Of a DNA stretch of 47,775 nucleotides, positions 1 to 47,775 are shown in pieces. Under the pieces are notes generated by a model, which had not been told where the DNA came from, made no database searches, and saw only the letters and a program-made list of their open reading frames with translations. Origin of the DNA: Betaproteobacteria bacterium (GTDB taxonomy: Bacteria > Pseudomonadota > Gammaproteobacteria > Burkholderiales > SG8-41); assembly GCA_947486575.1 (NCBI GenBank), contig CANKUB010000020.1, positions 1-47,775 of the forward strand, written 5' to 3'. A program made the translations under genes and the position numbers. How positions within the stretch are numbered: the stretch's first letter is position 1; the number at the start of each line of letters is the position of its first letter.

Positions 1-65
1 CCAGCGGCACCGAAGCCGATGACGACAATATCTGCATACTGTTCAATGGTGGATTTTGGTTTCAT
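1..65 (-). CDS. FAD-dependent oxidoreductase, N-terminal fragment cut by window edge
   Basis: The minus strand starts with ATG at 63-65 and reads MKPKSTIEQYADIVVIGFGA followed by AG up to the window edge. The segment VVIGFGAAG is the beta strand and glycine-rich GxGxxG loop that binds the ADP part of FAD or NAD at the N-terminus of Rossmann-fold flavoproteins. Only about 21 residues are visible, so the subfamily (for example fumarate-reductase or ketosteroid-dehydrogenase type) cannot be told. No clear ribosome binding site precedes the ATG. Confidence 0.6.
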   Translation of the reverse strand, partial: MKPKSTIEQYADIVVIGFGAA

Positions 66-130
66 TTGGGATTTCGATATTCGCGAGCGGCAGCACGAGT
101 AGTACGATGCTCGAAAATCATTCAGGAAAT

Positions 131-155
131 ATTATGATTAAAAACAGATAGTTAA
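131..155 (+). repeat. Dispersed A-rich 3'-end repeat, copy 1 (divergent)
   Basis: This is the most divergent of twelve copies of the A-rich repeat, sharing TAAAAACAGATAGTTAA with the consensus. It lies in the 249-bp gap between the start of the flavoprotein and the end of the lipoprotein gene, both on the minus strand, so it has no plus-strand gene to its left. Nothing else was recognised in this gap. Confidence 0.6.
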
Positions 156-314
156 CCTATTGCGACAACGACCCTACGCGATGCATTCAGCAAAGCAATT
201 TCGAGCGTGAGCACGAATTCGCTGCTACTGCGTAGCACTATCACGCTCGCATTATGCGGGCTTATCGCGTTATCGGCCAGCGCAGCGAGGCTTCTCAATG
301 AGCGCTACACCAGG

Positions 315-815
315 CTACGGCGGGCTCGAATCGCCATCTATCGACGCGTCCATGATTACCCCTACACCCAGCGCTAATCCATCGTGACTAAAGCGGACGA
401 TAAATATCCCCGTGTTTGGTGATAGATCGGCACGCCATTCCCACGCAGCCTCGTTGCGGAACCGCGTGACCAGGCGCGGGCGGCCCAGCAGATCAAGTAC
501 CCCTGCCTCTGTGGTAACACCGGGCACCACTAAGTACAGGCGTTCATGCGTCAGCAACTGATCGGCGCTGCGCACCGTGCGGTTGTTGTCGATGGCGTAG
601 CGCCATGTAGCCACACCTTCGGGCCCGTAGACGTAATCCCAAAACTCGCCGCCCTGGGGATTGGGGCGCGTGTCGGTGGGTTTACCCAGCTTTTTAACCA
701 ACTCGTCGGCGGTTGTGTTCAGCGCAATGGCGCCAGGATTGGCACAACCGGCGAGTACGCCGATCAGTAGCGCAAGCGCAATGCCAAAGCGAAAGATTCG
801 TTTCATGATATCCAC
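315..815 (-). CDS. BamE/SmpA-like outer membrane lipoprotein
   Basis: A 166-residue protein with a type II signal peptide: positive start (MKR), hydrophobic stretch, then lipobox L-A-G-C with the lipidated cysteine at residue 24. The mature part shows two similar blocks, TADELVKKLGKPTDTR and TEAGVLDLLGRPRLVTRFR, each followed by an aromatic-rich strand (FWDYVYG, WEWRAD). That is the pattern of BamE/SmpA/OmlA-fold lipoproteins, here as an internal duplication. It probably sits in the outer membrane facing the periplasm. The start could also be the ATG three codons downstream. The exact role is unknown and it need not be the BamE of the Bam complex. Confidence 0.65.
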   Translation of the reverse strand: MDIMKRIFRFGIALALLIGVLAGCANPGAIALNTTADELVKKLGKPTDTRPNPQGGEFWDYVYGPEGVATWRYAIDNNRTVRSADQLLTHERLYLVVPGVTTEAGVLDLLGRPRLVTRFRNEAAWEWRADLSPNTGIFIVRFSHDGLALGVGVIMDASIDGDSSPP

Positions 816-949
816 TCCTGTAGGGCCCCAAAAGTACCTTACCGTCTATGCCAGACCTGCTCGCGGCTTGGACACGGGGTGCGCGTAAGCCGTCCAATCC
901 TGCAAAGTATACGCCGTGTATGTAGCTCGCGTTAATGCCACAATAACCC

Positions 950-1873
950 TTAAAACACTGACCGCCCACTGATCGAAGTCAGCATCTCCAGCGCAACCGA
1001 ACCCGCATACGAGTTGCCGCTCTCTTCCAGCGCCGGGCTCCACACGCAAATGCCGCATTCGCCGGGTATCAGCGCGACGATGCCGTCGCCCACGCCGCTT
1101 TTGGCAGGCAGTCCCACGCGAAACGCAAAATCGCCTGCCGCATCATAGGTGCCGCAGGTCAGCATCAGCGCATTGATGCGCTTGGCCGAGCTGGCGTCGA
1201 GGATTTTTTCATCCGACCACGGTACCGCACCGTGATTGGCGAGAAACGTCACTGCACGCGCCAGATCAACGCAGCTCATCTCAATGGCACAGTTGCGGCA
1301 ATAGGTTTCGATTACGTCATTCACGTTATGGTTGAGATTGCCAAAACTCTTCATGAAATTCGCCATTGCCGCGTTACGGTGCGAAGTGCCCTGCTCGGAC
1401 GCTGCCACTGCGCGGTCGTAGCTGATATCGTCATTATTTGCGAGCTTGCGAATGAACTTGATCAACGCGTTGCCCGCGCCACCCTCGCTGGCATAGTGCG
1501 TCAGCAGCATGTCGGTAACGACCAGTGCGCCAGCGTTGATAAACGGATTGCGCGGTTTGCCCCGCTCCTGCTCCAGTTGCACCAGTGAGTTAAACGGCGT
1601 GCCCGACGGCTCGCGCCCCACGCGTGACCAGATCGAATCGCCTTCCTGATGAAACGCCAGCGTCAGCGCAAACAATTTCGAAATCGACTGTATCGAAAAC
1701 GGTGTATCGGCAGCGCCTGCCTGATAGACGTTCCCATTGAGATCAACCATGGCGATGCCGAACTGATTCGCTGCCACTTTGGCCAGCTCTGGTATGTAGC
1801 TCGCCACACTGCCCGTGCCGATAATGGGTTTGACCGCAGCATGAACACGGTCAAGTATGCTTTGATAATCCAT
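950..1873 (-). CDS. glsA: Glutaminase
   Basis: A 307-residue serine-dependent beta-lactamase-like glutaminase that hydrolyses glutamine to glutamate and ammonia in the cytosol. The Ser-Lys dyad lies in FSIQSISKLF near residue 65; other conserved blocks are GREPSGTPFNS, NPFINAGAL, NFMKSFGN and PAKSGVGDGI. The length matches the family (about 305). The ATG at 1873 is preferred over the longer frame because GAGGAG lies about 8 bases upstream and the family begins with a similar residue. The gene appears monocistronic. The function is secure. Confidence 0.93.
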   Translation of the reverse strand: MDYQSILDRVHAAVKPIIGTGSVASYIPELAKVAANQFGIAMVDLNGNVYQAGAADTPFSIQSISKLFALTLAFHQEGDSIWSRVGREPSGTPFNSLVQLEQERGKPRNPFINAGALVVTDMLLTHYASEGGAGNALIKFIRKLANNDDISYDRAVAASEQGTSHRNAAMANFMKSFGNLNHNVNDVIETYCRNCAIEMSCVDLARAVTFLANHGAVPWSDEKILDASSAKRINALMLTCGTYDAAGDFAFRVGLPAKSGVGDGIVALIPGECGICVWSPALEESGNSYAGSVALEMLTSISGRSVF

Positions 1874-2152
1874 GCGTTGCTCCTCGCGTTTTGATGCGCG
1901 CCTAGCCCTTGCTGTGCGCACGATGTAGGTAGAAAAGATGGCGGATCATAGAGCACGCCTGTCACGGCGAACAGGTCAGTCGCGGGCAGTTTGCAAATTA
2001 CGCATTGCATGGTGTCGCATAGAGTTGACCGCGCACGAGACCGGGGATACTGTGCCCTTTAGCATCACGGAATGAAAACGGATATTTAAATCCATGCCAC
2101 GGTTTATCTTCATCGCAATATGTCACAACACGTCAGCGAAAGGGCGCTCACT

Positions 2153-3097
2153 ATGAAACAGCGTAATTTGGGCAACGCCGGTCTCAAGGTCTCTGTGGTT
2201 GGGCTCGGCTGCAATAATTTTGGTGGCGACCGTTGCGATCTTGAAGCCTCGCGCAAAGTCATACACAAGGCACTCGATCTGGGGATTACACTGATCGATA
2301 CTGCCGACACTTATGGCAATCGCGGTGAATCGGAGAAAATTCTCGGCGAATGTCTGGGTGAACGTCGCAAAGACATCGTGCTGGCAAGCAAATGCGGGCT
2401 GCCCATGGATGACACAGGCAACCTGAAAGGTGCTTCGCGCCGCTACATTCTGTCCGCCATCGATGCCAGTCTGAAGCGGCTCAAAACCGACTGGATCGAT
2501 CTCTACATCATTCACCGCCCTGATCCGCTCACACCAATCGAAGAAACCCTGCGCACGCTGGATGATCTGGTGAGGGCAGGCAAGGTTCGCTACAGCGGTT
2601 GCTCGACGTTTGCGGCATGGCAAGTGGTCGAAGCGCAGTGGACAGCGAAGCATCACAATCTGAATCACTTTGTCGCATGTCAGGACGAATACAGTCTGCT
2701 CAAACGCGGATTGGAGCGCGATCTTCAACCGGTCATGCAGAATTACGGCCTTGGCTTGATTCCGCACACCCCGCTGGCCTCAGGCCTGCTCACCGGTAAA
2801 TACCAGCGCAATGCACCGCTGCCTGCGGGCGCGCGCATGACCCGCGAAAAACGCCAGGCTGATCGCTGGATCAGCGATAGAAACTGGGGCACGGTGGAAC
2901 GGCTTAGCGCCTTCTGCCAGGCGCGTGGCCACACACTGCTGGAACTGGCGATGAGCTGGCTCGCATCGCGGCCCTTGGTAGCCAGCATCATCGCTGGCGC
3001 GACATCACCGGAGCAACTGGAGTTAAATACGCGCGCGGTCAACTGGCCGTTGACTGCTGACGATCTGGTTGAATTGAATAGCGTGCTTGAAGCATAA
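2153..3097 (+). CDS. Aldo/keto reductase
   Basis: A 314-residue (alpha/beta)8 NADPH-dependent oxidoreductase. The catalytic tetrad is visible: Asp and Tyr in LIDTADTYG, Lys in VLASKCG and His in YIIHRPDP. The C-terminal cofactor-binding part contains SIIAGATSPEQLELN. The start at 2153 is chosen because an AGGG box precedes it and the family motif RNLGNAGLKVS follows directly; an in-frame ATG at 2120 is also possible. The substrate cannot be inferred. A copy of the A-rich repeat begins two bases after the stop codon, and an MFS gene follows on the same strand. Confidence 0.88.
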   Translation: MKQRNLGNAGLKVSVVGLGCNNFGGDRCDLEASRKVIHKALDLGITLIDTADTYGNRGESEKILGECLGERRKDIVLASKCGLPMDDTGNLKGASRRYILSAIDASLKRLKTDWIDLYIIHRPDPLTPIEETLRTLDDLVRAGKVRYSGCSTFAAWQVVEAQWTAKHHNLNHFVACQDEYSLLKRGLERDLQPVMQNYGLGLIPHTPLASGLLTGKYQRNAPLPAGARMTREKRQADRWISDRNWGTVERLSAFCQARGHTLLELAMSWLASRPLVASIIAGATSPEQLELNTRAVNWPLTADDLVELNSVLEA

Positions 3098-3099
3098 TT

Positions 3100-3124
3100 A
3101 ATATCAATAAAAACAAGTAGTTAC
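3100..3124 (+). repeat. Dispersed A-rich 3'-end repeat, copy 2
   Basis: It matches the 25-bp consensus at 24 positions (A to G at 3117). It starts two bases after the stop of the aldo/keto reductase, on the sense strand, and ends eight bases before the start of the MFS gene. Confidence 0.9.
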
Positions 3125-3132
3125 GATTATCT

Positions 3133-4398
3133 ATGATAGGCATGCCGAATAAGCCACCAGCCCGGCATTTGTCAGGTGCGCGGCTCGTGACGGTGGTGTG
3201 TGCGGCACAGGTGCTGGTGCAGCTCGGCGCATTTTTCTGGCCGGCGCTATTGCCCGGCATGATGCTGCGCTGGGGATTGGCCAACAGCGAGGCGGGCTGG
3301 ATCACCGCTGCGTTCTATGGCGCGCACCTGCTTGCGGTGCCCCTGCTGGTGACGCTCACCGACCGCATCGACGCACGACGAGTGTATCTGTTTGGCGTGA
3401 GCTGCACGATCATCGCGCATCTGCTGTTTGGTTTGATAGCCGAAGGTTTCTGGTCGGCGCTGTTGCTACGCGGGTTGGCGGGCATCGGCTGGGCCGGCAC
3501 CTACATGACAGGCCTGAAGTTGCTGGCTGATCAAGTCGATAAAAAACTCATGTCGCGTGCGACGGCCGGACATGCCGCAAGCATCGGCATTTCTGGCGCG
3601 GCGTCGTTTGCGTGCGCTGATATTTTAAGCAATGCGTTTGGCTGGCAATCGGCGTTTCTGGTGGCCGCCGCAACCGCGATCATGGCGTGGTTGATCGTTG
3701 CCTTGCTGGTGCCACGCCGCAGTACGCCGCTGCCGCGCGCAGCGGACGGACAAGCGCTGTTTGATTTCAGACCCGTGTTTCGCAATCGCTCGGCGATGGC
3801 CTATGCGATAGCCTATTGCATCCACACGCTGGAGATGAACGCGCTGCGCGGCTGGGGTGTGGCGTTTCTGGCGTATGTGGCGGTAAGCACCGGCGCGGAG
3901 GCGCGTTTCTCGCCCACATACGTGCTGACCGCGCTGGGTGTGATTGGCACCTTCGCCAGTGTGTTTGGCAACGAAACCGCCATCCGCTGGGGCCGAGTGA
4001 AGCTGATCACGCTGGCAATGCTGGGTTCAATGATCGTGAGCATCAGCCTCGGCTTCATCGGCACGCTGTCGTATACCGTGGCCGTTGCACTGCTGCTGAT
4101 TTATGGATTTGTGGTGTGGCTGGATTCATCATCGCTGACGGCGGGCGCGGCGGGCACCGCAGAGCCCTCGCGCCGCGGCGCAACGCTGGCGGTGCATTCA
4201 ATGCTGGGCTACAGCGGCGGATTTGTCGGCCCGCTGATGATCGGTTATACGCTCGATCTCGCGGGCGGCGTTACACACGATGCGCGCTTCGCCTGGGGCG
4301 TATCGTTCGGGCTGATCGCTTTGTTGATGCTGGTCGCACTGGCGGCTTTCAGGATGATGCGGCCACGCGAGCTAAGCGGAGACCGGGGAACGGATTAA
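3133..4398 (+). CDS. MFS transporter
   Basis: A 421-residue inner membrane protein with about twelve hydrophobic segments in two halves separated by a more polar loop near residues 195-215 (PRRSTPLPRAADG). The loop between the second and third segments carries the MFS-type sequence LTDRIDARRVYLFG, a form of the GxxxDRxGRR motif. It probably exchanges a small organic solute with protons; the substrate is unknown. It follows the aldo/keto reductase by 35 bases on the same strand, with repeat copy 2 between. The start may be at 3133 or at the ATG three codons later. Confidence 0.85.
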   Translation: MIGMPNKPPARHLSGARLVTVVCAAQVLVQLGAFFWPALLPGMMLRWGLANSEAGWITAAFYGAHLLAVPLLVTLTDRIDARRVYLFGVSCTIIAHLLFGLIAEGFWSALLLRGLAGIGWAGTYMTGLKLLADQVDKKLMSRATAGHAASIGISGAASFACADILSNAFGWQSAFLVAAATAIMAWLIVALLVPRRSTPLPRAADGQALFDFRPVFRNRSAMAYAIAYCIHTLEMNALRGWGVAFLAYVAVSTGAEARFSPTYVLTALGVIGTFASVFGNETAIRWGRVKLITLAMLGSMIVSISLGFIGTLSYTVAVALLLIYGFVVWLDSSSLTAGAAGTAEPSRRGATLAVHSMLGYSGGFVGPLMIGYTLDLAGGVTHDARFAWGVSFGLIALLMLVALAAFRMMRPRELSGDRGTD

Positions 4399-4525
4399 GC
4401 CGGATTCGTCAATAGCCGCTTGCCGGTAAAGCACGCAATTTATTCGCTCCGGGTGAATTCGACGCGCGACATCGTTTTGCTATTTTCTTATTTTTGCAGC
4501 GTCGTGTGGTTGTGGCAGGTTTGCT

Positions 4526-4531
4526 TATAAT
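4526..4531 (+). promoter_or_regulatory. Probable -10 box of the Bug/CoA-transferase run
   Basis: A perfect TATAAT lies 47 bases before the start codon of the Bug gene at 4578. TG occurs two bases upstream of the hexamer, close to an extended -10. No good -35 hexamer is seen at 16-18 bp, so an activator may be needed. A start of transcription near 4538 would place the palindrome at 4537-4558 at the very 5' end of the mRNA. Confidence 0.45.
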
Positions 4532-4536
4532 GGGCT

Positions 4537-4558
4537 GCTAGTGCCACCCGGCACTAGC
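4537..4558 (+). promoter_or_regulatory. Perfect inverted repeat: operator or 5' mRNA hairpin
   Basis: Two 9-bp arms, GCTAGTGCC and GGCACTAGC, are perfectly complementary around a 4-base loop ACCC. The repeat begins six bases after TATAAT and ends 19 bases before the Bug start codon. It may be an operator overlapping the transcription start or a stable hairpin capping the mRNA. Confidence 0.55.
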
Positions 4559-4577
4559 AATATCTTCGGCAAAGACC

Positions 4578-5576
4578 ATGAATAAAACCGTTATCACAGC
4601 GCTGGCATTGGTTGGTATAGTCAGCCTGAACAGTATTGCAAACCAGGCATTTGCGCAGGGTGCAGCCGCTTATCCGCAGCGGCCGATCCGCATTCTCGTG
4701 GCGTTTCCGCCTGGTGGCGCTACCGACATTCTGGCGCGCATTCTGGCGGCGAATCTCACATCGGCGTGGGGACAGACAGTGGTGGTGGATAACCGTGGCG
4801 GCGCGGGTGGCACCGTTGGCTCCGATTTGGTGGCCAAGGCCACACCGGACGGCTACACGCTGATGATGGTGCCTAGCGGGCCGTTCACCATTAGCGCCAG
4901 CACCTATGACAATCTGCCATTCGACACGGCCACCGGCTTCGCCTCGATATCGCTATTGGCATGGGTGACCAATGCGTTCATCGTGGCACAGAATTCGCCG
5001 ATCAATACCGTGCAGGATCTGATTCGCATGGCAAAAGAAAAACCGGGCCAGGTCTCCAACTCGTCATCGGGTAACGGCTCGCTGCACCATCTGGCAGGCG
5101 AGGTGTTCAAAAGGCTGACGGGTACGCAAATGGTGCATGTACCCTTTAAGGGTGGTGGCCCGGCGCTGGTAGCCATTGCCACAGGTGAAGTAACTTTTGG
5201 CATGGCATCCATTCCTTCGGCAATGCCGTTGATTCAGGCCAAGCGTGTGCGGGCTATTGTGGTCACCAATGTAAAGCGCTCGTCTGCGCTGCCCGATGTG
5301 CCCACGATAGCTGAAGCGGGTGTGCCACTGCCGGCGGGGCTGGAGATGCGCGAGTGGTATGGCATGGTCGCGCCGCTCAAAACGCCCGAGCCCATCATTG
5401 CGAGGCTCAATACCGAAATGGTAAAAATTTTCAGGCGACCCGACGTGCAGGCGCGGCTGTCTGACATGGGCGCAGAGCCTGCGGGCAGCACGCCCAAAGA
5501 ACTGGCTGCACAAATCTTCAATGACGTCAGGACATGGGCCAAAGTCGTCAAAGAGACCGGTGTGCGCGCCAATTAG
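4578..5576 (+). CDS. Bug (TctC family) periplasmic solute-binding protein
   Basis: A 332-residue protein of the Bordetella-uptake-gene family: periplasmic, two-lobed binding proteins for carboxylates and related organic acids. A signal peptide with cleavage near AFA-Q (residue 26) is followed by the family signature YPQRPIRILVAFPPGGATD around residues 32-50, then VVVDNRGGAGGTVGSD and HVPFKGGGPALVA. It is the first gene of a plus-strand run with two CoA-transferase genes, an enoyl-CoA hydratase and a cupin-like protein, so its ligand is plausibly the acid that is then activated to a CoA thioester. No tctA or tctB is nearby. Confidence 0.9.
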   Translation: MNKTVITALALVGIVSLNSIANQAFAQGAAAYPQRPIRILVAFPPGGATDILARILAANLTSAWGQTVVVDNRGGAGGTVGSDLVAKATPDGYTLMMVPSGPFTISASTYDNLPFDTATGFASISLLAWVTNAFIVAQNSPINTVQDLIRMAKEKPGQVSNSSSGNGSLHHLAGEVFKRLTGTQMVHVPFKGGGPALVAIATGEVTFGMASIPSAMPLIQAKRVRAIVVTNVKRSSALPDVPTIAEAGVPLPAGLEMREWYGMVAPLKTPEPIIARLNTEMVKIFRRPDVQARLSDMGAEPAGSTPKELAAQIFNDVRTWAKVVKETGVRAN

Positions 5577-5617
5577 CGAAGCCAGATGCCGCAATCCAAT
5601 TTTATCAAGGAGTACCG

Positions 5618-6796
5618 ATGAATCAAGCGCTGACAGGCCTGCGTGTTATCGACATGACGCACAATCAGGCAGGCCCCGCCTGCGCACAGATGCTGGGGTT
5701 TTTGGGCGCCGATGTGATCAAGCTCGAAGAACCCAAAAGCGGAGACATCTCACGCTCGCAAAACAACGACGAACTGTTTTTTCTTGCGTTCAATGCCAAC
5801 AAGCGCAGCCTCACGCTGAACCTGAAGACGGACGAAGCCAAAGCGCATTTTAAAAAGATCATTGCGCAATCCGATGTGCTGCTGGAAAACTTCGGCCCCG
5901 GCGCGCTGGACCGGATGGGTCTGGGCTGGAAAGATTTGCAGAAAATCAATCCGCGCCTGATTTACGCCACCATCAAGGGGTTCGGTACCTTTGGCCCGCA
6001 CGCACACATGAAAAGCTTTGAACCGATTGCGCAGGCGATGGGCGGCGCCATGTGCGTCACCGGTTTTGCGGATGGACCGCCGACCTTCAACTGGCCCTCG
6101 ATTGGCGACAACGGCACAGGAATGCATATGGCCATCGCCATTCTCGCCGCGATAAACCAGCGCCATGCCACCGGGCGTGGACAGCATGTTGAAGTCTCAA
6201 TGCAGGAAGCCGTGCTGAACCTTATCCGCATCAGCCTGCGCGAGCACCAGCGCACTGGCGTTCCTGAGCGCAGCGGCAATCAGCTCGGCAAGACCGTGCC
6301 GGGCACAGCCTACAAATGCGCACCGGGCGGCCCCAACGACTGGGTGTACATCTATGCGCCGCCGCAGATGTGGGCTGCGGTATGCCAGGTGCTGGGGCGT
6401 CCCGAACTGGAACAGAATCTCTTGTTCAAATCGGCCAACGATCGCTGGACAAACCGCGCCGCGCTCGACGCCATCATGACTGAATGGACATCAGCCCGCA
6501 CCAAGCATGAGGTGATGAAGCTAATGGGTGACGCCGGCGTGCCCGCTGGCGCCTGTCAGGACACCAGCGAGGTTCTTGCCGACCCGCACCTGAAAGCACG
6601 CGACATGATCGTCGATCTCGAGTATCCGCCGCGCGGCAAATTCAAGACGGTGGGTTGTCCGCTGAAGCTCTCTGATTCACCCGCCAGTATTACGCGCCCA
6701 CCGATGCTGGGCGAACATACCGAAAGCGTGCTGGCCGAACTGTGTGGCGTGCAGCCCGCAGACGTTGCGCGCATGAAGGTGGGTGGTATCGTCTGA
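5618..6796 (+). CDS. CaiB/BaiF family CoA-transferase
   Basis: A 392-residue class III CoA-transferase, moving CoA between acids through an aspartyl-CoA thioester anhydride. The N-terminal Rossmann signature reads GLRVIDMTHNQAGPACAQML and GADVIKLEEP. The catalytic Asp is in SIGDNGTGMHM, followed by ATGRGQHVEVSM. The ATG at 5618 has AAGGAG five bases upstream and fits the family N-terminus; the longer frame from 5534 overlaps the Bug gene and is not credible. It lies 41 bases after the Bug gene and 47 before the fused transferase, as in an operon. The substrate pair is unknown. Confidence 0.9.
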   Translation: MNQALTGLRVIDMTHNQAGPACAQMLGFLGADVIKLEEPKSGDISRSQNNDELFFLAFNANKRSLTLNLKTDEAKAHFKKIIAQSDVLLENFGPGALDRMGLGWKDLQKINPRLIYATIKGFGTFGPHAHMKSFEPIAQAMGGAMCVTGFADGPPTFNWPSIGDNGTGMHMAIAILAAINQRHATGRGQHVEVSMQEAVLNLIRISLREHQRTGVPERSGNQLGKTVPGTAYKCAPGGPNDWVYIYAPPQMWAAVCQVLGRPELEQNLLFKSANDRWTNRAALDAIMTEWTSARTKHEVMKLMGDAGVPAGACQDTSEVLADPHLKARDMIVDLEYPPRGKFKTVGCPLKLSDSPASITRPPMLGEHTESVLAELCGVQPADVARMKVGGIV

Positions 6797-6843
6797 TGCA
6801 ACCGTAGTTACCATAATAGTTACCATCAGGGGGAGGCGTGAAC

Positions 6844-9087
6844 ATGCCCAGCGTTCTGCAAGGACTACGTGTCATTGATTTCGGCCAGTACATCGCGGGG
6901 CCCATGGCAGCCATGCTGTTGGGTGATCACGGGGCCGACGTTATCCGCATCGACCCACCAGGTGGGCCGCGCTGGAATACGCCGGCCAATGCCACATGGA
7001 ATCGCAATAAGCGCAGCATTGTTCTCGATCTGAAAAAAGAGGCGGATCGGAATACCGCGCAGCAATTGATCGCAGGCGCGGATGTGGTAATCGAGAACTT
7101 CCGGCCCGGCGTGATGGATCGCCTGGGTCTGGGGGCCAAGGACATGACAGCGGCCACGGCAAACCCGCGCCTCATTTACTGTTCGCTGCCGGGGTTTGGC
7201 GCGGATGATCCGCGCGCACAGATCAAAGCATGGGAAGGCGTGCTGGGGGCGGCCACAGGCGCGTATCGAGCAGCCGGCCCGCGACCGGTTTATACCGTCA
7301 TTCCCTACAGCTCTGCCTATGCAGCTTTTCTGTGCGCGGTCACGGTCGCCATGGCGCTGAATGCGCGGGCGCGTTCAGGTCTGGGGCAGCGCGTAGAGAT
7401 TCCGCTGTTCGATGCAACTTTTACCGTGGTCGGCGCACGCGGCCTGCTGGTCAACGGCAAGCCTGAGAGCGAACCCGAATTCAACTGGAGCCGCCAACTG
7501 CCGTGTAAGGACGGTCGCTGGCTGATGTACGTGGCGAACAATAAAAAGTTTGGCGCTTTCATCCAGAGCATCGGCATGGATAAATGGCGCGACGCCAATC
7601 TGCCGCCCAAAGAGCTGGCACAGAAATTCGACGAGGTGATGCGCACACGCACGGCCAAAGAATGGGAAGACATCATTGCGGAAATGGGCTCAGAAGGCGT
7701 GATCTGCCACTCCAGCTCCGAATGGCTTCAGCATCCTCAGGCACTGGCTTCGAAGATCATTGCGGATTATGACGACCCGGAACTGGGCCGCTTCCGTGGG
7801 CCCGGCATCAACGCGCGTCTCTCGGCTACGCCGGGTTCGGTGCGTATGCCACGACCGAAGACGGATGCGCAGCGCGCGGAGATTCTGAAAGAACTGGCCG
7901 CACCTCCCGTTCGTCCTGAGCCTGTCGAAGGGCAAACAGTCGGTGCCGAAATTTTGCATTCCGCGCTGCAAGGCATCAAGGTCGTAGACTTGTGCATCGT
8001 ACTCGCCGGGCCAACCTGCGGGCGCACGCTGGCGGAGTTCGGCGCTGATGTCATCAAAATCGACAGCCCGCACACCCGCACCGTGCTGCGGCATAACGAC
8101 ATCAATCGCGCCAAGCGCAGCATTCTGCTGGACCTCAAAACCAAAGAGGGTCTGGAGATTTTCTGGAAGCTGGTGGATCAGGCCGACGTGGTGCTGCAAA
8201 ATTTCCGCAGCGGTGTCGCCGAAAAGCTCGGCATCGACTACGAGCGGGTTCGTGCGCGCCGTCCGCATATCATCTACGGCTCCATGAATACGTTTGGCCA
8301 TATCGGCCCGTACGCCAACCGTCCCGGCCACGAGCAGATAGGGCAGGCGGTGTCGGGCATGCAGGTGCGCTACGGATCAGCGAAACCGGCGACAGCGCCG
8401 TTTGCTGCGAATGATTACGGTACCGGACTGATGGCCTGCTATGGTGTTGCGCTGGCGCTACTGCACCGCCAACGCACTGGCGAGGGTCAGTTTGTCGACA
8501 GCGCACTGGCCTACACAGCCACTATGTTGCAATCGACGCTGCTGCAGGATTACAAAGGCAAGCAGTGGGACGAACCACACGGGCAGGAAGCGCTGGGCAG
8601 CGGGCCGCTGAACCGCCTGTATCAGGGCAGTGATGGCTGGCTGTTTCTCGCAGCCCAATCAGGCGAACTGGCGCATTGCCCGGAACTGGCTGACCTTGCC
8701 AACGATGCCAACCAGAGCGGTGCAGACCTGGAACGCGCGCTCGAAACACGGCTGCGCACGCGTAACGTCGCGGCCTGGGTGGAAACATTGAACAAGGCGG
8801 GCATGGGCGCCCATCGCGTGGTACCCAGCTTGGCCGAGTTGATGACGGATCCGCTGGTACAGGCACGCGGTCTGGCCATTACCCGCGAGCACGAAGGCTT
8901 CGGTCAGATCACCACCACGGCGCCGAGTGTCAGGCTGTCAGGCACGCCGATGACGGTCGGGCGGCCTGCGCCCAAACCCGGATCGGATGCCGCTAGTGTG
9001 CTGGCGGAAATCGGTATGCGTGGAGAACTGGAGCGATTGGTCCGCGAGCATGTCGTTGCGGTGGATGGCATCAAGGCCGGCTGTTAA
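6844..9087 (+). CDS. Two-domain CaiB/BaiF CoA-transferase fusion
   Basis: About 747 residues holding two complete class III CoA-transferase domains in tandem. Domain 1 (about 1-350) has GLRVIDFGQYIAGPMAAML and GADVIRIDPPGG. Domain 2 (about 375-745) has GIKVVDLCIVLAGPTCGRTL and GADVIKIDSPH. The catalytic Asp is present in domain 2 (ANDYGTGLM), but the equivalent site of domain 1 reads IPYSSAY, so domain 1 seems to lack it. The linker contains VRPEPVEGQ, encoded by a copy of a widespread dispersed palindromic sequence. A start at 6841 or 6844 is preceded by GGGGGAGG. Other fusions of this kind exist in the family; the substrate is unknown. Confidence 0.88.
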   Translation: MPSVLQGLRVIDFGQYIAGPMAAMLLGDHGADVIRIDPPGGPRWNTPANATWNRNKRSIVLDLKKEADRNTAQQLIAGADVVIENFRPGVMDRLGLGAKDMTAATANPRLIYCSLPGFGADDPRAQIKAWEGVLGAATGAYRAAGPRPVYTVIPYSSAYAAFLCAVTVAMALNARARSGLGQRVEIPLFDATFTVVGARGLLVNGKPESEPEFNWSRQLPCKDGRWLMYVANNKKFGAFIQSIGMDKWRDANLPPKELAQKFDEVMRTRTAKEWEDIIAEMGSEGVICHSSSEWLQHPQALASKIIADYDDPELGRFRGPGINARLSATPGSVRMPRPKTDAQRAEILKELAAPPVRPEPVEGQTVGAEILHSALQGIKVVDLCIVLAGPTCGRTLAEFGADVIKIDSPHTRTVLRHNDINRAKRSILLDLKTKEGLEIFWKLVDQADVVLQNFRSGVAEKLGIDYERVRARRPHIIYGSMNTFGHIGPYANRPGHEQIGQAVSGMQVRYGSAKPATAPFAANDYGTGLMACYGVALALLHRQRTGEGQFVDSALAYTATMLQSTLLQDYKGKQWDEPHGQEALGSGPLNRLYQGSDGWLFLAAQSGELAHCPELADLANDANQSGADLERALETRLRTRNVAAWVETLNKAGMGAHRVVPSLAELMTDPLVQARGLAITREHEGFGQITTTAPSVRLSGTPMTVGRPAPKPGSDAASVLAEIGMRGELERLVREHVVAVDGIKAGC
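7906..7933 (+). repeat. REP-like dispersed sequence inside the CoA-transferase linker
   Basis: The stretch contains TTCGTCCTGAGCCTGTCGAA, the well-known dispersed sequence that is often translated as PFDRLRTNG or VRPEPVEGQ in annotated proteins. Here it is kept in frame and encodes VRPEPVEG exactly between the two transferase domains. No other copy was seen in the window. Confidence 0.7.
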
Positions 9088-9231
9088 GTGCGCCAGGGTT
9101 TTCGTATTTTCACCGGAACGGCGAAGCAGCTTTTAAAAATGCCTGCGTTTGACGGTTTGCGCAACGGCAGCTACATTGGCCGCACGTGGTAGCAGTGCTT
9201 TTATTTTTCATTCTAACTTTCGGAGCATCCC

Positions 9232-10014
9232 ATGGCAGACCTACTGGAATCCATCGAAGACGGCGTAGCCGTTCTCACCCTTAACCGGCCCGAGGCGCTG
9301 AATGCGCTATCCATGGACATACGCAACGACCTGCTCGCCGCCATGGAGCGCTACGCCGACGACAGCAATGTGCGCTGCATCGTCATCACCGGTGCTGGGC
9401 GTGCGTTCAGTTCAGGCGGCGATGTCAAGGGCATGGGTGAGCGCGCCGCGCGCGGCTATGAAGCGCGGGCACGGGGCATTCAGTTTTCCAACACGATTCC
9501 GATGGCGATGCGCAAGCACCCCAAGGTGATCATCGGCATGGTCAATGGCGTTGCTGCCGGAGCGGGCATGAGTATGTCGCTGGCCTGCGATCTGCGCATC
9601 GCGGGCAAGTCAGCGCGCTTTACCACGGCATTTCTAAAGATCGGTTTGTCCGGCGACTGGGGCGGCACATGGACACTGACGCGTCTTGTCGGCACCGCCA
9701 AGGCACGCGAGTTATTCCTCATGCCCGATATGGTCGGCGCGGAAGAAGCGCTGAAACTGGGCATCGTCAATCGTGTGGTGGAGGACGCAGAGTTACGCAC
9801 GACCACCATGGAAATCGCGCGCCGCATCGCTGATATGCCGCAGGTGGCAGTAGCGGCGGTCAAGCGCAATCTGTTTGCTGCCGAGACCGAGAGCTTTGCC
9901 ACCGTGCTTGACCATGAAGCCTTTAACCAGGCACGCTGTTCGCAGACCGAAGATCATCGGGAAGCGGTCGCCGCCTTCAAGGAAAAGCGCAAGCCGGTGT
10001 TCAAGGGGCAGTAA
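9232..10014 (+). CDS. Enoyl-CoA hydratase/isomerase family protein
   Basis: A 260-residue crotonase-fold protein acting on acyl-CoA thioesters. The oxyanion-hole segments are AGRAFSSGGDVKGM (near residue 60) and GVAAGAGMSMSLACDLRIA (near 103). The catalytic-acid region reads IGLSGDWGGTW, with Asp where many hydratases have Glu, so isomerase or another crotonase activity is possible. CGGAGC lies upstream of the ATG. It is 144 bases after the fused CoA-transferase and presumably processes the CoA ester made there. In that gap a 34-codon frame (9088-9192) starts with GTG directly after the transferase stop; it resembles nothing I recognise. Confidence 0.88.
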   Translation: MADLLESIEDGVAVLTLNRPEALNALSMDIRNDLLAAMERYADDSNVRCIVITGAGRAFSSGGDVKGMGERAARGYEARARGIQFSNTIPMAMRKHPKVIIGMVNGVAAGAGMSMSLACDLRIAGKSARFTTAFLKIGLSGDWGGTWTLTRLVGTAKARELFLMPDMVGAEEALKLGIVNRVVEDAELRTTTMEIARRIADMPQVAVAAVKRNLFAAETESFATVLDHEAFNQARCSQTEDHREAVAAFKEKRKPVFKGQ

Positions 10015-10074
10015 CCGCCAATCGGCAAACCACGCGCTCCGAACATCCCACATCCATTTCATGAGATCGTCAAA

Positions 10075-10827
10075 ATGATTCACGCAAAAGACGGGACTGA
10101 GGTACTCGATACGCTGAAGGCGGTGAACTCGCCCGGCACAGGTATCGAACACTGGGGCTCCTCCTATTTCGGGCCGCGTTACAGCACAGCTGAAATTTCC
10201 GCAGGCCCGCAGGCACTGATGACACAGATGAGTGCAAACGAAACCATACTTCCGCACTTTCACGGTGTTGCGCAGTTCCAGATTTTTCCATCTGGTGCAG
10301 GCATGATGGGTAAAATCGAAGTGCGCCCGCTGATGCTGCAATACAAGGACCATCACAGCGCGTACGGCCCGCTGGTCGCCGGGCCGCATGGACTGACATT
10401 CATTGCGCTGCGAAATCGCATTGGTGATTCCGCACCGGTGTATCTGTCCAAACCGGGCTACAGGGAAAAACTGAAACCCAGCAAGCGGCGCAACTGGATT
10501 TCTCCGCACATCACGTTGTCCACGCGGCCCGTATTGCAGTATCGCAAGGAAGTCGCCTGGGAACCGGTTTTCGAACAGGAAATCAAGGACGAAATGTCGG
10601 CACAACTCGTGCGGCTCGGCGCCGGTATGTCAGTTGCCGGGCCGGACAACAAGATCGGCGGCGGCTATTACGTTTACGTGGCCAATGGCAGTCTGGATAA
10701 AGACGGGCACACGTATCCCGAATGGTCCATGGTTTTCGTTGAGCCCAACGAGAATGCATTCGAAATCAAGGCGGGGCGTGTAGGGCTTGAGGCGCTTGTG
10801 ATGCGATTTCCCACGGACGACGATTAA
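10075..10827 (+). CDS. Cupin-like protein of unknown function
   Basis: A 250-residue soluble protein without signal peptide. The segment ANETILPHFHGVAQFQIFPSG near residues 58-78 resembles the first cupin motif (HxH then strands ending in G), and a second beta-rich half contains YYVYVANGSLDKDGHTYPEW and VFVEPNENAFEIKAG, so a bicupin fold is plausible. It lies 60 bases downstream of the enoyl-CoA hydratase on the same strand and may belong to the same pathway. No function can be named. Confidence 0.6.
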   Translation: MIHAKDGTEVLDTLKAVNSPGTGIEHWGSSYFGPRYSTAEISAGPQALMTQMSANETILPHFHGVAQFQIFPSGAGMMGKIEVRPLMLQYKDHHSAYGPLVAGPHGLTFIALRNRIGDSAPVYLSKPGYREKLKPSKRRNWISPHITLSTRPVLQYRKEVAWEPVFEQEIKDEMSAQLVRLGAGMSVAGPDNKIGGGYYVYVANGSLDKDGHTYPEWSMVFVEPNENAFEIKAGRVGLEALVMRFPTDDD

Positions 10828-10899
10828 CGCCAAAGTCGCATACCACAATCTCAACAGCGGTCAGCCGTCTAGCCCCATGCCCGTCTTCAAACGCGTCAA

Positions 10900-11223
10900 A
10901 TGAAATCGACAGGACTATTCTTTGCTGGCCTTGGCGTAAACGCTATTGTCCTTCTTATTGCCGTTTCAAATCTGGGCATGATGCAAACGACGATTCAAGG
11001 TCTGGACGCCACCGCCATGGATGGCATGACTGGCATTGGTCGTGTGGTCTCGTGGTTGATTCCCGTCGCGATTGTTGCGCTGGCAGGCACAGCCTTTTGG
11101 CTGAAATCAACCGGGAAAATGCTCGCTGCCAATATCCTGATCTGGATACCCGCTTTGCCGATTCTGGCCGTCATTTTGATGTGGGGCGGACTGGCCGTGT
11201 TATTTATCCTCTTTGGCAAGTAA
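10900..11223 (+). CDS. Small inner membrane protein, unknown
   Basis: A 107-residue hydrophobic protein with about three to four membrane segments: residues 5-25 (LFFAGLGVNAIVLLIAVS), 49-68 (VSWLIPVAIVALAGTAFWL) and 75-106 (ANILIWIPALPILAVILMW and following). No cytoplasmic domain or catalytic motif is visible. It is on the same strand as the catabolic run, 72 bases after the cupin-like gene. The start codon ATG at 10900 has no strong ribosome binding site. Family not recognised. Confidence 0.55.
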   Translation: MKSTGLFFAGLGVNAIVLLIAVSNLGMMQTTIQGLDATAMDGMTGIGRVVSWLIPVAIVALAGTAFWLKSTGKMLAANILIWIPALPILAVILMWGGLAVLFILFGK

Positions 11224-11265
11224 TGAATTTGCCGTGACTGTTTCCATCAGATTTGCAATTCGGCA

Positions 11266-11634
11266 TTGACTGCCCGTCTCATTCGCAACTTACTGAACTT
11301 GCTGGCCGGGAAAAGCGGCCTGATGTCTTCGACCATGTCATTGAACAAAGCGAAGATTCTCTACTCGAGCGAAGGCCGCTATGGCCATGTGCATTACCGC
11401 AGTTCGGAAGCCAGTTTTGCGATGTATTACGAGTACGGCGGTGGCGATTGTGTTGCCTGCATCGATATTCCAGATAGCCAAAAATGGCAGGCACATACCG
11501 GCCTTCCTCTGGAGCGGCGCGATGCGGTTTTAGACTTTATCGGGCAGCAAGTCGTAAAAGATCAGACGACGGGCGGTCGCGGCTCATTCCGGATCGAAAA
11601 GAATTGGCTCAATATTTACTCGGCACGCCAGTAG
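11266..11634 (+). CDS. Hypothetical protein, unknown
   Basis: A frame of 122 codons from a TTG at 11266, or about 103 from an ATG at 11323, which I find more likely to be near the true start. The product is soluble with segments KILYSSEGRYGHVHYRSSEA and CVACIDIPDSQKWQ and a C-terminal SFRIEKNWLNIYS. It contains two close cysteines (CVAC). It resembles small hypothetical proteins but I do not recognise a named family. It lies 42 bases after the small membrane protein gene and ends 31 bases before the convergent amidohydrolase. Confidence 0.45.
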   Translation: MTARLIRNLLNLLAGKSGLMSSTMSLNKAKILYSSEGRYGHVHYRSSEASFAMYYEYGGGDCVACIDIPDSQKWQAHTGLPLERRDAVLDFIGQQVVKDQTTGGRGSFRIEKNWLNIYSARQ

Positions 11635-11665
11635 TAACTGGTGATCACATACCTGTGCGTTTGCC

Positions 11666-12817
11666 TCAATCTGTCGGCCGCTCGTACCAAACCCGCCCAT
11701 CCTTTACCGTCAACTGCGCCAACAGGCGACGCTTGGCGGTGATGGTGTTCTTGTCGGCATCGATCAGTTCAAAATTGCCGTCACGCAGTTCAAACACTGA
11801 CACATCGGCGTTGGCCCCCGGCTTTAGCGTGCCGACCGTACCTTCGTAGCCCATGATCCGTGCTGGATTGGCTGTCGCACGGCGCACGATTTCTTCCAGT
11901 GGCATGCCAAAATGCAGCAGCTTGGTCATGGTGGTCGGTAAATCCCACACAGGGCCCTGCGTGGCAGTGGTCATGGTGAGGTCGGTCGAAATCGTATCCG
12001 GCAAAAAGCCCTGATCGAGCGCTTTTTCGATCATGCGGAAATTGAAGTGGTTGCGGCCATGCGCGCAATCGAAAATGATGCCAGCGCGCTGCGCTTCCAC
12101 CACCTCTTTCAGCACAAATTGTTTTTCCTGCCCCATGATGCCGTGGTTGCGGCCGTGATAGCAGTGCGTCACGATATCGCCCGGCTTCATGTGCTCGATC
12201 AAATCGGGCAGCGGCACCGGTGAATCGGTGATGTGCATCATCATCGGCACGCCGCCTGCCATATCCGCTGTTTTGCGTGCGAGTTTGACGGGCTCTGCGG
12301 AATACTCCCACACCAGATTGGGGCCGAAGCGCAGCTTCACGCCGATGGTGAGATCAGGGTTCTCTTTAATGGTACGCGCACAGCCTTCGGGATCAGCGTA
12401 CGGAAAATGCGCCAGCTCGCCGCTGCGTGAAGTACCCGATACGCCAATGGCCGACAAATTCACGAAGGCGCGCACGCGCGTATGCACGTGGTTATCCAGC
12501 ATGCTGCGCAGTGCCGCAAAATTTGACGAGCCAGTGCTGCCCGCGTCGCACAGCGTGGTCACGCCACTCGCGCGGCAATAGCGATCAGTATGTTCTCCCA
12601 TGTCGTGCCCGTTAACGAGCACATGGGCGTGCATGTCAACCAGCCCCGGCATCACCAGCCTGCCCTTGGCGCTGATGGTTTGCCGTGCCTGGTTCGTGGG
12701 CAATGACGGCGCGACCGCCACAATCTTGCCACCGGCAATAGCGACATCCATCACGCCGCGCAAACCCGCGCTGGGGTCTATGACTTCGCCGCCAGTTATT
12801 AACAAATCGTATTGCAT
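11666..12817 (-). CDS. Amidohydrolase (dihydroorotase-like metal hydrolase)
   Basis: A 383-residue cyclic-amidohydrolase-type protein. The metal site is visible: HxH in LVDMHAHVL near residue 63, the candidate carboxylated lysine in TIGVKLRFGP, histidines in MMMHITD and VTHCYHG, and the final Asp in STDLTM. Beta-sandwich strands lie at both termini (LLITGGEVIDPS, KPGANADVSVFEL). It probably hydrolyses a cyclic or linear amide; related enzymes act on dihydroorotate, hydantoins or acylated amino acids. It is the last gene of a minus-strand run after two Bug genes and a TauD-type dioxygenase; repeat copy 3 lies just upstream. Confidence 0.82.
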   Translation of the reverse strand: MQYDLLITGGEVIDPSAGLRGVMDVAIAGGKIVAVAPSLPTNQARQTISAKGRLVMPGLVDMHAHVLVNGHDMGEHTDRYCRASGVTTLCDAGSTGSSNFAALRSMLDNHVHTRVRAFVNLSAIGVSGTSRSGELAHFPYADPEGCARTIKENPDLTIGVKLRFGPNLVWEYSAEPVKLARKTADMAGGVPMMMHITDSPVPLPDLIEHMKPGDIVTHCYHGRNHGIMGQEKQFVLKEVVEAQRAGIIFDCAHGRNHFNFRMIEKALDQGFLPDTISTDLTMTTATQGPVWDLPTTMTKLLHFGMPLEEIVRRATANPARIMGYEGTVGTLKPGANADVSVFELRDGNFELIDADKNTITAKRRLLAQLTVKDGRVWYERPTD

Positions 12818-12850
12818 GGATTCGCCCTCTAGTTTTATGGCTTTACGACC

Positions 12851-12875
12851 ATAAGTATTTGTTTTTATTAATATT
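12851..12875 (-). repeat. Dispersed A-rich 3'-end repeat, copy 3
   Basis: Read on the minus strand it has the TACTTA ending instead of TAGTTA, and AATATTAATAAAAAC at its 5' side. It ends seven bases from the stop codon of the TauD-type gene, on that gene's sense strand, and lies 33 bases before the amidohydrolase start. Confidence 0.88.
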
Positions 12876-12882
12876 TATAATA

Positions 12883-13833
12883 TTAAACGGCAACAATAGG
12901 CAGCCCTTCCATTGCCGTCGATGGCTTGCCATCCACGCCAACCGGCACATCACCCACCAGCGTGACGCGATAAAACTGCCGGTCGAAATCCGAATCGAAA
13001 ATATCCCTGGGTGCCAAGTGCGCGGTGGCGCGGTTGTCCCAGAACGCAACACTGCCCGGCGCCCAACGAAAGCGCGCAGTGAATTCGGGCCGCACGATAT
13101 GCTCCCACAGAAACTCCAGCAGCACCTGACTCTCGCGCGGCGATACGCCGACAATAGATTTCAGGAATGACGGGCTTACGAACAATGCGCGCTCGCCGGT
13201 TTCGGGATGCACTCTGACGATGGGATGCTCGCTCACTAGCGTGCGCTTGCGCATGAGTTCGAGATAGTCTGGCGTCTGATCCACGCCGGGCGGCGGCGCG
13301 AATCGATGCACGCCGCGCAGCCCATCCATAAATTTCTGCATCACCGGCGATAGCGCGTTGTAAGCCGCCACCAGATTGGTAAACAGCGTGTCGCCACCAT
13401 AGGGCGGCACCACATCGCCGCGCAGCATCGACGCAGCAGGCGGATTGATCGCCGCTGTGATGTCGGTGTGCCAACCCGACCACGCACGGAACAGTGTCTG
13501 CCCCTGAAAGCGGTTTGCCTTGCGGTTCTTGGCCACCGAATAAATTTGCGGGTATTCGCCATCGCTGCCGTAGACGACGTGTCCCGCAGTGGTGTCACCG
13601 AACTGGCGAGCGGCTGCAATGTGCTTGCGGTGGTCAAGCGTCTGATCGCGAAAGAACACCACCTTCCAGCGCAGCAGTGCAGCACGCACTGCGTTCACGT
13701 GCGCCGCTGGCAACGGGCGCGATAGATCGACGCCGTGAATCTCTGCACCAATGTGTATCGCCATCGGAACAACCTCGACACTGGTCGCCGCAGCTTGCTG
13801 AGCTTCCGATTCCCGCACCGCTTGAACTGACAT
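12883..13833 (-). CDS. TauD/TfdA family alpha-ketoglutarate-dependent dioxygenase
   Basis: A 316-residue Fe(II)/2-oxoglutarate oxygenase. The facial triad is seen as HxD in SGWHTDITA (near residue 125) and the distal His in NRATAHLAPRD; the 2-oxoglutarate-binding Arg is probably in DRQFYRVTLVG. The family signature ALLRWKVVFFRDQTL lies near residue 50. It oxidises an unknown substrate; relatives act on taurine, alkyl sulfates or aryloxyacids. Minus-strand neighbours are two Bug genes upstream and an amidohydrolase downstream, suggesting one pathway with its own binding proteins. The ATG at 13833 has AGGGAG a few bases upstream. Confidence 0.88.
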   Translation of the reverse strand: MSVQAVRESEAQQAAATSVEVVPMAIHIGAEIHGVDLSRPLPAAHVNAVRAALLRWKVVFFRDQTLDHRKHIAAARQFGDTTAGHVVYGSDGEYPQIYSVAKNRKANRFQGQTLFRAWSGWHTDITAAINPPAASMLRGDVVPPYGGDTLFTNLVAAYNALSPVMQKFMDGLRGVHRFAPPPGVDQTPDYLELMRKRTLVSEHPIVRVHPETGERALFVSPSFLKSIVGVSPRESQVLLEFLWEHIVRPEFTARFRWAPGSVAFWDNRATAHLAPRDIFDSDFDRQFYRVTLVGDVPVGVDGKPSTAMEGLPIVAV

Positions 13834-13920
13834 GATTTAATCTCCCTAGGGTTCGATTCCGAGCTGGATTCTCTACCCAGTTCGGCTGCCAACGCAACTT
13901 GCTAAAAAAACACGCATCAC

Positions 13921-13944
13921 TAAGTTATTGTTTTATTGAATATT
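13921..13944 (-). repeat. Dispersed A-rich 3'-end repeat, copy 4
   Basis: Twenty-four bases, with one A missing in the A run and ATAACTTA at the 3' side. It lies 47 bases downstream of the stop of the Bug gene at 13992, on its sense strand, and 87 bases before the TauD-type gene. Confidence 0.75.
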
Positions 13945-13991
13945 TTTACTAACGCAACGGTTGCGCCCAGGCGCTCTCTGATACCTGCCAT

Positions 13992-14975
13992 TTACTGTTC
14001 CAGCTTGATCTGCGCCGTTTTCACCACCCGCGCAAATCTGTCGGTGTCCGATTTGATCAGTGCCGCGAACTGCTCCGGGTTGCCCGGAAGCGGGTCTATG
14101 CCCAGCGCGCCGAGTTTATCCTTGACCTCGTTGAGACCCTGAATACGGTTGAGTTCGGCCGACATCTTGCTGATGATGGCGCGCGGCGTTGCGGCGGGCG
14201 CCAGCACGCCAAACCAGTTGGTTGATTCAAATTGCGGCAACCCTGCCTCGGCAAAGGTCGGCATGCCTGGCAATCCCGCCAGCCGCTGTTTGCCGGACAC
14301 GGCTATGCCCTTTAACTTGCCCGATTTGATTTGGCCCACAACAAGTATTGGAATAATGAACGACATCTGCACTTCGCCCGACATCAGTGCAATAACCGAT
14401 GGCCCGCCGCCCTTGAACGGCACGTGTTGTGTTTTCACGCCAGCCAGTTGATTGAATAATTCGCCCGAGAGATGCCCCAAACCGCCCGCGCCGGACGATG
14501 AGTAATTTAACTCGCCGGGCCGCGCCCTGGCGTGTGCGATGAATTCCTTGAGGTTGCTCACCGGCAGGCTTGAATGGATGGCCAGCATATACGGGCTCAC
14601 GCCCACCGAGACTACCGGGGCGAAATCCTTGATGGGGTCGTACGGCAGCTTCATCAGCAGCGGAATGATGGCATGGGTGTTTAATACCATCAGCAGCGTA
14701 TGGCCGTCGGGTGCGGCGCGCGTCAGAATTTCCGCAGCGATCACCGTATTGCCGCCGGGCCTGAAATCCACCACGACAGGCTGACCCAGACTCTCATGCA
14801 GCTTTTGCCCGAACGTACGCGCAACCGTATCGGAACTGCCACCCGGCGCGTAACCCAGTATGAAACGTATAGGCTTTACCGGATAAGCGGCCTGCGCCTG
14901 CACAACAGCGGGCTGCGATGCAATGGCAATAGCGGCGAGTGCAGACGCAATGCGCGATTGAATGAACGTCTTCAT
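13992..14975 (-). CDS. Bug (TctC family) solute-binding protein
   Basis: A 327-residue exported protein: signal peptide to about residue 28 (cleavage near VQA-Q), then YPVKPIRFILGYAPGGSSD at 31-49, VVVDFRPGGNTVIAAE and HVPFKGGGPSVIALMSG. The ligand loop has APGGSSD where most relatives have PPGG. It lies 37 bases downstream of a second Bug gene and upstream of the dioxygenase gene, so the two binding proteins may serve the dioxygenase/amidohydrolase pathway. The two Bug proteins are not close copies: their signal peptides and loops differ throughout. Confidence 0.9.
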   Translation of the reverse strand: MKTFIQSRIASALAAIAIASQPAVVQAQAAYPVKPIRFILGYAPGGSSDTVARTFGQKLHESLGQPVVVDFRPGGNTVIAAEILTRAAPDGHTLLMVLNTHAIIPLLMKLPYDPIKDFAPVVSVGVSPYMLAIHSSLPVSNLKEFIAHARARPGELNYSSSGAGGLGHLSGELFNQLAGVKTQHVPFKGGGPSVIALMSGEVQMSFIIPILVVGQIKSGKLKGIAVSGKQRLAGLPGMPTFAEAGLPQFESTNWFGVLAPAATPRAIISKMSAELNRIQGLNEVKDKLGALGIDPLPGNPEQFAALIKSDTDRFARVVKTAQIKLEQ

Positions 14976-15012
14976 GGGCTTCCTGGCAACGCAGCGTTCA
15001 CTTTGAAAATCA

Positions 15013-16017
15013 TCAGTCCACTTTCGCGCCGGACGCCTTGATTACCTGTGCGTATTTGGCATGCTCGGCTTTGATGAATGCGGCAAACGCCTCAGGCGTG
15101 TTGGGTGTGGGTTGCGCGCCGATGGCGGCGAGGCGGCTGCGCAGATCGGCAGCGTCGAGCGCGCGCGTGATTTCGCGATGCAACGCACCGAGTATGACCG
15201 ACGGCACACCGGCTGGCGCAAACACGCCAAACCACGTGGCGAGATCAAAGCCTTTCAAACCGGATTCATCAATGGTGGGCAAGTCGGGCACCATCGCCGA
15301 ACGCGCGAGCGTGGTCACCGCCAGCGCACGCGTGCGGCCCGCCTTGATTTGCGGCAGTGCCGATGCAAGGTTGTCGAACATCAGCGACACGTGTCCAGCA
15401 ACCAGATCGGTGACCGCAGGCGCGGCGCCCTTGTAAGGCACATGCACCATCTCCACGCCAGCCATGACTTTGAATAACTCGCCTGCGAGGTGCCCGGTGC
15501 TGCCCGTACTACCAGAGGCAAAGTTGATCTGCCCGGGGCGCGCCCTGGCAAGTGCAATCAACTCGCGCACATTCTTTGCGGGCACGGACGGGTGGACCAC
15601 CAGCACGTTGGGCACCGTGGTCACCAGCGTGATCGGCGCAAAATCACGCAGCGCGTCGTAAGGCATTTTGGCATACAGATTTGGATTGATCGCGTGCGTG
15701 CTCACCGCCCCCATGAGCAGGGTGTAGCCATCCGGCGCGCTTTTCGCCACATTGTCGGCGCCAATGTTGCCGCCCGCGCCGGGGCGATTGTCGATAATGA
15801 CCGGCTGCTTCCAGGCCTCCGTCAGCTTCTGACCGATGGCGCGTGCTGCAATATCGAGCGGCCCGCCTGGCGGAAACGGCACGACAAAGCGTATGGCTTT
15901 TACAGGGTAGTTTTGCGCGTGGGCAGCGGGCACGGCGAACAATGCAGGCAAGCCGAGACAGCACGTTGCACGCAAGGTAAACCCGATCGTAGCGAATGCG
16001 GCAATTGAATTATTCAT
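15013..16017 (-). CDS. Bug (TctC family) solute-binding protein
   Basis: A 334-residue exported protein if it starts at the ATG at 16017; the longer frame from 16071 adds residues unlike a signal peptide. Signal peptide to about residue 35 (AAHA-Q), then YPVKAIRFVVPFPPGGPLD and VIIDNRPGAGGNIGAD. HVPYKGAAPAVTDL replaces the usual KGGGP. It is the first gene of the minus-strand run Bug-Bug-dioxygenase-amidohydrolase. It is divergent from another Bug gene at 16148, sharing a 130-bp intergenic region that must contain both promoters. Confidence 0.9.
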   Translation of the reverse strand: MNNSIAAFATIGFTLRATCCLGLPALFAVPAAHAQNYPVKAIRFVVPFPPGGPLDIAARAIGQKLTEAWKQPVIIDNRPGAGGNIGADNVAKSAPDGYTLLMGAVSTHAINPNLYAKMPYDALRDFAPITLVTTVPNVLVVHPSVPAKNVRELIALARARPGQINFASGSTGSTGHLAGELFKVMAGVEMVHVPYKGAAPAVTDLVAGHVSLMFDNLASALPQIKAGRTRALAVTTLARSAMVPDLPTIDESGLKGFDLATWFGVFAPAGVPSVILGALHREITRALDAADLRSRLAAIGAQPTPNTPEAFAAFIKAEHAKYAQVIKASGAKVD

Positions 16018-16147
16018 GATGTGTAGGATACCGCACCTCGTGCTGCCCAAACGTCGGCAGATTTTATTCAATCATGCGATGATCCGGCACATACGGACAC
16101 GACAGTCAGACTATCCGCGTTCGGACAAATACCTCGGGGGGCGAATC

Positions 16148-17125
16148 ATGACAATCGGCGCTTTGCAGTGGAAAGTGACGCTCATACTGGCATTTGGCGC
16201 TGCCGGGCCAGTGCTCGCTCAGGGCAGCGCTTACCCCGCAAAACCGGTGCGCTGGATTGTGGCGTTTCCGCCCGGCGGCAGCAGCGACGTGCTGGCGCGG
16301 CTGGCAGCCCCGAAACTCTCTGAGGCTTTGGGTCAGCAGGTCATTGTTGACAATCGCAGCGGCGCATCGGGCACCATCGGCACCGTGGCGGTTGCGCGCT
16401 CCGCACCTGATGGCTACACGCTGCTGTCGAACACGCTGCCCTTTGTTGCCAACCCGGCGCTGCACAGCAAACCGCCGTACGACGTGATACGCGAATTCGA
16501 GCCCGTGATGCTGATGGCGAATCAAGGCTCCATGATCGCGCTGCATCCTTCTGTGCCGGTAAAGAATGTACGCGAGCTGATAACGCTGGCCAAGTCCAAA
16601 CCGGGCCAGATCAACTACGGCACCGCCGGGGCTGGATCCAATCCGCATATCGCCGCTGAACTCTTTACCATGCAGACCGGCGCCACCATGTCGCCGGTGC
16701 ACTTCAAAGGCGGCGGACCGGTGAATATCGCCATCATGAGCGGCGAAATCGCCATGAGTTTTCTGGCGATTGCAGGGGCCACTCAGCATGTCGCGTCGGG
16801 CCGCATGCGCGCCATTGCCGTTACCGGCACCAAGCGCGCTTTCTCGATGCCCGAGGTGCCCACCGTCATCGAGAGCGGCGTTCCCGGGTTTGAATTCTCC
16901 GCTTGGCACTGGCTGATGGCGCCCAAGGGAACGCCGCGTCCCATCATCAATACGCTGAACGCAAAGTTAAAGGATGTGCTGCGCTTGCCGGATGTTGTGC
17001 AGCGCACCCGCACCGAAGAGTTTGACATCATGGCCAGTTCACCCGAAGAACTGGGCACGCTGCTCGCAGCCGAAGTTACAAAATACGCGCGCCTGGTCAA
17101 AGAGCGCAAGATGCAGATCGAGTAG
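16148..17125 (+). CDS. Bug (TctC family) solute-binding protein
   Basis: A 325-residue protein starting at the ATG at 16148, preceded by a GGGGGG run that can act as ribosome binding site. Signal peptide to about residue 24 (VLA-Q), then YPAKPVRWIVAFPPGGSSD, VIVDNRSGASGTIGTV and SPVHFKGGGPVNIAIMSG. It is transcribed away from the two minus-strand Bug genes. The tandem YciI protein follows 84 bases downstream on the same strand. Confidence 0.9.
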   Translation: MTIGALQWKVTLILAFGAAGPVLAQGSAYPAKPVRWIVAFPPGGSSDVLARLAAPKLSEALGQQVIVDNRSGASGTIGTVAVARSAPDGYTLLSNTLPFVANPALHSKPPYDVIREFEPVMLMANQGSMIALHPSVPVKNVRELITLAKSKPGQINYGTAGAGSNPHIAAELFTMQTGATMSPVHFKGGGPVNIAIMSGEIAMSFLAIAGATQHVASGRMRAIAVTGTKRAFSMPEVPTVIESGVPGFEFSAWHWLMAPKGTPRPIINTLNAKLKDVLRLPDVVQRTRTEEFDIMASSPEELGTLLAAEVTKYARLVKERKMQIE

Positions 17126-17209
17126 CAACCGCACTTTTGTGAACACCACGGTTGCCGTTGGTGAACAGCGATATAACAATTTACCCTTCGCTAAAAGGAA
17201 GCTACGACC

Positions 17210-17800
17210 ATGCATTGGCTGATCAAGTGCCGCTCGAAACCCGCCACCGACGCGCTGCGCGAGGCCACGCTGCTCGCGCATCGCAATTTTCTCGACGGCT
17301 ATTCTGAAGTCACGTGGTATTCAGGGCCGCTGTTCACCGACGACAACAAAAATGCCATCGGCAGCCTGCGGCTGATTGAGTTTGCGGATCGGGCAGCGGC
17401 GACTGCCTACATCAACGCCGACCCCTACACCAAGGCGGGCATCTTCCAGTCCATCACCATCGAGCGCTGGAAGCCGACTTTCGATGTGCGCCAGCGCGAC
17501 TATCCGCGCAAGGCGGGCACCCTGCAGTTTGTCATCCACACCCATGACAAGCCCGACGGCGAGGCGCGTCGGGCGCCGCTGCGTGAGGCCCATCACGCGT
17601 ATCTGAGCCGTTACCGCAATATCATTGTCGCCCGCGGGCCGGTGCTCGATGACGACGGCAATCGCATGATCGGCAGCCTGCTGATGCTGGACGTAGCCGA
17701 CAAGTCCGAGGCCGAAGCGTTCTGGGCCGGTGTGCCCTTCAACCGTGCCGGCGTATACAAGTGGTCAACGATGGAGCGCTGGCGCTTCGGGCACGTGTAG
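17210..17800 (+). CDS. Tandem YciI-like domain protein
   Basis: A 196-residue cytosolic protein made of two copies of the small dimeric alpha-beta barrel YciI fold. Copy 1 (about 1-92) runs from MHWLIKCRSKP through LAHRNFLDGY and GSLRLIEFADRAAA to ITIERWKP. Copy 2 (about 103-195) runs from LQFVIHTHDKP through EAHHAYLSRY and GSLLMLDVADKSEA to STMERWRFG. Shared features are the A-H-x-x-[FY]-L helix, the GPL/GPVxDD loop, GSL and the ERW end. Single YciI domains usually dimerise, so this fusion may be a pre-made dimer. Enzymatic role unknown; it may act in the pathway of the Bug gene upstream. Confidence 0.72.
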   Translation: MHWLIKCRSKPATDALREATLLAHRNFLDGYSEVTWYSGPLFTDDNKNAIGSLRLIEFADRAAATAYINADPYTKAGIFQSITIERWKPTFDVRQRDYPRKAGTLQFVIHTHDKPDGEARRAPLREAHHAYLSRYRNIIVARGPVLDDDGNRMIGSLLMLDVADKSEAEAFWAGVPFNRAGVYKWSTMERWRFGHV

Positions 17801-18185
17801 AACACTGATCAGCGCGGTTCAGGGCTTGCTATTTGCTAGACTTGTTTCTGGAAATTCAACGCTGGCCCCTTTGAATACGATTACCGTTTGCTTATGCCTT
17901 TTCTAGATACACCACGTGATATCTTCAATCTGAATTTTGTTTGCCCCACATTCCGATATACCATCATCTCGTGATTACTTCTATCTTGCGGCAAAACCTC
18001 GAAGATCCACGTCGACCAACGTATAGGTCAAACCTTGCGGAGTCCCCCGGCAGAGCCGGGGGTTTACCTCACTTAATTATTTAGGATGAGCAACTTGAGA
18101 ACAGTCACACCGCGCTTGCTCATCGATTCCTTTTTCGTCCAATTCTTTAACATACAGTGATTGATTAGCTGCTTAGGAGCATTCG
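17801..18185 (+). other. 385-bp non-coding stretch at the edge of the accessory patch
   Basis: No protein gene or tRNA was recognised. The base composition is clearly richer in A and T than the genes on its left. It holds the strong GC hairpin at 18044-18062 and, near the right end, TAGGAG (18172-18177), the ribosome binding site of the HEPN gene. It may carry the promoter of that gene and the end of the YciI transcript. Confidence 0.5.
18044..18062 (+). terminator. GC-rich hairpin, possible terminator or REP-like palindrome
   Basis: Perfect 8-bp arms CCCCCGGC and GCCGGGGG enclose the loop AGA, followed by TTTACC. The U run is too short for a classic intrinsic terminator. The sequence looks like the palindromes that accompany REP-type elements, so either reading is possible. 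It lies between the YciI gene and the HEPN gene. Confidence 0.45.
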
Positions 18186-18620
18186 GTGGAATACGACCCA
18201 GACTTCGCGCGTAGCTTCATGAAGAGAACGCTCGCTCTTGCGACAGAGTACGACGGTCCGCTTGACGCCACCCTCCTTGTCAACTGCCTTCTTGGCCTGC
18301 TGATCGTACCCAAGGAAGCGTTGATCGAAAAGATCCCGACTACAGAATTCGATTCACTACTACAGTGGGGCATCAAGCCCGACTCTATCAAGAGACTTGG
18401 CCGGTGTGACTATGGACATGAACACCGTCCAAACTTGCGTCAATTGGTTCGAAGGCTTCGAAACGCCGTCGCTCACTTTCGGATTGAGCCACGTCACGAA
18501 AATGGGCAAGTTTCCGGCTACACCTTCAGCGATCAGAATTGCTTTCGCGCCGAGGTATCACTAGGTGAGATCAAAGCATTCGTAACCAAGCTTGCAGCGC
18601 ATCTTGAAACGCAGGCGTAA
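18186..18620 (+). CDS. HEPN-domain protein, candidate RNase toxin
   Basis: A 144-residue helical protein starting with GTG at 18186, with TAGGAG nine bases upstream. Near residue 90 it has LRQLVRRLRNAVAHFRIEP; RNAVAH is the R-x4-H motif that forms the active site of HEPN ribonucleases after dimerisation. The preceding helices (ATLLVNCLLGLLIVPKEAL) fit the HEPN four-helix bundle, and the C-terminal part KAFVTKLAAHLE is a further helix. No nucleotidyltransferase (MNT) antitoxin or other partner is adjacent, and base composition is lower in GC than the catabolic genes, suggesting transfer. It could be a solitary defence or stress RNase. Confidence 0.6.
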   Translation: MEYDPDFARSFMKRTLALATEYDGPLDATLLVNCLLGLLIVPKEALIEKIPTTEFDSLLQWGIKPDSIKRLGRCDYGHEHRPNLRQLVRRLRNAVAHFRIEPRHENGQVSGYTFSDQNCFRAEVSLGEIKAFVTKLAAHLETQA

Positions 18621-18672
18621 TCGCTTGGTGAGTGTGTCCGATACCGACGTGCGCTTTCGCTACTAGGACTCC

Positions 18673-19056
18673 TTACAGGCCGCAGACCTTGACGAGAAGC
18701 GTTGCCGCAGAGGGTGTTGTGATGCGTTCCCAGACGGCGTTAGGAGTTTGTGTAGGCGATCCAAATTGCATTCCGCCCATCTGAGAGGAGCTTGAAAGCT
18801 TTCTTACTTGTTGTCTCACGCAGTCGAATTCGATCAGATCAAGCATTACTATTGGCGGCGGCGGCGGAGATAGGCTTGGGGCAGTGTCCAGCCACGTGCC
18901 CTGCCACGTTACCCATACACTTCGAATATTCCCCCTTCGGCTAAGCGTGGCGGGATCGAAGTGAACCGTACCGGTAGGACCTTCGTACACGAACTCCCAC
19001 GCCGCCCACGCCGGGGCGGCGACAATCAGGAGCAGTAAACTCAAGATAAGACACAT
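18673..19056 (-). CDS. Small exported protein, surface-adhesin E-like
   Basis: A 127-residue protein with a short signal peptide cleaved near AWA-A (about residue 18), then WEFVYEGPTGTVHFDPATL, a pattern of small periplasmic or surface proteins annotated as adhesin E-like (W-x-x-V then V-x-[FY]-D-P-x-T-[IL]). A proline run of five follows near residue 65. Two cysteines, in EFDCVRQQ and VKVCGL, could pair as a disulfide. The role is unknown. It lies between the HEPN gene and the direct-repeat region. Confidence 0.5.
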   Translation of the reverse strand: MCLILSLLLLIVAAPAWAAWEFVYEGPTGTVHFDPATLSRRGNIRSVWVTWQGTWLDTAPSLSPPPPPIVMLDLIEFDCVRQQVRKLSSSSQMGGMQFGSPTQTPNAVWERITTPSAATLLVKVCGL

Positions 19057-19100
19057 ACTTTCCTCCGTCAGTTCTTGGGTATAGACATCATGTATTGACC

Positions 19101-19132
19101 TGCACGCGAAGGGTCATGCACGCGAAGGGTCA
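19101..19132 (+). repeat. Perfect 16-bp tandem duplication
   Basis: The unit TGCACGCGAAGGGTCA occurs twice without a gap (19101-19116 and 19117-19132). The second unit runs into the left 59-bp direct repeat. Confidence 0.9.
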
Positions 19133-19179
19133 GGTCTTTCCTTTTGCCTCCGGGAGAACCTTCCTTCGATGTTGAGATG
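19121..19179 (+). repeat. Left copy of a 59-bp direct repeat flanking the HigBA module
   Basis: It matches 20136-20194 at 56 of 59 positions. The repeat contains GGGTCAGGTCTTTCC and ends in TTCGATGTTGAGATG. Motifs of the form GGGTCAGGTCTTT are commonly seen around REP-type (RAYT) elements, but no transposase is present here. The two copies enclose 956 bp with a complete HigBA pair. Confidence 0.88.
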
Positions 19180-19247
19180 AAGGGGCCGGGGGCCAGGTCT
19201 CGCCTATTGCCCATTGACCCTTTCCCGGTCACTGTGTGCAGTTTCGC

Positions 19248-19622
19248 TCACGCCGCAACCTTCTCCTCCGATGGCCGGATCAAGCTTTCCGCCGGAATAC
19301 CCAGTTGCTTGTGCAGGCGCCAAATCATTCTGAGTGAAAGCGCGCGCTTGCGATTCAGCACTTCGTAGACGCGGTTGGCCGGGCCAATGAGGGGCACGAG
19401 ATCCTTGACGCCGAGGCCGCGCTGTTCCATCGCAAACTTGATCGCTTCCACCGGGTCGGGCAAATCCAGCGGGTAGTGTTTGCGTTCGTAGGCCTCAACC
19501 AGCGTAACCAGCACGTCGAGGCGTTCGCCTTCCGGCGTGTTGGCTTTCGCCATCATCAAGGATTCAATGTCCTTGAGCGCGGCGCGGTAGTCGGCCTTGG
19601 TCTTGATGGGTGTGATGTTCAT
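19248..19622 (-). CDS. higA: HigA family antitoxin
   Basis: A 124-residue protein starting MNITPIKTKADYRAALKDIE, the N-terminal signature of the HigA-type antitoxins encoded after HigB. The middle part EGERLDVLVTLVEAYERKHY is also typical. The C-terminal half is a helix-turn-helix of the XRE type (AIKFAMEQRGLGVKDLVPLI, NRVYEVLNRKRALSLRMIW). The ATG at 19622 is chosen by family alignment. It follows higB by 33 bases on the same strand. As an antitoxin it should neutralise HigB and repress the operon. Confidence 0.9.
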   Translation of the reverse strand: MNITPIKTKADYRAALKDIESLMMAKANTPEGERLDVLVTLVEAYERKHYPLDLPDPVEAIKFAMEQRGLGVKDLVPLIGPANRVYEVLNRKRALSLRMIWRLHKQLGIPAESLIRPSEEKVAA

Positions 19623-19655
19623 GGCTTGCCTCGCTGAATCTCCGTGCAAATACAT

Positions 19656-19958
19656 TCAAATGGTCTGCGCATCGATTTTGTCGTACTCCGCATGCGTGCC
19701 GATGAAGCGAATGTAAACGACGCGGTAGGTATAGTTGATCCACACCACGAGCCGATAATGGTTGCCGGCAATGTTGAACACGACACGCCCATCTTTCAGA
19801 ATGCTGGCGTTGCCAAAATCCGCCTTTACGTCAGTTGGTGATGCCCAATCGGCTTTGCTCGCATGCTGATACCACGCAAGTGTTGCATCCTTTGCGCCCG
19901 CCCCCGAGGGGTTGTCAGTCCAGTATGCCTTCAAGGTTGAAAGGGCGATCACACGCAT
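19656..19958 (-). CDS. higB: HigB family toxin
   Basis: A 100-residue protein of the HigB mRNA interferase family, which cleaves mRNA on the ribosome. It starts MRVIALSTLKAYW and contains DVKADFGNASILKDGRVVF, IAGNHYRLVVWINY and a C-terminal FIGTHAEYDKIDA, all typical blocks. The length is normal. It is the first gene of a higB-higA operon transcribed leftward and lies between the two 59-bp direct repeats, so the module may have moved as a unit. Confidence 0.9.
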   Translation of the reverse strand: MRVIALSTLKAYWTDNPSGAGAKDATLAWYQHASKADWASPTDVKADFGNASILKDGRVVFNIAGNHYRLVVWINYTYRVVYIRFIGTHAEYDKIDAQTI

Positions 19959-20036
19959 GTAATAAGGATAGTCCCAAATTGGGATTCATTCAAGCCTTGT
20001 GAATTGAGCAGGCGAGCGCTCATCGACGATGAGAAT

Positions 20037-20061
20037 TTAAGTATCTGTTTTTATTGATGTT
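20037..20061 (-). repeat. Dispersed A-rich 3'-end repeat, copy 5
   Basis: Minus-strand copy with ACATCAATAAAAACAGATAC and a TACTTA-type end. It lies 38 bases downstream of the stop codon of the antitoxin remnant at 20100-20135 on the same strand, and 79 bases before higB. The nearest intact gene to which it is downstream is the Bug gene at 20227. Confidence 0.88.
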
Positions 20062-20099
20062 TTACATATTTCTCAATGTAGCGGTATCTGCAATTCCAC

Positions 20100-20135
20100 C
20101 TACGCCAGCGCCTTCAACCCCTTACGCTCAAAGTA
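20100..20135 (-). pseudogene. 3' remnant of an XRE-type antitoxin gene
   Basis: On the minus strand the bases read FERKGLKALA and a TAG stop at 20100-20102. This is the usual C-terminus of small helix-turn-helix antitoxins, and it resembles the end of the intact antitoxin at 21295 (VARKRLKVLAQIPN). Everything upstream is replaced by the right 59-bp direct repeat, which begins at 20136, so the gene seems to have been cut at the repeat boundary. Confidence 0.55.
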
Positions 20136-20194
20136 CGCGAAGAGTCAGGTCTTTACTTTTGCCTCCGAGAGAACCTTCCTTCGATGTTGAGATG
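20136..20194 (+). repeat. Right copy of the 59-bp direct repeat
   Basis: Pairs with 19121-19179 (three mismatches). Its left end abuts the antitoxin remnant; its right end lies 32 bases before the end of the Bug gene at 20227. Confidence 0.88.
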
Positions 20195-20226
20195 TGCGTA
20201 TACAGGCTACGCTTTACCCACGATGA

Positions 20227-21222
20227 CTAATCCAGCTTCAAATCAAACTGCTTCAGCAGTTTGCCGACCATGTCGTAGTCCGAGCGCATGCGCTGGTTCA
20301 ACTCATCGACCGGGCGGTGCGAAGGGTCCAGTGTTTGCTGGTTAAGCCGTGCCGAGACGTCCGGGTCACTAACCGCTTTGCCGAGTTCGGCATTGAGCCG
20401 GTCCACTATCGCTCTTGGCGTGCCCGCCGGTGCATAGATGCTGATCAAGGTCGACGACTCATAGCCGGGAATGGTGTCCGCGATGGTGGGCACATCGGGC
20501 AGCACCTTCAACCGCTCCAGCGTGGTGACTCCCAGCGCGCGCAATCGCTTCGATTGTATGTGCGAGATCAGTTCGCTGATGGCCGCCACCTGCACCTGTG
20601 TTTCGCCCGACAACAGGGCGATCACGGCAGGCCCGCCGCCCTTGAAGGGCACATGCAGCATGCGGATGCCCGCGCGCGAGTCGAACATCACGCCGTTCAG
20701 GTGGGTGAAGCTGCCCACGCCTGAGTGACCGTGCAGGATCTCATTGGGCCGCTTCTTTGCCAGCGCAATGAATTCCTTGATGGAGTAGGCCGGCAGCGCC
20801 GGATGCACGGTCAATACGTTGGTCAACCGCGCCATGGGCGCCACGCCAACGAAATCGCGCAGGGCGTCATACGGCAGCTTGCGGTAGAGATGCGCGTTGG
20901 CCACGTGCGAGGCGATGCTTTGCACCAGCAGGGTGTAGCCATCGGGCTTGCTTTGAGCAACGACGGCGGTGCCGATCGTGCCGCCGGCGCCACCGCGATT
21001 TTCAATGACGAATGTCTGCCCCATTTGCTCCGACACCTTGGGAAACGTGATGCGGGCAGCGATATCGTTCGCGCCCGCCGGCGGGAATGGCACGATCACG
21101 CGCACGGGCTTGGCGGGGTAGGGCTGCGACCAGGCTGTTCCCGCAGCGCATAGCAGGCAGATCAGGCCAGTCAGACGCACAGGGGGTGCGGTGAACCAGC
21201 GGGTTGACTGTTCGTTATTCAT
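20227..21222 (-). CDS. Bug (TctC family) solute-binding protein
   Basis: A 331-residue exported protein with ATG at 21222 and GAGGAG about 8 bases upstream. The N-terminus is long and polar before the hydrophobic core (LTGLICLLCAAGTAWS-Q). The signature reads YPAKPVRVIVPFPPAGANDI, with PPAG instead of PPGG, followed by VIENRGGAGGTIGTA and HVPFKGGGPAVIALLSG. It is isolated from any catabolic gene: toxin-antitoxin remnants lie on both sides, so its pathway cannot be guessed. Confidence 0.9.
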   Translation of the reverse strand: MNNEQSTRWFTAPPVRLTGLICLLCAAGTAWSQPYPAKPVRVIVPFPPAGANDIAARITFPKVSEQMGQTFVIENRGGAGGTIGTAVVAQSKPDGYTLLVQSIASHVANAHLYRKLPYDALRDFVGVAPMARLTNVLTVHPALPAYSIKEFIALAKKRPNEILHGHSGVGSFTHLNGVMFDSRAGIRMLHVPFKGGGPAVIALLSGETQVQVAAISELISHIQSKRLRALGVTTLERLKVLPDVPTIADTIPGYESSTLISIYAPAGTPRAIVDRLNAELGKAVSDPDVSARLNQQTLDPSHRPVDELNQRMRSDYDMVGKLLKQFDLKLD

Positions 21223-21294
21223 TCGACTTCTCCTCGTCCTCGTTGCAGGTGTTTGCAATTCTAAGCAATTCTAAGGGGCCAGGCTCGCATTGAT

Positions 21295-21615
21295 TTAGTT
21301 GGGTATCTGCGCCAGCACCTTCAACCTTTTACGCGCAACAATATTCAGCAGCTTCAGCGCCGGGCCGCTCGGTTTCTTGTCGCTGATTTCCCATTTCTGC
21401 ACCGTCGATACGCTGGTGTGGAGATAGGCGGCAAATACGGATTGGCTGGTTTTTGCCTTCAGCCGCAGGCGCTTGATGCCTGCAGCGCCATACGGCTTCA
21501 GCGCCGCCATGCGCGATACATCAAACTCCCGCAACGTTTCCGCGCCGACCAGGCCCAGGTCGTGAAGGCCGCGTGCGCTGTCGAACATTTCTTCGCGCAG
21601 TCTTATATTTGCCAT
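21295..21615 (-). CDS. XRE helix-turn-helix antitoxin of a RelE/HigB-type module
   Basis: A 106-residue protein beginning MANIRLREEMFDSARGL, with the DNA-binding helix-turn-helix at about residues 50-85 (IKRLRLKAKTSQSVFAAYLH, STVQKWEISDKKPSGPAL). This is the usual architecture of the antitoxins that pair with the RelE-like toxin fragment found immediately upstream. It overlaps that toxin frame by 95 bases. Because the toxin looks truncated the antitoxin may be an orphan regulator. Confidence 0.78.
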   Translation of the reverse strand: MANIRLREEMFDSARGLHDLGLVGAETLREFDVSRMAALKPYGAAGIKRLRLKAKTSQSVFAAYLHTSVSTVQKWEISDKKPSGPALKLLNIVARKRLKVLAQIPN

Positions 21616-21857
21616 GATCGATCTCCAATAGTTCTCCGGCTGTCAGCGCCTTGCGCACGTTACTTTCGCTCAGACTTAACCAGGTGGCCGCGAGCCGTTT
21701 GATCAGTTTCAGTTCATCGTCGTCTATATTGCCGCGTTCATTTTTCGCGAAGCCGAACATACACACCCATCGTTCGCCAAAGTTCGACGCCACCAACACG
21801 CGATAGCCCCCTCTCCTGTCTCGGCCCGCTCGTACTATGTACTTTGTCGTTTCAAGT
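21521..21857 (-). pseudogene. 5'-truncated RelE/HigB-type toxin
   Basis: The frame reads RRGGYRVLVASNFGERWVC, then FGFAKNERGNIDDDELK and VRKALTAGELLEIDHGK, the C-terminal two thirds of the RelE/HigB-type toxins of this family. Typical members have about 40 further residues at the start; here the frame runs leftward from the end of the PIN-domain gene and has no plausible start codon in that position. The 3' side also lacks the usual stop near the antitoxin start and runs on 95 bases into it. Both ends therefore look broken. Confidence 0.65.
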
Positions 21858-21860
21858 GTT

Positions 21861-22283
21861 TTAGGTATAGCTCTTGTAGGTGTCGATAAATTCGCGCAAC
21901 CCTATTATGGCAATGCCTTGATAGGGATTCATACTCAACAAATGGCGTTTGTCGCCGGACACCAGTAACTTGGCGCTGGCATCCAGAGCCAGCGCAAGGA
22001 ATTTATTATCTTTGGCGTCTATGCAGTCGGTGACTTCGGTCGTTACGGATATCTCTTTGGCGGCTTCCGCGTAGTCTTTCACCAGCAGTTTGCGGACCTC
22101 GCTTTCCACGTATGGATCAAACTTTGGACGGCTCAAAACCGTCGCCAGTTCGAGGATGGTGGCTTTGGAAAAAACCGGATCAAAGTGCTCGAAGGCAATT
22201 TCTAAAGCTTGAGCCGCTACACCTTGCGGAAGAATGATGGCGCTGACGATGAAATTGGTATCGAGGACGATAGGTTTAGGCAA
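21861..22283 (-). CDS. PIN-domain toxin (VapC-like)
   Basis: A 140-residue PIN-fold endoribonuclease of the COG1569-like group. Acidic metal ligands are visible in VLDTNFIVSAI near residue 8, in the central region SKATILELATVL (Glu), and in DAKDNKFLALALDASAKLLV and SGDKRHLL near residues 94-115. It overlaps the upstream antitoxin gene by 8 bases, the normal coupling of such modules. The likely action is RNA cleavage when free of antitoxin. Confidence 0.85.
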   Translation of the reverse strand: MPKPIVLDTNFIVSAIILPQGVAAQALEIAFEHFDPVFSKATILELATVLSRPKFDPYVESEVRKLLVKDYAEAAKEISVTTEVTDCIDAKDNKFLALALDASAKLLVSGDKRHLLSMNPYQGIAIIGLREFIDTYKSYT

Positions 22284-22539
22284 AGCAGTCTTCGATGAGT
22301 TTGTTAATGTCGTCCTGCGTAAGCTTCTTCGCCGCCTCCGAGGTCTGCATCGACTTAAGGCGAGCGATCATGTGGCGAGCGGCGAGCTTGCGTACCATTT
22401 CGTTCGAGGCTTCGTTTTCGGCGATGACATAAACGCCGGGTCGGCCGTAGCGCGTTACACGGATACTTTCGCCCGTGGTGGCGTAATCGACTACCGCGCC
22501 GAAGTTCTTTTGAGCCTCGCCGGATGTAATGGTTTTCAT
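22276..22539 (-). CDS. Phd/YefM family antitoxin
   Basis: An 87-residue protein starting at the ATG at 22539: MKTITSGEAQKNFGAVVDYA, then ESIRVTRYGRPGVYVIAENE, the N-terminal DNA-binding domain of Phd/YefM antitoxins. The C-terminal helix (SEAAKKLTQDDINKLIEDCF) should wrap the PIN toxin encoded next. The two repeated boxes upstream (22542-22587) are probable operators for autoregulation. The longer frame to 22590 would translate through these boxes and is not credible. Confidence 0.86.
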   Translation of the reverse strand: MKTITSGEAQKNFGAVVDYATTGESIRVTRYGRPGVYVIAENEASNEMVRKLAARHMIARLKSMQTSEAAKKLTQDDINKLIEDCFA

Positions 22540-22541
22540 GA

Positions 22542-22587
22542 TTATATTCCGTAAGTTACGTATAATTTTTATATTCCGTAAATTGCG
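22542..22587 (-). promoter_or_regulatory. Twin operator boxes upstream of the Phd/PIN operon
   Basis: Two 19-bp direct repeats with 16 matches, TTATATTCCGTAAGTTACG (22542-22560) and TTATATTCCGTAAATTGCG (22569-22587), are spaced by 27 bp. The first contains the palindrome CGTAAGTTACG. They lie 2-48 bases before the antitoxin start, overlap A/T-rich promoter-like sequence, and are probably where the antitoxin represses its own operon. Confidence 0.65.
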
Positions 22588-22647
22588 CATCTTACGCCAG
22601 ATATTACAAAAATCAAGAAAAGCGCCTTAGCGCAGGCACAGTGAATT

Positions 22648-23190
22648 TCACGCCGCGCTCGCCAGCGGGTTCACGCTCAACACCCTGACAGTGCCGATAA
22701 CCGTGTTGCGCAACAGTACCCGTGCCATCGTATCGACGGAAAAACGCGGCAACGCGCGTTCTGGAATCAGGAACTCCACGTTCAGAATCAGCTTTTCGTC
22801 GCTGGGCCAGGGGCCCGTGATTTTGTCCGCGCGCCATAGTCTTGCGCTGAACCCGTCGGTGCCCAGCGCCAGCAGGCAGCGCAAATCCAGAATGCCATTA
22901 TCCACGCGCATCAAGTCCGTGCCGACCGTAACGGAAAACGTTGCTTCAAGTGTCGCATTCACCTCGCGCGGGTGGAACGCGGGCGGCGTGCTTGCCTTGG
23001 GCAGCAGCAGTGCGGTGGCGCGTTCTTTGAACCGCCCGCTCAAGTATCGTAGCGCCATGGGCAGCCAGATAATCAGCAGTATCAGGCCCAAAAGGCGCAG
23101 GTCGGATTCCGCTGGCAGCAGCAGGAACATGCCCAGCCCCAACGCGGCGAGGAAAGTAAACGCATAGGCGACGAGCTTTTTTCGCGGCAT
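22648..23190 (-). CDS. Membrane-anchored protein of unknown function
   Basis: A 180-residue protein. Two hydrophobic segments near the start (AYAFTFLAALGLGMFLLL at about 8-25 and LLGLILLIIWLPMALRYL at about 33-50) should anchor it, followed by a soluble domain of about 125 residues rich in beta strands (VNATLEATFSVTVGTDLM, EKLILNVEFLIPERALP, VIGTVRVLSV). No family is recognised and no active-site motif stands out. It stands alone between the Phd/PIN module and the downstream end of an amidohydrolase gene. Confidence 0.55.
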   Translation of the reverse strand: MPRKKLVAYAFTFLAALGLGMFLLLPAESDLRLLGLILLIIWLPMALRYLSGRFKERATALLLPKASTPPAFHPREVNATLEATFSVTVGTDLMRVDNGILDLRCLLALGTDGFSARLWRADKITGPWPSDEKLILNVEFLIPERALPRFSVDTMARVLLRNTVIGTVRVLSVNPLASAA

Positions 23191-23288
23191 TGCTGCTCCG
23201 GTAAGTGTGAAACTGGCGCTGCGTTCCGGCTACCGCGGCTTTCCCGATTCCATCAAAAGGCAAATAGAAGATCAGGTACTATTATTAT

Positions 23289-23313
23289 GTAACTATTTGT
23301 TTTTATTGATATT
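23289..23313 (-). repeat. Dispersed A-rich 3'-end repeat, copy 6 (exact consensus)
   Basis: Identical over 25 bases to copy 10 at 41560-41584. It lies 34 bases downstream of the stop of the amidohydrolase at 23348, on the sense strand of that gene. Confidence 0.92.
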
Positions 23314-23347
23314 TTTATATGCCGTGTTGTCTGACTCCGCGTTCAGC

Positions 23348-24190
23348 TTACGCTACCGGCCACTTGAACACGCGGGTCGCCGTGTCATGCATCATCTTCT
23401 GCACATCAGCCGCCGGTAAATAAGCCGCCGCATATTTGCGGATGATGTCGGCGTTTTCCGCGTAGGTGCCGCGGCACTTGCCCATGGTCTGGGTCTGATC
23501 CGAGGCCCACATCAGGCGCTCGGCGCCATAGGCTGCGTGCACGCGCTTGATGAGCGGATGCAGGTCTTCGTACTCGGGTGCTGCGCTGCCCGACACCAGC
23601 GGCAGTGACGACACTTTGACGGTGACATTGCGATAACGCGCGCAGTTGATCATGGACTGCACTTTGGCTTCGCGCTTGTCGCCGGGCACGGCCCAGGCGA
23701 AGTGGTCAACGATGAACGCTAGGTTCGGATATTTCTGCAGCACCGGCTCCATCAGCGCCGGGCCGTCGCGGGTCCAGATGGCCACCGGGATATCCTGATC
23801 GATACAGGCCCGCCACACCGGCTCCAAGGCGCCGTCGGCAAAGAGCTTTTTGTGCTCGGGCTCGTTCATCGATACGCGCAGGCTGCACACGCCGGGCTGC
23901 GCAAGCCAGCTTGGCAAAAGCTTGTATTGCTCTGGCAGTGTGGGCACGAACCACGCCATCACGCGAAAGCGCTTGGGGTATTTGGCGGCGGCCGCCTGGC
24001 CGCAGGCAGGGCTGCGATTGGGCGCAACGTTGGCGGGCGAAACCACCGCGCGATCGATGCCGGCTTCGTCCATGAACTTCAGCATACGCTCGGCGGGCAT
24101 GGGGTCGGGCAGGTGCGCTTGCGCGCCCGGCTCCCACGGGTCTTGCGGTGTGTTGGCGTTCCAGAGGTGAACTTGTGCGTCGGTAATCAT
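23348..24190 (-). CDS. Amidohydrolase of the TIM-barrel Amidohydro_2 type
   Basis: A 280-residue metal-dependent hydrolase. The N-terminal beta strand carries TDAQVHLWN, an x-H pattern (Q-V-H) in place of the stricter H-x-H of the wider superfamily. Other conserved segments are FIVDHFAWA (His near residue 165), NVTVKVSSLPLVS and RLMWASDQTQT with the final Asp near residue 232. Relatives hydrolyse lactones such as 2-pyrone-4,6-dicarboxylate or decarboxylate aromatic acids. GAGGAA lies upstream of the ATG. It follows the AhpD-like and CoA-transferase genes on the minus strand. Confidence 0.82.
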   Translation of the reverse strand: MITDAQVHLWNANTPQDPWEPGAQAHLPDPMPAERMLKFMDEAGIDRAVVSPANVAPNRSPACGQAAAAKYPKRFRVMAWFVPTLPEQYKLLPSWLAQPGVCSLRVSMNEPEHKKLFADGALEPVWRACIDQDIPVAIWTRDGPALMEPVLQKYPNLAFIVDHFAWAVPGDKREAKVQSMINCARYRNVTVKVSSLPLVSGSAAPEYEDLHPLIKRVHAAYGAERLMWASDQTQTMGKCRGTYAENADIIRKYAAAYLPAADVQKMMHDTATRVFKWPVA

Positions 24191-24261
24191 GCGATGTTCC
24201 TCAGTGTGTAAAAATGGACTGTTCAGTCAGGGAGAATACCAAAATCTTCACGCTTGCAGCA

Positions 24262-25515
24262 TCAGCCCTTCTTCTGCTGCGCCAGCATTTCAGACACCGG
24301 CCGTCCTTCAACCACGCCGGATTTGCGCAGCTCGGCGATCTCACTATCGCCGAAGCCAAGCCGTCGGAGTATCTCATCGGTGTGCTGTCCGACTCGCGGC
24401 GGCGGCGAGTGAAGATATGCGCCGGTTTTTGAGAGTTGGTACGGGGCCTTGGGCACGGCGACTGCATAGCCCAGCTCCGCATCGAACGGAAAGCGGTGGA
24501 TAAGGCCGCGGTGCTGGATTTGCGGGTTGTCGACAGCCTGATACAAATCGCGCACTGCCATCGCAGCCACGCCGGCGTCGGAGACGATTTCTTCCCATTC
24601 CAGTGCGGTTTTCTGTTGCAGCGTTTTTTCAATTTCCGCGCAGAACGCAGGGAAATTTTGGGCAACCACTTGCGCGTTGCAAAAGCGCAGATCGAGCGGC
24701 ATGTCGGTGCGGCCGATGGCCTGCCAGAAACGCGCCCGGCGCGATTCGGTGGTGGCCGCCACTGACAAAGTGCCCTCCCTGCATTTGAAAATGTTGGAGA
24801 TGTAGCGGCCGTCGCCGTTGCCTCTGAGTTGGCGGTATTTGCCGGTGGTGGCCGCTTCGCACACATCGGCGCCAGCCATGGTGATTGCGGTATCGAGCAT
24901 GGCGCAGTCGATGTACTGGCCTTCGCCGGTCAGTGCGCGGTGGTACAGCGCGGATACGATGCCCAGCGCTGCGGCGTACCCTGTCGCATAGTCTGCCATC
25001 AGAAAGCCTACTTTCATCGGGCCTGTGTCACGCGTGCCCGACAAGCTCATCAGGCCGCTGGCGGCCTGCACCGCACCGTCAATGGCAGCACGCCGCGCCG
25101 TGGGGCCGGTTTGGCCATAGCCGGTGACGGAGCAGTAAATGATTTTCGGATTAATCTTTTTCAGATCATCGTACGCCAGCCCGTAGCGCGCCATGTTACC
25201 GGCGACCAGGTTCTCGACCAGCACATCGGATTCGGCGGCGAGCTTGCGGAAAATTTCCTGCCCCCTGGGAATACTGATGTCGAGCTCCATCGATTTTTTG
25301 TTCGCCGCCTGCGCCAGAAAGCTATGACTCATCGCATGCGTGTGCAGCTCGCCGCCGTCACCCGCGACCAGCCGCATGCTGTCAACCTCTTTGGGGTTGT
25401 CGATGGTGATTACTTCTGCGCCGTGCATGGCCAGTTGATAGGTCGCAAATGGTGCGGCGATCTGGCGCGCCACGCCAAGCACTTTGATGCCTTCGAACAG
25501 GTTGTTGTTACTCAA
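24262..25515 (-). CDS. CaiB/BaiF family CoA-transferase
   Basis: A 417-residue class III CoA-transferase. It begins GIKVLGVARQIAAPFATYQL and has HGAEVITIDNPKE, the Rossmann-fold entry; the catalytic Asp lies in GFLMADYATGYAAALG, followed by LTGEGQYIDCAMLDT. The start codon is a TTG at 25515 with GGAGCG about 6 bases upstream; no ATG fits. The C-terminal part (PRVGQHTDEILRRLGFGDSE) is standard. It lies 18 bases downstream of the AhpD-like gene, so the two are probably co-transcribed. Confidence 0.88.
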   Translation of the reverse strand: MSNNNLFEGIKVLGVARQIAAPFATYQLAMHGAEVITIDNPKEVDSMRLVAGDGGELHTHAMSHSFLAQAANKKSMELDISIPRGQEIFRKLAAESDVLVENLVAGNMARYGLAYDDLKKINPKIIYCSVTGYGQTGPTARRAAIDGAVQAASGLMSLSGTRDTGPMKVGFLMADYATGYAAALGIVSALYHRALTGEGQYIDCAMLDTAITMAGADVCEAATTGKYRQLRGNGDGRYISNIFKCREGTLSVAATTESRRARFWQAIGRTDMPLDLRFCNAQVVAQNFPAFCAEIEKTLQQKTALEWEEIVSDAGVAAMAVRDLYQAVDNPQIQHRGLIHRFPFDAELGYAVAVPKAPYQLSKTGAYLHSPPPRVGQHTDEILRRLGFGDSEIAELRKSGVVEGRPVSEMLAQQKKG

Positions 25516-25533
25516 TGTCGCGCTCCAGGCGTG

Positions 25534-26085
25534 TTATTTTTTCTCAAGTTTCGGATACAACCCCACATAACCCGCCTGCGCCCGATGTTCAGCATTGGCT
25601 TTGGCGCGCTCAGCGCTCATCGGGATGAAGCCGTGACCGTGGATGATTTTGGACATGAAGGTCATGCGCGCCGTGACAGCGACCGCGCTATGGTAGGCCT
25701 GCTCGTCCCAACCGGCGGCGAACACCGCATCGGCGTCGCTTTGCGACACTTGCGTGGGTGCCAGCACCAGCTTTTTCACCAGCGCCAGCAGCGGCTTTAA
25801 CTTGGCACTGACTGGTGCGCTGGCCACATCCGCCACCAGTTTTTCGACCACGCCCGGCGCGATGCCTCTCGCAACAGCAGCCGCGCTATGCGCCACGTAG
25901 GCGAACTGGCAGTTGAGCAGTCCTGCCACAAAGCCTTGAATCATTTCGCGCTCGCCCGGCGAAAGCGGCGATGGCCCGTTGATCAGGGCTTGCCCCATCG
26001 CGGCCCAGTGGCGGTAAATCTCCGGGTAGGCGTTGAACACCTCGCCGGGGCCGGATGTTTCGGTGTGGGATTTCAGGAAGGGCAT
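25534..26085 (-). CDS. Carboxymuconolactone decarboxylase/AhpD-like protein
   Basis: A 183-residue helical protein of the AhpD-like fold. The usual active-site pattern is E-x11-C-x-x-C-x3-H; here GLLNCQFAYVAHS keeps the first Cys and the His but has Ala in place of the second Cys, so a thiol-disulfide peroxidase activity is unlikely. The second half has VTARMTFMSKIIHGHGFIP. It is the first of a minus-strand set with a CoA-transferase and an amidohydrolase. No ribosome binding site precedes the ATG; instead a 7-bp tandem repeat abuts it. Confidence 0.78.
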   Translation of the reverse strand: MPFLKSHTETSGPGEVFNAYPEIYRHWAAMGQALINGPSPLSPGEREMIQGFVAGLLNCQFAYVAHSAAAVARGIAPGVVEKLVADVASAPVSAKLKPLLALVKKLVLAPTQVSQSDADAVFAAGWDEQAYHSAVAVTARMTFMSKIIHGHGFIPMSAERAKANAEHRAQAGYVGLYPKLEKK

Positions 26086-26088
26086 AGA

Positions 26089-26120
26089 GATTGAAGATTG
26101 AGGATTGAGGATTTGGGATT
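26089..26120 (-). repeat. Heptanucleotide tandem repeat next to the AhpD-like start codon
   Basis: On the plus strand the units are GATTGAA, GATTGAG, GATTGAG, GATTTGG and GATT, about 4.6 copies of 7 bp. The array begins three bases before the ATG of the minus-strand AhpD-like gene and so occupies the place of its ribosome binding site. The unit is 7 bp, so copy number changes would move any upstream signal relative to the start. Confidence 0.8.
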
Positions 26121-26208
26121 AGTGATATCGGTGGAGCAGGCGGCGATGCTAAGTGTTTATATACGACGTCTTCAGGTTAACAAAGATGAAGATTCTCGTT
26201 ATCTTAAG

Positions 26209-26233
26209 TAATTCAATAAAAACAAATACTTAC
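26209..26233 (+). repeat. Dispersed A-rich 3'-end repeat, copy 7
   Basis: Plus-strand copy with the TACTTAC ending. It lies in the 290-bp gap between two minus-strand genes, so it is not sense to either. A plus-strand frame ending RYLK stops at a TAA formed by the first three bases of the repeat, but the frame has no recognisable homology. Apart from the heptamer array nothing else was found in the gap. Confidence 0.9.
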
Positions 26234-26375
26234 GTTATTCTATCGCTGGTTATTACGCTTGTGCGCAAACAAGTGCGCCAGGTAACGGCGTGCACGATCA
26301 CGGTCACGTGCTCGATGATTTGTCGCGACATGTAAAGCGTTGGCGGGCGAATCGCGCAGGCAAAGGCACGCGCAC

Positions 26376-27056
26376 TTACGCTTCCACCGTTGGCCATATG
26401 CGCCGCCCCATCATGGGCGAACCGGGTGCGTGTGTGAGTTGCGGGCGCACGCGGCCCATCCAGGTATCAGGTTTGTGCGCGTCCGCTTCGTGCGGCGCGA
26501 AGTATTGCTCGCGTGCCGCCATCGATACAAACTCGTGCAGGATCGCGTGTTTTTGCGCGCCCACGCTCACCAGCAACTTCCGCGCTCCGATGCAGCCGGG
26601 CAGCCCCGCCAGCAAGGGAAAACGTTCCTGCGCATACCACGCCCCGAGGTCGTCATCCACTGCGCTGTTGGCGGTGTTGTAGCCGCCAAACTGCACGACG
26701 GCACCTGCGGTAAGTCCAGGCCCGCGTTGCGCTACCTGCGGGCCGTCCACCCGTGACTCTTCGGCGAGGATGCAGTTTTGCGCATGCTGGCGCATACCGA
26801 TCATGCGCCGGGTTTGCGCGCTTTGCCTTTGTGCCAGTTGTGCCGGGCTTGGATTGAGGAAAATCGCGGTGCTACTGGCAGCAAACAGCGCAAGGTAAGC
26901 GCGCCCGTCACCGCCATCCAGTGCGTAATGCGCGGCCCAAGCGTAACCGGGCCGTGCCAGCTTTTCAGGGATATGCACATCATGAAACCAAGCCAGATAC
27001 TCGGCGCGCATCGCATCGGAAATTTCATACCAGATTGCCCACAGGCCACGATCCAT
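26376..27056 (-). CDS. Putative dimeric alpha-beta barrel protein, unknown
   Basis: About 226 residues from the ATG at 27056 (an ATG six codons upstream is also possible). Two similar halves can be seen: MRAEYLAWFHDVHIPEKLAR near the start and DDLGAWYAQERFPLLAGLP in the second half, each with the W-[YF] x-E/H-x-[HR]-[IF]-P pattern of EthD-like or ABM-type ferredoxin-fold domains. This suggests a tandem dimeric alpha-beta barrel. No catalytic residue can be named. The gene follows a small cupin gene on the minus strand by 131 bases. Confidence 0.55.
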   Translation of the reverse strand: MDRGLWAIWYEISDAMRAEYLAWFHDVHIPEKLARPGYAWAAHYALDGGDGRAYLALFAASSTAIFLNPSPAQLAQRQSAQTRRMIGMRQHAQNCILAEESRVDGPQVAQRGPGLTAGAVVQFGGYNTANSAVDDDLGAWYAQERFPLLAGLPGCIGARKLLVSVGAQKHAILHEFVSMAAREQYFAPHEADAHKPDTWMGRVRPQLTHAPGSPMMGRRIWPTVEA

Positions 27057-27187
27057 GATGTTGCTCCCTGACAAAACAAGGCTGCATTATCGGCTGCGCC
27101 CTGCCGCGCCTCAAACGATTCAAAGAATTTGCGGACTGCTACGGCGAACCGTGGCATGCGCCCACCCTACGCAAGGCTACGGCGTCG

Positions 27188-27589
27188 TTACGACCGCTCT
27201 CCCGGCAGCGGTATGCCCGCCTCGTCAGCACGCGCCTGCGGCCGCTCGCTGGTGTAACCCGCGTTGGTGGTGTAGATGACAACCATGCGGCTATCCTTGG
27301 CCGCCTCAATGCCGTGCGGCAACCCTGCTGGCAGGCTGATCAGACTGCCCGGCCCGATAGGCGCGGCAGGCCGGTCTGCGAACGTGATCGCACCACGGCC
27401 CTCGACACAATAGATGACTTCATCGTCTTTGGGATGCACATGAAACGGTGTCACCTGACCCGGCTCGTAGCAGTTCATGCGCGTGGTGAAGTCTTTCGAG
27501 TCAATCAGCGGCTGGTTGACGCGCGCGTCGGGCGAATATTTTTTCAGGTCGTTGATGTTGATCGATTGCACCGTGCCGGTTGTGGTCAT
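27188..27589 (-). CDS. Small cupin-domain protein
   Basis: A 133-residue single-domain cupin. Motif 1 is FHVHPKDDEVIYCVEGRG at about residues 48-65 (two His and Glu as metal ligands) and motif 2 is PAGLPHGIEAAKD near residues 87-99 (the third His). Such proteins bind a metal and act on or sense small acids. It is encoded 28 bases downstream of where the Bug gene at 27618 ends in the same direction, so the two may share a transcript. Confidence 0.82.
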   Translation of the reverse strand: MTTTGTVQSININDLKKYSPDARVNQPLIDSKDFTTRMNCYEPGQVTPFHVHPKDDEVIYCVEGRGAITFADRPAAPIGPGSLISLPAGLPHGIEAAKDSRMVVIYTTNAGYTSERPQARADEAGIPLPGERS

Positions 27590-27617
27590 GATTTATATCT
27601 CTCTATTGGCATTGTGT

Positions 27618-28586
27618 TCAATTCACCGTAACGCCGGCGGCCTTCACAATTGGCCCCCATTTATCCAGTTCGGCGCGAATGAATCTGCCGAACTCCTCCG
27701 GCGTGCCGCCCGCCGTCTCGATGCTGACTGCAAGCAGTTTGTCTTTTACATCCTGCATGGCCAACACGCGGTTCGATTCGGCATTGAGTTTTGCAATAAT
27801 GTGCTTCGGCGTACCGGCAGGTGCCAGCAGCCCGTACCAAACCAGGCCATCCACTTTGCCAACGCCCGCTTCTTTCATGGTCGGCACATCGGGAAATGCC
27901 GTGACGCGCGACGCGCTGGTAACGGCCAGCGCCTTGACCCGTCCCGATTTGATGAAGGCCGCATGTCCGGCAACAGCGTCAAAAAAAATCGGCACTTCGC
28001 CGGCTGCCAGTGCAGGCGCGCCGCCACCACTGCCTTTGTACGGAATGTGCTGGCTGGGCAGACTGGTGGCGATTTTGAACATCTCGCCGACCAGATGCGG
28101 CGCGCTGCCCGTGCCCGGTGAGCCAAAGCTGATGCCGCCGGGCTTCGCCTTCGCCATTGCAATCACCTCACTCACCGATTTCACCGGCACTTGCGCGTTG
28201 GACATCATGAACACCGGCATGGTCCCGGTCGAGACGACTGGCGTAAAGTCCTTGACCGGATCGTAAGGCAGGTTGGCATAGACGTGCGGACCGATGCCGT
28301 GCGTGGTGATACCGGCGTGCAACAGGGTGTAGCCGTCGGGCGCGGCCTTGGCGACAACGTTCGTGCCAATCACGCCGCCCGACCCCGGACGGTTATCAAC
28401 CACCACCGTGTGACCAAGCACATCTCCCAGTTTTTGCGACACCACGCGCGCAAGCACATCCGCCGCGCCGCCAGGCGGCAAAAACACAACCACGCGTAAC
28501 GGGCGCGTGGGATAGTTTTGCTGGGCGTGTGCGGTGAGGCCACAGGCCAGAGCCAGTAACGCCGATATCGTTGTAAAAATTTTCAT
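27618..28586 (-). CDS. Bug (TctC family) solute-binding protein
   Basis: A 322-residue protein from the ATG at 28586; the ATG at 28595 would add three residues. Signal peptide to about residue 21 (LTAHA-Q), then YPTRPLRVVVFLPPGGAAD, VVVDNRPGSGGVIGTN and HIPYKGSGGGAPALAAG, the last one residue longer than the usual loop. It lies between a CoA-transferase gene upstream and a cupin gene downstream on the same strand, so the three may form one uptake-and-activation unit. Confidence 0.9.
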   Translation of the reverse strand: MKIFTTISALLALACGLTAHAQQNYPTRPLRVVVFLPPGGAADVLARVVSQKLGDVLGHTVVVDNRPGSGGVIGTNVVAKAAPDGYTLLHAGITTHGIGPHVYANLPYDPVKDFTPVVSTGTMPVFMMSNAQVPVKSVSEVIAMAKAKPGGISFGSPGTGSAPHLVGEMFKIATSLPSQHIPYKGSGGGAPALAAGEVPIFFDAVAGHAAFIKSGRVKALAVTSASRVTAFPDVPTMKEAGVGKVDGLVWYGLLAPAGTPKHIIAKLNAESNRVLAMQDVKDKLLAVSIETAGGTPEEFGRFIRAELDKWGPIVKAAGVTVN

Positions 28587-28684
28587 GGATTCCATTCTCG
28601 GTTTGTGGCGCGGATATTACTTAAATCGTGCAGCAGTGGTTGCAGATTATCGCACCAGCGTCATGCGGGTGACCAGCCAGACAA

Positions 28685-29941
28685 TCAACCCAGTGCCCCT
28701 GCCGCACGCAATTTTTCAATGTCGTCTGACTCAGCACCCAGCCAATCCGTTAACACGGCAACAGCATGCTCACCCAGCTTGGGTGCCGCACTGCGATACT
28801 CAACAGGCGTGGCACTTAGACGGATTGGATTGCCAACACCCGCAACCTTGGTGCCGTCACTGCGTTCAAGTTCGATTTTGAGGCCACGTTCATGCGCCTG
28901 CTCCATCTCGAACACCTGCTTCATATTGTTGATCGGCCCGTTTGGCACGCCGCCTGCATCGAGCCTTGCTGCGAGGTCGGCAACTTTGCCTTTTGCAAAC
29001 GTGCTCCGCAGTTCGCCCAGCGCGAAGTCACGATTGATCTGGCGGGTGGATGGCGTGGCAAACCGCGAATCGTGTGCGAGATCATCACGGCAGAGCGCCT
29101 TGCATAAACTTTGCCACTGCGTATTGTTACCGCAAGCGACGATGAGATGCCCGTCTGCGCATTTGAACGTCTCGTACGGCATCATGATGCCACCGGATGA
29201 TGTCCCCATGCGGCCCGGCACCTTGCCGGTCTGGAAATAGCCCGCCGCCTGATGCGTGCTCAGCGCTGCCACCGTGTCAAACAACGCCATATCGATATAT
29301 TGGCCGAGCCCGCTCGCGTCGCGCTCACGCAGCGCCGCGAGAATGGCGATTCCCGCGTACAGCCCGGTGGAAAGATCAACAATCGACGCGCCGATTTTCA
29401 TCGGCCCACCGCCGGGCTCGCCATCCGGATGTCCGGTCACGCTCATCAATCCACCGACGCCCTGAAAGATGTAATCGTAGCCCGGCCGTTCGCGTAGCGG
29501 CCCGGTCTGGCCGAAGCCGGTGATCGAGCAGTACACCAGACGCGGATTCAGTGCCGACAGTACGGCATAGTCGAGGCCGCGCCGTGCGAGATCGCCCACT
29601 TTGTAGTTTTCGATCAACACATCAGCCTCACATGCCAGACGGCGTACCAGTTCAGCACCTGCGTCGTTGGCAAGATCAATCGCAATGGAACGCTTATTGC
29701 GATTGGCGCTGCTGAAGTACGTTGAATCACGGGTGGGTTCGCCGTGTTCGTCAGGCAACCACGGCGGCCCCCACGGTCGCGTGTCGTCGCCGATGCCGGG
29801 GCGCTCGATCTTGACGACATCGGCACCCAGGTCGGCCAGCGTTTGCGCGCAGGTCGGGCCGGCGAGCACTCTGGCTAGATCAAGTACACGTAGCCCGGCA
29901 AGCGCCGGACGGCGGGTCTGTACTGGAAGTGTTGGAGCCAT
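28685..29941 (-). CDS. CaiB/BaiF family CoA-transferase
   Basis: A 418-residue class III CoA-transferase from the ATG at 29941; the longer frame to 30079 overlaps the end of the upstream Bug gene and is not credible. N-terminal signature: GLRVLDLARVLAGPTCAQTL and GADVVKIERPG. The nucleophile Asp is in KIGASIVDLSTGLYAG, followed by DASGLGQYIDMALFDT. Forty bases separate it from the Bug gene upstream (29982), and 98 from the one downstream (27618), giving a Bug-transferase-Bug-cupin order. Confidence 0.9.
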   Translation of the reverse strand: MAPTLPVQTRRPALAGLRVLDLARVLAGPTCAQTLADLGADVVKIERPGIGDDTRPWGPPWLPDEHGEPTRDSTYFSSANRNKRSIAIDLANDAGAELVRRLACEADVLIENYKVGDLARRGLDYAVLSALNPRLVYCSITGFGQTGPLRERPGYDYIFQGVGGLMSVTGHPDGEPGGGPMKIGASIVDLSTGLYAGIAILAALRERDASGLGQYIDMALFDTVAALSTHQAAGYFQTGKVPGRMGTSSGGIMMPYETFKCADGHLIVACGNNTQWQSLCKALCRDDLAHDSRFATPSTRQINRDFALGELRSTFAKGKVADLAARLDAGGVPNGPINNMKQVFEMEQAHERGLKIELERSDGTKVAGVGNPIRLSATPVEYRSAAPKLGEHAVAVLTDWLGAESDDIEKLRAAGALG

Positions 29942-29981
29942 AAGTGATATTGAAAACGCTGGAAGAAACCCGGTAGCGTGG

Positions 29982-30980
29982 TTAGTCGAGCTGCAATCCG
30001 ATCTGCTTGATGATTTTTTGCCAGCGTGCAATATCGCCCACCAGGAATTCACCGAATTGCTCAGGCGTGTGCGGCGCAAACTCGCCGCCCAGATTATTCA
30101 CCAGCCACGTGTTTGTTTGTGGCGCGTTGAAGAATCGCGCAATTTCGGCATTGAGCCTGCCAATGATCGGCGCCGGTGTACCCGCCGTCGCGAACAGGCC
30201 TGTCCACAGGTTTGCCTCAATATTGATGCCCGATTCCTGTAGCGTCGGCACGTCGGGTATGGCGGGTGAGCGCTTGACGCTGGTGACCGCGAGGCCGCGC
30301 AGTTTGCCTTGCTTCACGAACGGCCCCGGATCCAGAATATTCAACACGGAGAAGCCGACTTCTCCCGAAGCCAGCGCCAGCAAGGCAGGTGCCGAGCCTT
30401 TGTAATCCACCGTGACTGTCTTGATACCGGCTGCCGCGTTGAACATTTCCGCGCCCATATGCGCTGCACTGCCTTTGCCGACGGTGGCATAGGTCACTTC
30501 GTTGGGACGTCGGCGCGCCAGCGCCACCAGCTCCCTGACATTTTTGACGGGCAGCGTCGTGCTGGAGACGATGTATAAACCGCTGATGGCGCAGCGGATA
30601 ATCGGCGCAAATGCAGTGGCGGCGTCGTAACTCAGTTTCCGATACAAAAATCCGGCCGTATAGGTGCTGCTCGAATGCATGATCAGCGTATAGCCGTCCG
30701 CAGCGCTTTTTGCCACGAATGCGCCGCCAATCGTGCCCGTTGCACCGGGACGATTTTCCACCAGAAAGTTCTGGCCGTAGGTTTCATTGAGCTTTTGCGA
30801 AACCAGGCGGGCAAGCACGTCGGTGGATCCGCCTGCGGGAAACGGTACAATAATTCTCACGATCTTGGCGGGATAGTCCTGTGCGGCAGCGCTCAGCGCG
30901 AGCGGCGCCAGCAAAGCCATCATCGCCAACTGCGCGCCGTGGCGGCATTTCAATTGGGGCTTGCAGCGTTCTAATTTCAA
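29982..30980 (-). CDS. Bug (TctC family) solute-binding protein
   Basis: A 332-residue protein. The TTG at 30980 is chosen as start because GGAGGAG lies about 6 bases upstream and it gives a normal signal peptide (MALLAPLALSAAA-Q); the frame open to 31067 adds residues unlike an export signal. The mature part has YPAKIVRIIVPFPAGGSTD, FLVENRPGATGTIGGA and TVDYKGSAPALLALASG, where YKGSAP replaces the common FKGGGP. It heads the minus-strand Bug-transferase-Bug-cupin set. Confidence 0.88.
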   Translation of the reverse strand: MKLERCKPQLKCRHGAQLAMMALLAPLALSAAAQDYPAKIVRIIVPFPAGGSTDVLARLVSQKLNETYGQNFLVENRPGATGTIGGAFVAKSAADGYTLIMHSSSTYTAGFLYRKLSYDAATAFAPIIRCAISGLYIVSSTTLPVKNVRELVALARRRPNEVTYATVGKGSAAHMGAEMFNAAAGIKTVTVDYKGSAPALLALASGEVGFSVLNILDPGPFVKQGKLRGLAVTSVKRSPAIPDVPTLQESGINIEANLWTGLFATAGTPAPIIGRLNAEIARFFNAPQTNTWLVNNLGGEFAPHTPEQFGEFLVGDIARWQKIIKQIGLQLD

Positions 30981-31139
30981 GATCGACTCCTCCAGGGGAA
31001 TTGTTACGTTCCATTTCCAGGTGCGCCACGACATAGAAGCATTCACGGGCCACACCACACAGGGCACCGGCGCGATTGCTGCTGCTTCACGGCCATGCGG
31101 ACATCCTATAACATTTGCGCCGATCAGTTAAAAAACACG

Positions 31140-31164
31140 TTAAGTATTTATTTTTATTGTTATT
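31140..31164 (-). repeat. Dispersed A-rich 3'-end repeat, copy 8
   Basis: Sense-strand copy overlapping the stop codon (31160-31162) of the Kef-type antiporter gene; one C to T change gives AATAAAAATAAATACTTA. The antiporter stop codon TAA lies within the first six bases of the repeat. Confidence 0.88.
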
Positions 31165-32938
31165 TTTCTTCGTGATCCGCCTCGAATAGCGTCAGCAATT
31201 CTTCGCTGGCCTCGCGGGTGGTCTGCATCAGTTTTTTCTCGTCGAGGTAAATCGCCTGCTGGCGTTTGAGCAGGGCCAGGTCGTGGTCACGAAATTTTGC
31301 AATGGCAGTCGTTGCCTCGGATAGCGGCATACGCAATTGCAGCAGGCTCTGCAACGCCATTTCCATGCTGGTGTGCCAGGTTTCGCGGTAGTAACGCGTG
31401 ACGCCCATTTCAGCGAGCCGGTGCGCATGGGTACGATTGCGTGCCCGCGCGATAATCGGCAGCTCGGGAAAATGGTGGCGCACAAGTTGCGCGCATTTCA
31501 CGGAGTCTTCCGGGTCGTCGATGGCCAGCACGAACAAGCGCGCTCCGCCCACATTGGCCGCATGCAACAGCTCAAGACGCGTGGCATCGCCGAAATACAG
31601 TTTGCCGCCGAAGCGGCGCACGCTGTCCACCTGATCGGCGTCTTTTTCAAGCGCCACGAAAGGTATGCTTTTGAGTGACAGCACGCGCGTAACGATTTGC
31701 CCAACGCGGCCATAACCCGCAACCACCACGTGGCCCTGTGGCGCTTCAATGGCGTCGAACTCACGAAGGGTCGCGTTGTCCATTTTGGGCGCAAGCACTT
31801 TCTCTTCCAGCATGAACAGAAACGGCGCGATCAGCATGGAGATGGTCACCGCCACCACCAGCATTTGCGAAACGGGTGCCGCGAATATACCCGCGCCAGC
31901 GGCGGCGCCAAACAGCACAAAGGCGAACTCACCACCCTGTGCCAGTGCCAGCCCCAGCTTGCGTGCGCTGGGCGCTGCAGTGCCCGCAGCCCGTCCGATG
32001 AGGTAGAGCACCGCGAATTTGATGACGATCAAACCGACAATGATGGCGGCGATCATCAGCGGCTGCTGCGCCAGCAAACCCAGGTTGGCCGACATGCCAA
32101 CCGAGATAAAGAATAAGCCCATCAGCAAACCCTTGAAGGGTTCAATATCGGCTTCGAGCTCGTGACGGTATTCAGAATCAGCCAGCAGCATGCCGGCGAG
32201 AAATGCACCAAGCGACGCGGTAAGGCCCGCTATATCCATTAACAGCGTCACACCTACTACGATGAACAGCGCGGTGGCGGTCAAAATCTCGCGCCCGCCG
32301 AGCGTTGCCACAAAACGAAACAAGGGGCGCAACAGAAAGCGACTGGACAAAATCAGGGCAACGATAATGCCAACCGCCTTGGCGGCATTGAGCCATCCGC
32401 TCTGGCCTTGTGCAGCGGCCCCGTCTGCGCCCAGCGAATGCGCGAGGAACGGCAGCGCAGCCAGCAGCGGAATCACCGCCAGATCCTGAAACAGCAGAAT
32501 CGCAAAGCTCTCGCGACCGTGACGTGCGGTGAGTTGTTTTTTCTCTGCCAGTGTTTGCAGCACGAACGCGGTGGAAGACATCGCCAACCCCACGCCAACC
32601 ACCAGTGCCGCCTGCCAGGTAAAGCCCATGATAAGGGCAATGCCACCCAGCACCAGACCGGTGATGACTACCTGTGCAGAGCCCAGACCGAACACCTGTT
32701 TGCGCAACACCCACAGGCGAGACGGCTGCAACTCCAGCCCGATGATAAACAGCAGCAGAATGACGCCGAACTCCGAGATATGCAGCATCGCCTCGACGTT
32801 ATCGATCAGCTTCAGGCCCCATGGGCCGATGATCATGCCCGCGCCAAGATAGCCCAGTACCGCGCCCAGCCCCAGCTTGCGCGACAGGGGCACGGCGATG
32901 ATGGCGGCCAGCAAAAAAATGGCGATTTGAACAAGCAT
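31160..32938 (-). CDS. Kef-type monovalent cation:proton antiporter (CPA2)
   Basis: A 592-residue inner membrane protein: about twelve membrane segments in residues 1-385 with the CPA2 core (GYLGAGMIIGPWGLKLI, LPFLAHS), then a cytosolic RCK_N/TrkA-N nucleotide-binding domain starting at HVVVAGYGRVGQIVTRVL with the GxGxxG fold and ending in a helical tail. It probably exports K+ in exchange for protons. No KefF or KefG partner lies beside it. The last residues before the stop are DHEEK, and the stop falls in repeat copy 8. Confidence 0.88.
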   Translation of the reverse strand: MLVQIAIFLLAAIIAVPLSRKLGLGAVLGYLGAGMIIGPWGLKLIDNVEAMLHISEFGVILLLFIIGLELQPSRLWVLRKQVFGLGSAQVVITGLVLGGIALIMGFTWQAALVVGVGLAMSSTAFVLQTLAEKKQLTARHGRESFAILLFQDLAVIPLLAALPFLAHSLGADGAAAQGQSGWLNAAKAVGIIVALILSSRFLLRPLFRFVATLGGREILTATALFIVVGVTLLMDIAGLTASLGAFLAGMLLADSEYRHELEADIEPFKGLLMGLFFISVGMSANLGLLAQQPLMIAAIIVGLIVIKFAVLYLIGRAAGTAAPSARKLGLALAQGGEFAFVLFGAAAGAGIFAAPVSQMLVVAVTISMLIAPFLFMLEEKVLAPKMDNATLREFDAIEAPQGHVVVAGYGRVGQIVTRVLSLKSIPFVALEKDADQVDSVRRFGGKLYFGDATRLELLHAANVGGARLFVLAIDDPEDSVKCAQLVRHHFPELPIIARARNRTHAHRLAEMGVTRYYRETWHTSMEMALQSLLQLRMPLSEATTAIAKFRDHDLALLKRQQAIYLDEKKLMQTTREASEELLTLFEADHEEK

Positions 32939-33098
32939 GCGAGTGACTGATGAAAAATTAAGGTGGCAGCAGCATCGTGCAGCGTCTAGAACGCGTCCAG
33001 CACTTTCAGCAAGTGCATGAAATCTCGCACCGACTTCACTGTGTCGAACGGATCAGGGACTTGCAATCGTTTCGTCACTGGATCTGGTGAGCCTGCGT

Positions 33099-35222
33099 TT
33101 AATTTCGCATGCGTGTGATGCGTACCACTTCTGGAATACGCCGCAATTCGATCATGATGCGCGCGAGGTGCTGGCGATTGGTCACTTGCAGCGTGAAATT
33201 CATGCTGGCGTACTTGCCGCCATCCTGCGGGTCTACCGCGACATTCTGAATATTGGATTCCTCATCGGCAATACTCGCCGCCACTTTTGCCAGGACGCCG
33301 CGTTCATTGGCAACGACGATACGCACATTCACGTCATGCAGTTTATTGGATTCGTTATCCCACTCCACGTCGAGCACACGCTCCGGATCGTGATGCGATT
33401 TCGCAAGAACCGGGCAATCGTGCGTATGTATCGCCATGCCTTGCCCCTTGCTGATGAGGCCGACAATGCCGTCACCCGGTATCGGATGGCAGCATTTTGA
33501 AAACTGCACCGCCATACCTTCTGATCCGCGAATGATGATGGGGCCCATGCTTGCGTGTTCGCCGGGTTCTCCCGGCGCAGGTTCGCGCAGGGCCAGCAAC
33601 TGACGCGCCACAATCACGCCGTGACGCTTGCCCAGGCCAATGTCGGATAGCAAGTCGTTACGTGATTTGCCGTTGCTGTCGCGCACCAGCTTGGCCCAGC
33701 GCGCTTCCGGCACCTCGCCGACGCTGGATTTCAGTGCTGACAATGCCTGATTCAGCAGGCGCTCGCCCAACTGCACCGATTCATCAAAATGCATGGTCTT
33801 CAAATAGTGTCGAATATGCGCGCGCGCCTTGGCAGTTGCCACGAAATTCAGCCACAGTGGGTTGGGCTTGGCATGCGACGCGGTAATAATCTCCACGCGG
33901 TCACCGTTCTTCAGCGCTTGACGCAGCGGCAGCAAATCCTGATTGATCTTCACGGCCACGCAACGGTTGCCCACATCAGAATGTACTGCGTAGGCAAAAT
34001 CCACTGCGGTAGCGCCGCGCGGCAACGCCATGATTTTTCCCTTGGGCGTGAACACGTAAACGGCATCCGGGAAAAGATCAACCTTCAGATGTTCAAGAAA
34101 CTCTACAGAATCGCCGGACTCCGACTGCATCTCCAGCAGGCTCTGCAACCACAGATGCGTTTTGCGTTGCAGATCGGTAATCGATTGATCCGAGCTTTTG
34201 TAAAGCCAGTGCGAGGCGACGCCTGCTTCTGCGATTTTGTGCATCTCCTGCGTACGTATCTGAATCTCGATCGGGCTGCCGAAAGGCCCGAACAAATGCG
34301 TGTGCAGAGATTGATATCCATTGGCCTTGGGTATCGCGATGTAATCCTTGAATTTACCGGGGATGGGTTTGTACAGCCCATGCAGCACGCCAAGCGTGAT
34401 GTAACAGGCGTGCACATCTTTGACGATGATGCGAAAGCCGAATACATCCAGCACCTGCCCAAATGACAGGTGCTTCTCGCGCATTTTGGTGTAGATCGAA
34501 TACAGGTGTTTTTCGCGGCCACGCACCTGCGCCGCCACGCCGTTGTCAGCCAGACGCTTTTCGATATTGGCGAGCACCTTGCCCACCACCTCGCGGCGGT
34601 TGCCGCGCGCATGGTTGACCGCTTTGGTTAATACACTGCAACGGCTGGGATACAGATGCTTGAACGATAAATCGTCCAGCTCCTGATAGGTGCTGTTCAG
34701 CCCCAGCCGATTGGCGATCGGCGCATAAATGTCCATCGTTTCGCGCGCGATGCGGCGACGCTTGTGCACGGGCACCGCATCGAGCGTGCGCATATTGTGC
34801 AGCCTGTCAGCGAGCTTGATGAGGATGACGCGCACATCACGCGCCATTGCCAGCAGCATTTTGCGAAAGTTCTCGGCCTGCGCTTCTTCCTGCGTCTCGA
34901 ACTCAATTTTGTCGAGCTTGGAAACACCATCCACCAACTCGGCCACCGGCTTGCCGAAATTTTGCTGCAATTCGCTTTTGGTGACGGCGGTGTCTTCCAT
35001 CACGTCATGCAGCAAGGCCGCCGTCAACGCTTGCGGATCAAGGTGCCACTTGGCAAGGATGCCGGCTACAGCCAGCGGATGCGAGATATACGGCTCGCCA
35101 GAGTTACGAAACTGACCGAGGTGCGCCGATTCGCTGAACTTATAGGCAGATTCTAGCTGTGCGACGTCTTCCGGCTTAAGGTAGCCAGCGCATTCCTTGA
35201 AAAGTGCCGAGCCGTCGGGCAT
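33099..35222 (-). CDS. spoT: Bifunctional (p)ppGpp synthetase/hydrolase
   Basis: A 707-residue RelA/SpoT enzyme that makes and degrades the stringent-response alarmone. The hydrolase domain has the His-Asp site HDVMEDTAV near residue 75 and the LIKLADRLHNMRTL block. The synthetase domain holds EKHLYSIYTKMREKHLSF and VLDVFGFRIIV. A TGS domain (VFTPKGKIMALPRGATAVDF) lies near residue 405 and an ACT domain at the C-terminus (NVRIVVANERGVLAKVAAS). Both active sites look intact, so this is the bifunctional SpoT type. It follows gmk and rpoZ, the classical order, with only 29 bases between rpoZ and spoT. Confidence 0.95.
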   Translation of the reverse strand: MPDGSALFKECAGYLKPEDVAQLESAYKFSESAHLGQFRNSGEPYISHPLAVAGILAKWHLDPQALTAALLHDVMEDTAVTKSELQQNFGKPVAELVDGVSKLDKIEFETQEEAQAENFRKMLLAMARDVRVILIKLADRLHNMRTLDAVPVHKRRRIARETMDIYAPIANRLGLNSTYQELDDLSFKHLYPSRCSVLTKAVNHARGNRREVVGKVLANIEKRLADNGVAAQVRGREKHLYSIYTKMREKHLSFGQVLDVFGFRIIVKDVHACYITLGVLHGLYKPIPGKFKDYIAIPKANGYQSLHTHLFGPFGSPIEIQIRTQEMHKIAEAGVASHWLYKSSDQSITDLQRKTHLWLQSLLEMQSESGDSVEFLEHLKVDLFPDAVYVFTPKGKIMALPRGATAVDFAYAVHSDVGNRCVAVKINQDLLPLRQALKNGDRVEIITASHAKPNPLWLNFVATAKARAHIRHYLKTMHFDESVQLGERLLNQALSALKSSVGEVPEARWAKLVRDSNGKSRNDLLSDIGLGKRHGVIVARQLLALREPAPGEPGEHASMGPIIIRGSEGMAVQFSKCCHPIPGDGIVGLISKGQGMAIHTHDCPVLAKSHHDPERVLDVEWDNESNKLHDVNVRIVVANERGVLAKVAASIADEESNIQNVAVDPQDGGKYASMNFTLQVTNRQHLARIMIELRRIPEVVRITRMRN

Positions 35223-35251
35223 GACAGATCAAGGCTACAGCGCTATATCAC

Positions 35252-35276
35252 CTAACCATTTGTTTTTATTAGTATT
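35252..35276 (-). repeat. Dispersed A-rich 3'-end repeat, copy 9, inside the end of rpoZ
   Basis: The repeat, in the sense orientation, covers the final codons of rpoZ and its TAG stop (35252-35254). It encodes most of the C-terminal ILIKTNG. Changes from consensus are AATACTAATAA at the 5' side and TGGTTAG at the 3' side. Confidence 0.85.
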
Positions 35277-35458
35277 TCTGAACCATACTTGCCTGCTGCC
35301 ATTTCACGTAGCGCGATCACCGTGGGCTTGTCACGGTTGGCTTCCATCATGGGTTGCGAGCCGTTGGCAATTTGGCGCGCCCGAAAAGTGGCGGCCAGTG
35401 CCATTTCAAAACGGTTGGGGATGCGCTTCAAACAATCTTCTACTGTGATGCGGGCCAT
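35252..35458 (-). CDS. rpoZ: RNA polymerase omega subunit
   Basis: A 68-residue omega subunit that helps assemble and stabilise RNA polymerase and is part of a ppGpp site in proteobacteria. [20 protein letters not shown] and [17 protein letters not shown] are diagnostic. The ATG at 35458 fits the family; the frame open further upstream overlaps gmk. The final residues SEILIKTNG come from repeat copy 9, and the end is unlike the usual omega tail of close families. It lies between gmk and spoT. Confidence 0.95.
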
Positions 35459-35508
35459 GGCAAATTCCGATTGGGTAACGAGGTAAGTGGGGAGAAAATA
35501 AGGAGAAT

Positions 35509-36129
35509 CTATGCTACGGGATGAAGCAATTGATCGAAAAGCGATTGGTGGCGCTCGTTCTGGTTTGCACACCTGAGCCGTTGGGCAACCACTATCGCGG
35601 CGAGTTCCTGCGCAGCACGATCAAAGTCTTGGTTGATAATAACATAATCAAATTCAAGTACATGCGCGATCTCGTCGCGTGCGTTTTTGAGCCGCTGCGC
35701 AATCACGCCAGCCGCGTCGGTGGCACGGTTATTCAGCCTCGACAGCAGCGCATCGTACGACGGCGGCAGGATAAAAATGCCGATTGCCGCAGGGTGCACA
35801 CGGCGCACCTGCGCCGCGCCCTGCCAATCAATTTCGAGCAGAATGTCCTGCCCCTCGGCCATGCGCGCACTCATCCATTGGTGCGAAGTGCCGTAGTGAT
35901 TGCCGTGAACCAGCGCGCTTTCAACAAACTCGCCCGCTGCGCGCATGCGTTCGAACTCGGCTACGCTGACGAAATTGTATTCACGGCCATCAACTTCGCC
36001 CTTACGCGGCGCACGTGTGGTGAACGATACCGATTTGCGCACCAAAGGATCGCTATCCAGCAAAGCCGCGACGAGGCTGGTTTTGCCCGCACCGGAAGGG
36101 GCGCTTACGATGAATAAATTGCCGCTCAT
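35509..36129 (-). CDS. gmk: Guanylate kinase
   Basis: A 206-residue nucleotide kinase converting GMP and ATP to GDP and ADP. The P-loop is [16 protein letters not shown] at residues 9-24; the GMP-binding segment is [17 protein letters not shown] near residue 36, and [17 protein letters not shown] forms the core. The start at 36129 is the family start. It is first in the gmk-rpoZ-spoT order on the minus strand. The C-terminus extends past the usual helix. Confidence 0.95.
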
Positions 36130-36392
36130 TTTTGAGTTTTGCGTTCAGCTTTTAATGAGAATACGTGGGGCAGCTGCGTTATTTCGCTGCCAGGTGACGT
36201 GCCAAATCCATAGTACAGAGTATCGTGCAGTAACCGCAATGCGTCTATGATGATACGCCCTTGAACACGATTCAATCGAAACATGATGAAGTGTCTTCCT
36301 GTGCGTTGATTGCGCGCGATATGTAGCGTCCCGATTTTATTACCGATCTCGCCGCGCTCTTTTACAACGATGATCAGGAGCCAACGCGGTTT

Positions 36393-36650
36393 TCAGCTTG
36401 GAATGCCCTTGCTGGAAAGGGTTCGATACAGTGATTCACGGCTGATCCCCGCCTCGGCGGCAACCGCGCCAAGGCCGCCAAACGTTTCGGCCACACTGCA
36501 CAGCGCCAGAAGCCCTGCAGCCCGGTCGTCCGGGTTATCCATTGATTCCATTGCGGCCTTCATATATATGACCACCAACTCGCGATCCGCGCGCAACTCG
36601 GCCACCTCGCGTTCGCGATGAGAAATCGCCGTTTTAAATTTCTTGCTTCG
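36393..36650 (-). pseudogene. Decayed HigA/antidote-type helix-turn-helix gene
   Basis: The frame reads LRADRELVVIYMKAAMESMD, then LGAVAAEAGISRESLYRTLS and KGIPS before a stop. This is the addiction-module antidote family. In intact members KG-N-P is followed by a further C-terminal helix; here a shifted frame right after the stop reads KLKTAL, as in the family, so a frameshift is likely. Upstream the frame continues as KKFKTAISHRERE but no ATG start is in place. It lies just downstream of higA. Confidence 0.55.
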
Positions 36651-36662
36651 CCTCGCCGCCCA

Positions 36663-36971
36663 TCACGCTGCTTTTAACACCTTGATTTGCTCGTAACCGC
36701 CTTGCTGCGATAACCCCCACAAATCAAGGGATTGCTGCATGCGCAGCCAGATATCGGGGCCGTTACCCACAGCCCGGCCCAGGCGCATCGCCATGTCCGG
36801 CGTCACAGTTCGCTTTTCGTTCAATACCTCGGAAACGGTCAATCGGGATACGCCGATCCAATCGGCAAATTCCTTTTGCGTCATCTTCAGCGCAGGCAAC
36901 ACGTCCTCACGCAGAATGGCGCCGGGATGCACAGGCCGGCGCTTCGGGTCGCGCAGCGATTTCATAGCCAT
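36663..36971 (-). CDS. higA: HigA family antitoxin (XRE)
   Basis: A 102-residue VapI/HigA-type antitoxin: PVHPGAILREDVLPALKMTQ, then EFADWIGVSRLTVSEVLNEK, the helix-turn-helix, and RLGRAVGNGPDIWLRMQQSL. Its ATG overlaps the TGA of higB (ATGA), so the genes are translationally coupled. It is different in family from the higA at 19248. Confidence 0.9.
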   Translation of the reverse strand: MAMKSLRDPKRRPVHPGAILREDVLPALKMTQKEFADWIGVSRLTVSEVLNEKRTVTPDMAMRLGRAVGNGPDIWLRMQQSLDLWGLSQQGGYEQIKVLKAA

Positions 36972-37249
36972 CAGTGATAGTCCTCAAGGTTTACAACAAT
37001 CACGTCCTCGCCTTCAAAGCGAAAAGTAACGCGCCAATTGCCCGACACCGAAATGGCCCATTCTCCTTTTCGATCACCTTTCAGCGCATGGAGATACATA
37101 CCGGGAATGTTCAACTGCTCAGGCGTAGTCGCTTCGTCCAGCAGCGCGAGTATGCGTTCAATACGACCGGCATGCTGCGCTTGAATGCCTTTACGATCAC
37201 CCTTGCGGAAAAAGCGCTCAATGCCCTTATGTCGAAAGCTTTTGATCAC
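36971..37249 (-). CDS. higB: HigB/RelE-type toxin (killer family)
   Basis: A 92-residue toxin starting with GTG at 37249: VIKSFRHKGIERFFRKGDRK, then GMYLHALKGDRKGEWAISVS and NWRVTFRFEGEDVIVVNLED, the HigB/killer (RelE superfamily) mRNA interferase. Family members have about 92 residues and start at the same place. It is the first gene of a higB-higA pair on the minus strand. Confidence 0.9.
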   Translation of the reverse strand: MIKSFRHKGIERFFRKGDRKGIQAQHAGRIERILALLDEATTPEQLNIPGMYLHALKGDRKGEWAISVSGNWRVTFRFEGEDVIVVNLEDYH

Positions 37250-37365
37250 ATGTGCAGAGTAATACAAAAGATGATGCAGTGCAATCCCTGTCATTACACA
37301 GTTGATGCGGATTAGATCGTGAGCTTGAACTTCTCATCTGCACGCAAACGCAGGGCTGCGAAGAT

Positions 37366-38253
37366 TTATGCGTCGCCCTTCAACACCAGCGCCCGCTGAT
37401 ACAGATCATTGCGATTGCCACCGGTAATCTTCACCGCCAGCGCCACCGCCTGTTTCAGCGGCAATTCTTCCAGCAGCGCCTGCAATGTTTGATCTAGCGC
37501 AGCAGCATCGGGCACGCTTGCCGCAGCACCCTCAACCACCAGCACAAATTCGCCTTTCGTACGATGTTCGCTCGCCGCCAGCCACGCGGCAGCATCACCC
37601 ATCGTACACACGTGTGTTTCCTCGAATAATTTGGTCAATTCACGCGCGATCATGATGCGTCGCGCAGCGCCCAAGGTGGCAGCGAGATCGTCGACGCACT
37701 CGGCCACACGATGCGGCGCTTCATAGAACACCAGCGTATACGGCAGCGCATCCAGCGCCTTGAGTGCGGTGCGCCTTGCGCTGCTGCGCGCGGGTAAAAA
37801 GCCATAAAACAAAAAATGCGGCGATAAAAATCCGCTGGCGGAAACCGCAGCCGCAGCGGCATTCGCCCCCGGCACTGGACACACACAGTAGCCCGCCGCG
37901 TGCGCTGCTGCCACCAGCCGCGCACCGGGATCGGATATGCCCGGCGTGCCTGCATCGCTCACCAGCGCAACATTTGCGCCTGTGGCCAGCAGCGCCAGCA
38001 CGTCGCCTGCTGCGCGCTGCTCATTGTGCTCATGTACTGCCATGAGGCGCGCGGTGATGCCGTAGTGATCGAGCAAGCGGCGTGTCACGCGCGTGTCTTC
38101 GGCGGCGATGTTCCCGGCACTCGACAAAATCTCGATGGCGCGCGCGCTGATATCGGATAAATTTCCTATGGGTGTCGCCACTACATATAATGTCGGCTTA
38201 CTTGTTCCGGGGCTGCTTGGCGGCGAATCATGCACAGAATTGCTCGTTTCCAC
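37366..38253 (-). CDS. rsmI: 16S rRNA (cytidine-1402 2'-O) methyltransferase
   Basis: A 295-residue tetrapyrrole-methylase-fold enzyme that 2'-O-methylates C1402 of 16S rRNA. Motifs: LYVVATPIGNLSDISARA near residue 22, AAEDTRVTRRLLDHYGI, NVALVSDAGTPGISDPG and FVLVVEG. The 5' end overlaps the start of the divergent lpoA-like gene by 24 bases if the ATG at 38253 is used, or by 6 with the GTG at 38235; the order rsmI / lpoA divergent is the usual one. Confidence 0.92.
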   Translation of the reverse strand: METSNSVHDSPPSSPGTSKPTLYVVATPIGNLSDISARAIEILSSAGNIAAEDTRVTRRLLDHYGITARLMAVHEHNEQRAAGDVLALLATGANVALVSDAGTPGISDPGARLVAAAHAAGYCVCPVPGANAAAAAVSASGFLSPHFLFYGFLPARSSARRTALKALDALPYTLVFYEAPHRVAECVDDLAATLGAARRIMIARELTKLFEETHVCTMGDAAAWLAASEHRTKGEFVLVVEGAAASVPDAAALDQTLQALLEELPLKQAVALAVKITGGNRNDLYQRALVLKGDA

Positions 38254-39444
38254 TGGGTTAACCTGTTGCGGGCAACCCTACTATACGGCGCGCTTGGCGT
38301 CGTGACCAGTGTGTCTGCGCAAGCGCCACTACCCGCCGTGACATCGCCAGCCACGCCCACGCCGTTGGGTGTAGACGCGCCGCACATTGCGCTGTTGCTG
38401 CCGGTGGATTCCAGCACTTTCCGGCGTCACGCTGAGGCGCTGCGCGATGGATTTCTTGCTGCATCGAAAATTCCCGATCCACCCAATTTGCAGATACGCA
38501 TTTACCCGGTGGGTGAAGACGCCAAACAAGCCGTCATCAGCTACAAAAAGGCCACCGAAACCGGCGCGCGCTTGGTGATCGGCCCGTTGGTGCGTGGCGC
38601 AGCAGCAGCCCTAGCAGCGGGCGACATCATCGTGCCTACGTTGTTGCTCAATACGCCAGACGGCGCATTGCCCGACAAGCCCAACCTTTTTGCTATCAGC
38701 CTGCAAATCGAAACCGAGGCACAGCACGCAGCGCAACTGGCCTATCGCGAAGGCCGCCGCAGCGCGTACACCATCGTCGGCGAGAGCCAGCTTCTACGCC
38801 GCTCAAACCGCGCGTTCATCGAAGAATTCGTCAAACTCGGTGGTAAGCACGTGGCTGAATTTCTTCATAACGCCAGCCCCGCCGAACTCGCGCGCTTAAA
38901 GCAAGCGGTTGAATCGCGCGCAGCGGACATGGTATTTCTGTCACTCAATGCACGGCAGGCACGGAGCGTGCGCGCCACACTTGATCCGCTGGCGCTGTAT
39001 GCGTCGTCGCAGGCGTACAGCGGTGATTTAAGTCCCGGCGCAGTGATTGATCTCACGGGCATACGCGTGTTCGATATGCCGTGGCTTCTGCAACGCGACC
39101 ACCCTGCGGTGATGATTTACCCTCGGCCCGCCGCCAGTGGCGACGTAGATCTTGACCGGCTTTACGCACTGGGCATCGACGCATGGCGCATCGGCCAAGC
39201 CATGCTCGCGCGACACACGGATATTTCGCTCGACGGCGTAACCGGTAAACTGAAACTCGGACGCGATCGCCAGTTCACGCGCGAATTGGTCAGCGTGCGT
39301 CTCGGCGCGAATTTACCCGATGCTCCTGTCGGCCCGGTGGGCACAATCGCAGCGCCCGCAACGCCAGCGCCGCCCAAGCCGCCGGCAACGGTAAAGCCTG
39401 CGGTGACCAAGCCTGCCGCAACGTCGCCAACCGCAAAGCCGTAA
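38230..39444 (+). CDS. LpoA/LppC-like penicillin-binding protein activator
   Basis: A 404-residue exported protein with periplasmic-binding-protein fold: PHIALLLPVDSSTFRRHAEA near residue 50, IGPLVRGAAAALAAGDIIVP, YTIVGESQLLRRSNRAF and AWRIGQAMLARH. Position beside rsmI, yraN, diaA and dolP matches lpoA of enterobacteria. The signal peptide (LYGALGVVTSVSAQA) has no cysteine, so it lacks the lipobox of LpoA and should be soluble in the periplasm. The N-terminal TPR-rich half of LpoA is also absent. The tail (about residues 375-404) is a Pro/Ala/Thr/Lys linker. Confidence 0.82.
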   Translation: MHRIARFHWVNLLRATLLYGALGVVTSVSAQAPLPAVTSPATPTPLGVDAPHIALLLPVDSSTFRRHAEALRDGFLAASKIPDPPNLQIRIYPVGEDAKQAVISYKKATETGARLVIGPLVRGAAAALAAGDIIVPTLLLNTPDGALPDKPNLFAISLQIETEAQHAAQLAYREGRRSAYTIVGESQLLRRSNRAFIEEFVKLGGKHVAEFLHNASPAELARLKQAVESRAADMVFLSLNARQARSVRATLDPLALYASSQAYSGDLSPGAVIDLTGIRVFDMPWLLQRDHPAVMIYPRPAASGDVDLDRLYALGIDAWRIGQAMLARHTDISLDGVTGKLKLGRDRQFTRELVSVRLGANLPDAPVGPVGTIAAPATPAPPKPPATVKPAVTKPAATSPTAKP

Positions 39445-39459
39445 CCCGCGTGTGAATCC

Positions 39460-39801
39460 GTGAATAATCGCGGCAAAGACGCCGAAGCGCACGCGGCGCG
39501 TTTTCTTGAGGAGCAGAGGCTGAAAATCGTCGAGCGCAATTATCATTGCCGCTACGGCGAAATCGACCTCATCGCGCGCGATGGCACAACACTGGTTTTT
39601 GTTGAAGTGCGCGCGCGCAAATCCAGCGCCTTTGGCGGTGCAGGGGCCAGCATCACCGCCAGCAAACGCCAAAAACTCACTCGCACCACACTGCATTATA
39701 TGGCAGGCATCAGCCGCACGCCGCAGTGCCGCTTTGATGCGGTGTTGCTCACGGGTGACGATGGGCCGGCGGAGTGGATACGGGATGCTTTCGGAACGTA
39801 A
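39460..39801 (+). CDS. yraN: YraN/UPF0102 family nuclease-like protein
   Basis: A 113-residue protein starting with GTG at 39460. The family motifs are AEAHAARFLEEQRLKIVERN, YGEIDLIARDGTTLVFVEVR (the PD-(D/E)xK-like E-D-ExR pattern) and SKRQKLTRTTLHY. Predicted DNA- or RNA-cleaving fold but biological function unknown. It lies 15 bases after the lpoA-like gene and 54 before diaA. Confidence 0.9.
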   Translation: MNNRGKDAEAHAARFLEEQRLKIVERNYHCRYGEIDLIARDGTTLVFVEVRARKSSAFGGAGASITASKRQKLTRTTLHYMAGISRTPQCRFDAVLLTGDDGPAEWIRDAFGT

Positions 39802-39810
39802 AGGACCTAA

Positions 39811-40445
<635 letters not shown>

Positions 40446-40446
<1 letters not shown>

Positions 40447-41018
40447 TGCGTAAATTTACGATTGGGTTATTCATGGTCATCGCTGCAACCACGCTGTTAA
40501 GCGGCTGCGCGGCAGTGGTGTTGGGCGGGGCAGTAGGCGGCGGCGTGTTGCTGGCCGAAGACCGGCGCACAGTGGGCACGGTAACCGAAGATCAAGGCAT
40601 AGAAGTCAAAACGTCCAGCCGCATCGGTGATCGCGTTCGCGATGCGCACATTAACATCACCAGTTTTAACCGGCAGGTGCTGCTCACTGGCGAAGTGCCC
40701 ACTGCAGCGGCGCGTGAAGAAGCCGAACGCGCAGCGCGCGGCGTTGAAAACGTGCGGGGTGTTTTCAACGAATTGCAGGTCGCAGCCAAAACCGCGCTCA
40801 GCGTTCGCACCAATGACGCTTATCTGACATCCAAAGTCAAAGCGCGCTTTGTGGATGGCCAGAAATTCAGTCCTGTTCACGTGAAAGTGATTACGGAAAA
40901 TGGCGTGGTGCATCTGATGGGCCTGGTTAAACGCGCCGAGGCCGACGCCGCCACTGAAGTTGCGCGCACCACCGGCGGCGTGCAAAAAGTGGTGCGCTTG
41001 TTTGAGTATCTTGATTGA
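40446..41018 (+). CDS. dolP: BON-domain outer membrane lipoprotein DolP
   Basis: A 190-residue lipoprotein: hydrophobic start then LLSGC with the lipidated Cys at about residue 19. Two BON domains follow: about residues 48-115 (SRIGDRVRDAHINITSFNRQ, LLTGEVPTAAAREEAERAAR) and about 125-190 (YLTSKVKARFVDGQKF, NGVVHLMGLVKRAEADAATE). DolP protects outer membrane integrity at the division site. Its start overlaps the diaA stop (TAATG), so translation is coupled. Confidence 0.92.
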
Positions 41019-41058
41019 GCGTGCGGATAAAAAATACTGAGCTTACTTTGCGCAATGT

Positions 41059-41580
41059 GTGAGCACCTTGAACTATCCGCTCCCCGCCTTTGAACAAAAG
41101 ACTCTCGATCCATCGTCTCTGGCGGTTCTGGCGGCACGCGTGCAATCGTTGCCGCGCCCCCTGGTGTTCACCAACGGCGTGTTCGACGTACTGCATCGCG
41201 GCCACGTTACCTATCTCGCACAAGCACGTGCGCTGGGCGCGAGTCTGATCGTCGCGCTTAACAGCGATGCATCAACACGCCGCCTAAACAAAGGTGACGA
41301 CCGGCCGATTAACCCACTTGCAGACCGTGCTGCGGTGATTGCGTCGCTTGAAGCGGTGAGCGCTGTTACCTGGTTTGACGCAGACACACCGCTTGCGTTG
41401 ATACTGGCGCTGCGACCCGATGTTCTAATCAAAGGCGGCGACTGGAAACCTGCCGATATTGTGGGCGCAGCAGACGTATCGGGCTGGGGCGGAACCGTGC
41501 ATTCGATACCGTTTTTACATCAGAAATCGACCACCGCCCTGCTGGACGCGATACGAAATAATATCAATAAAAACAAATAG
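41059..41580 (+). CDS. rfaE2: D-glycero-beta-D-manno-heptose 1-phosphate adenylyltransferase
   Basis: A 173-residue single-domain nucleotidyltransferase of ADP-heptose synthesis for LPS inner core. The nucleotide site is VFTNGVFDVLHRGHVTYL (H-x-G-H near residue 47) and VLIKGGDWKPADIVGA lies near 127. It corresponds to the C-terminal half of HldE; the kinase half is not in the window. Start GTG at 41059. The last residues NNINKNK and the TAG stop come from repeat copy 10; the sequence DAIRNN before them is near the usual end. Confidence 0.92.
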   Translation: MSTLNYPLPAFEQKTLDPSSLAVLAARVQSLPRPLVFTNGVFDVLHRGHVTYLAQARALGASLIVALNSDASTRRLNKGDDRPINPLADRAAVIASLEAVSAVTWFDADTPLALILALRPDVLIKGGDWKPADIVGAADVSGWGGTVHSIPFLHQKSTTALLDAIRNNINKNK

Positions 41581-41584
41581 TTAC
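41560..41584 (+). repeat. Dispersed A-rich 3'-end repeat, copy 10, inside the end of rfaE2
   Basis: Exact consensus, identical to copy 6. It encodes the last codons NINKNK of rfaE2 and its TAG (41578-41580) and ends three bases before the end of the convergent SPOR gene. Confidence 0.92.
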
Positions 41585-41587
41585 AGA

Positions 41588-42253
41588 CTATCCCGCTGCA
41601 CAACTTACGGCCTTCAAGTCGGTGCCGGGATTGGCCGCTTTCAGGGCGCTTAATTTAGCCACTGTTGCGTCAGTAGGCTCACGCACATAGAATGCCACGC
41701 GCCGAAAAAATGCCTCCCGCACTTCAATGGTGGCTTCGGTTACGCCGCGCTTTTGCAGGCCTGCCAATAAATTTTGTGCTGCCTCTTCGGTGCGAAAAAT
41801 ACCCAGCGAAATCGCGTTTCGCCGTTGTGGCGGATCCGGCACGATGGAGTAATCGGTAACGCCATAGCCCTTCAGCCGCTCGGCCACGCGCTCTACCTCG
41901 CCCCGTGTCTTTAGCGGCGGAATCATCACCCAATGCCCATCCAGATCGGCAACGACACGCCTCACCTGCGCGGCTGGCAATCCCAATTCGGCCATAGCGG
42001 CATCACCACGCGCGGCTTCGGCGCCGATGAAAACGCCCCACTCCAGACAGGCCGCACCCTTGACGCCCGCCGCAATTTTTTTACTTGCGGTAGCGGCGGA
42101 TATTGACAGCGGTGCCCCCACCAGGCGAATTTTTTCGGGCGTGATCTCGACTTGCCTTATATGCTCTTGCGCACTTACGGCTGTGCGCAGATAGTTGGCC
42201 CACGCAAAAAATGCTGCGTTGCCCAGCAGCAACACCAGAAAAACCGCGCGCAT
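41588..42253 (-). CDS. SPOR-domain-like inner membrane protein
   Basis: A 221-residue protein with an N-terminal membrane anchor (VFLVLLLGNAAFFAWANYL, residues 4-22). The C-terminal half has HWVMIPPLKTRGEVERVAER and SLGIFRTEEAAQNLLAGLQK, matching the two strand-helix units of SPOR domains that bind denuded peptidoglycan at the septum. It lies 9 bases downstream of coaX on the minus strand, a place where betaproteobacteria often keep a SPOR gene. The exact role is unknown. Confidence 0.75.
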   Translation of the reverse strand: MRAVFLVLLLGNAAFFAWANYLRTAVSAQEHIRQVEITPEKIRLVGAPLSISAATASKKIAAGVKGAACLEWGVFIGAEAARGDAAMAELGLPAAQVRRVVADLDGHWVMIPPLKTRGEVERVAERLKGYGVTDYSIVPDPPQRRNAISLGIFRTEEAAQNLLAGLQKRGVTEATIEVREAFFRRVAFYVREPTDATVAKLSALKAANPGTDLKAVSCAAG

Positions 42254-42262
42254 TATTTCAAC

Positions 42263-43039
42263 TCACTTTTTAGCATCTGCAACTCTTGCAACTTTTTCAA
42301 TAGATTCTCTGGCAATTTCACGCAAGCCTTCGAGCACCAGATTATCCACGAGCTCGACCCTCACGTTAAGCTGTGGTTTTATCAGCGCCGCAGCGCCGCC
42401 GGACAGCACCACCAGCGGCCCGTCACCCTGGCTGCCTTGCCCGGTTTCTTCCATATAACCGCGCATACGCTCTATTGCACCACACAGCGCATTCACCGCG
42501 CCGCTCATGATGGCATCCGCCGTGTTATCCGGAAAATAATAAAACGCACCCGCTTGCTGGCGCAATTGCGCTGTGCCGGTATCCAGCGCCTGACGCATTA
42601 AATCCAGCCCCGGCACGATAACACCGCCCAGAAACACCCCTTCGCCAGAAAGCGCATCAACTGTCATCGTGGTCCCTGCGTTTACCACCACGCATGCACG
42701 TTTGTATAGACGCCAGGCGGCGATTAACGCTGCCCAGCGGTCTGCGCCCAACTGCGCAGGATCGGCATAGGAGCTTTTTACGCCGCATTGTTGCGCGCAC
42801 CCCTGCACCCAAACGGGCGCTGTGGCATACATTGCCAGTGCTTGCGTGATTGCAGCGCGCACGGCGTCACCCGCCACATTGGATACCACAATGTGCGCTG
42901 GCGCGGGCAAACCGTTCAATGCGTCACGCAAGCTTGCAGCAGCCGTTGTTTCGATCCACGCGCGCCGCAGCCAGCCGTTGGCGTCAGCCATGCCCCACTT
43001 GATGCGGCTGTTGCCGGCATCAATCGTGAGCATGTTCAT
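42263..43039 (-). CDS. coaX: Type III pantothenate kinase
   Basis: A 258-residue ASKHA-fold kinase doing the first step of coenzyme A synthesis. MLTIDAGNSRIKWGMADANG is the phosphate-1 loop; GADRWAALIAAWRLY and VVVNAGTTMTVDAL follow near residues 98 and 117, and GGVIVPGLDLMRQAL near 140. CoaX enzymes need a monovalent cation. It overlaps birA by four bases and is translated after it; the birA-coaX pair is common in betaproteobacteria. Confidence 0.93.
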   Translation of the reverse strand: MNMLTIDAGNSRIKWGMADANGWLRRAWIETTAAASLRDALNGLPAPAHIVVSNVAGDAVRAAITQALAMYATAPVWVQGCAQQCGVKSSYADPAQLGADRWAALIAAWRLYKRACVVVNAGTTMTVDALSGEGVFLGGVIVPGLDLMRQALDTGTAQLRQQAGAFYYFPDNTADAIMSGAVNALCGAIERMRGYMEETGQGSQGDGPLVVLSGGAAALIKPQLNVRVELVDNLVLEGLREIARESIEKVARVADAKK

Positions 43040-44028
43040 GCGCCACGACCCGTAGCGCGCAAACTTACGTCACCACTGTGATACGGCCGCACGCCGCGCG
43101 CGGTTTCCAGCAACAATGCGCCATCGTCGCGCACGCCACGCGCCAAACCGCTTTCGCTGATGCCGCTGCCTAAAGTCAGCCGCACCGCGCAGCCCTGATG
43201 CACATGACGGCGCTGCCAATCGTCGCGAAACACCTGAAAGCCTGAACGCTCAAACGTGAGCAGCGTTGTATTGAGTTCCGTCAGCAACGTCGCCAGCAGT
43301 TGATTGCGATCAACCGCGTGCCCACATACGGTTTCGATATCCGCCGCAGCCTGATCAATGCGCACGCCGGTTGCCGCTGGTAGGCGCACGTTGATGCCCA
43401 CGCCGATCACCACGGCGCTCGGCCCCAGGGCGTCGCCCTGCATTTCAATTAATATACCCGCGACTTTGCGCCCACGCCACAACACGTCGTTGGGCCATTT
43501 CAAACCCACAGCGCCCGCATCACTCAGCCCCATGGCTTCGAGCGCGCGCACCACGGCCAACCCCACTGCAAGGCTCAAGCCCGCCAACGTTGCAGCACCC
43601 TGCGAAAACCGCCACAACACAGAGAATGTCAGCGCGCCGCCCACCGTCGCATACCATGGCCGGTTCATGCGGCCACGTCCTGCGGTTTGCCACTCGGCCG
43701 CAAGTACGCTGGCGTGCGGCGCGCCCGCCTGGGCGCGTTGCAGCAATAGCGTGTTGGTGGAGTCGGCTTCATCCACAATTTCCACGGTAAACGGCGCAGC
43801 CTCACCCAATGCTTGCGCAATACGCCCCGCGTCGAGCATAACCAGCGGGCGCGCCAGCCGGTAACCGCGTCCGCGCACGCTGAATACGTCAATCCCGGCT
43901 GCTTCGATCTCCTGAACGGCATTCCACACGCTGGCCCGCGACACACAGATATCTTGCGCGAGCATCGTGCCCGCATGGAAATCACCGTCAGCCAGCCGCC
44001 GCAGTACGTTGTAAGCCAAAGCTTTCAT
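43036..44028 (-). CDS. birA: Biotin-protein ligase / biotin operon repressor
   Basis: A 330-residue bifunctional BirA: N-terminal helix-turn-helix (HAGTMLAQDICVSRASVWNA, about 17-36) followed by the ligase domain with DEADSTNTLLLQRAQAGAPH, AEWQTAGRGRMNRPWYA (biotin-binding GRGR-type loop) and LKWPNDVLWRGRKVAGILIE, and a C-terminal SH3-like part (GVRDDGALLLETARGVRPYH). It attaches biotin to BCCP. The gene is divergent from the Bug gene at 44155. Confidence 0.93.
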   Translation of the reverse strand: MKALAYNVLRRLADGDFHAGTMLAQDICVSRASVWNAVQEIEAAGIDVFSVRGRGYRLARPLVMLDAGRIAQALGEAAPFTVEIVDEADSTNTLLLQRAQAGAPHASVLAAEWQTAGRGRMNRPWYATVGGALTFSVLWRFSQGAATLAGLSLAVGLAVVRALEAMGLSDAGAVGLKWPNDVLWRGRKVAGILIEMQGDALGPSAVVIGVGINVRLPAATGVRIDQAAADIETVCGHAVDRNQLLATLLTELNTTLLTFERSGFQVFRDDWQRRHVHQGCAVRLTLGSGISESGLARGVRDDGALLLETARGVRPYHSGDVSLRATGRGA

Positions 44029-44154
44029 ATAGCGCCAAGGATACTACGATCGCTGAATTTGCCGCTCGCACCACGCGTTCGACAGCGCCCAGCAGCGCGG
44101 CTACACTAGATCACCAAACGGACACGTTCCGCCACAATTCAGGAGGAGATTCCC

Positions 44155-45135
44155 ATGCGTTTATTGATCGCTGCCGCGACAGCCGGTCTGGCTACTTTGG
44201 CCAATCTGGCCGCCAGTCTGCCTGCCGCTGCACAGAACTGGCCCGCCAAACCGATACGCGTGATCATTCCCTATCCGGCGGGCGGCACCTCCGATATCCT
44301 CGCGCGCATGATCGGCCCCGAACTCACCCGGGCGTGGGGGCCGCAGATCATTGTCGATAATCGCGTCGGCGCCAACGGTGCCATCGCGATGGAAATTACC
44401 TCGCGTGCGCCCGCCGACGGTTATACCACCGTGCTCAATGATCTGGGCAATCTGGCAATCAGCCCCAGCATGTACACCAAACTGCCGTTCGATATCCTCC
44501 GCGATTTCACGCCGGTGGCGATGATTTCATACTCCGCACACCTACTTGCCATACATCCGAGCGTACCGGTGAAAACCGTGCAGGAGTTGATTGCCCTCGC
44601 CAAAGCCAGTCCCGGCAAACTGAATGTGCCGGTGGGCCTGGGTGCGGCGGTACATGTTGCCGCATTGTCGCTAGAGCAGCGCACCGGTGTGAAATGGGTG
44701 TACGTGCCCACCAAGGGCGGACAAGCTTCCATCATGACAGTGGCCACGGGCGAAGGTGATCTGCTGTTCATGGGCATGCTGCAAACCATGCCACACGTGC
44801 GCGCGGGCCGCTTGAAAATTCTTGCGGTGTCCAGTGAAAAACGCGACCCCAATCTGCCCAACGTGCCCACGGTTGCCGAAACACCAGGACTCGCGGGCTT
44901 CGTCACCGGCTCGTATCAGGGCATCATGGGGCCGGCGAAAATGCCACCCGACGTACTCGCCAAATTCAACACTGAAGTCAACCGCGTACTGGGCCTGCCC
45001 GAGATCAAGGAAAAACTCGCGTTGCACGGCACGGTGCCGCTGCCGATGTCGCCACAGGAAATGGGCAAATGGCTGGTCGCGGAGAAAGACCGCTGGGCAG
45101 GCGTGGTAAAGGCCAGCGGCTTTAAAATTGATTGA
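44155..45135 (+). CDS. Bug (TctC family) solute-binding protein
   Basis: A 326-residue protein with a strong AGGAGGAG before the ATG. Signal peptide to about residue 26 (LPAAA-Q), then WPAKPIRVIIPYPAGGTSD, IIVDNRVGANGAIAME and YVPTKGGQASIMTVATG, where PTKGGQ departs from the common FKGGGP. The C-terminus AEKDRWAGVVKASGFKID matches the dead Bug fragment at 46043. It stands alone between birA and a VapBC pair; repeat copy 11 begins 11 bases after the stop. Confidence 0.9.
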   Translation: MRLLIAAATAGLATLANLAASLPAAAQNWPAKPIRVIIPYPAGGTSDILARMIGPELTRAWGPQIIVDNRVGANGAIAMEITSRAPADGYTTVLNDLGNLAISPSMYTKLPFDILRDFTPVAMISYSAHLLAIHPSVPVKTVQELIALAKASPGKLNVPVGLGAAVHVAALSLEQRTGVKWVYVPTKGGQASIMTVATGEGDLLFMGMLQTMPHVRAGRLKILAVSSEKRDPNLPNVPTVAETPGLAGFVTGSYQGIMGPAKMPPDVLAKFNTEVNRVLGLPEIKEKLALHGTVPLPMSPQEMGKWLVAEKDRWAGVVKASGFKID

Positions 45136-45146
45136 TGTAATCTAAA

Positions 45147-45171
45147 ATAATCAATAAAAACAAATAGTTAT
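45147..45171 (+). repeat. Dispersed A-rich 3'-end repeat, copy 11
   Basis: Plus-strand copy ATAATCAATAAAAACAAATA followed by GTTAT. It lies 11 bases downstream of the Bug gene ending at 45135 and 101 bases before vapB. Confidence 0.9.
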
Positions 45172-45237
45172 ATACTTTAGCCAAATTACCAGCCAAATTA
45201 CCTGGCGGCGCCAATTCGAAGATAAAGTGGTAATATG

Positions 45238-45269
45238 CCCATATAAAATAATATGGGTGCCCATATAAT
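45238..45269 (+). promoter_or_regulatory. Operator and probable promoter of vapBC
   Basis: An inverted repeat CCCATAT (45238-45244) and ATATGGG (45251-45257) encloses six A/T bases, and CCCATAT occurs once more at 45260-45266. TATAAT at 45264-45269 lies three bases before the vapB ATG (45273), so the transcript could be almost leaderless, or another -10 such as TATAAA at 45242 is used. The ribbon-helix-helix antitoxin probably binds here. Confidence 0.55.
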
Positions 45270-45272
45270 ATT

Positions 45273-45509
45273 ATGAAAACCACTATCGACATTTCCGATG
45301 CGCTGTTCAATGAGGCCAAGCGGCGCGCTGCCAGGAACGGAATCACCTTGCGCGCGTTGATCGAACAAAGTCTCAGACAAACATTCAAATCCGTTGACGA
45401 TCCGGCAGCATTTCAACCACGCGATGCCCGCGTAAAGGGCAAGGGCCTGACAACGGCAGCGCGCGCGTCGGGATGGCGCGCCGTGCTTGATGCCGCAAAC
45501 GAGCGATGA
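45273..45509 (+). CDS. vapB: VapB-type ribbon-helix-helix antitoxin
   Basis: A 78-residue antitoxin. The N-terminus MKTTIDISDALFNEAKRRAA and RNGITLRALIEQSLRQ form the ribbon-helix-helix DNA-binding part; the disordered tail (GLTTAARASGWRAVLDAANE) should wrap the toxin. It overlaps vapC by four bases (ATGA). No ribosome binding site is visible before the ATG. Confidence 0.85.
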   Translation: MKTTIDISDALFNEAKRRAARNGITLRALIEQSLRQTFKSVDDPAAFQPRDARVKGKGLTTAARASGWRAVLDAANER

Positions 45510-45943
45510 TAGCGGTTGATACCAATCTGCTCGTCTATGCGCATCGCGCTGATCACGAATGGAATGACGCCGCGCACGCTTGCCTGACATCCTTGATGAC
45601 GGGCCGCGCCGCGTGGGCGATACCGTGGCCTTGCCTGCACGAATTCATTGCCATCGTGACACGCGCAAACATTTTCAAGCCGCCTTCAACCTTGAAGCAG
45701 GCCATCCATCAGCTTGTGAGCTGGACCGAATCACCCAGCTTGAACCTGCTCGGGGAAACACCGCAGCATCTAACCACGCTGACACGGATTGCGCTGCACG
45801 CCAAAGTGCAGGGCGGGGCAATCCACGACGCACGCATCGCCGCGATTTGCCTCGATCACCACGTCACCGAGTTATGGTCAGCAGACCGCGATTTTTCGCG
45901 TTTTCCAGGGTTACGGGTGCGTAATCCGCTGGTGGGACAATGA
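45506..45943 (+). CDS. vapC: VapC-type PIN-domain toxin
   Basis: A 145-residue PIN endoribonuclease. The acidic residues are in MIAVDTNLLVYAHRAD (Asp5), PWPCLHEFIAIVTRAN (Glu) and GGAIHDARIAAICLDH (Asp near 107), with WSADRDFSRFPGLRV near the end. It is translated together with vapB. VapC toxins cleave tRNA or rRNA when freed from VapB. Confidence 0.88.
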   Translation: MIAVDTNLLVYAHRADHEWNDAAHACLTSLMTGRAAWAIPWPCLHEFIAIVTRANIFKPPSTLKQAIHQLVSWTESPSLNLLGETPQHLTTLTRIALHAKVQGGAIHDARIAAICLDHHVTELWSADRDFSRFPGLRVRNPLVGQ

Positions 45944-46042
45944 ACAGGCGCGGCAGTAATGCCATTCGGCGCGACCGATGCGGTTCCTTCGTCACCGGTA
46001 TACTACGTATTGCGCAATGCCAATGTTCGCAGGATGTGGTGA

Positions 46043-46129
46043 GTGCAGCAAACCGAATCCATCGCGCTGGCAGCAGAGAAAGATCGCTAGACCAAGGTGG
46101 TGAAAACCATCCGCTTTAACACTAATTAA
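46043..46129 (+). pseudogene. 3' relic of a Bug (TctC) gene
   Basis: The frame reads VQQTESIALAAEKDR, a TAG stop at 46088-46090 where relatives have Trp, then TKVVKTIRFNTN and a TAA at 46127-46129. AEKDRWTKVVK is the C-terminal helix of Bug proteins (compare AEKDRWAGVVKASGFKID of the Bug gene ending at 45135). Upstream the frame is closed by a TGA at 46040-46042 and nothing of the rest of the gene was recognised. Confidence 0.7.
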
Positions 46130-46130
46130 A

Positions 46131-46154
46131 ATAATCAATAAAACAAATAGTTAC
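46131..46154 (+). repeat. Dispersed A-rich 3'-end repeat, copy 12
   Basis: Plus-strand copy with one A missing from the A run (ATAATCAATAAAACAAATAG then TTAC). It begins one base after the old stop codon of the dead Bug gene and ends three bases before the end of the convergent CsgG-like gene. Confidence 0.9.
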
Positions 46155-46157
46155 AAA

Positions 46158-47192
46158 TCACATCTTCCGCAGCATAATCTTTTTGATCCAGCCGTCACCG
46201 CGCGAAGTTGTCACCTTGACGTAGCCGTCGCGCTCTTCGCCGAGCAGCAGCACTTCGTCGGTTCTGCCCAACGACAGCAGTTCAGGAGCCTCGTCCTGCG
46301 GCTGCCTGAGCACTCTGGCACCGGCAATTTTTGCCACCATCACGTCACCCGCTACGGCCGCATTGGCCTGTACGCTATTGGCGGCATTGGCCTGCGATGC
46401 CGGGCCTGCCCTAGCAACAATCAGCGACGGGCTGTTGCGAATCGTGCGCACGATGTTGTTCCAGTTATCGACGAACGATGCCGCGATCACCTTGCCTTCG
46501 TTGGTGTTGCTATAACCGCCCGTACCGGCGCCGCCACTGCCGCCAAACAACGCGCCGCCGAGTGAAAAATCCGTCTTCTCGGCGCTGCCTTCGGCTGCGG
46601 CAACCTGCACACCAGAGCGCGCATCAACCAGCAGCATGGTAGTTTGCGCCTGCTTGAATTTCAGCCCGCCAGCAATCGCGCCGATCAGCCCCAGGCGGCC
46701 ACCGAAAGCACCAAGCACGCCAGCGCCCACTCCACCCGCATTGTTTTCACTGAACACCACGCTCGGATTCACCACAAAATCAGCCGCGACCAACTGCCCC
46801 TTGCCGATGTTCGCGCCCGACTGCAACTCACCACCCGCCGCCAATCCGCGCTCCTGCATGAGGTTTTGCATCGCTGCGCCGCGTTCGACGATTTGAAAAC
46901 AATTCGACTGCTGAATCAGAATACGAATAATGCCGGTGGGCGACCCCAACCCGTAACGCTGCAAACCGGCCATCACCTGACTTTGCGGCTCTACTACGGC
47001 AAGCGTGCCCAAGGGGACATCGCACCGCTCAAGTTGCGACGTTGCGTTCTGACTGTTACCGCCAGGGCCGGCGCTGCCCTGCACCATGGAACCACCCTTA
47101 CCCAACGCTTGTGCTGCCGCGTTCAGTGGTGCTGCCAAAAGCAAAACCGCACAGGATATCGACAGCGTTGCTCGATGAAAATACTGAGGCAT
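46158..47192 (-). CDS. CsgG/HfaB-like exported protein with SH3-like C-terminus
   Basis: A 344-residue exported protein with ATG at 47192 and GGGAG eight bases upstream. Signal peptide to about residue 28 (LNAAAQA). The central part has IRILIQQSNCFQIVERGAAM, FVVNPSVVFSENNAG and MLLVDARSGVQVAAAEGSAE, matching CsgG/HfaB proteins that secrete curli or attach holdfast. Glycine-rich loops (GGALFGGSGGAGTGGYSNTN) are typical. The C-terminal 60 residues (KIAGARVLRQPQDEAPELL, DGWIKKIMLRKM) look like an SH3 domain, unusual for CsgG. No csgA-like amyloid subunit is in the window. Confidence 0.72.
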   Translation of the reverse strand: MPQYFHRATLSISCAVLLLAAPLNAAAQALGKGGSMVQGSAGPGGNSQNATSQLERCDVPLGTLAVVEPQSQVMAGLQRYGLGSPTGIIRILIQQSNCFQIVERGAAMQNLMQERGLAAGGELQSGANIGKGQLVAADFVVNPSVVFSENNAGGVGAGVLGAFGGRLGLIGAIAGGLKFKQAQTTMLLVDARSGVQVAAAEGSAEKTDFSLGGALFGGSGGAGTGGYSNTNEGKVIAASFVDNWNNIVRTIRNSPSLIVARAGPASQANAANSVQANAAVAGDVMVAKIAGARVLRQPQDEAPELLSLGRTDEVLLLGEERDGYVKVTTSRGDGWIKKIMLRKM

Positions 47193-47530
47193 CAAAAACA
47201 CTCCCTAAACTGTTTTGGCCTGCGGACTCACTGATTCCGAAGGCTTATCTAAATAGTGATTGGCCGAAATGCTCGGCGGACCCTATGGTAGCGCAGGATT
47301 TGAGGGGTGGTTTTCGATACGAAGATTTGCGTGGGATCGTAGTTTTTTGCGCGGGCGTGGGGCAAAGCAGGCATTTACCCGGAAATCTTCGCACTAAAAT
47401 GCCGTCCACTGAATATCACAAAAATATTCTTCATCCGGCTCGAAAGGCTGTACACCGCAGAACGCCTTGTACGTTCTGAAGGTATCGCCAGAGGTTCCAA
47501 GGCCTGATCGGTTGATAGGGGAAGAAGACG
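47193..47530 (+). other. 338-bp region between the CsgG-like gene and a transposase
   Basis: No gene was recognised. It contains the promoter region of the minus-strand CsgG-like gene and, on its right, the left end of the insertion sequence. A 6-bp inverted repeat AGAACG/CGTTCT lies at 47459-47477. The exact terminal inverted repeat of the insertion sequence cannot be placed because its other end lies outside the window. Confidence 0.4.
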
Positions 47531-47775
47531 ATGCGCGTAGTGCAGAACATCCAGATGCAAATCGGCGAGGTAGACGTTTCGAAGGTCAAATTCGACCTCA
47601 AATCCCGCGACGACATACCGAAGATTTTAAGAGGGTTGCAGCATCTGTACGTCATCCCGGCAATACGCACCAAGCTATTTGCTTTGCTCGAAGAGAACAT
47701 TGCCCCGCTGGTGGATAAACACAATGGCCGCCCGGGCATGACGCTGTGGCGGATTTTTGTGTGCGGCACGGTCAG
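47531..47775 (+). mobile_element. ISNCY-family transposase, N-terminal fragment cut by window edge
   Basis: The frame starts with ATG at 47531, with GGGGAAGAAG about three bases upstream, and reads MRVVQNIQMQIGEVDVSKVK, then DIPKILRGLQHLYVIPAIR, and GRPGMTLWRIFVCGTV at the edge. Blocks of the form Q-M-x-x-G-E-V-D, S-R-D-D-I-P-x-x-L-x-G-L-Q and NGRPGM are the start of ISNCY-type transposases. About 81 residues are present, so integrity of the catalytic domain is unknown. Confidence 0.78.

Follow-up and report, generated by a model that had tools for sequence, protein, structure and literature searches.

A 27-bp AT-rich word repeated through the genomes of one uncultured Burkholderiales family: a putative DNA uptake sequence

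The window analysed here, a 47.8-kb stretch of contig CANKUB010000020.1 from a Betaproteobacteria bacterium, raises the question of what purpose is served by an A-rich sequence that recurs along it. A sequence-only reading of this DNA had counted twelve copies, almost always in sense orientation at gene 3' ends and none inside a gene, and had taken them for a genome-wide 3'-end element. Using an ungapped search with ≤3 mismatches we recovered 11 of the 12, the one at 13921 being a relative with a deletion; several of the starts originally given take in leading bases. The copies are as follows.

Copy 1, 137..154, + strand: two mismatches to the word
Copy 2, 3106..3123, + strand: one mismatch; directly 3' of an aldo-keto reductase gene
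Copy 3, 12852..12869, - strand: C form; behind a taurine-dioxygenase-like gene
Copy 4, 13921..13937, - strand: 17-base relative with a one-base deletion, AATAAAACAATAACTTA; missed by the ungapped search
Copy 5, 20038..20055, - strand: C form; the nearest called sense gene ends ~171 bp upstream
Copy 6, 23290..23307, - strand: perfect core
Copy 7, 26215..26232, + strand: C form; antisense to the called genes on both sides
Copy 8, 31141..31158, - strand: C form; behind a kefC-type gene
Copy 9, 35253..35270, - strand: contributes the final codons of rpoZ together with its stop; the spoT start lies ~30 bp beyond
Copy 10, 41566..41583, + strand: perfect core; provides an hldE-type adenylyltransferase gene with its stop codon; the copy is conserved in congeners
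Copy 11, 45153..45170, + strand: perfect core
Copy 12, 46136..46153, + strand: one A short; three mismatches when aligned ungapped

The repeat itself is real: 11 window copies compare with 0.01 expected from dinucleotide shuffles, and none of 100 shuffles reached 11. Copies 6 and 10, described as identical over 25 bases on opposite strands, in fact share 26. Sense copies do lie behind eight intact genes, all eight within ~60 bp of the stop codon or overlapping it (gene calls plus rpoZ). The near-uniform sense orientation holds for the window only, and the absence of copies from genes fails even there, as copies 9 and 10 (35253 and 41566) extend into coding sequence. The window is also denser in copies (12 in 47.8 kb) than its own genome, G000, where we found 529 copies in 5.35 Mb at ≤2 mismatches and a single match to the reversed control.

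That the repeat is genome-wide was borne out by these hundreds of copies, by a second check against chance (429 versus 1), and by the finding that pieces of the word are the most over-represented 10-mers in five of seven genome samples (G000, G001, G013, G018 and G019; not G009 or G020). Another over-represented word, TGTAGCCATC, resembles coding sequence common to many genes and does not seem to be a comparable repeat. The full consensus is AT-rich and extends over ~27 bp, AAAAWTATC-AATAAAAACAAATA[C/G]TTA, as read from a logo of 226 matches in which duplicates were kept and a few non-family loci included; its variable position is C in 51 % and G in 47 % (n = 226). Among nine genera of one Burkholderiales family the word is common in three, sparse in a fourth (g8, 16–39 copies) and near absent elsewhere, sister genera having no copies or few, and beyond the family only 2 of 368 other class members match at one mismatch. 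Word-bearing congeners hold from 135 to 919 copies per genome and carriers overall ~5–167 copies per Mb, in similar numbers on both strands; single contigs of G000 likewise have copies on both. In a 448-kb sample of G000 there were 17, 16, 22 and 27 copies at 0, 1, 2 and 3 mismatches, against 0, 0, 0 and 1 for the reversed control. Perfect copies were about equal to or above single-mismatch ones in four of six carrier samples (G000 17/16, G001 16/17, G019 13/5 and G018 8/6, compared with G013 2/6 and G020 0/1). Variants of the word showed differing preferences in samples of 8–83 copies, with no clear dialect following the tree.

In order to learn how copies arise, we compared occupied sites with their homologues. 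The UvrA loop is 46–52 residues long in all 22 family genomes compared. Its DNA matches the word with 0–3 mismatches in G019 and in all ten g1 carriers that were sampled, with 4–6 in G018, G055, G046 and G060, and with 8–10 in the other seven (G009, four g2/g9 genomes and two g8 carriers, G041 and G020). The PyrC segment of seven of nine carriers equals in length that of word-less G009, and those at L173 and L174 have a few additional residues beside the word. At the end of rpoZ the distance to the stop is equal or one codon shorter, and the site at 41566 shows 0–5 mismatches among the eight aligned congener rows listed. Copies at these four loci (uvrA, pyrC, rpoZ and the 41566 site) therefore seem to have arisen by substitution rather than insertion. 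The same kind of comparison showed that copies of the uptake signal sequence (USS) are not insertions (PMC1626085).

The distribution of competence genes was then set against that of the word. Matches to ComEC were found in 37 of 38 carriers and to DprA in all 38; PilQ was found in 14 of 14 genomes within the genus, 13 of them over the cut-off. The genome with the lowest density of the 14 in its genus is G009, at 2.2 copies per Mb (others 28–167); it gave no match to DprA or to PF03772 and only a partial, 27-bit match to the ComEC model, and it keeps PilQ. The UvrA tree does not place G009 firmly enough to tell loss of the word there from never having had it. In genus g7, the lowest of 21 is G061 (12.3 copies per Mb), whose ComEC is split over two frames on one contig; a GspH-type pilin match is absent from it, as it is from the word-bearing G008 and G011 (62 % and 84 % complete). 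The suggested link to competence rests on one clear case, G009, and one weaker, G061. Against it stand G046, which has 145 copies yet no ComEC match in a 91 % complete genome, and G000 itself, whose ComEC contains one in-frame TAG; these two would have to reflect recent loss or assembly faults. As ComEC is also present in 31 of 36 non-carriers, it is not sufficient for the word.

The position of copies relative to genes bears on the idea of a 3'-end RNA signal, or a terminator without a hairpin, acting in the sense direction. Of 343 unique copies, tandem gaps contained 125 in sense and 81 in antisense orientation, divergent gaps 50, convergent gaps 48 and called genes 24; the 15 at locus edges were not classed. 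The count excludes 13 loci: five at order level, five outliers, two singletons at class level and one duplicate of the window. The excess of sense copies in tandem gaps, the many copies adjoining stop codons and the eight intact genes of the window would suit such a signal. When copies were sorted by distance from the stop, however, sense and antisense numbered 22/14 overlapping it, 46/21 at 1–11 bp (p 0.003), 21/21 at 12–30 bp, 18/11 at 31–80 bp and 18/14 beyond 80 bp, so that the excess is significant at 1–11 bp only, a skew we attribute to the TAA that, judging from the logo, the extended consensus itself contains. Gaps of at least 25 bp hold a copy in similar shares whether convergent (35/182), tandem (193/924) or divergent (49/266), although all three shares run high, since having a copy was the reason why many of the loci were retrieved. 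Copies within called genes (24 of 328 classified, 7 %) include in-frame ones in housekeeping genes, among them uvrA, murF, bioF and pyrC. They avoid stops, TAG being missing in six of six phase-0 copies and TAA in four of four phase-1 copies; this reading of phase covered 15 of the 24, the other nine being four in pyrC of other genomes and five ≤60 bp from a called start. The rpoZ–spoT copy, moreover, leaves ~30 bp to the next start. The sequence-only reading had stated that the word has no dyad symmetry and is not a normal terminator; folding six of the 12 window copies with flanks gave no common hairpin (z-scores 0.50, 0.30, 0.04, -2.12, -1.07 and -1.38), and terminator-like sites in a 17.8-kb scan numbered 23 versus 23.3 by chance. 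Across these folds, contexts and scan we did not see the G+C-rich hairpin and T-run of intrinsic terminators at transcript 3' ends. We consequently regard a 3'-end function as very unlikely. Equal frequency on both strands and inside genes had been named in advance as telling against it; strands are equal, and copies inside genes exist, yet less frequently than outside. The original interpretation is accordingly supported in part, right in being genome-wide and wrong as to 3' ends.

A miniature mobile repeat of the REP or MITE kind, spread by copying, would explain hundreds of near-identical, mostly intergenic copies, often near gene 3' ends as REP elements and intrinsic terminators are. It is about as improbable as a 3'-end signal, given that word-less homologous segments of UvrA, PyrC and rpoZ are not one unit shorter, that the six folds share no hairpin and that conserved enzymes contain in-frame copies; the unit-length excess of occupied over empty sites that marks such repeats was not found at the few loci compared, and insertion was rejected at all four loci examined for it. 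A by-product of A-rich gene ends might be suspected from the AT-richness of a word found mostly in gaps, but the counts against chance given above, and the few or no copies in sister genera, make this extremely improbable. Exact 22-mers in two Pseudomonas, Minwuia, Desulfovibrio and Rhodospirillaceae (5 of 80 loci listed), four of the five judged by eye to lie upstream of genes, suggested a widespread regulator site; this was dropped because the one-mismatch matches in 2 of 368 other class members, when scaled up to 85,000 genomes, lead one to expect some seven to ten exact hits by chance. Viral contigs gave no exact match to the 22-mer, and plasmids none to a 121-base Pseudomonas query. An Hfq-type A-R-N RNA motif was dropped on account of the neutral orientation, and an IHF site on inspection by eye, its consensus failing in the TTR part. 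A stronger contender, although still unlikely, is a binding site for an intracellular protein that organises, repairs or marks the chromosome irrespective of gene direction (a nucleoid protein, or a Chi-like or domain-boundary site). Neutrality of context and orientation, conservation at the orthologous 41566 site and the lack of any pair within 500 bp among 69 spacings agree with it, and the C-or-G position would suit minor-groove reading. It is at odds with an information content of ~33.5 bits, far above the 14.3 bits that would suffice for addressing 529 sites (the former value being inflated by the mismatch cut-off), with the several-fold variation in copy number among word-bearing congeners and with the near absence of the word from G009, where competence genes, the only ones compared, were found missing.

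We consider it probable that the word is a DNA uptake sequence, serving self-recognition in natural transformation within this one uncultured family. It would best be explained as working like the Neisseria DUS or the Haemophilus USS without descent from either. In this model the word on free double-stranded DNA would be bound by a receptor at the cell surface, for which a minor type IV pilin is the likeliest candidate, and the bound DNA pulled in by the pilus through PilQ; one strand would pass ComEC, after which DprA would hand it to RecA for recombination. Word-bearing fragments would be taken up more often, such that alleles drifting towards the word could spread, and copies would build up where AT-rich sequence is tolerated, namely at gene ends, in short gaps and in variable protein segments. 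The genomes themselves show how many copies there are, that these are neutral as to strand and context, that they arose by substitution at four loci, that the word is confined to one family, that nearly all carriers have competence genes and that the congener without them has almost no copies; a role in uptake, a receptor and a drive by uptake bias are what we infer from these patterns.

Comparison with the known systems yields both likenesses and differences. According to PMC1626085 and PMC12616744, the Pasteurellaceae USS resembles the word in its very many copies, neutral orientation and very strong consensus, in a preference for non-coding DNA that is not exclusive, in an origin by point substitution without insertion, and in AT-rich stretches, with a total extent of up to ~32 nt. 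An excess of perfect copies is described as setting USS and DUS apart from regulator sites (PMC1626085). The DUS of Neisseriaceae is likewise restricted to a family of betaproteobacteria with ComEC and DprA (and PilQ, compared here in the genus only) and present in many copies on both strands. The USS core is 5'-GCGG-3', and DUS words, at most ~13 nt long, have 5'-CTG-3' as theirs (PMC12616744); neither core occurs in our consensus, which at ~27 bp is unrelated in sequence to DUS and is not a USS or DUS proper. Unlike USS, it shows no close inverted pairs among the 69 spacings, and 7 % of classified copies lie in genes compared with 65 % for H. influenzae USS (PMC1626085). The same paper quotes roughly one copy per kb for USS and DUS, and carriers fall far below this. 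That lower density and the smaller share of copies in genes count against the uptake reading, as do the fewer perfect than single-mismatch copies in G013 and G020, the greater length than DUS, the missing G+C-rich core and the lack of clear tree-tied dialects.

To our knowledge, uptake tags have so far been reported from two other bacterial families only. On balance we think it likely that the word represents a third, independently evolved family of uptake sequences, AT-rich, 27 bp long, lacking a G+C core and recognised by a putative pilus-borne receptor. Its spread, driven by uptake, would have rewritten the ends of genes and parts of proteins, in UvrA, PyrC and RpoZ and probably also in MurF and BioF. 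If this is true, a third unrelated word would indicate that bacteria have repeatedly evolved self-recognition in the exchange of genes, and the family would offer a new system for finding receptors via co-variation of word and pilin. It would also predict natural transformation in bacteria known here from metagenome assemblies only.

The A-rich repeat that the sequence-only reading had described in the window (hereafter the word; ∼27 bp with an 18-letter core in the present analysis) does exist, with 11 copies of the core at ≤ 3 mismatches vs 0.01 expected; the twelfth copy that had been claimed, at 13921, proved to be only a 17-base relative. That the repeat is genome-wide was likewise confirmed: the genome of the window (G000; 5.35 Mb, 282 contigs) contained 429 core matches at ≤ 2 mismatches vs 1 for the reversed control, and 529 once C or G was permitted at core position 14. 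In a logo of 226 matches, which were not de-duplicated, the longer word read AAAAWTATC-AATAAAAACAAATA[C/G]TTA, with C (51 %) and G (47 %) sharing core position 14. The word of G000 held ∼33.5 bits of information vs 14.3 needed, the former figure being inflated by the mismatch-based choice of copies. Counts for samples of G000 and other genomes of the same Burkholderiales family (designated by G numbers, in genera g1–g9) are given below.

Copies of the core in genome samples with 0, 1, 2 and 3 mismatches
G000 (g1, genome of the window): 17, 16, 22, 27; reversed 0, 0, 0, 1
G001: 16, 17, 16, 9
G019: 13, 5, 4, 9
G018: 8, 6, 2, 2
G013: 2, 6, 10, 13
G020 (g8): 0, 1, 5, 2
G009 (g1): 0, 0, 2, 1; reversed 0, 1, 0, 0

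In order to discern the distribution of the word, 74 family members were scanned. Matches were found in 14/14 genomes of g1 (135–919 per genome, except for G009, with 9 vs 3 in the control), in the single genome of g6 (459), in 21/21 of g7 (37–261 each) and in 3/3 of g8 (16–39 each); g1 without G009, together with g6, g7 and g8, makes up the 38 genomes here termed carriers. Four of the 15 g2 genomes had 1–13 matches and the rest none, and the 20 genomes of g3, g4, g5 and g9 had 0 or 1 each. Three of 16 order-level relatives showed 1–2 matches and the rest none, and two of 368 other class members contained the 22-mer at one mismatch. Among named GTDB genomes, at least 113 stretches matched; among the 80 listed, 75 were titled Burkholderiales, Betaproteobacteria or Bordetella parapertussis, the last surely a mislabelling of word-bearing assemblies, whilst five were unrelated singletons. 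The bearers of the word are an uncultured Burkholderiales family. The exact 22-mer was also present in a similar intergenic region of two Pseudomonas species (loci L107:710-731 and L090:6995-7016), with C at the variable position in one and G in the other, which we take as chance.

Other words were over-represented as well. TGTAGCC[AG]TC occurred 22 times in 448 kb of G000 (in the window at 4857, 15723, 16418, 20934 and 28328), and TGTAGCCATC 14 times in each of the G009 and G013 samples, an excess explained by many genes that seem to encode a common DGYT stretch; these may be tricarboxylate-receptor (Bug/TctC) proteins. In G020 (L271:2484-7341), strong over-representation was shown by words such as GTTCAAGGTTC (25 in 400 kb) and GTTCAAAGTT.

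The repeat had been read as a 3'-end element lying almost always on the sense strand behind genes. Using a simple gene caller of our own (which missed rpoZ), we assigned a gene context to 343 unique copies in 238 loci, many of the latter chosen for containing a copy, such that counts are inflated but orientation should stay unbiased. Tandem gaps held 125 sense and 81 antisense copies, convergent gaps 48, divergent gaps 50, called genes 24 and locus edges 15; among gaps of ≥ 25 bp, copies were borne by 35/182 convergent, 193/924 tandem and 49/266 divergent ones. A sense excess was found at 1–11 bp from the stop (46 sense/21 antisense, p 0.003), but at 12–30 bp the counts were 21/21; they were 22/14 for copies overlapping the stop, 18/11 at 31–80 bp and 18/14 beyond 80 bp. 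A smaller count, its loci a subset of the larger set, gave a similar picture. The word itself contains TAA at −10 to −8, TAA at core 3–5 and TAG at core 13–15, and its opposite strand begins with TAA; on our reading, it therefore settles on gene ends and is otherwise indifferent to gene direction. With 50 copies in divergent gaps besides, the 3'-end interpretation is not upheld genome-wide, and is largely an effect of the stop codons in the window.

It had also been stated that none of the twelve copies in the window lies in a gene interior. Of the 24 copies placed inside called genes, 15 were read individually; four of the other nine were pyrC copies in other genomes, judged by position, and five, at ≤ 60 bp from a called start, are possibly errors of gene calling. 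Word-bearing genes named via NCBIfam or Pfam were uvrA (G000), cofGH (FO synthase), murF, bioF and pyrC, together with those for an FAD-dependent protein, a carboxyl transferase and a thiamine-pyrophosphate enzyme; the in-gene copy of G001 sits in the same UvrA loop as that of G000. Amongst the copies read, TAG was avoided in 6/6 in phase 0 and TAA replaced in 4/4 in phase 1. The following loci relate to these and later comparisons:

G000:C3:54947-57328, UvrA match within a 1891-aa open frame, ∼2 times the usual length, with the word in a loop
G000:C15:16132-17754, second UvrA-like match
L179:9837-12197, cofGH gene (F420 pathway) of a Burkholderiales genome, above the NCBIfam cut-off, carrying a copy
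window 35253-35270, copy forming the last codons of RpoZ, ∼30 bp ahead of the spoT start

As in-gene copies would be translated, they are poor candidates for terminators, and could hardly act as such. A terminator function for the word was rejected more generally, as six folds gave no shared hairpin and terminator-like sites in 17.8 kb of the window numbered 23 vs 23.3 by chance. Terminator roles have been rejected for known uptake words on grounds resembling these, according to an excerpt of PMC1939737. Uptake signal sequences (USS, Pasteurellaceae) and DNA uptake sequences (DUS, Neisseriaceae) include some inverted pairs at close spacing (extracts of PMC1626085); for the word, by contrast, all 69 spacings measured along stretches of G000, G001, G018 and G019 were at least 500 bp.

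Homologous sites were compared at four loci, a type of test also applied to the Haemophilus USS (extracts of PMC1626085). The UvrA loop, from the Walker A motif to DQTPIG, spans 46–52 residues in 22 family genomes (counted by eye for G001, where the search pattern extended over two domains), with the word at 0–3 mismatches in 10/10 sampled g1 carriers and G019, at 4–6 in G018, G055, G046 and G060, and at 8–10 in G009, G066, G021, G077, G014 and the g8 carriers G041 and G020. In PyrC, nine genomes had the word at 1–5 mismatches in a nine-residue stretch; G009 had different residues at a length equal to that of 7/9 word-bearing genomes, and the carriers L173 and L174 had a few additional residues adjoining the stretch. 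At the 3' end of rpoZ the word was present at 0–2 mismatches in 3/11 genus genomes, that of the window included; G003, G004 and G012 had a different sequence of equal length, and some others were shorter by one codon. Site 41566 showed 0, 0, 0, 1, 2, 3, 4 and 5 mismatches among the eight aligned congener rows shown, despite flanks ∼69–80 % identical. From these alignments, both gain and loss of the word appear to proceed by substitution at all four loci.

Competence genes were widespread in the family. ComEC (PF03772) was detected in 68/74 genomes (37/38 carriers, 31/36 others) and DprA in 70/74 (38/38 carriers), with only two partial matches below cut-off in G058. G009 (97 % complete) is the sole g1 genome with neither ComEC (PF03772) nor DprA; the full-length ComEC model gave only a 27-bit partial match, whilst PilQ was above cut-off. 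A GspH-type pilin had no match in G009, nor in the word-bearing G008 and G011 (62 and 84 % complete). Word density was lowest in G009 among 14 g1 genomes and in G061 among 21 of g7; in G061, ComEC is split over two open frames on one contig (G061:C4:59862-61692). Against this, no ComEC match was found in G046 (91 % complete), a genome with 145 copies, and the ComEC match of G000 (G000:C60:5969-7798) contains one in-frame TAG, either a recent loss or an assembly error. As the UvrA tree leaves G009 unplaced, it may never have possessed the word. Resting on one or two events, the link between word and competence is suggestive, not proof.

Only Neisseriaceae and Pasteurellaceae are known for such uptake words, according to part of PMC12616744; PMC3630211, from its extract, belongs to the literature on over-represented uptake signal sequences and transformation. 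The uptake-sequence literature (dialects, Betaproteobacteria, Burkholderiales, metagenome-assembled genomes), in a library that lacks bioRxiv preprints and the majority of subscription papers, held no pointer to the word: by title, the Betaproteobacteria and Burkholderiales items dealt with Neisseria, Neisseriaceae and N. meningitidis, and that on metagenome-assembled genomes concerned gene transfer in metagenomes. A 14-letter core piece and its complement matched only work on apicomplexan parasites. The main rival explanation, that the word is an intracellular DNA-binding site, we consider unlikely. The word is real, strong and specific to the family, and is best explained, with moderate confidence, as a candidate new uptake sequence, one that would work like DUS and USS whilst being a member of neither.
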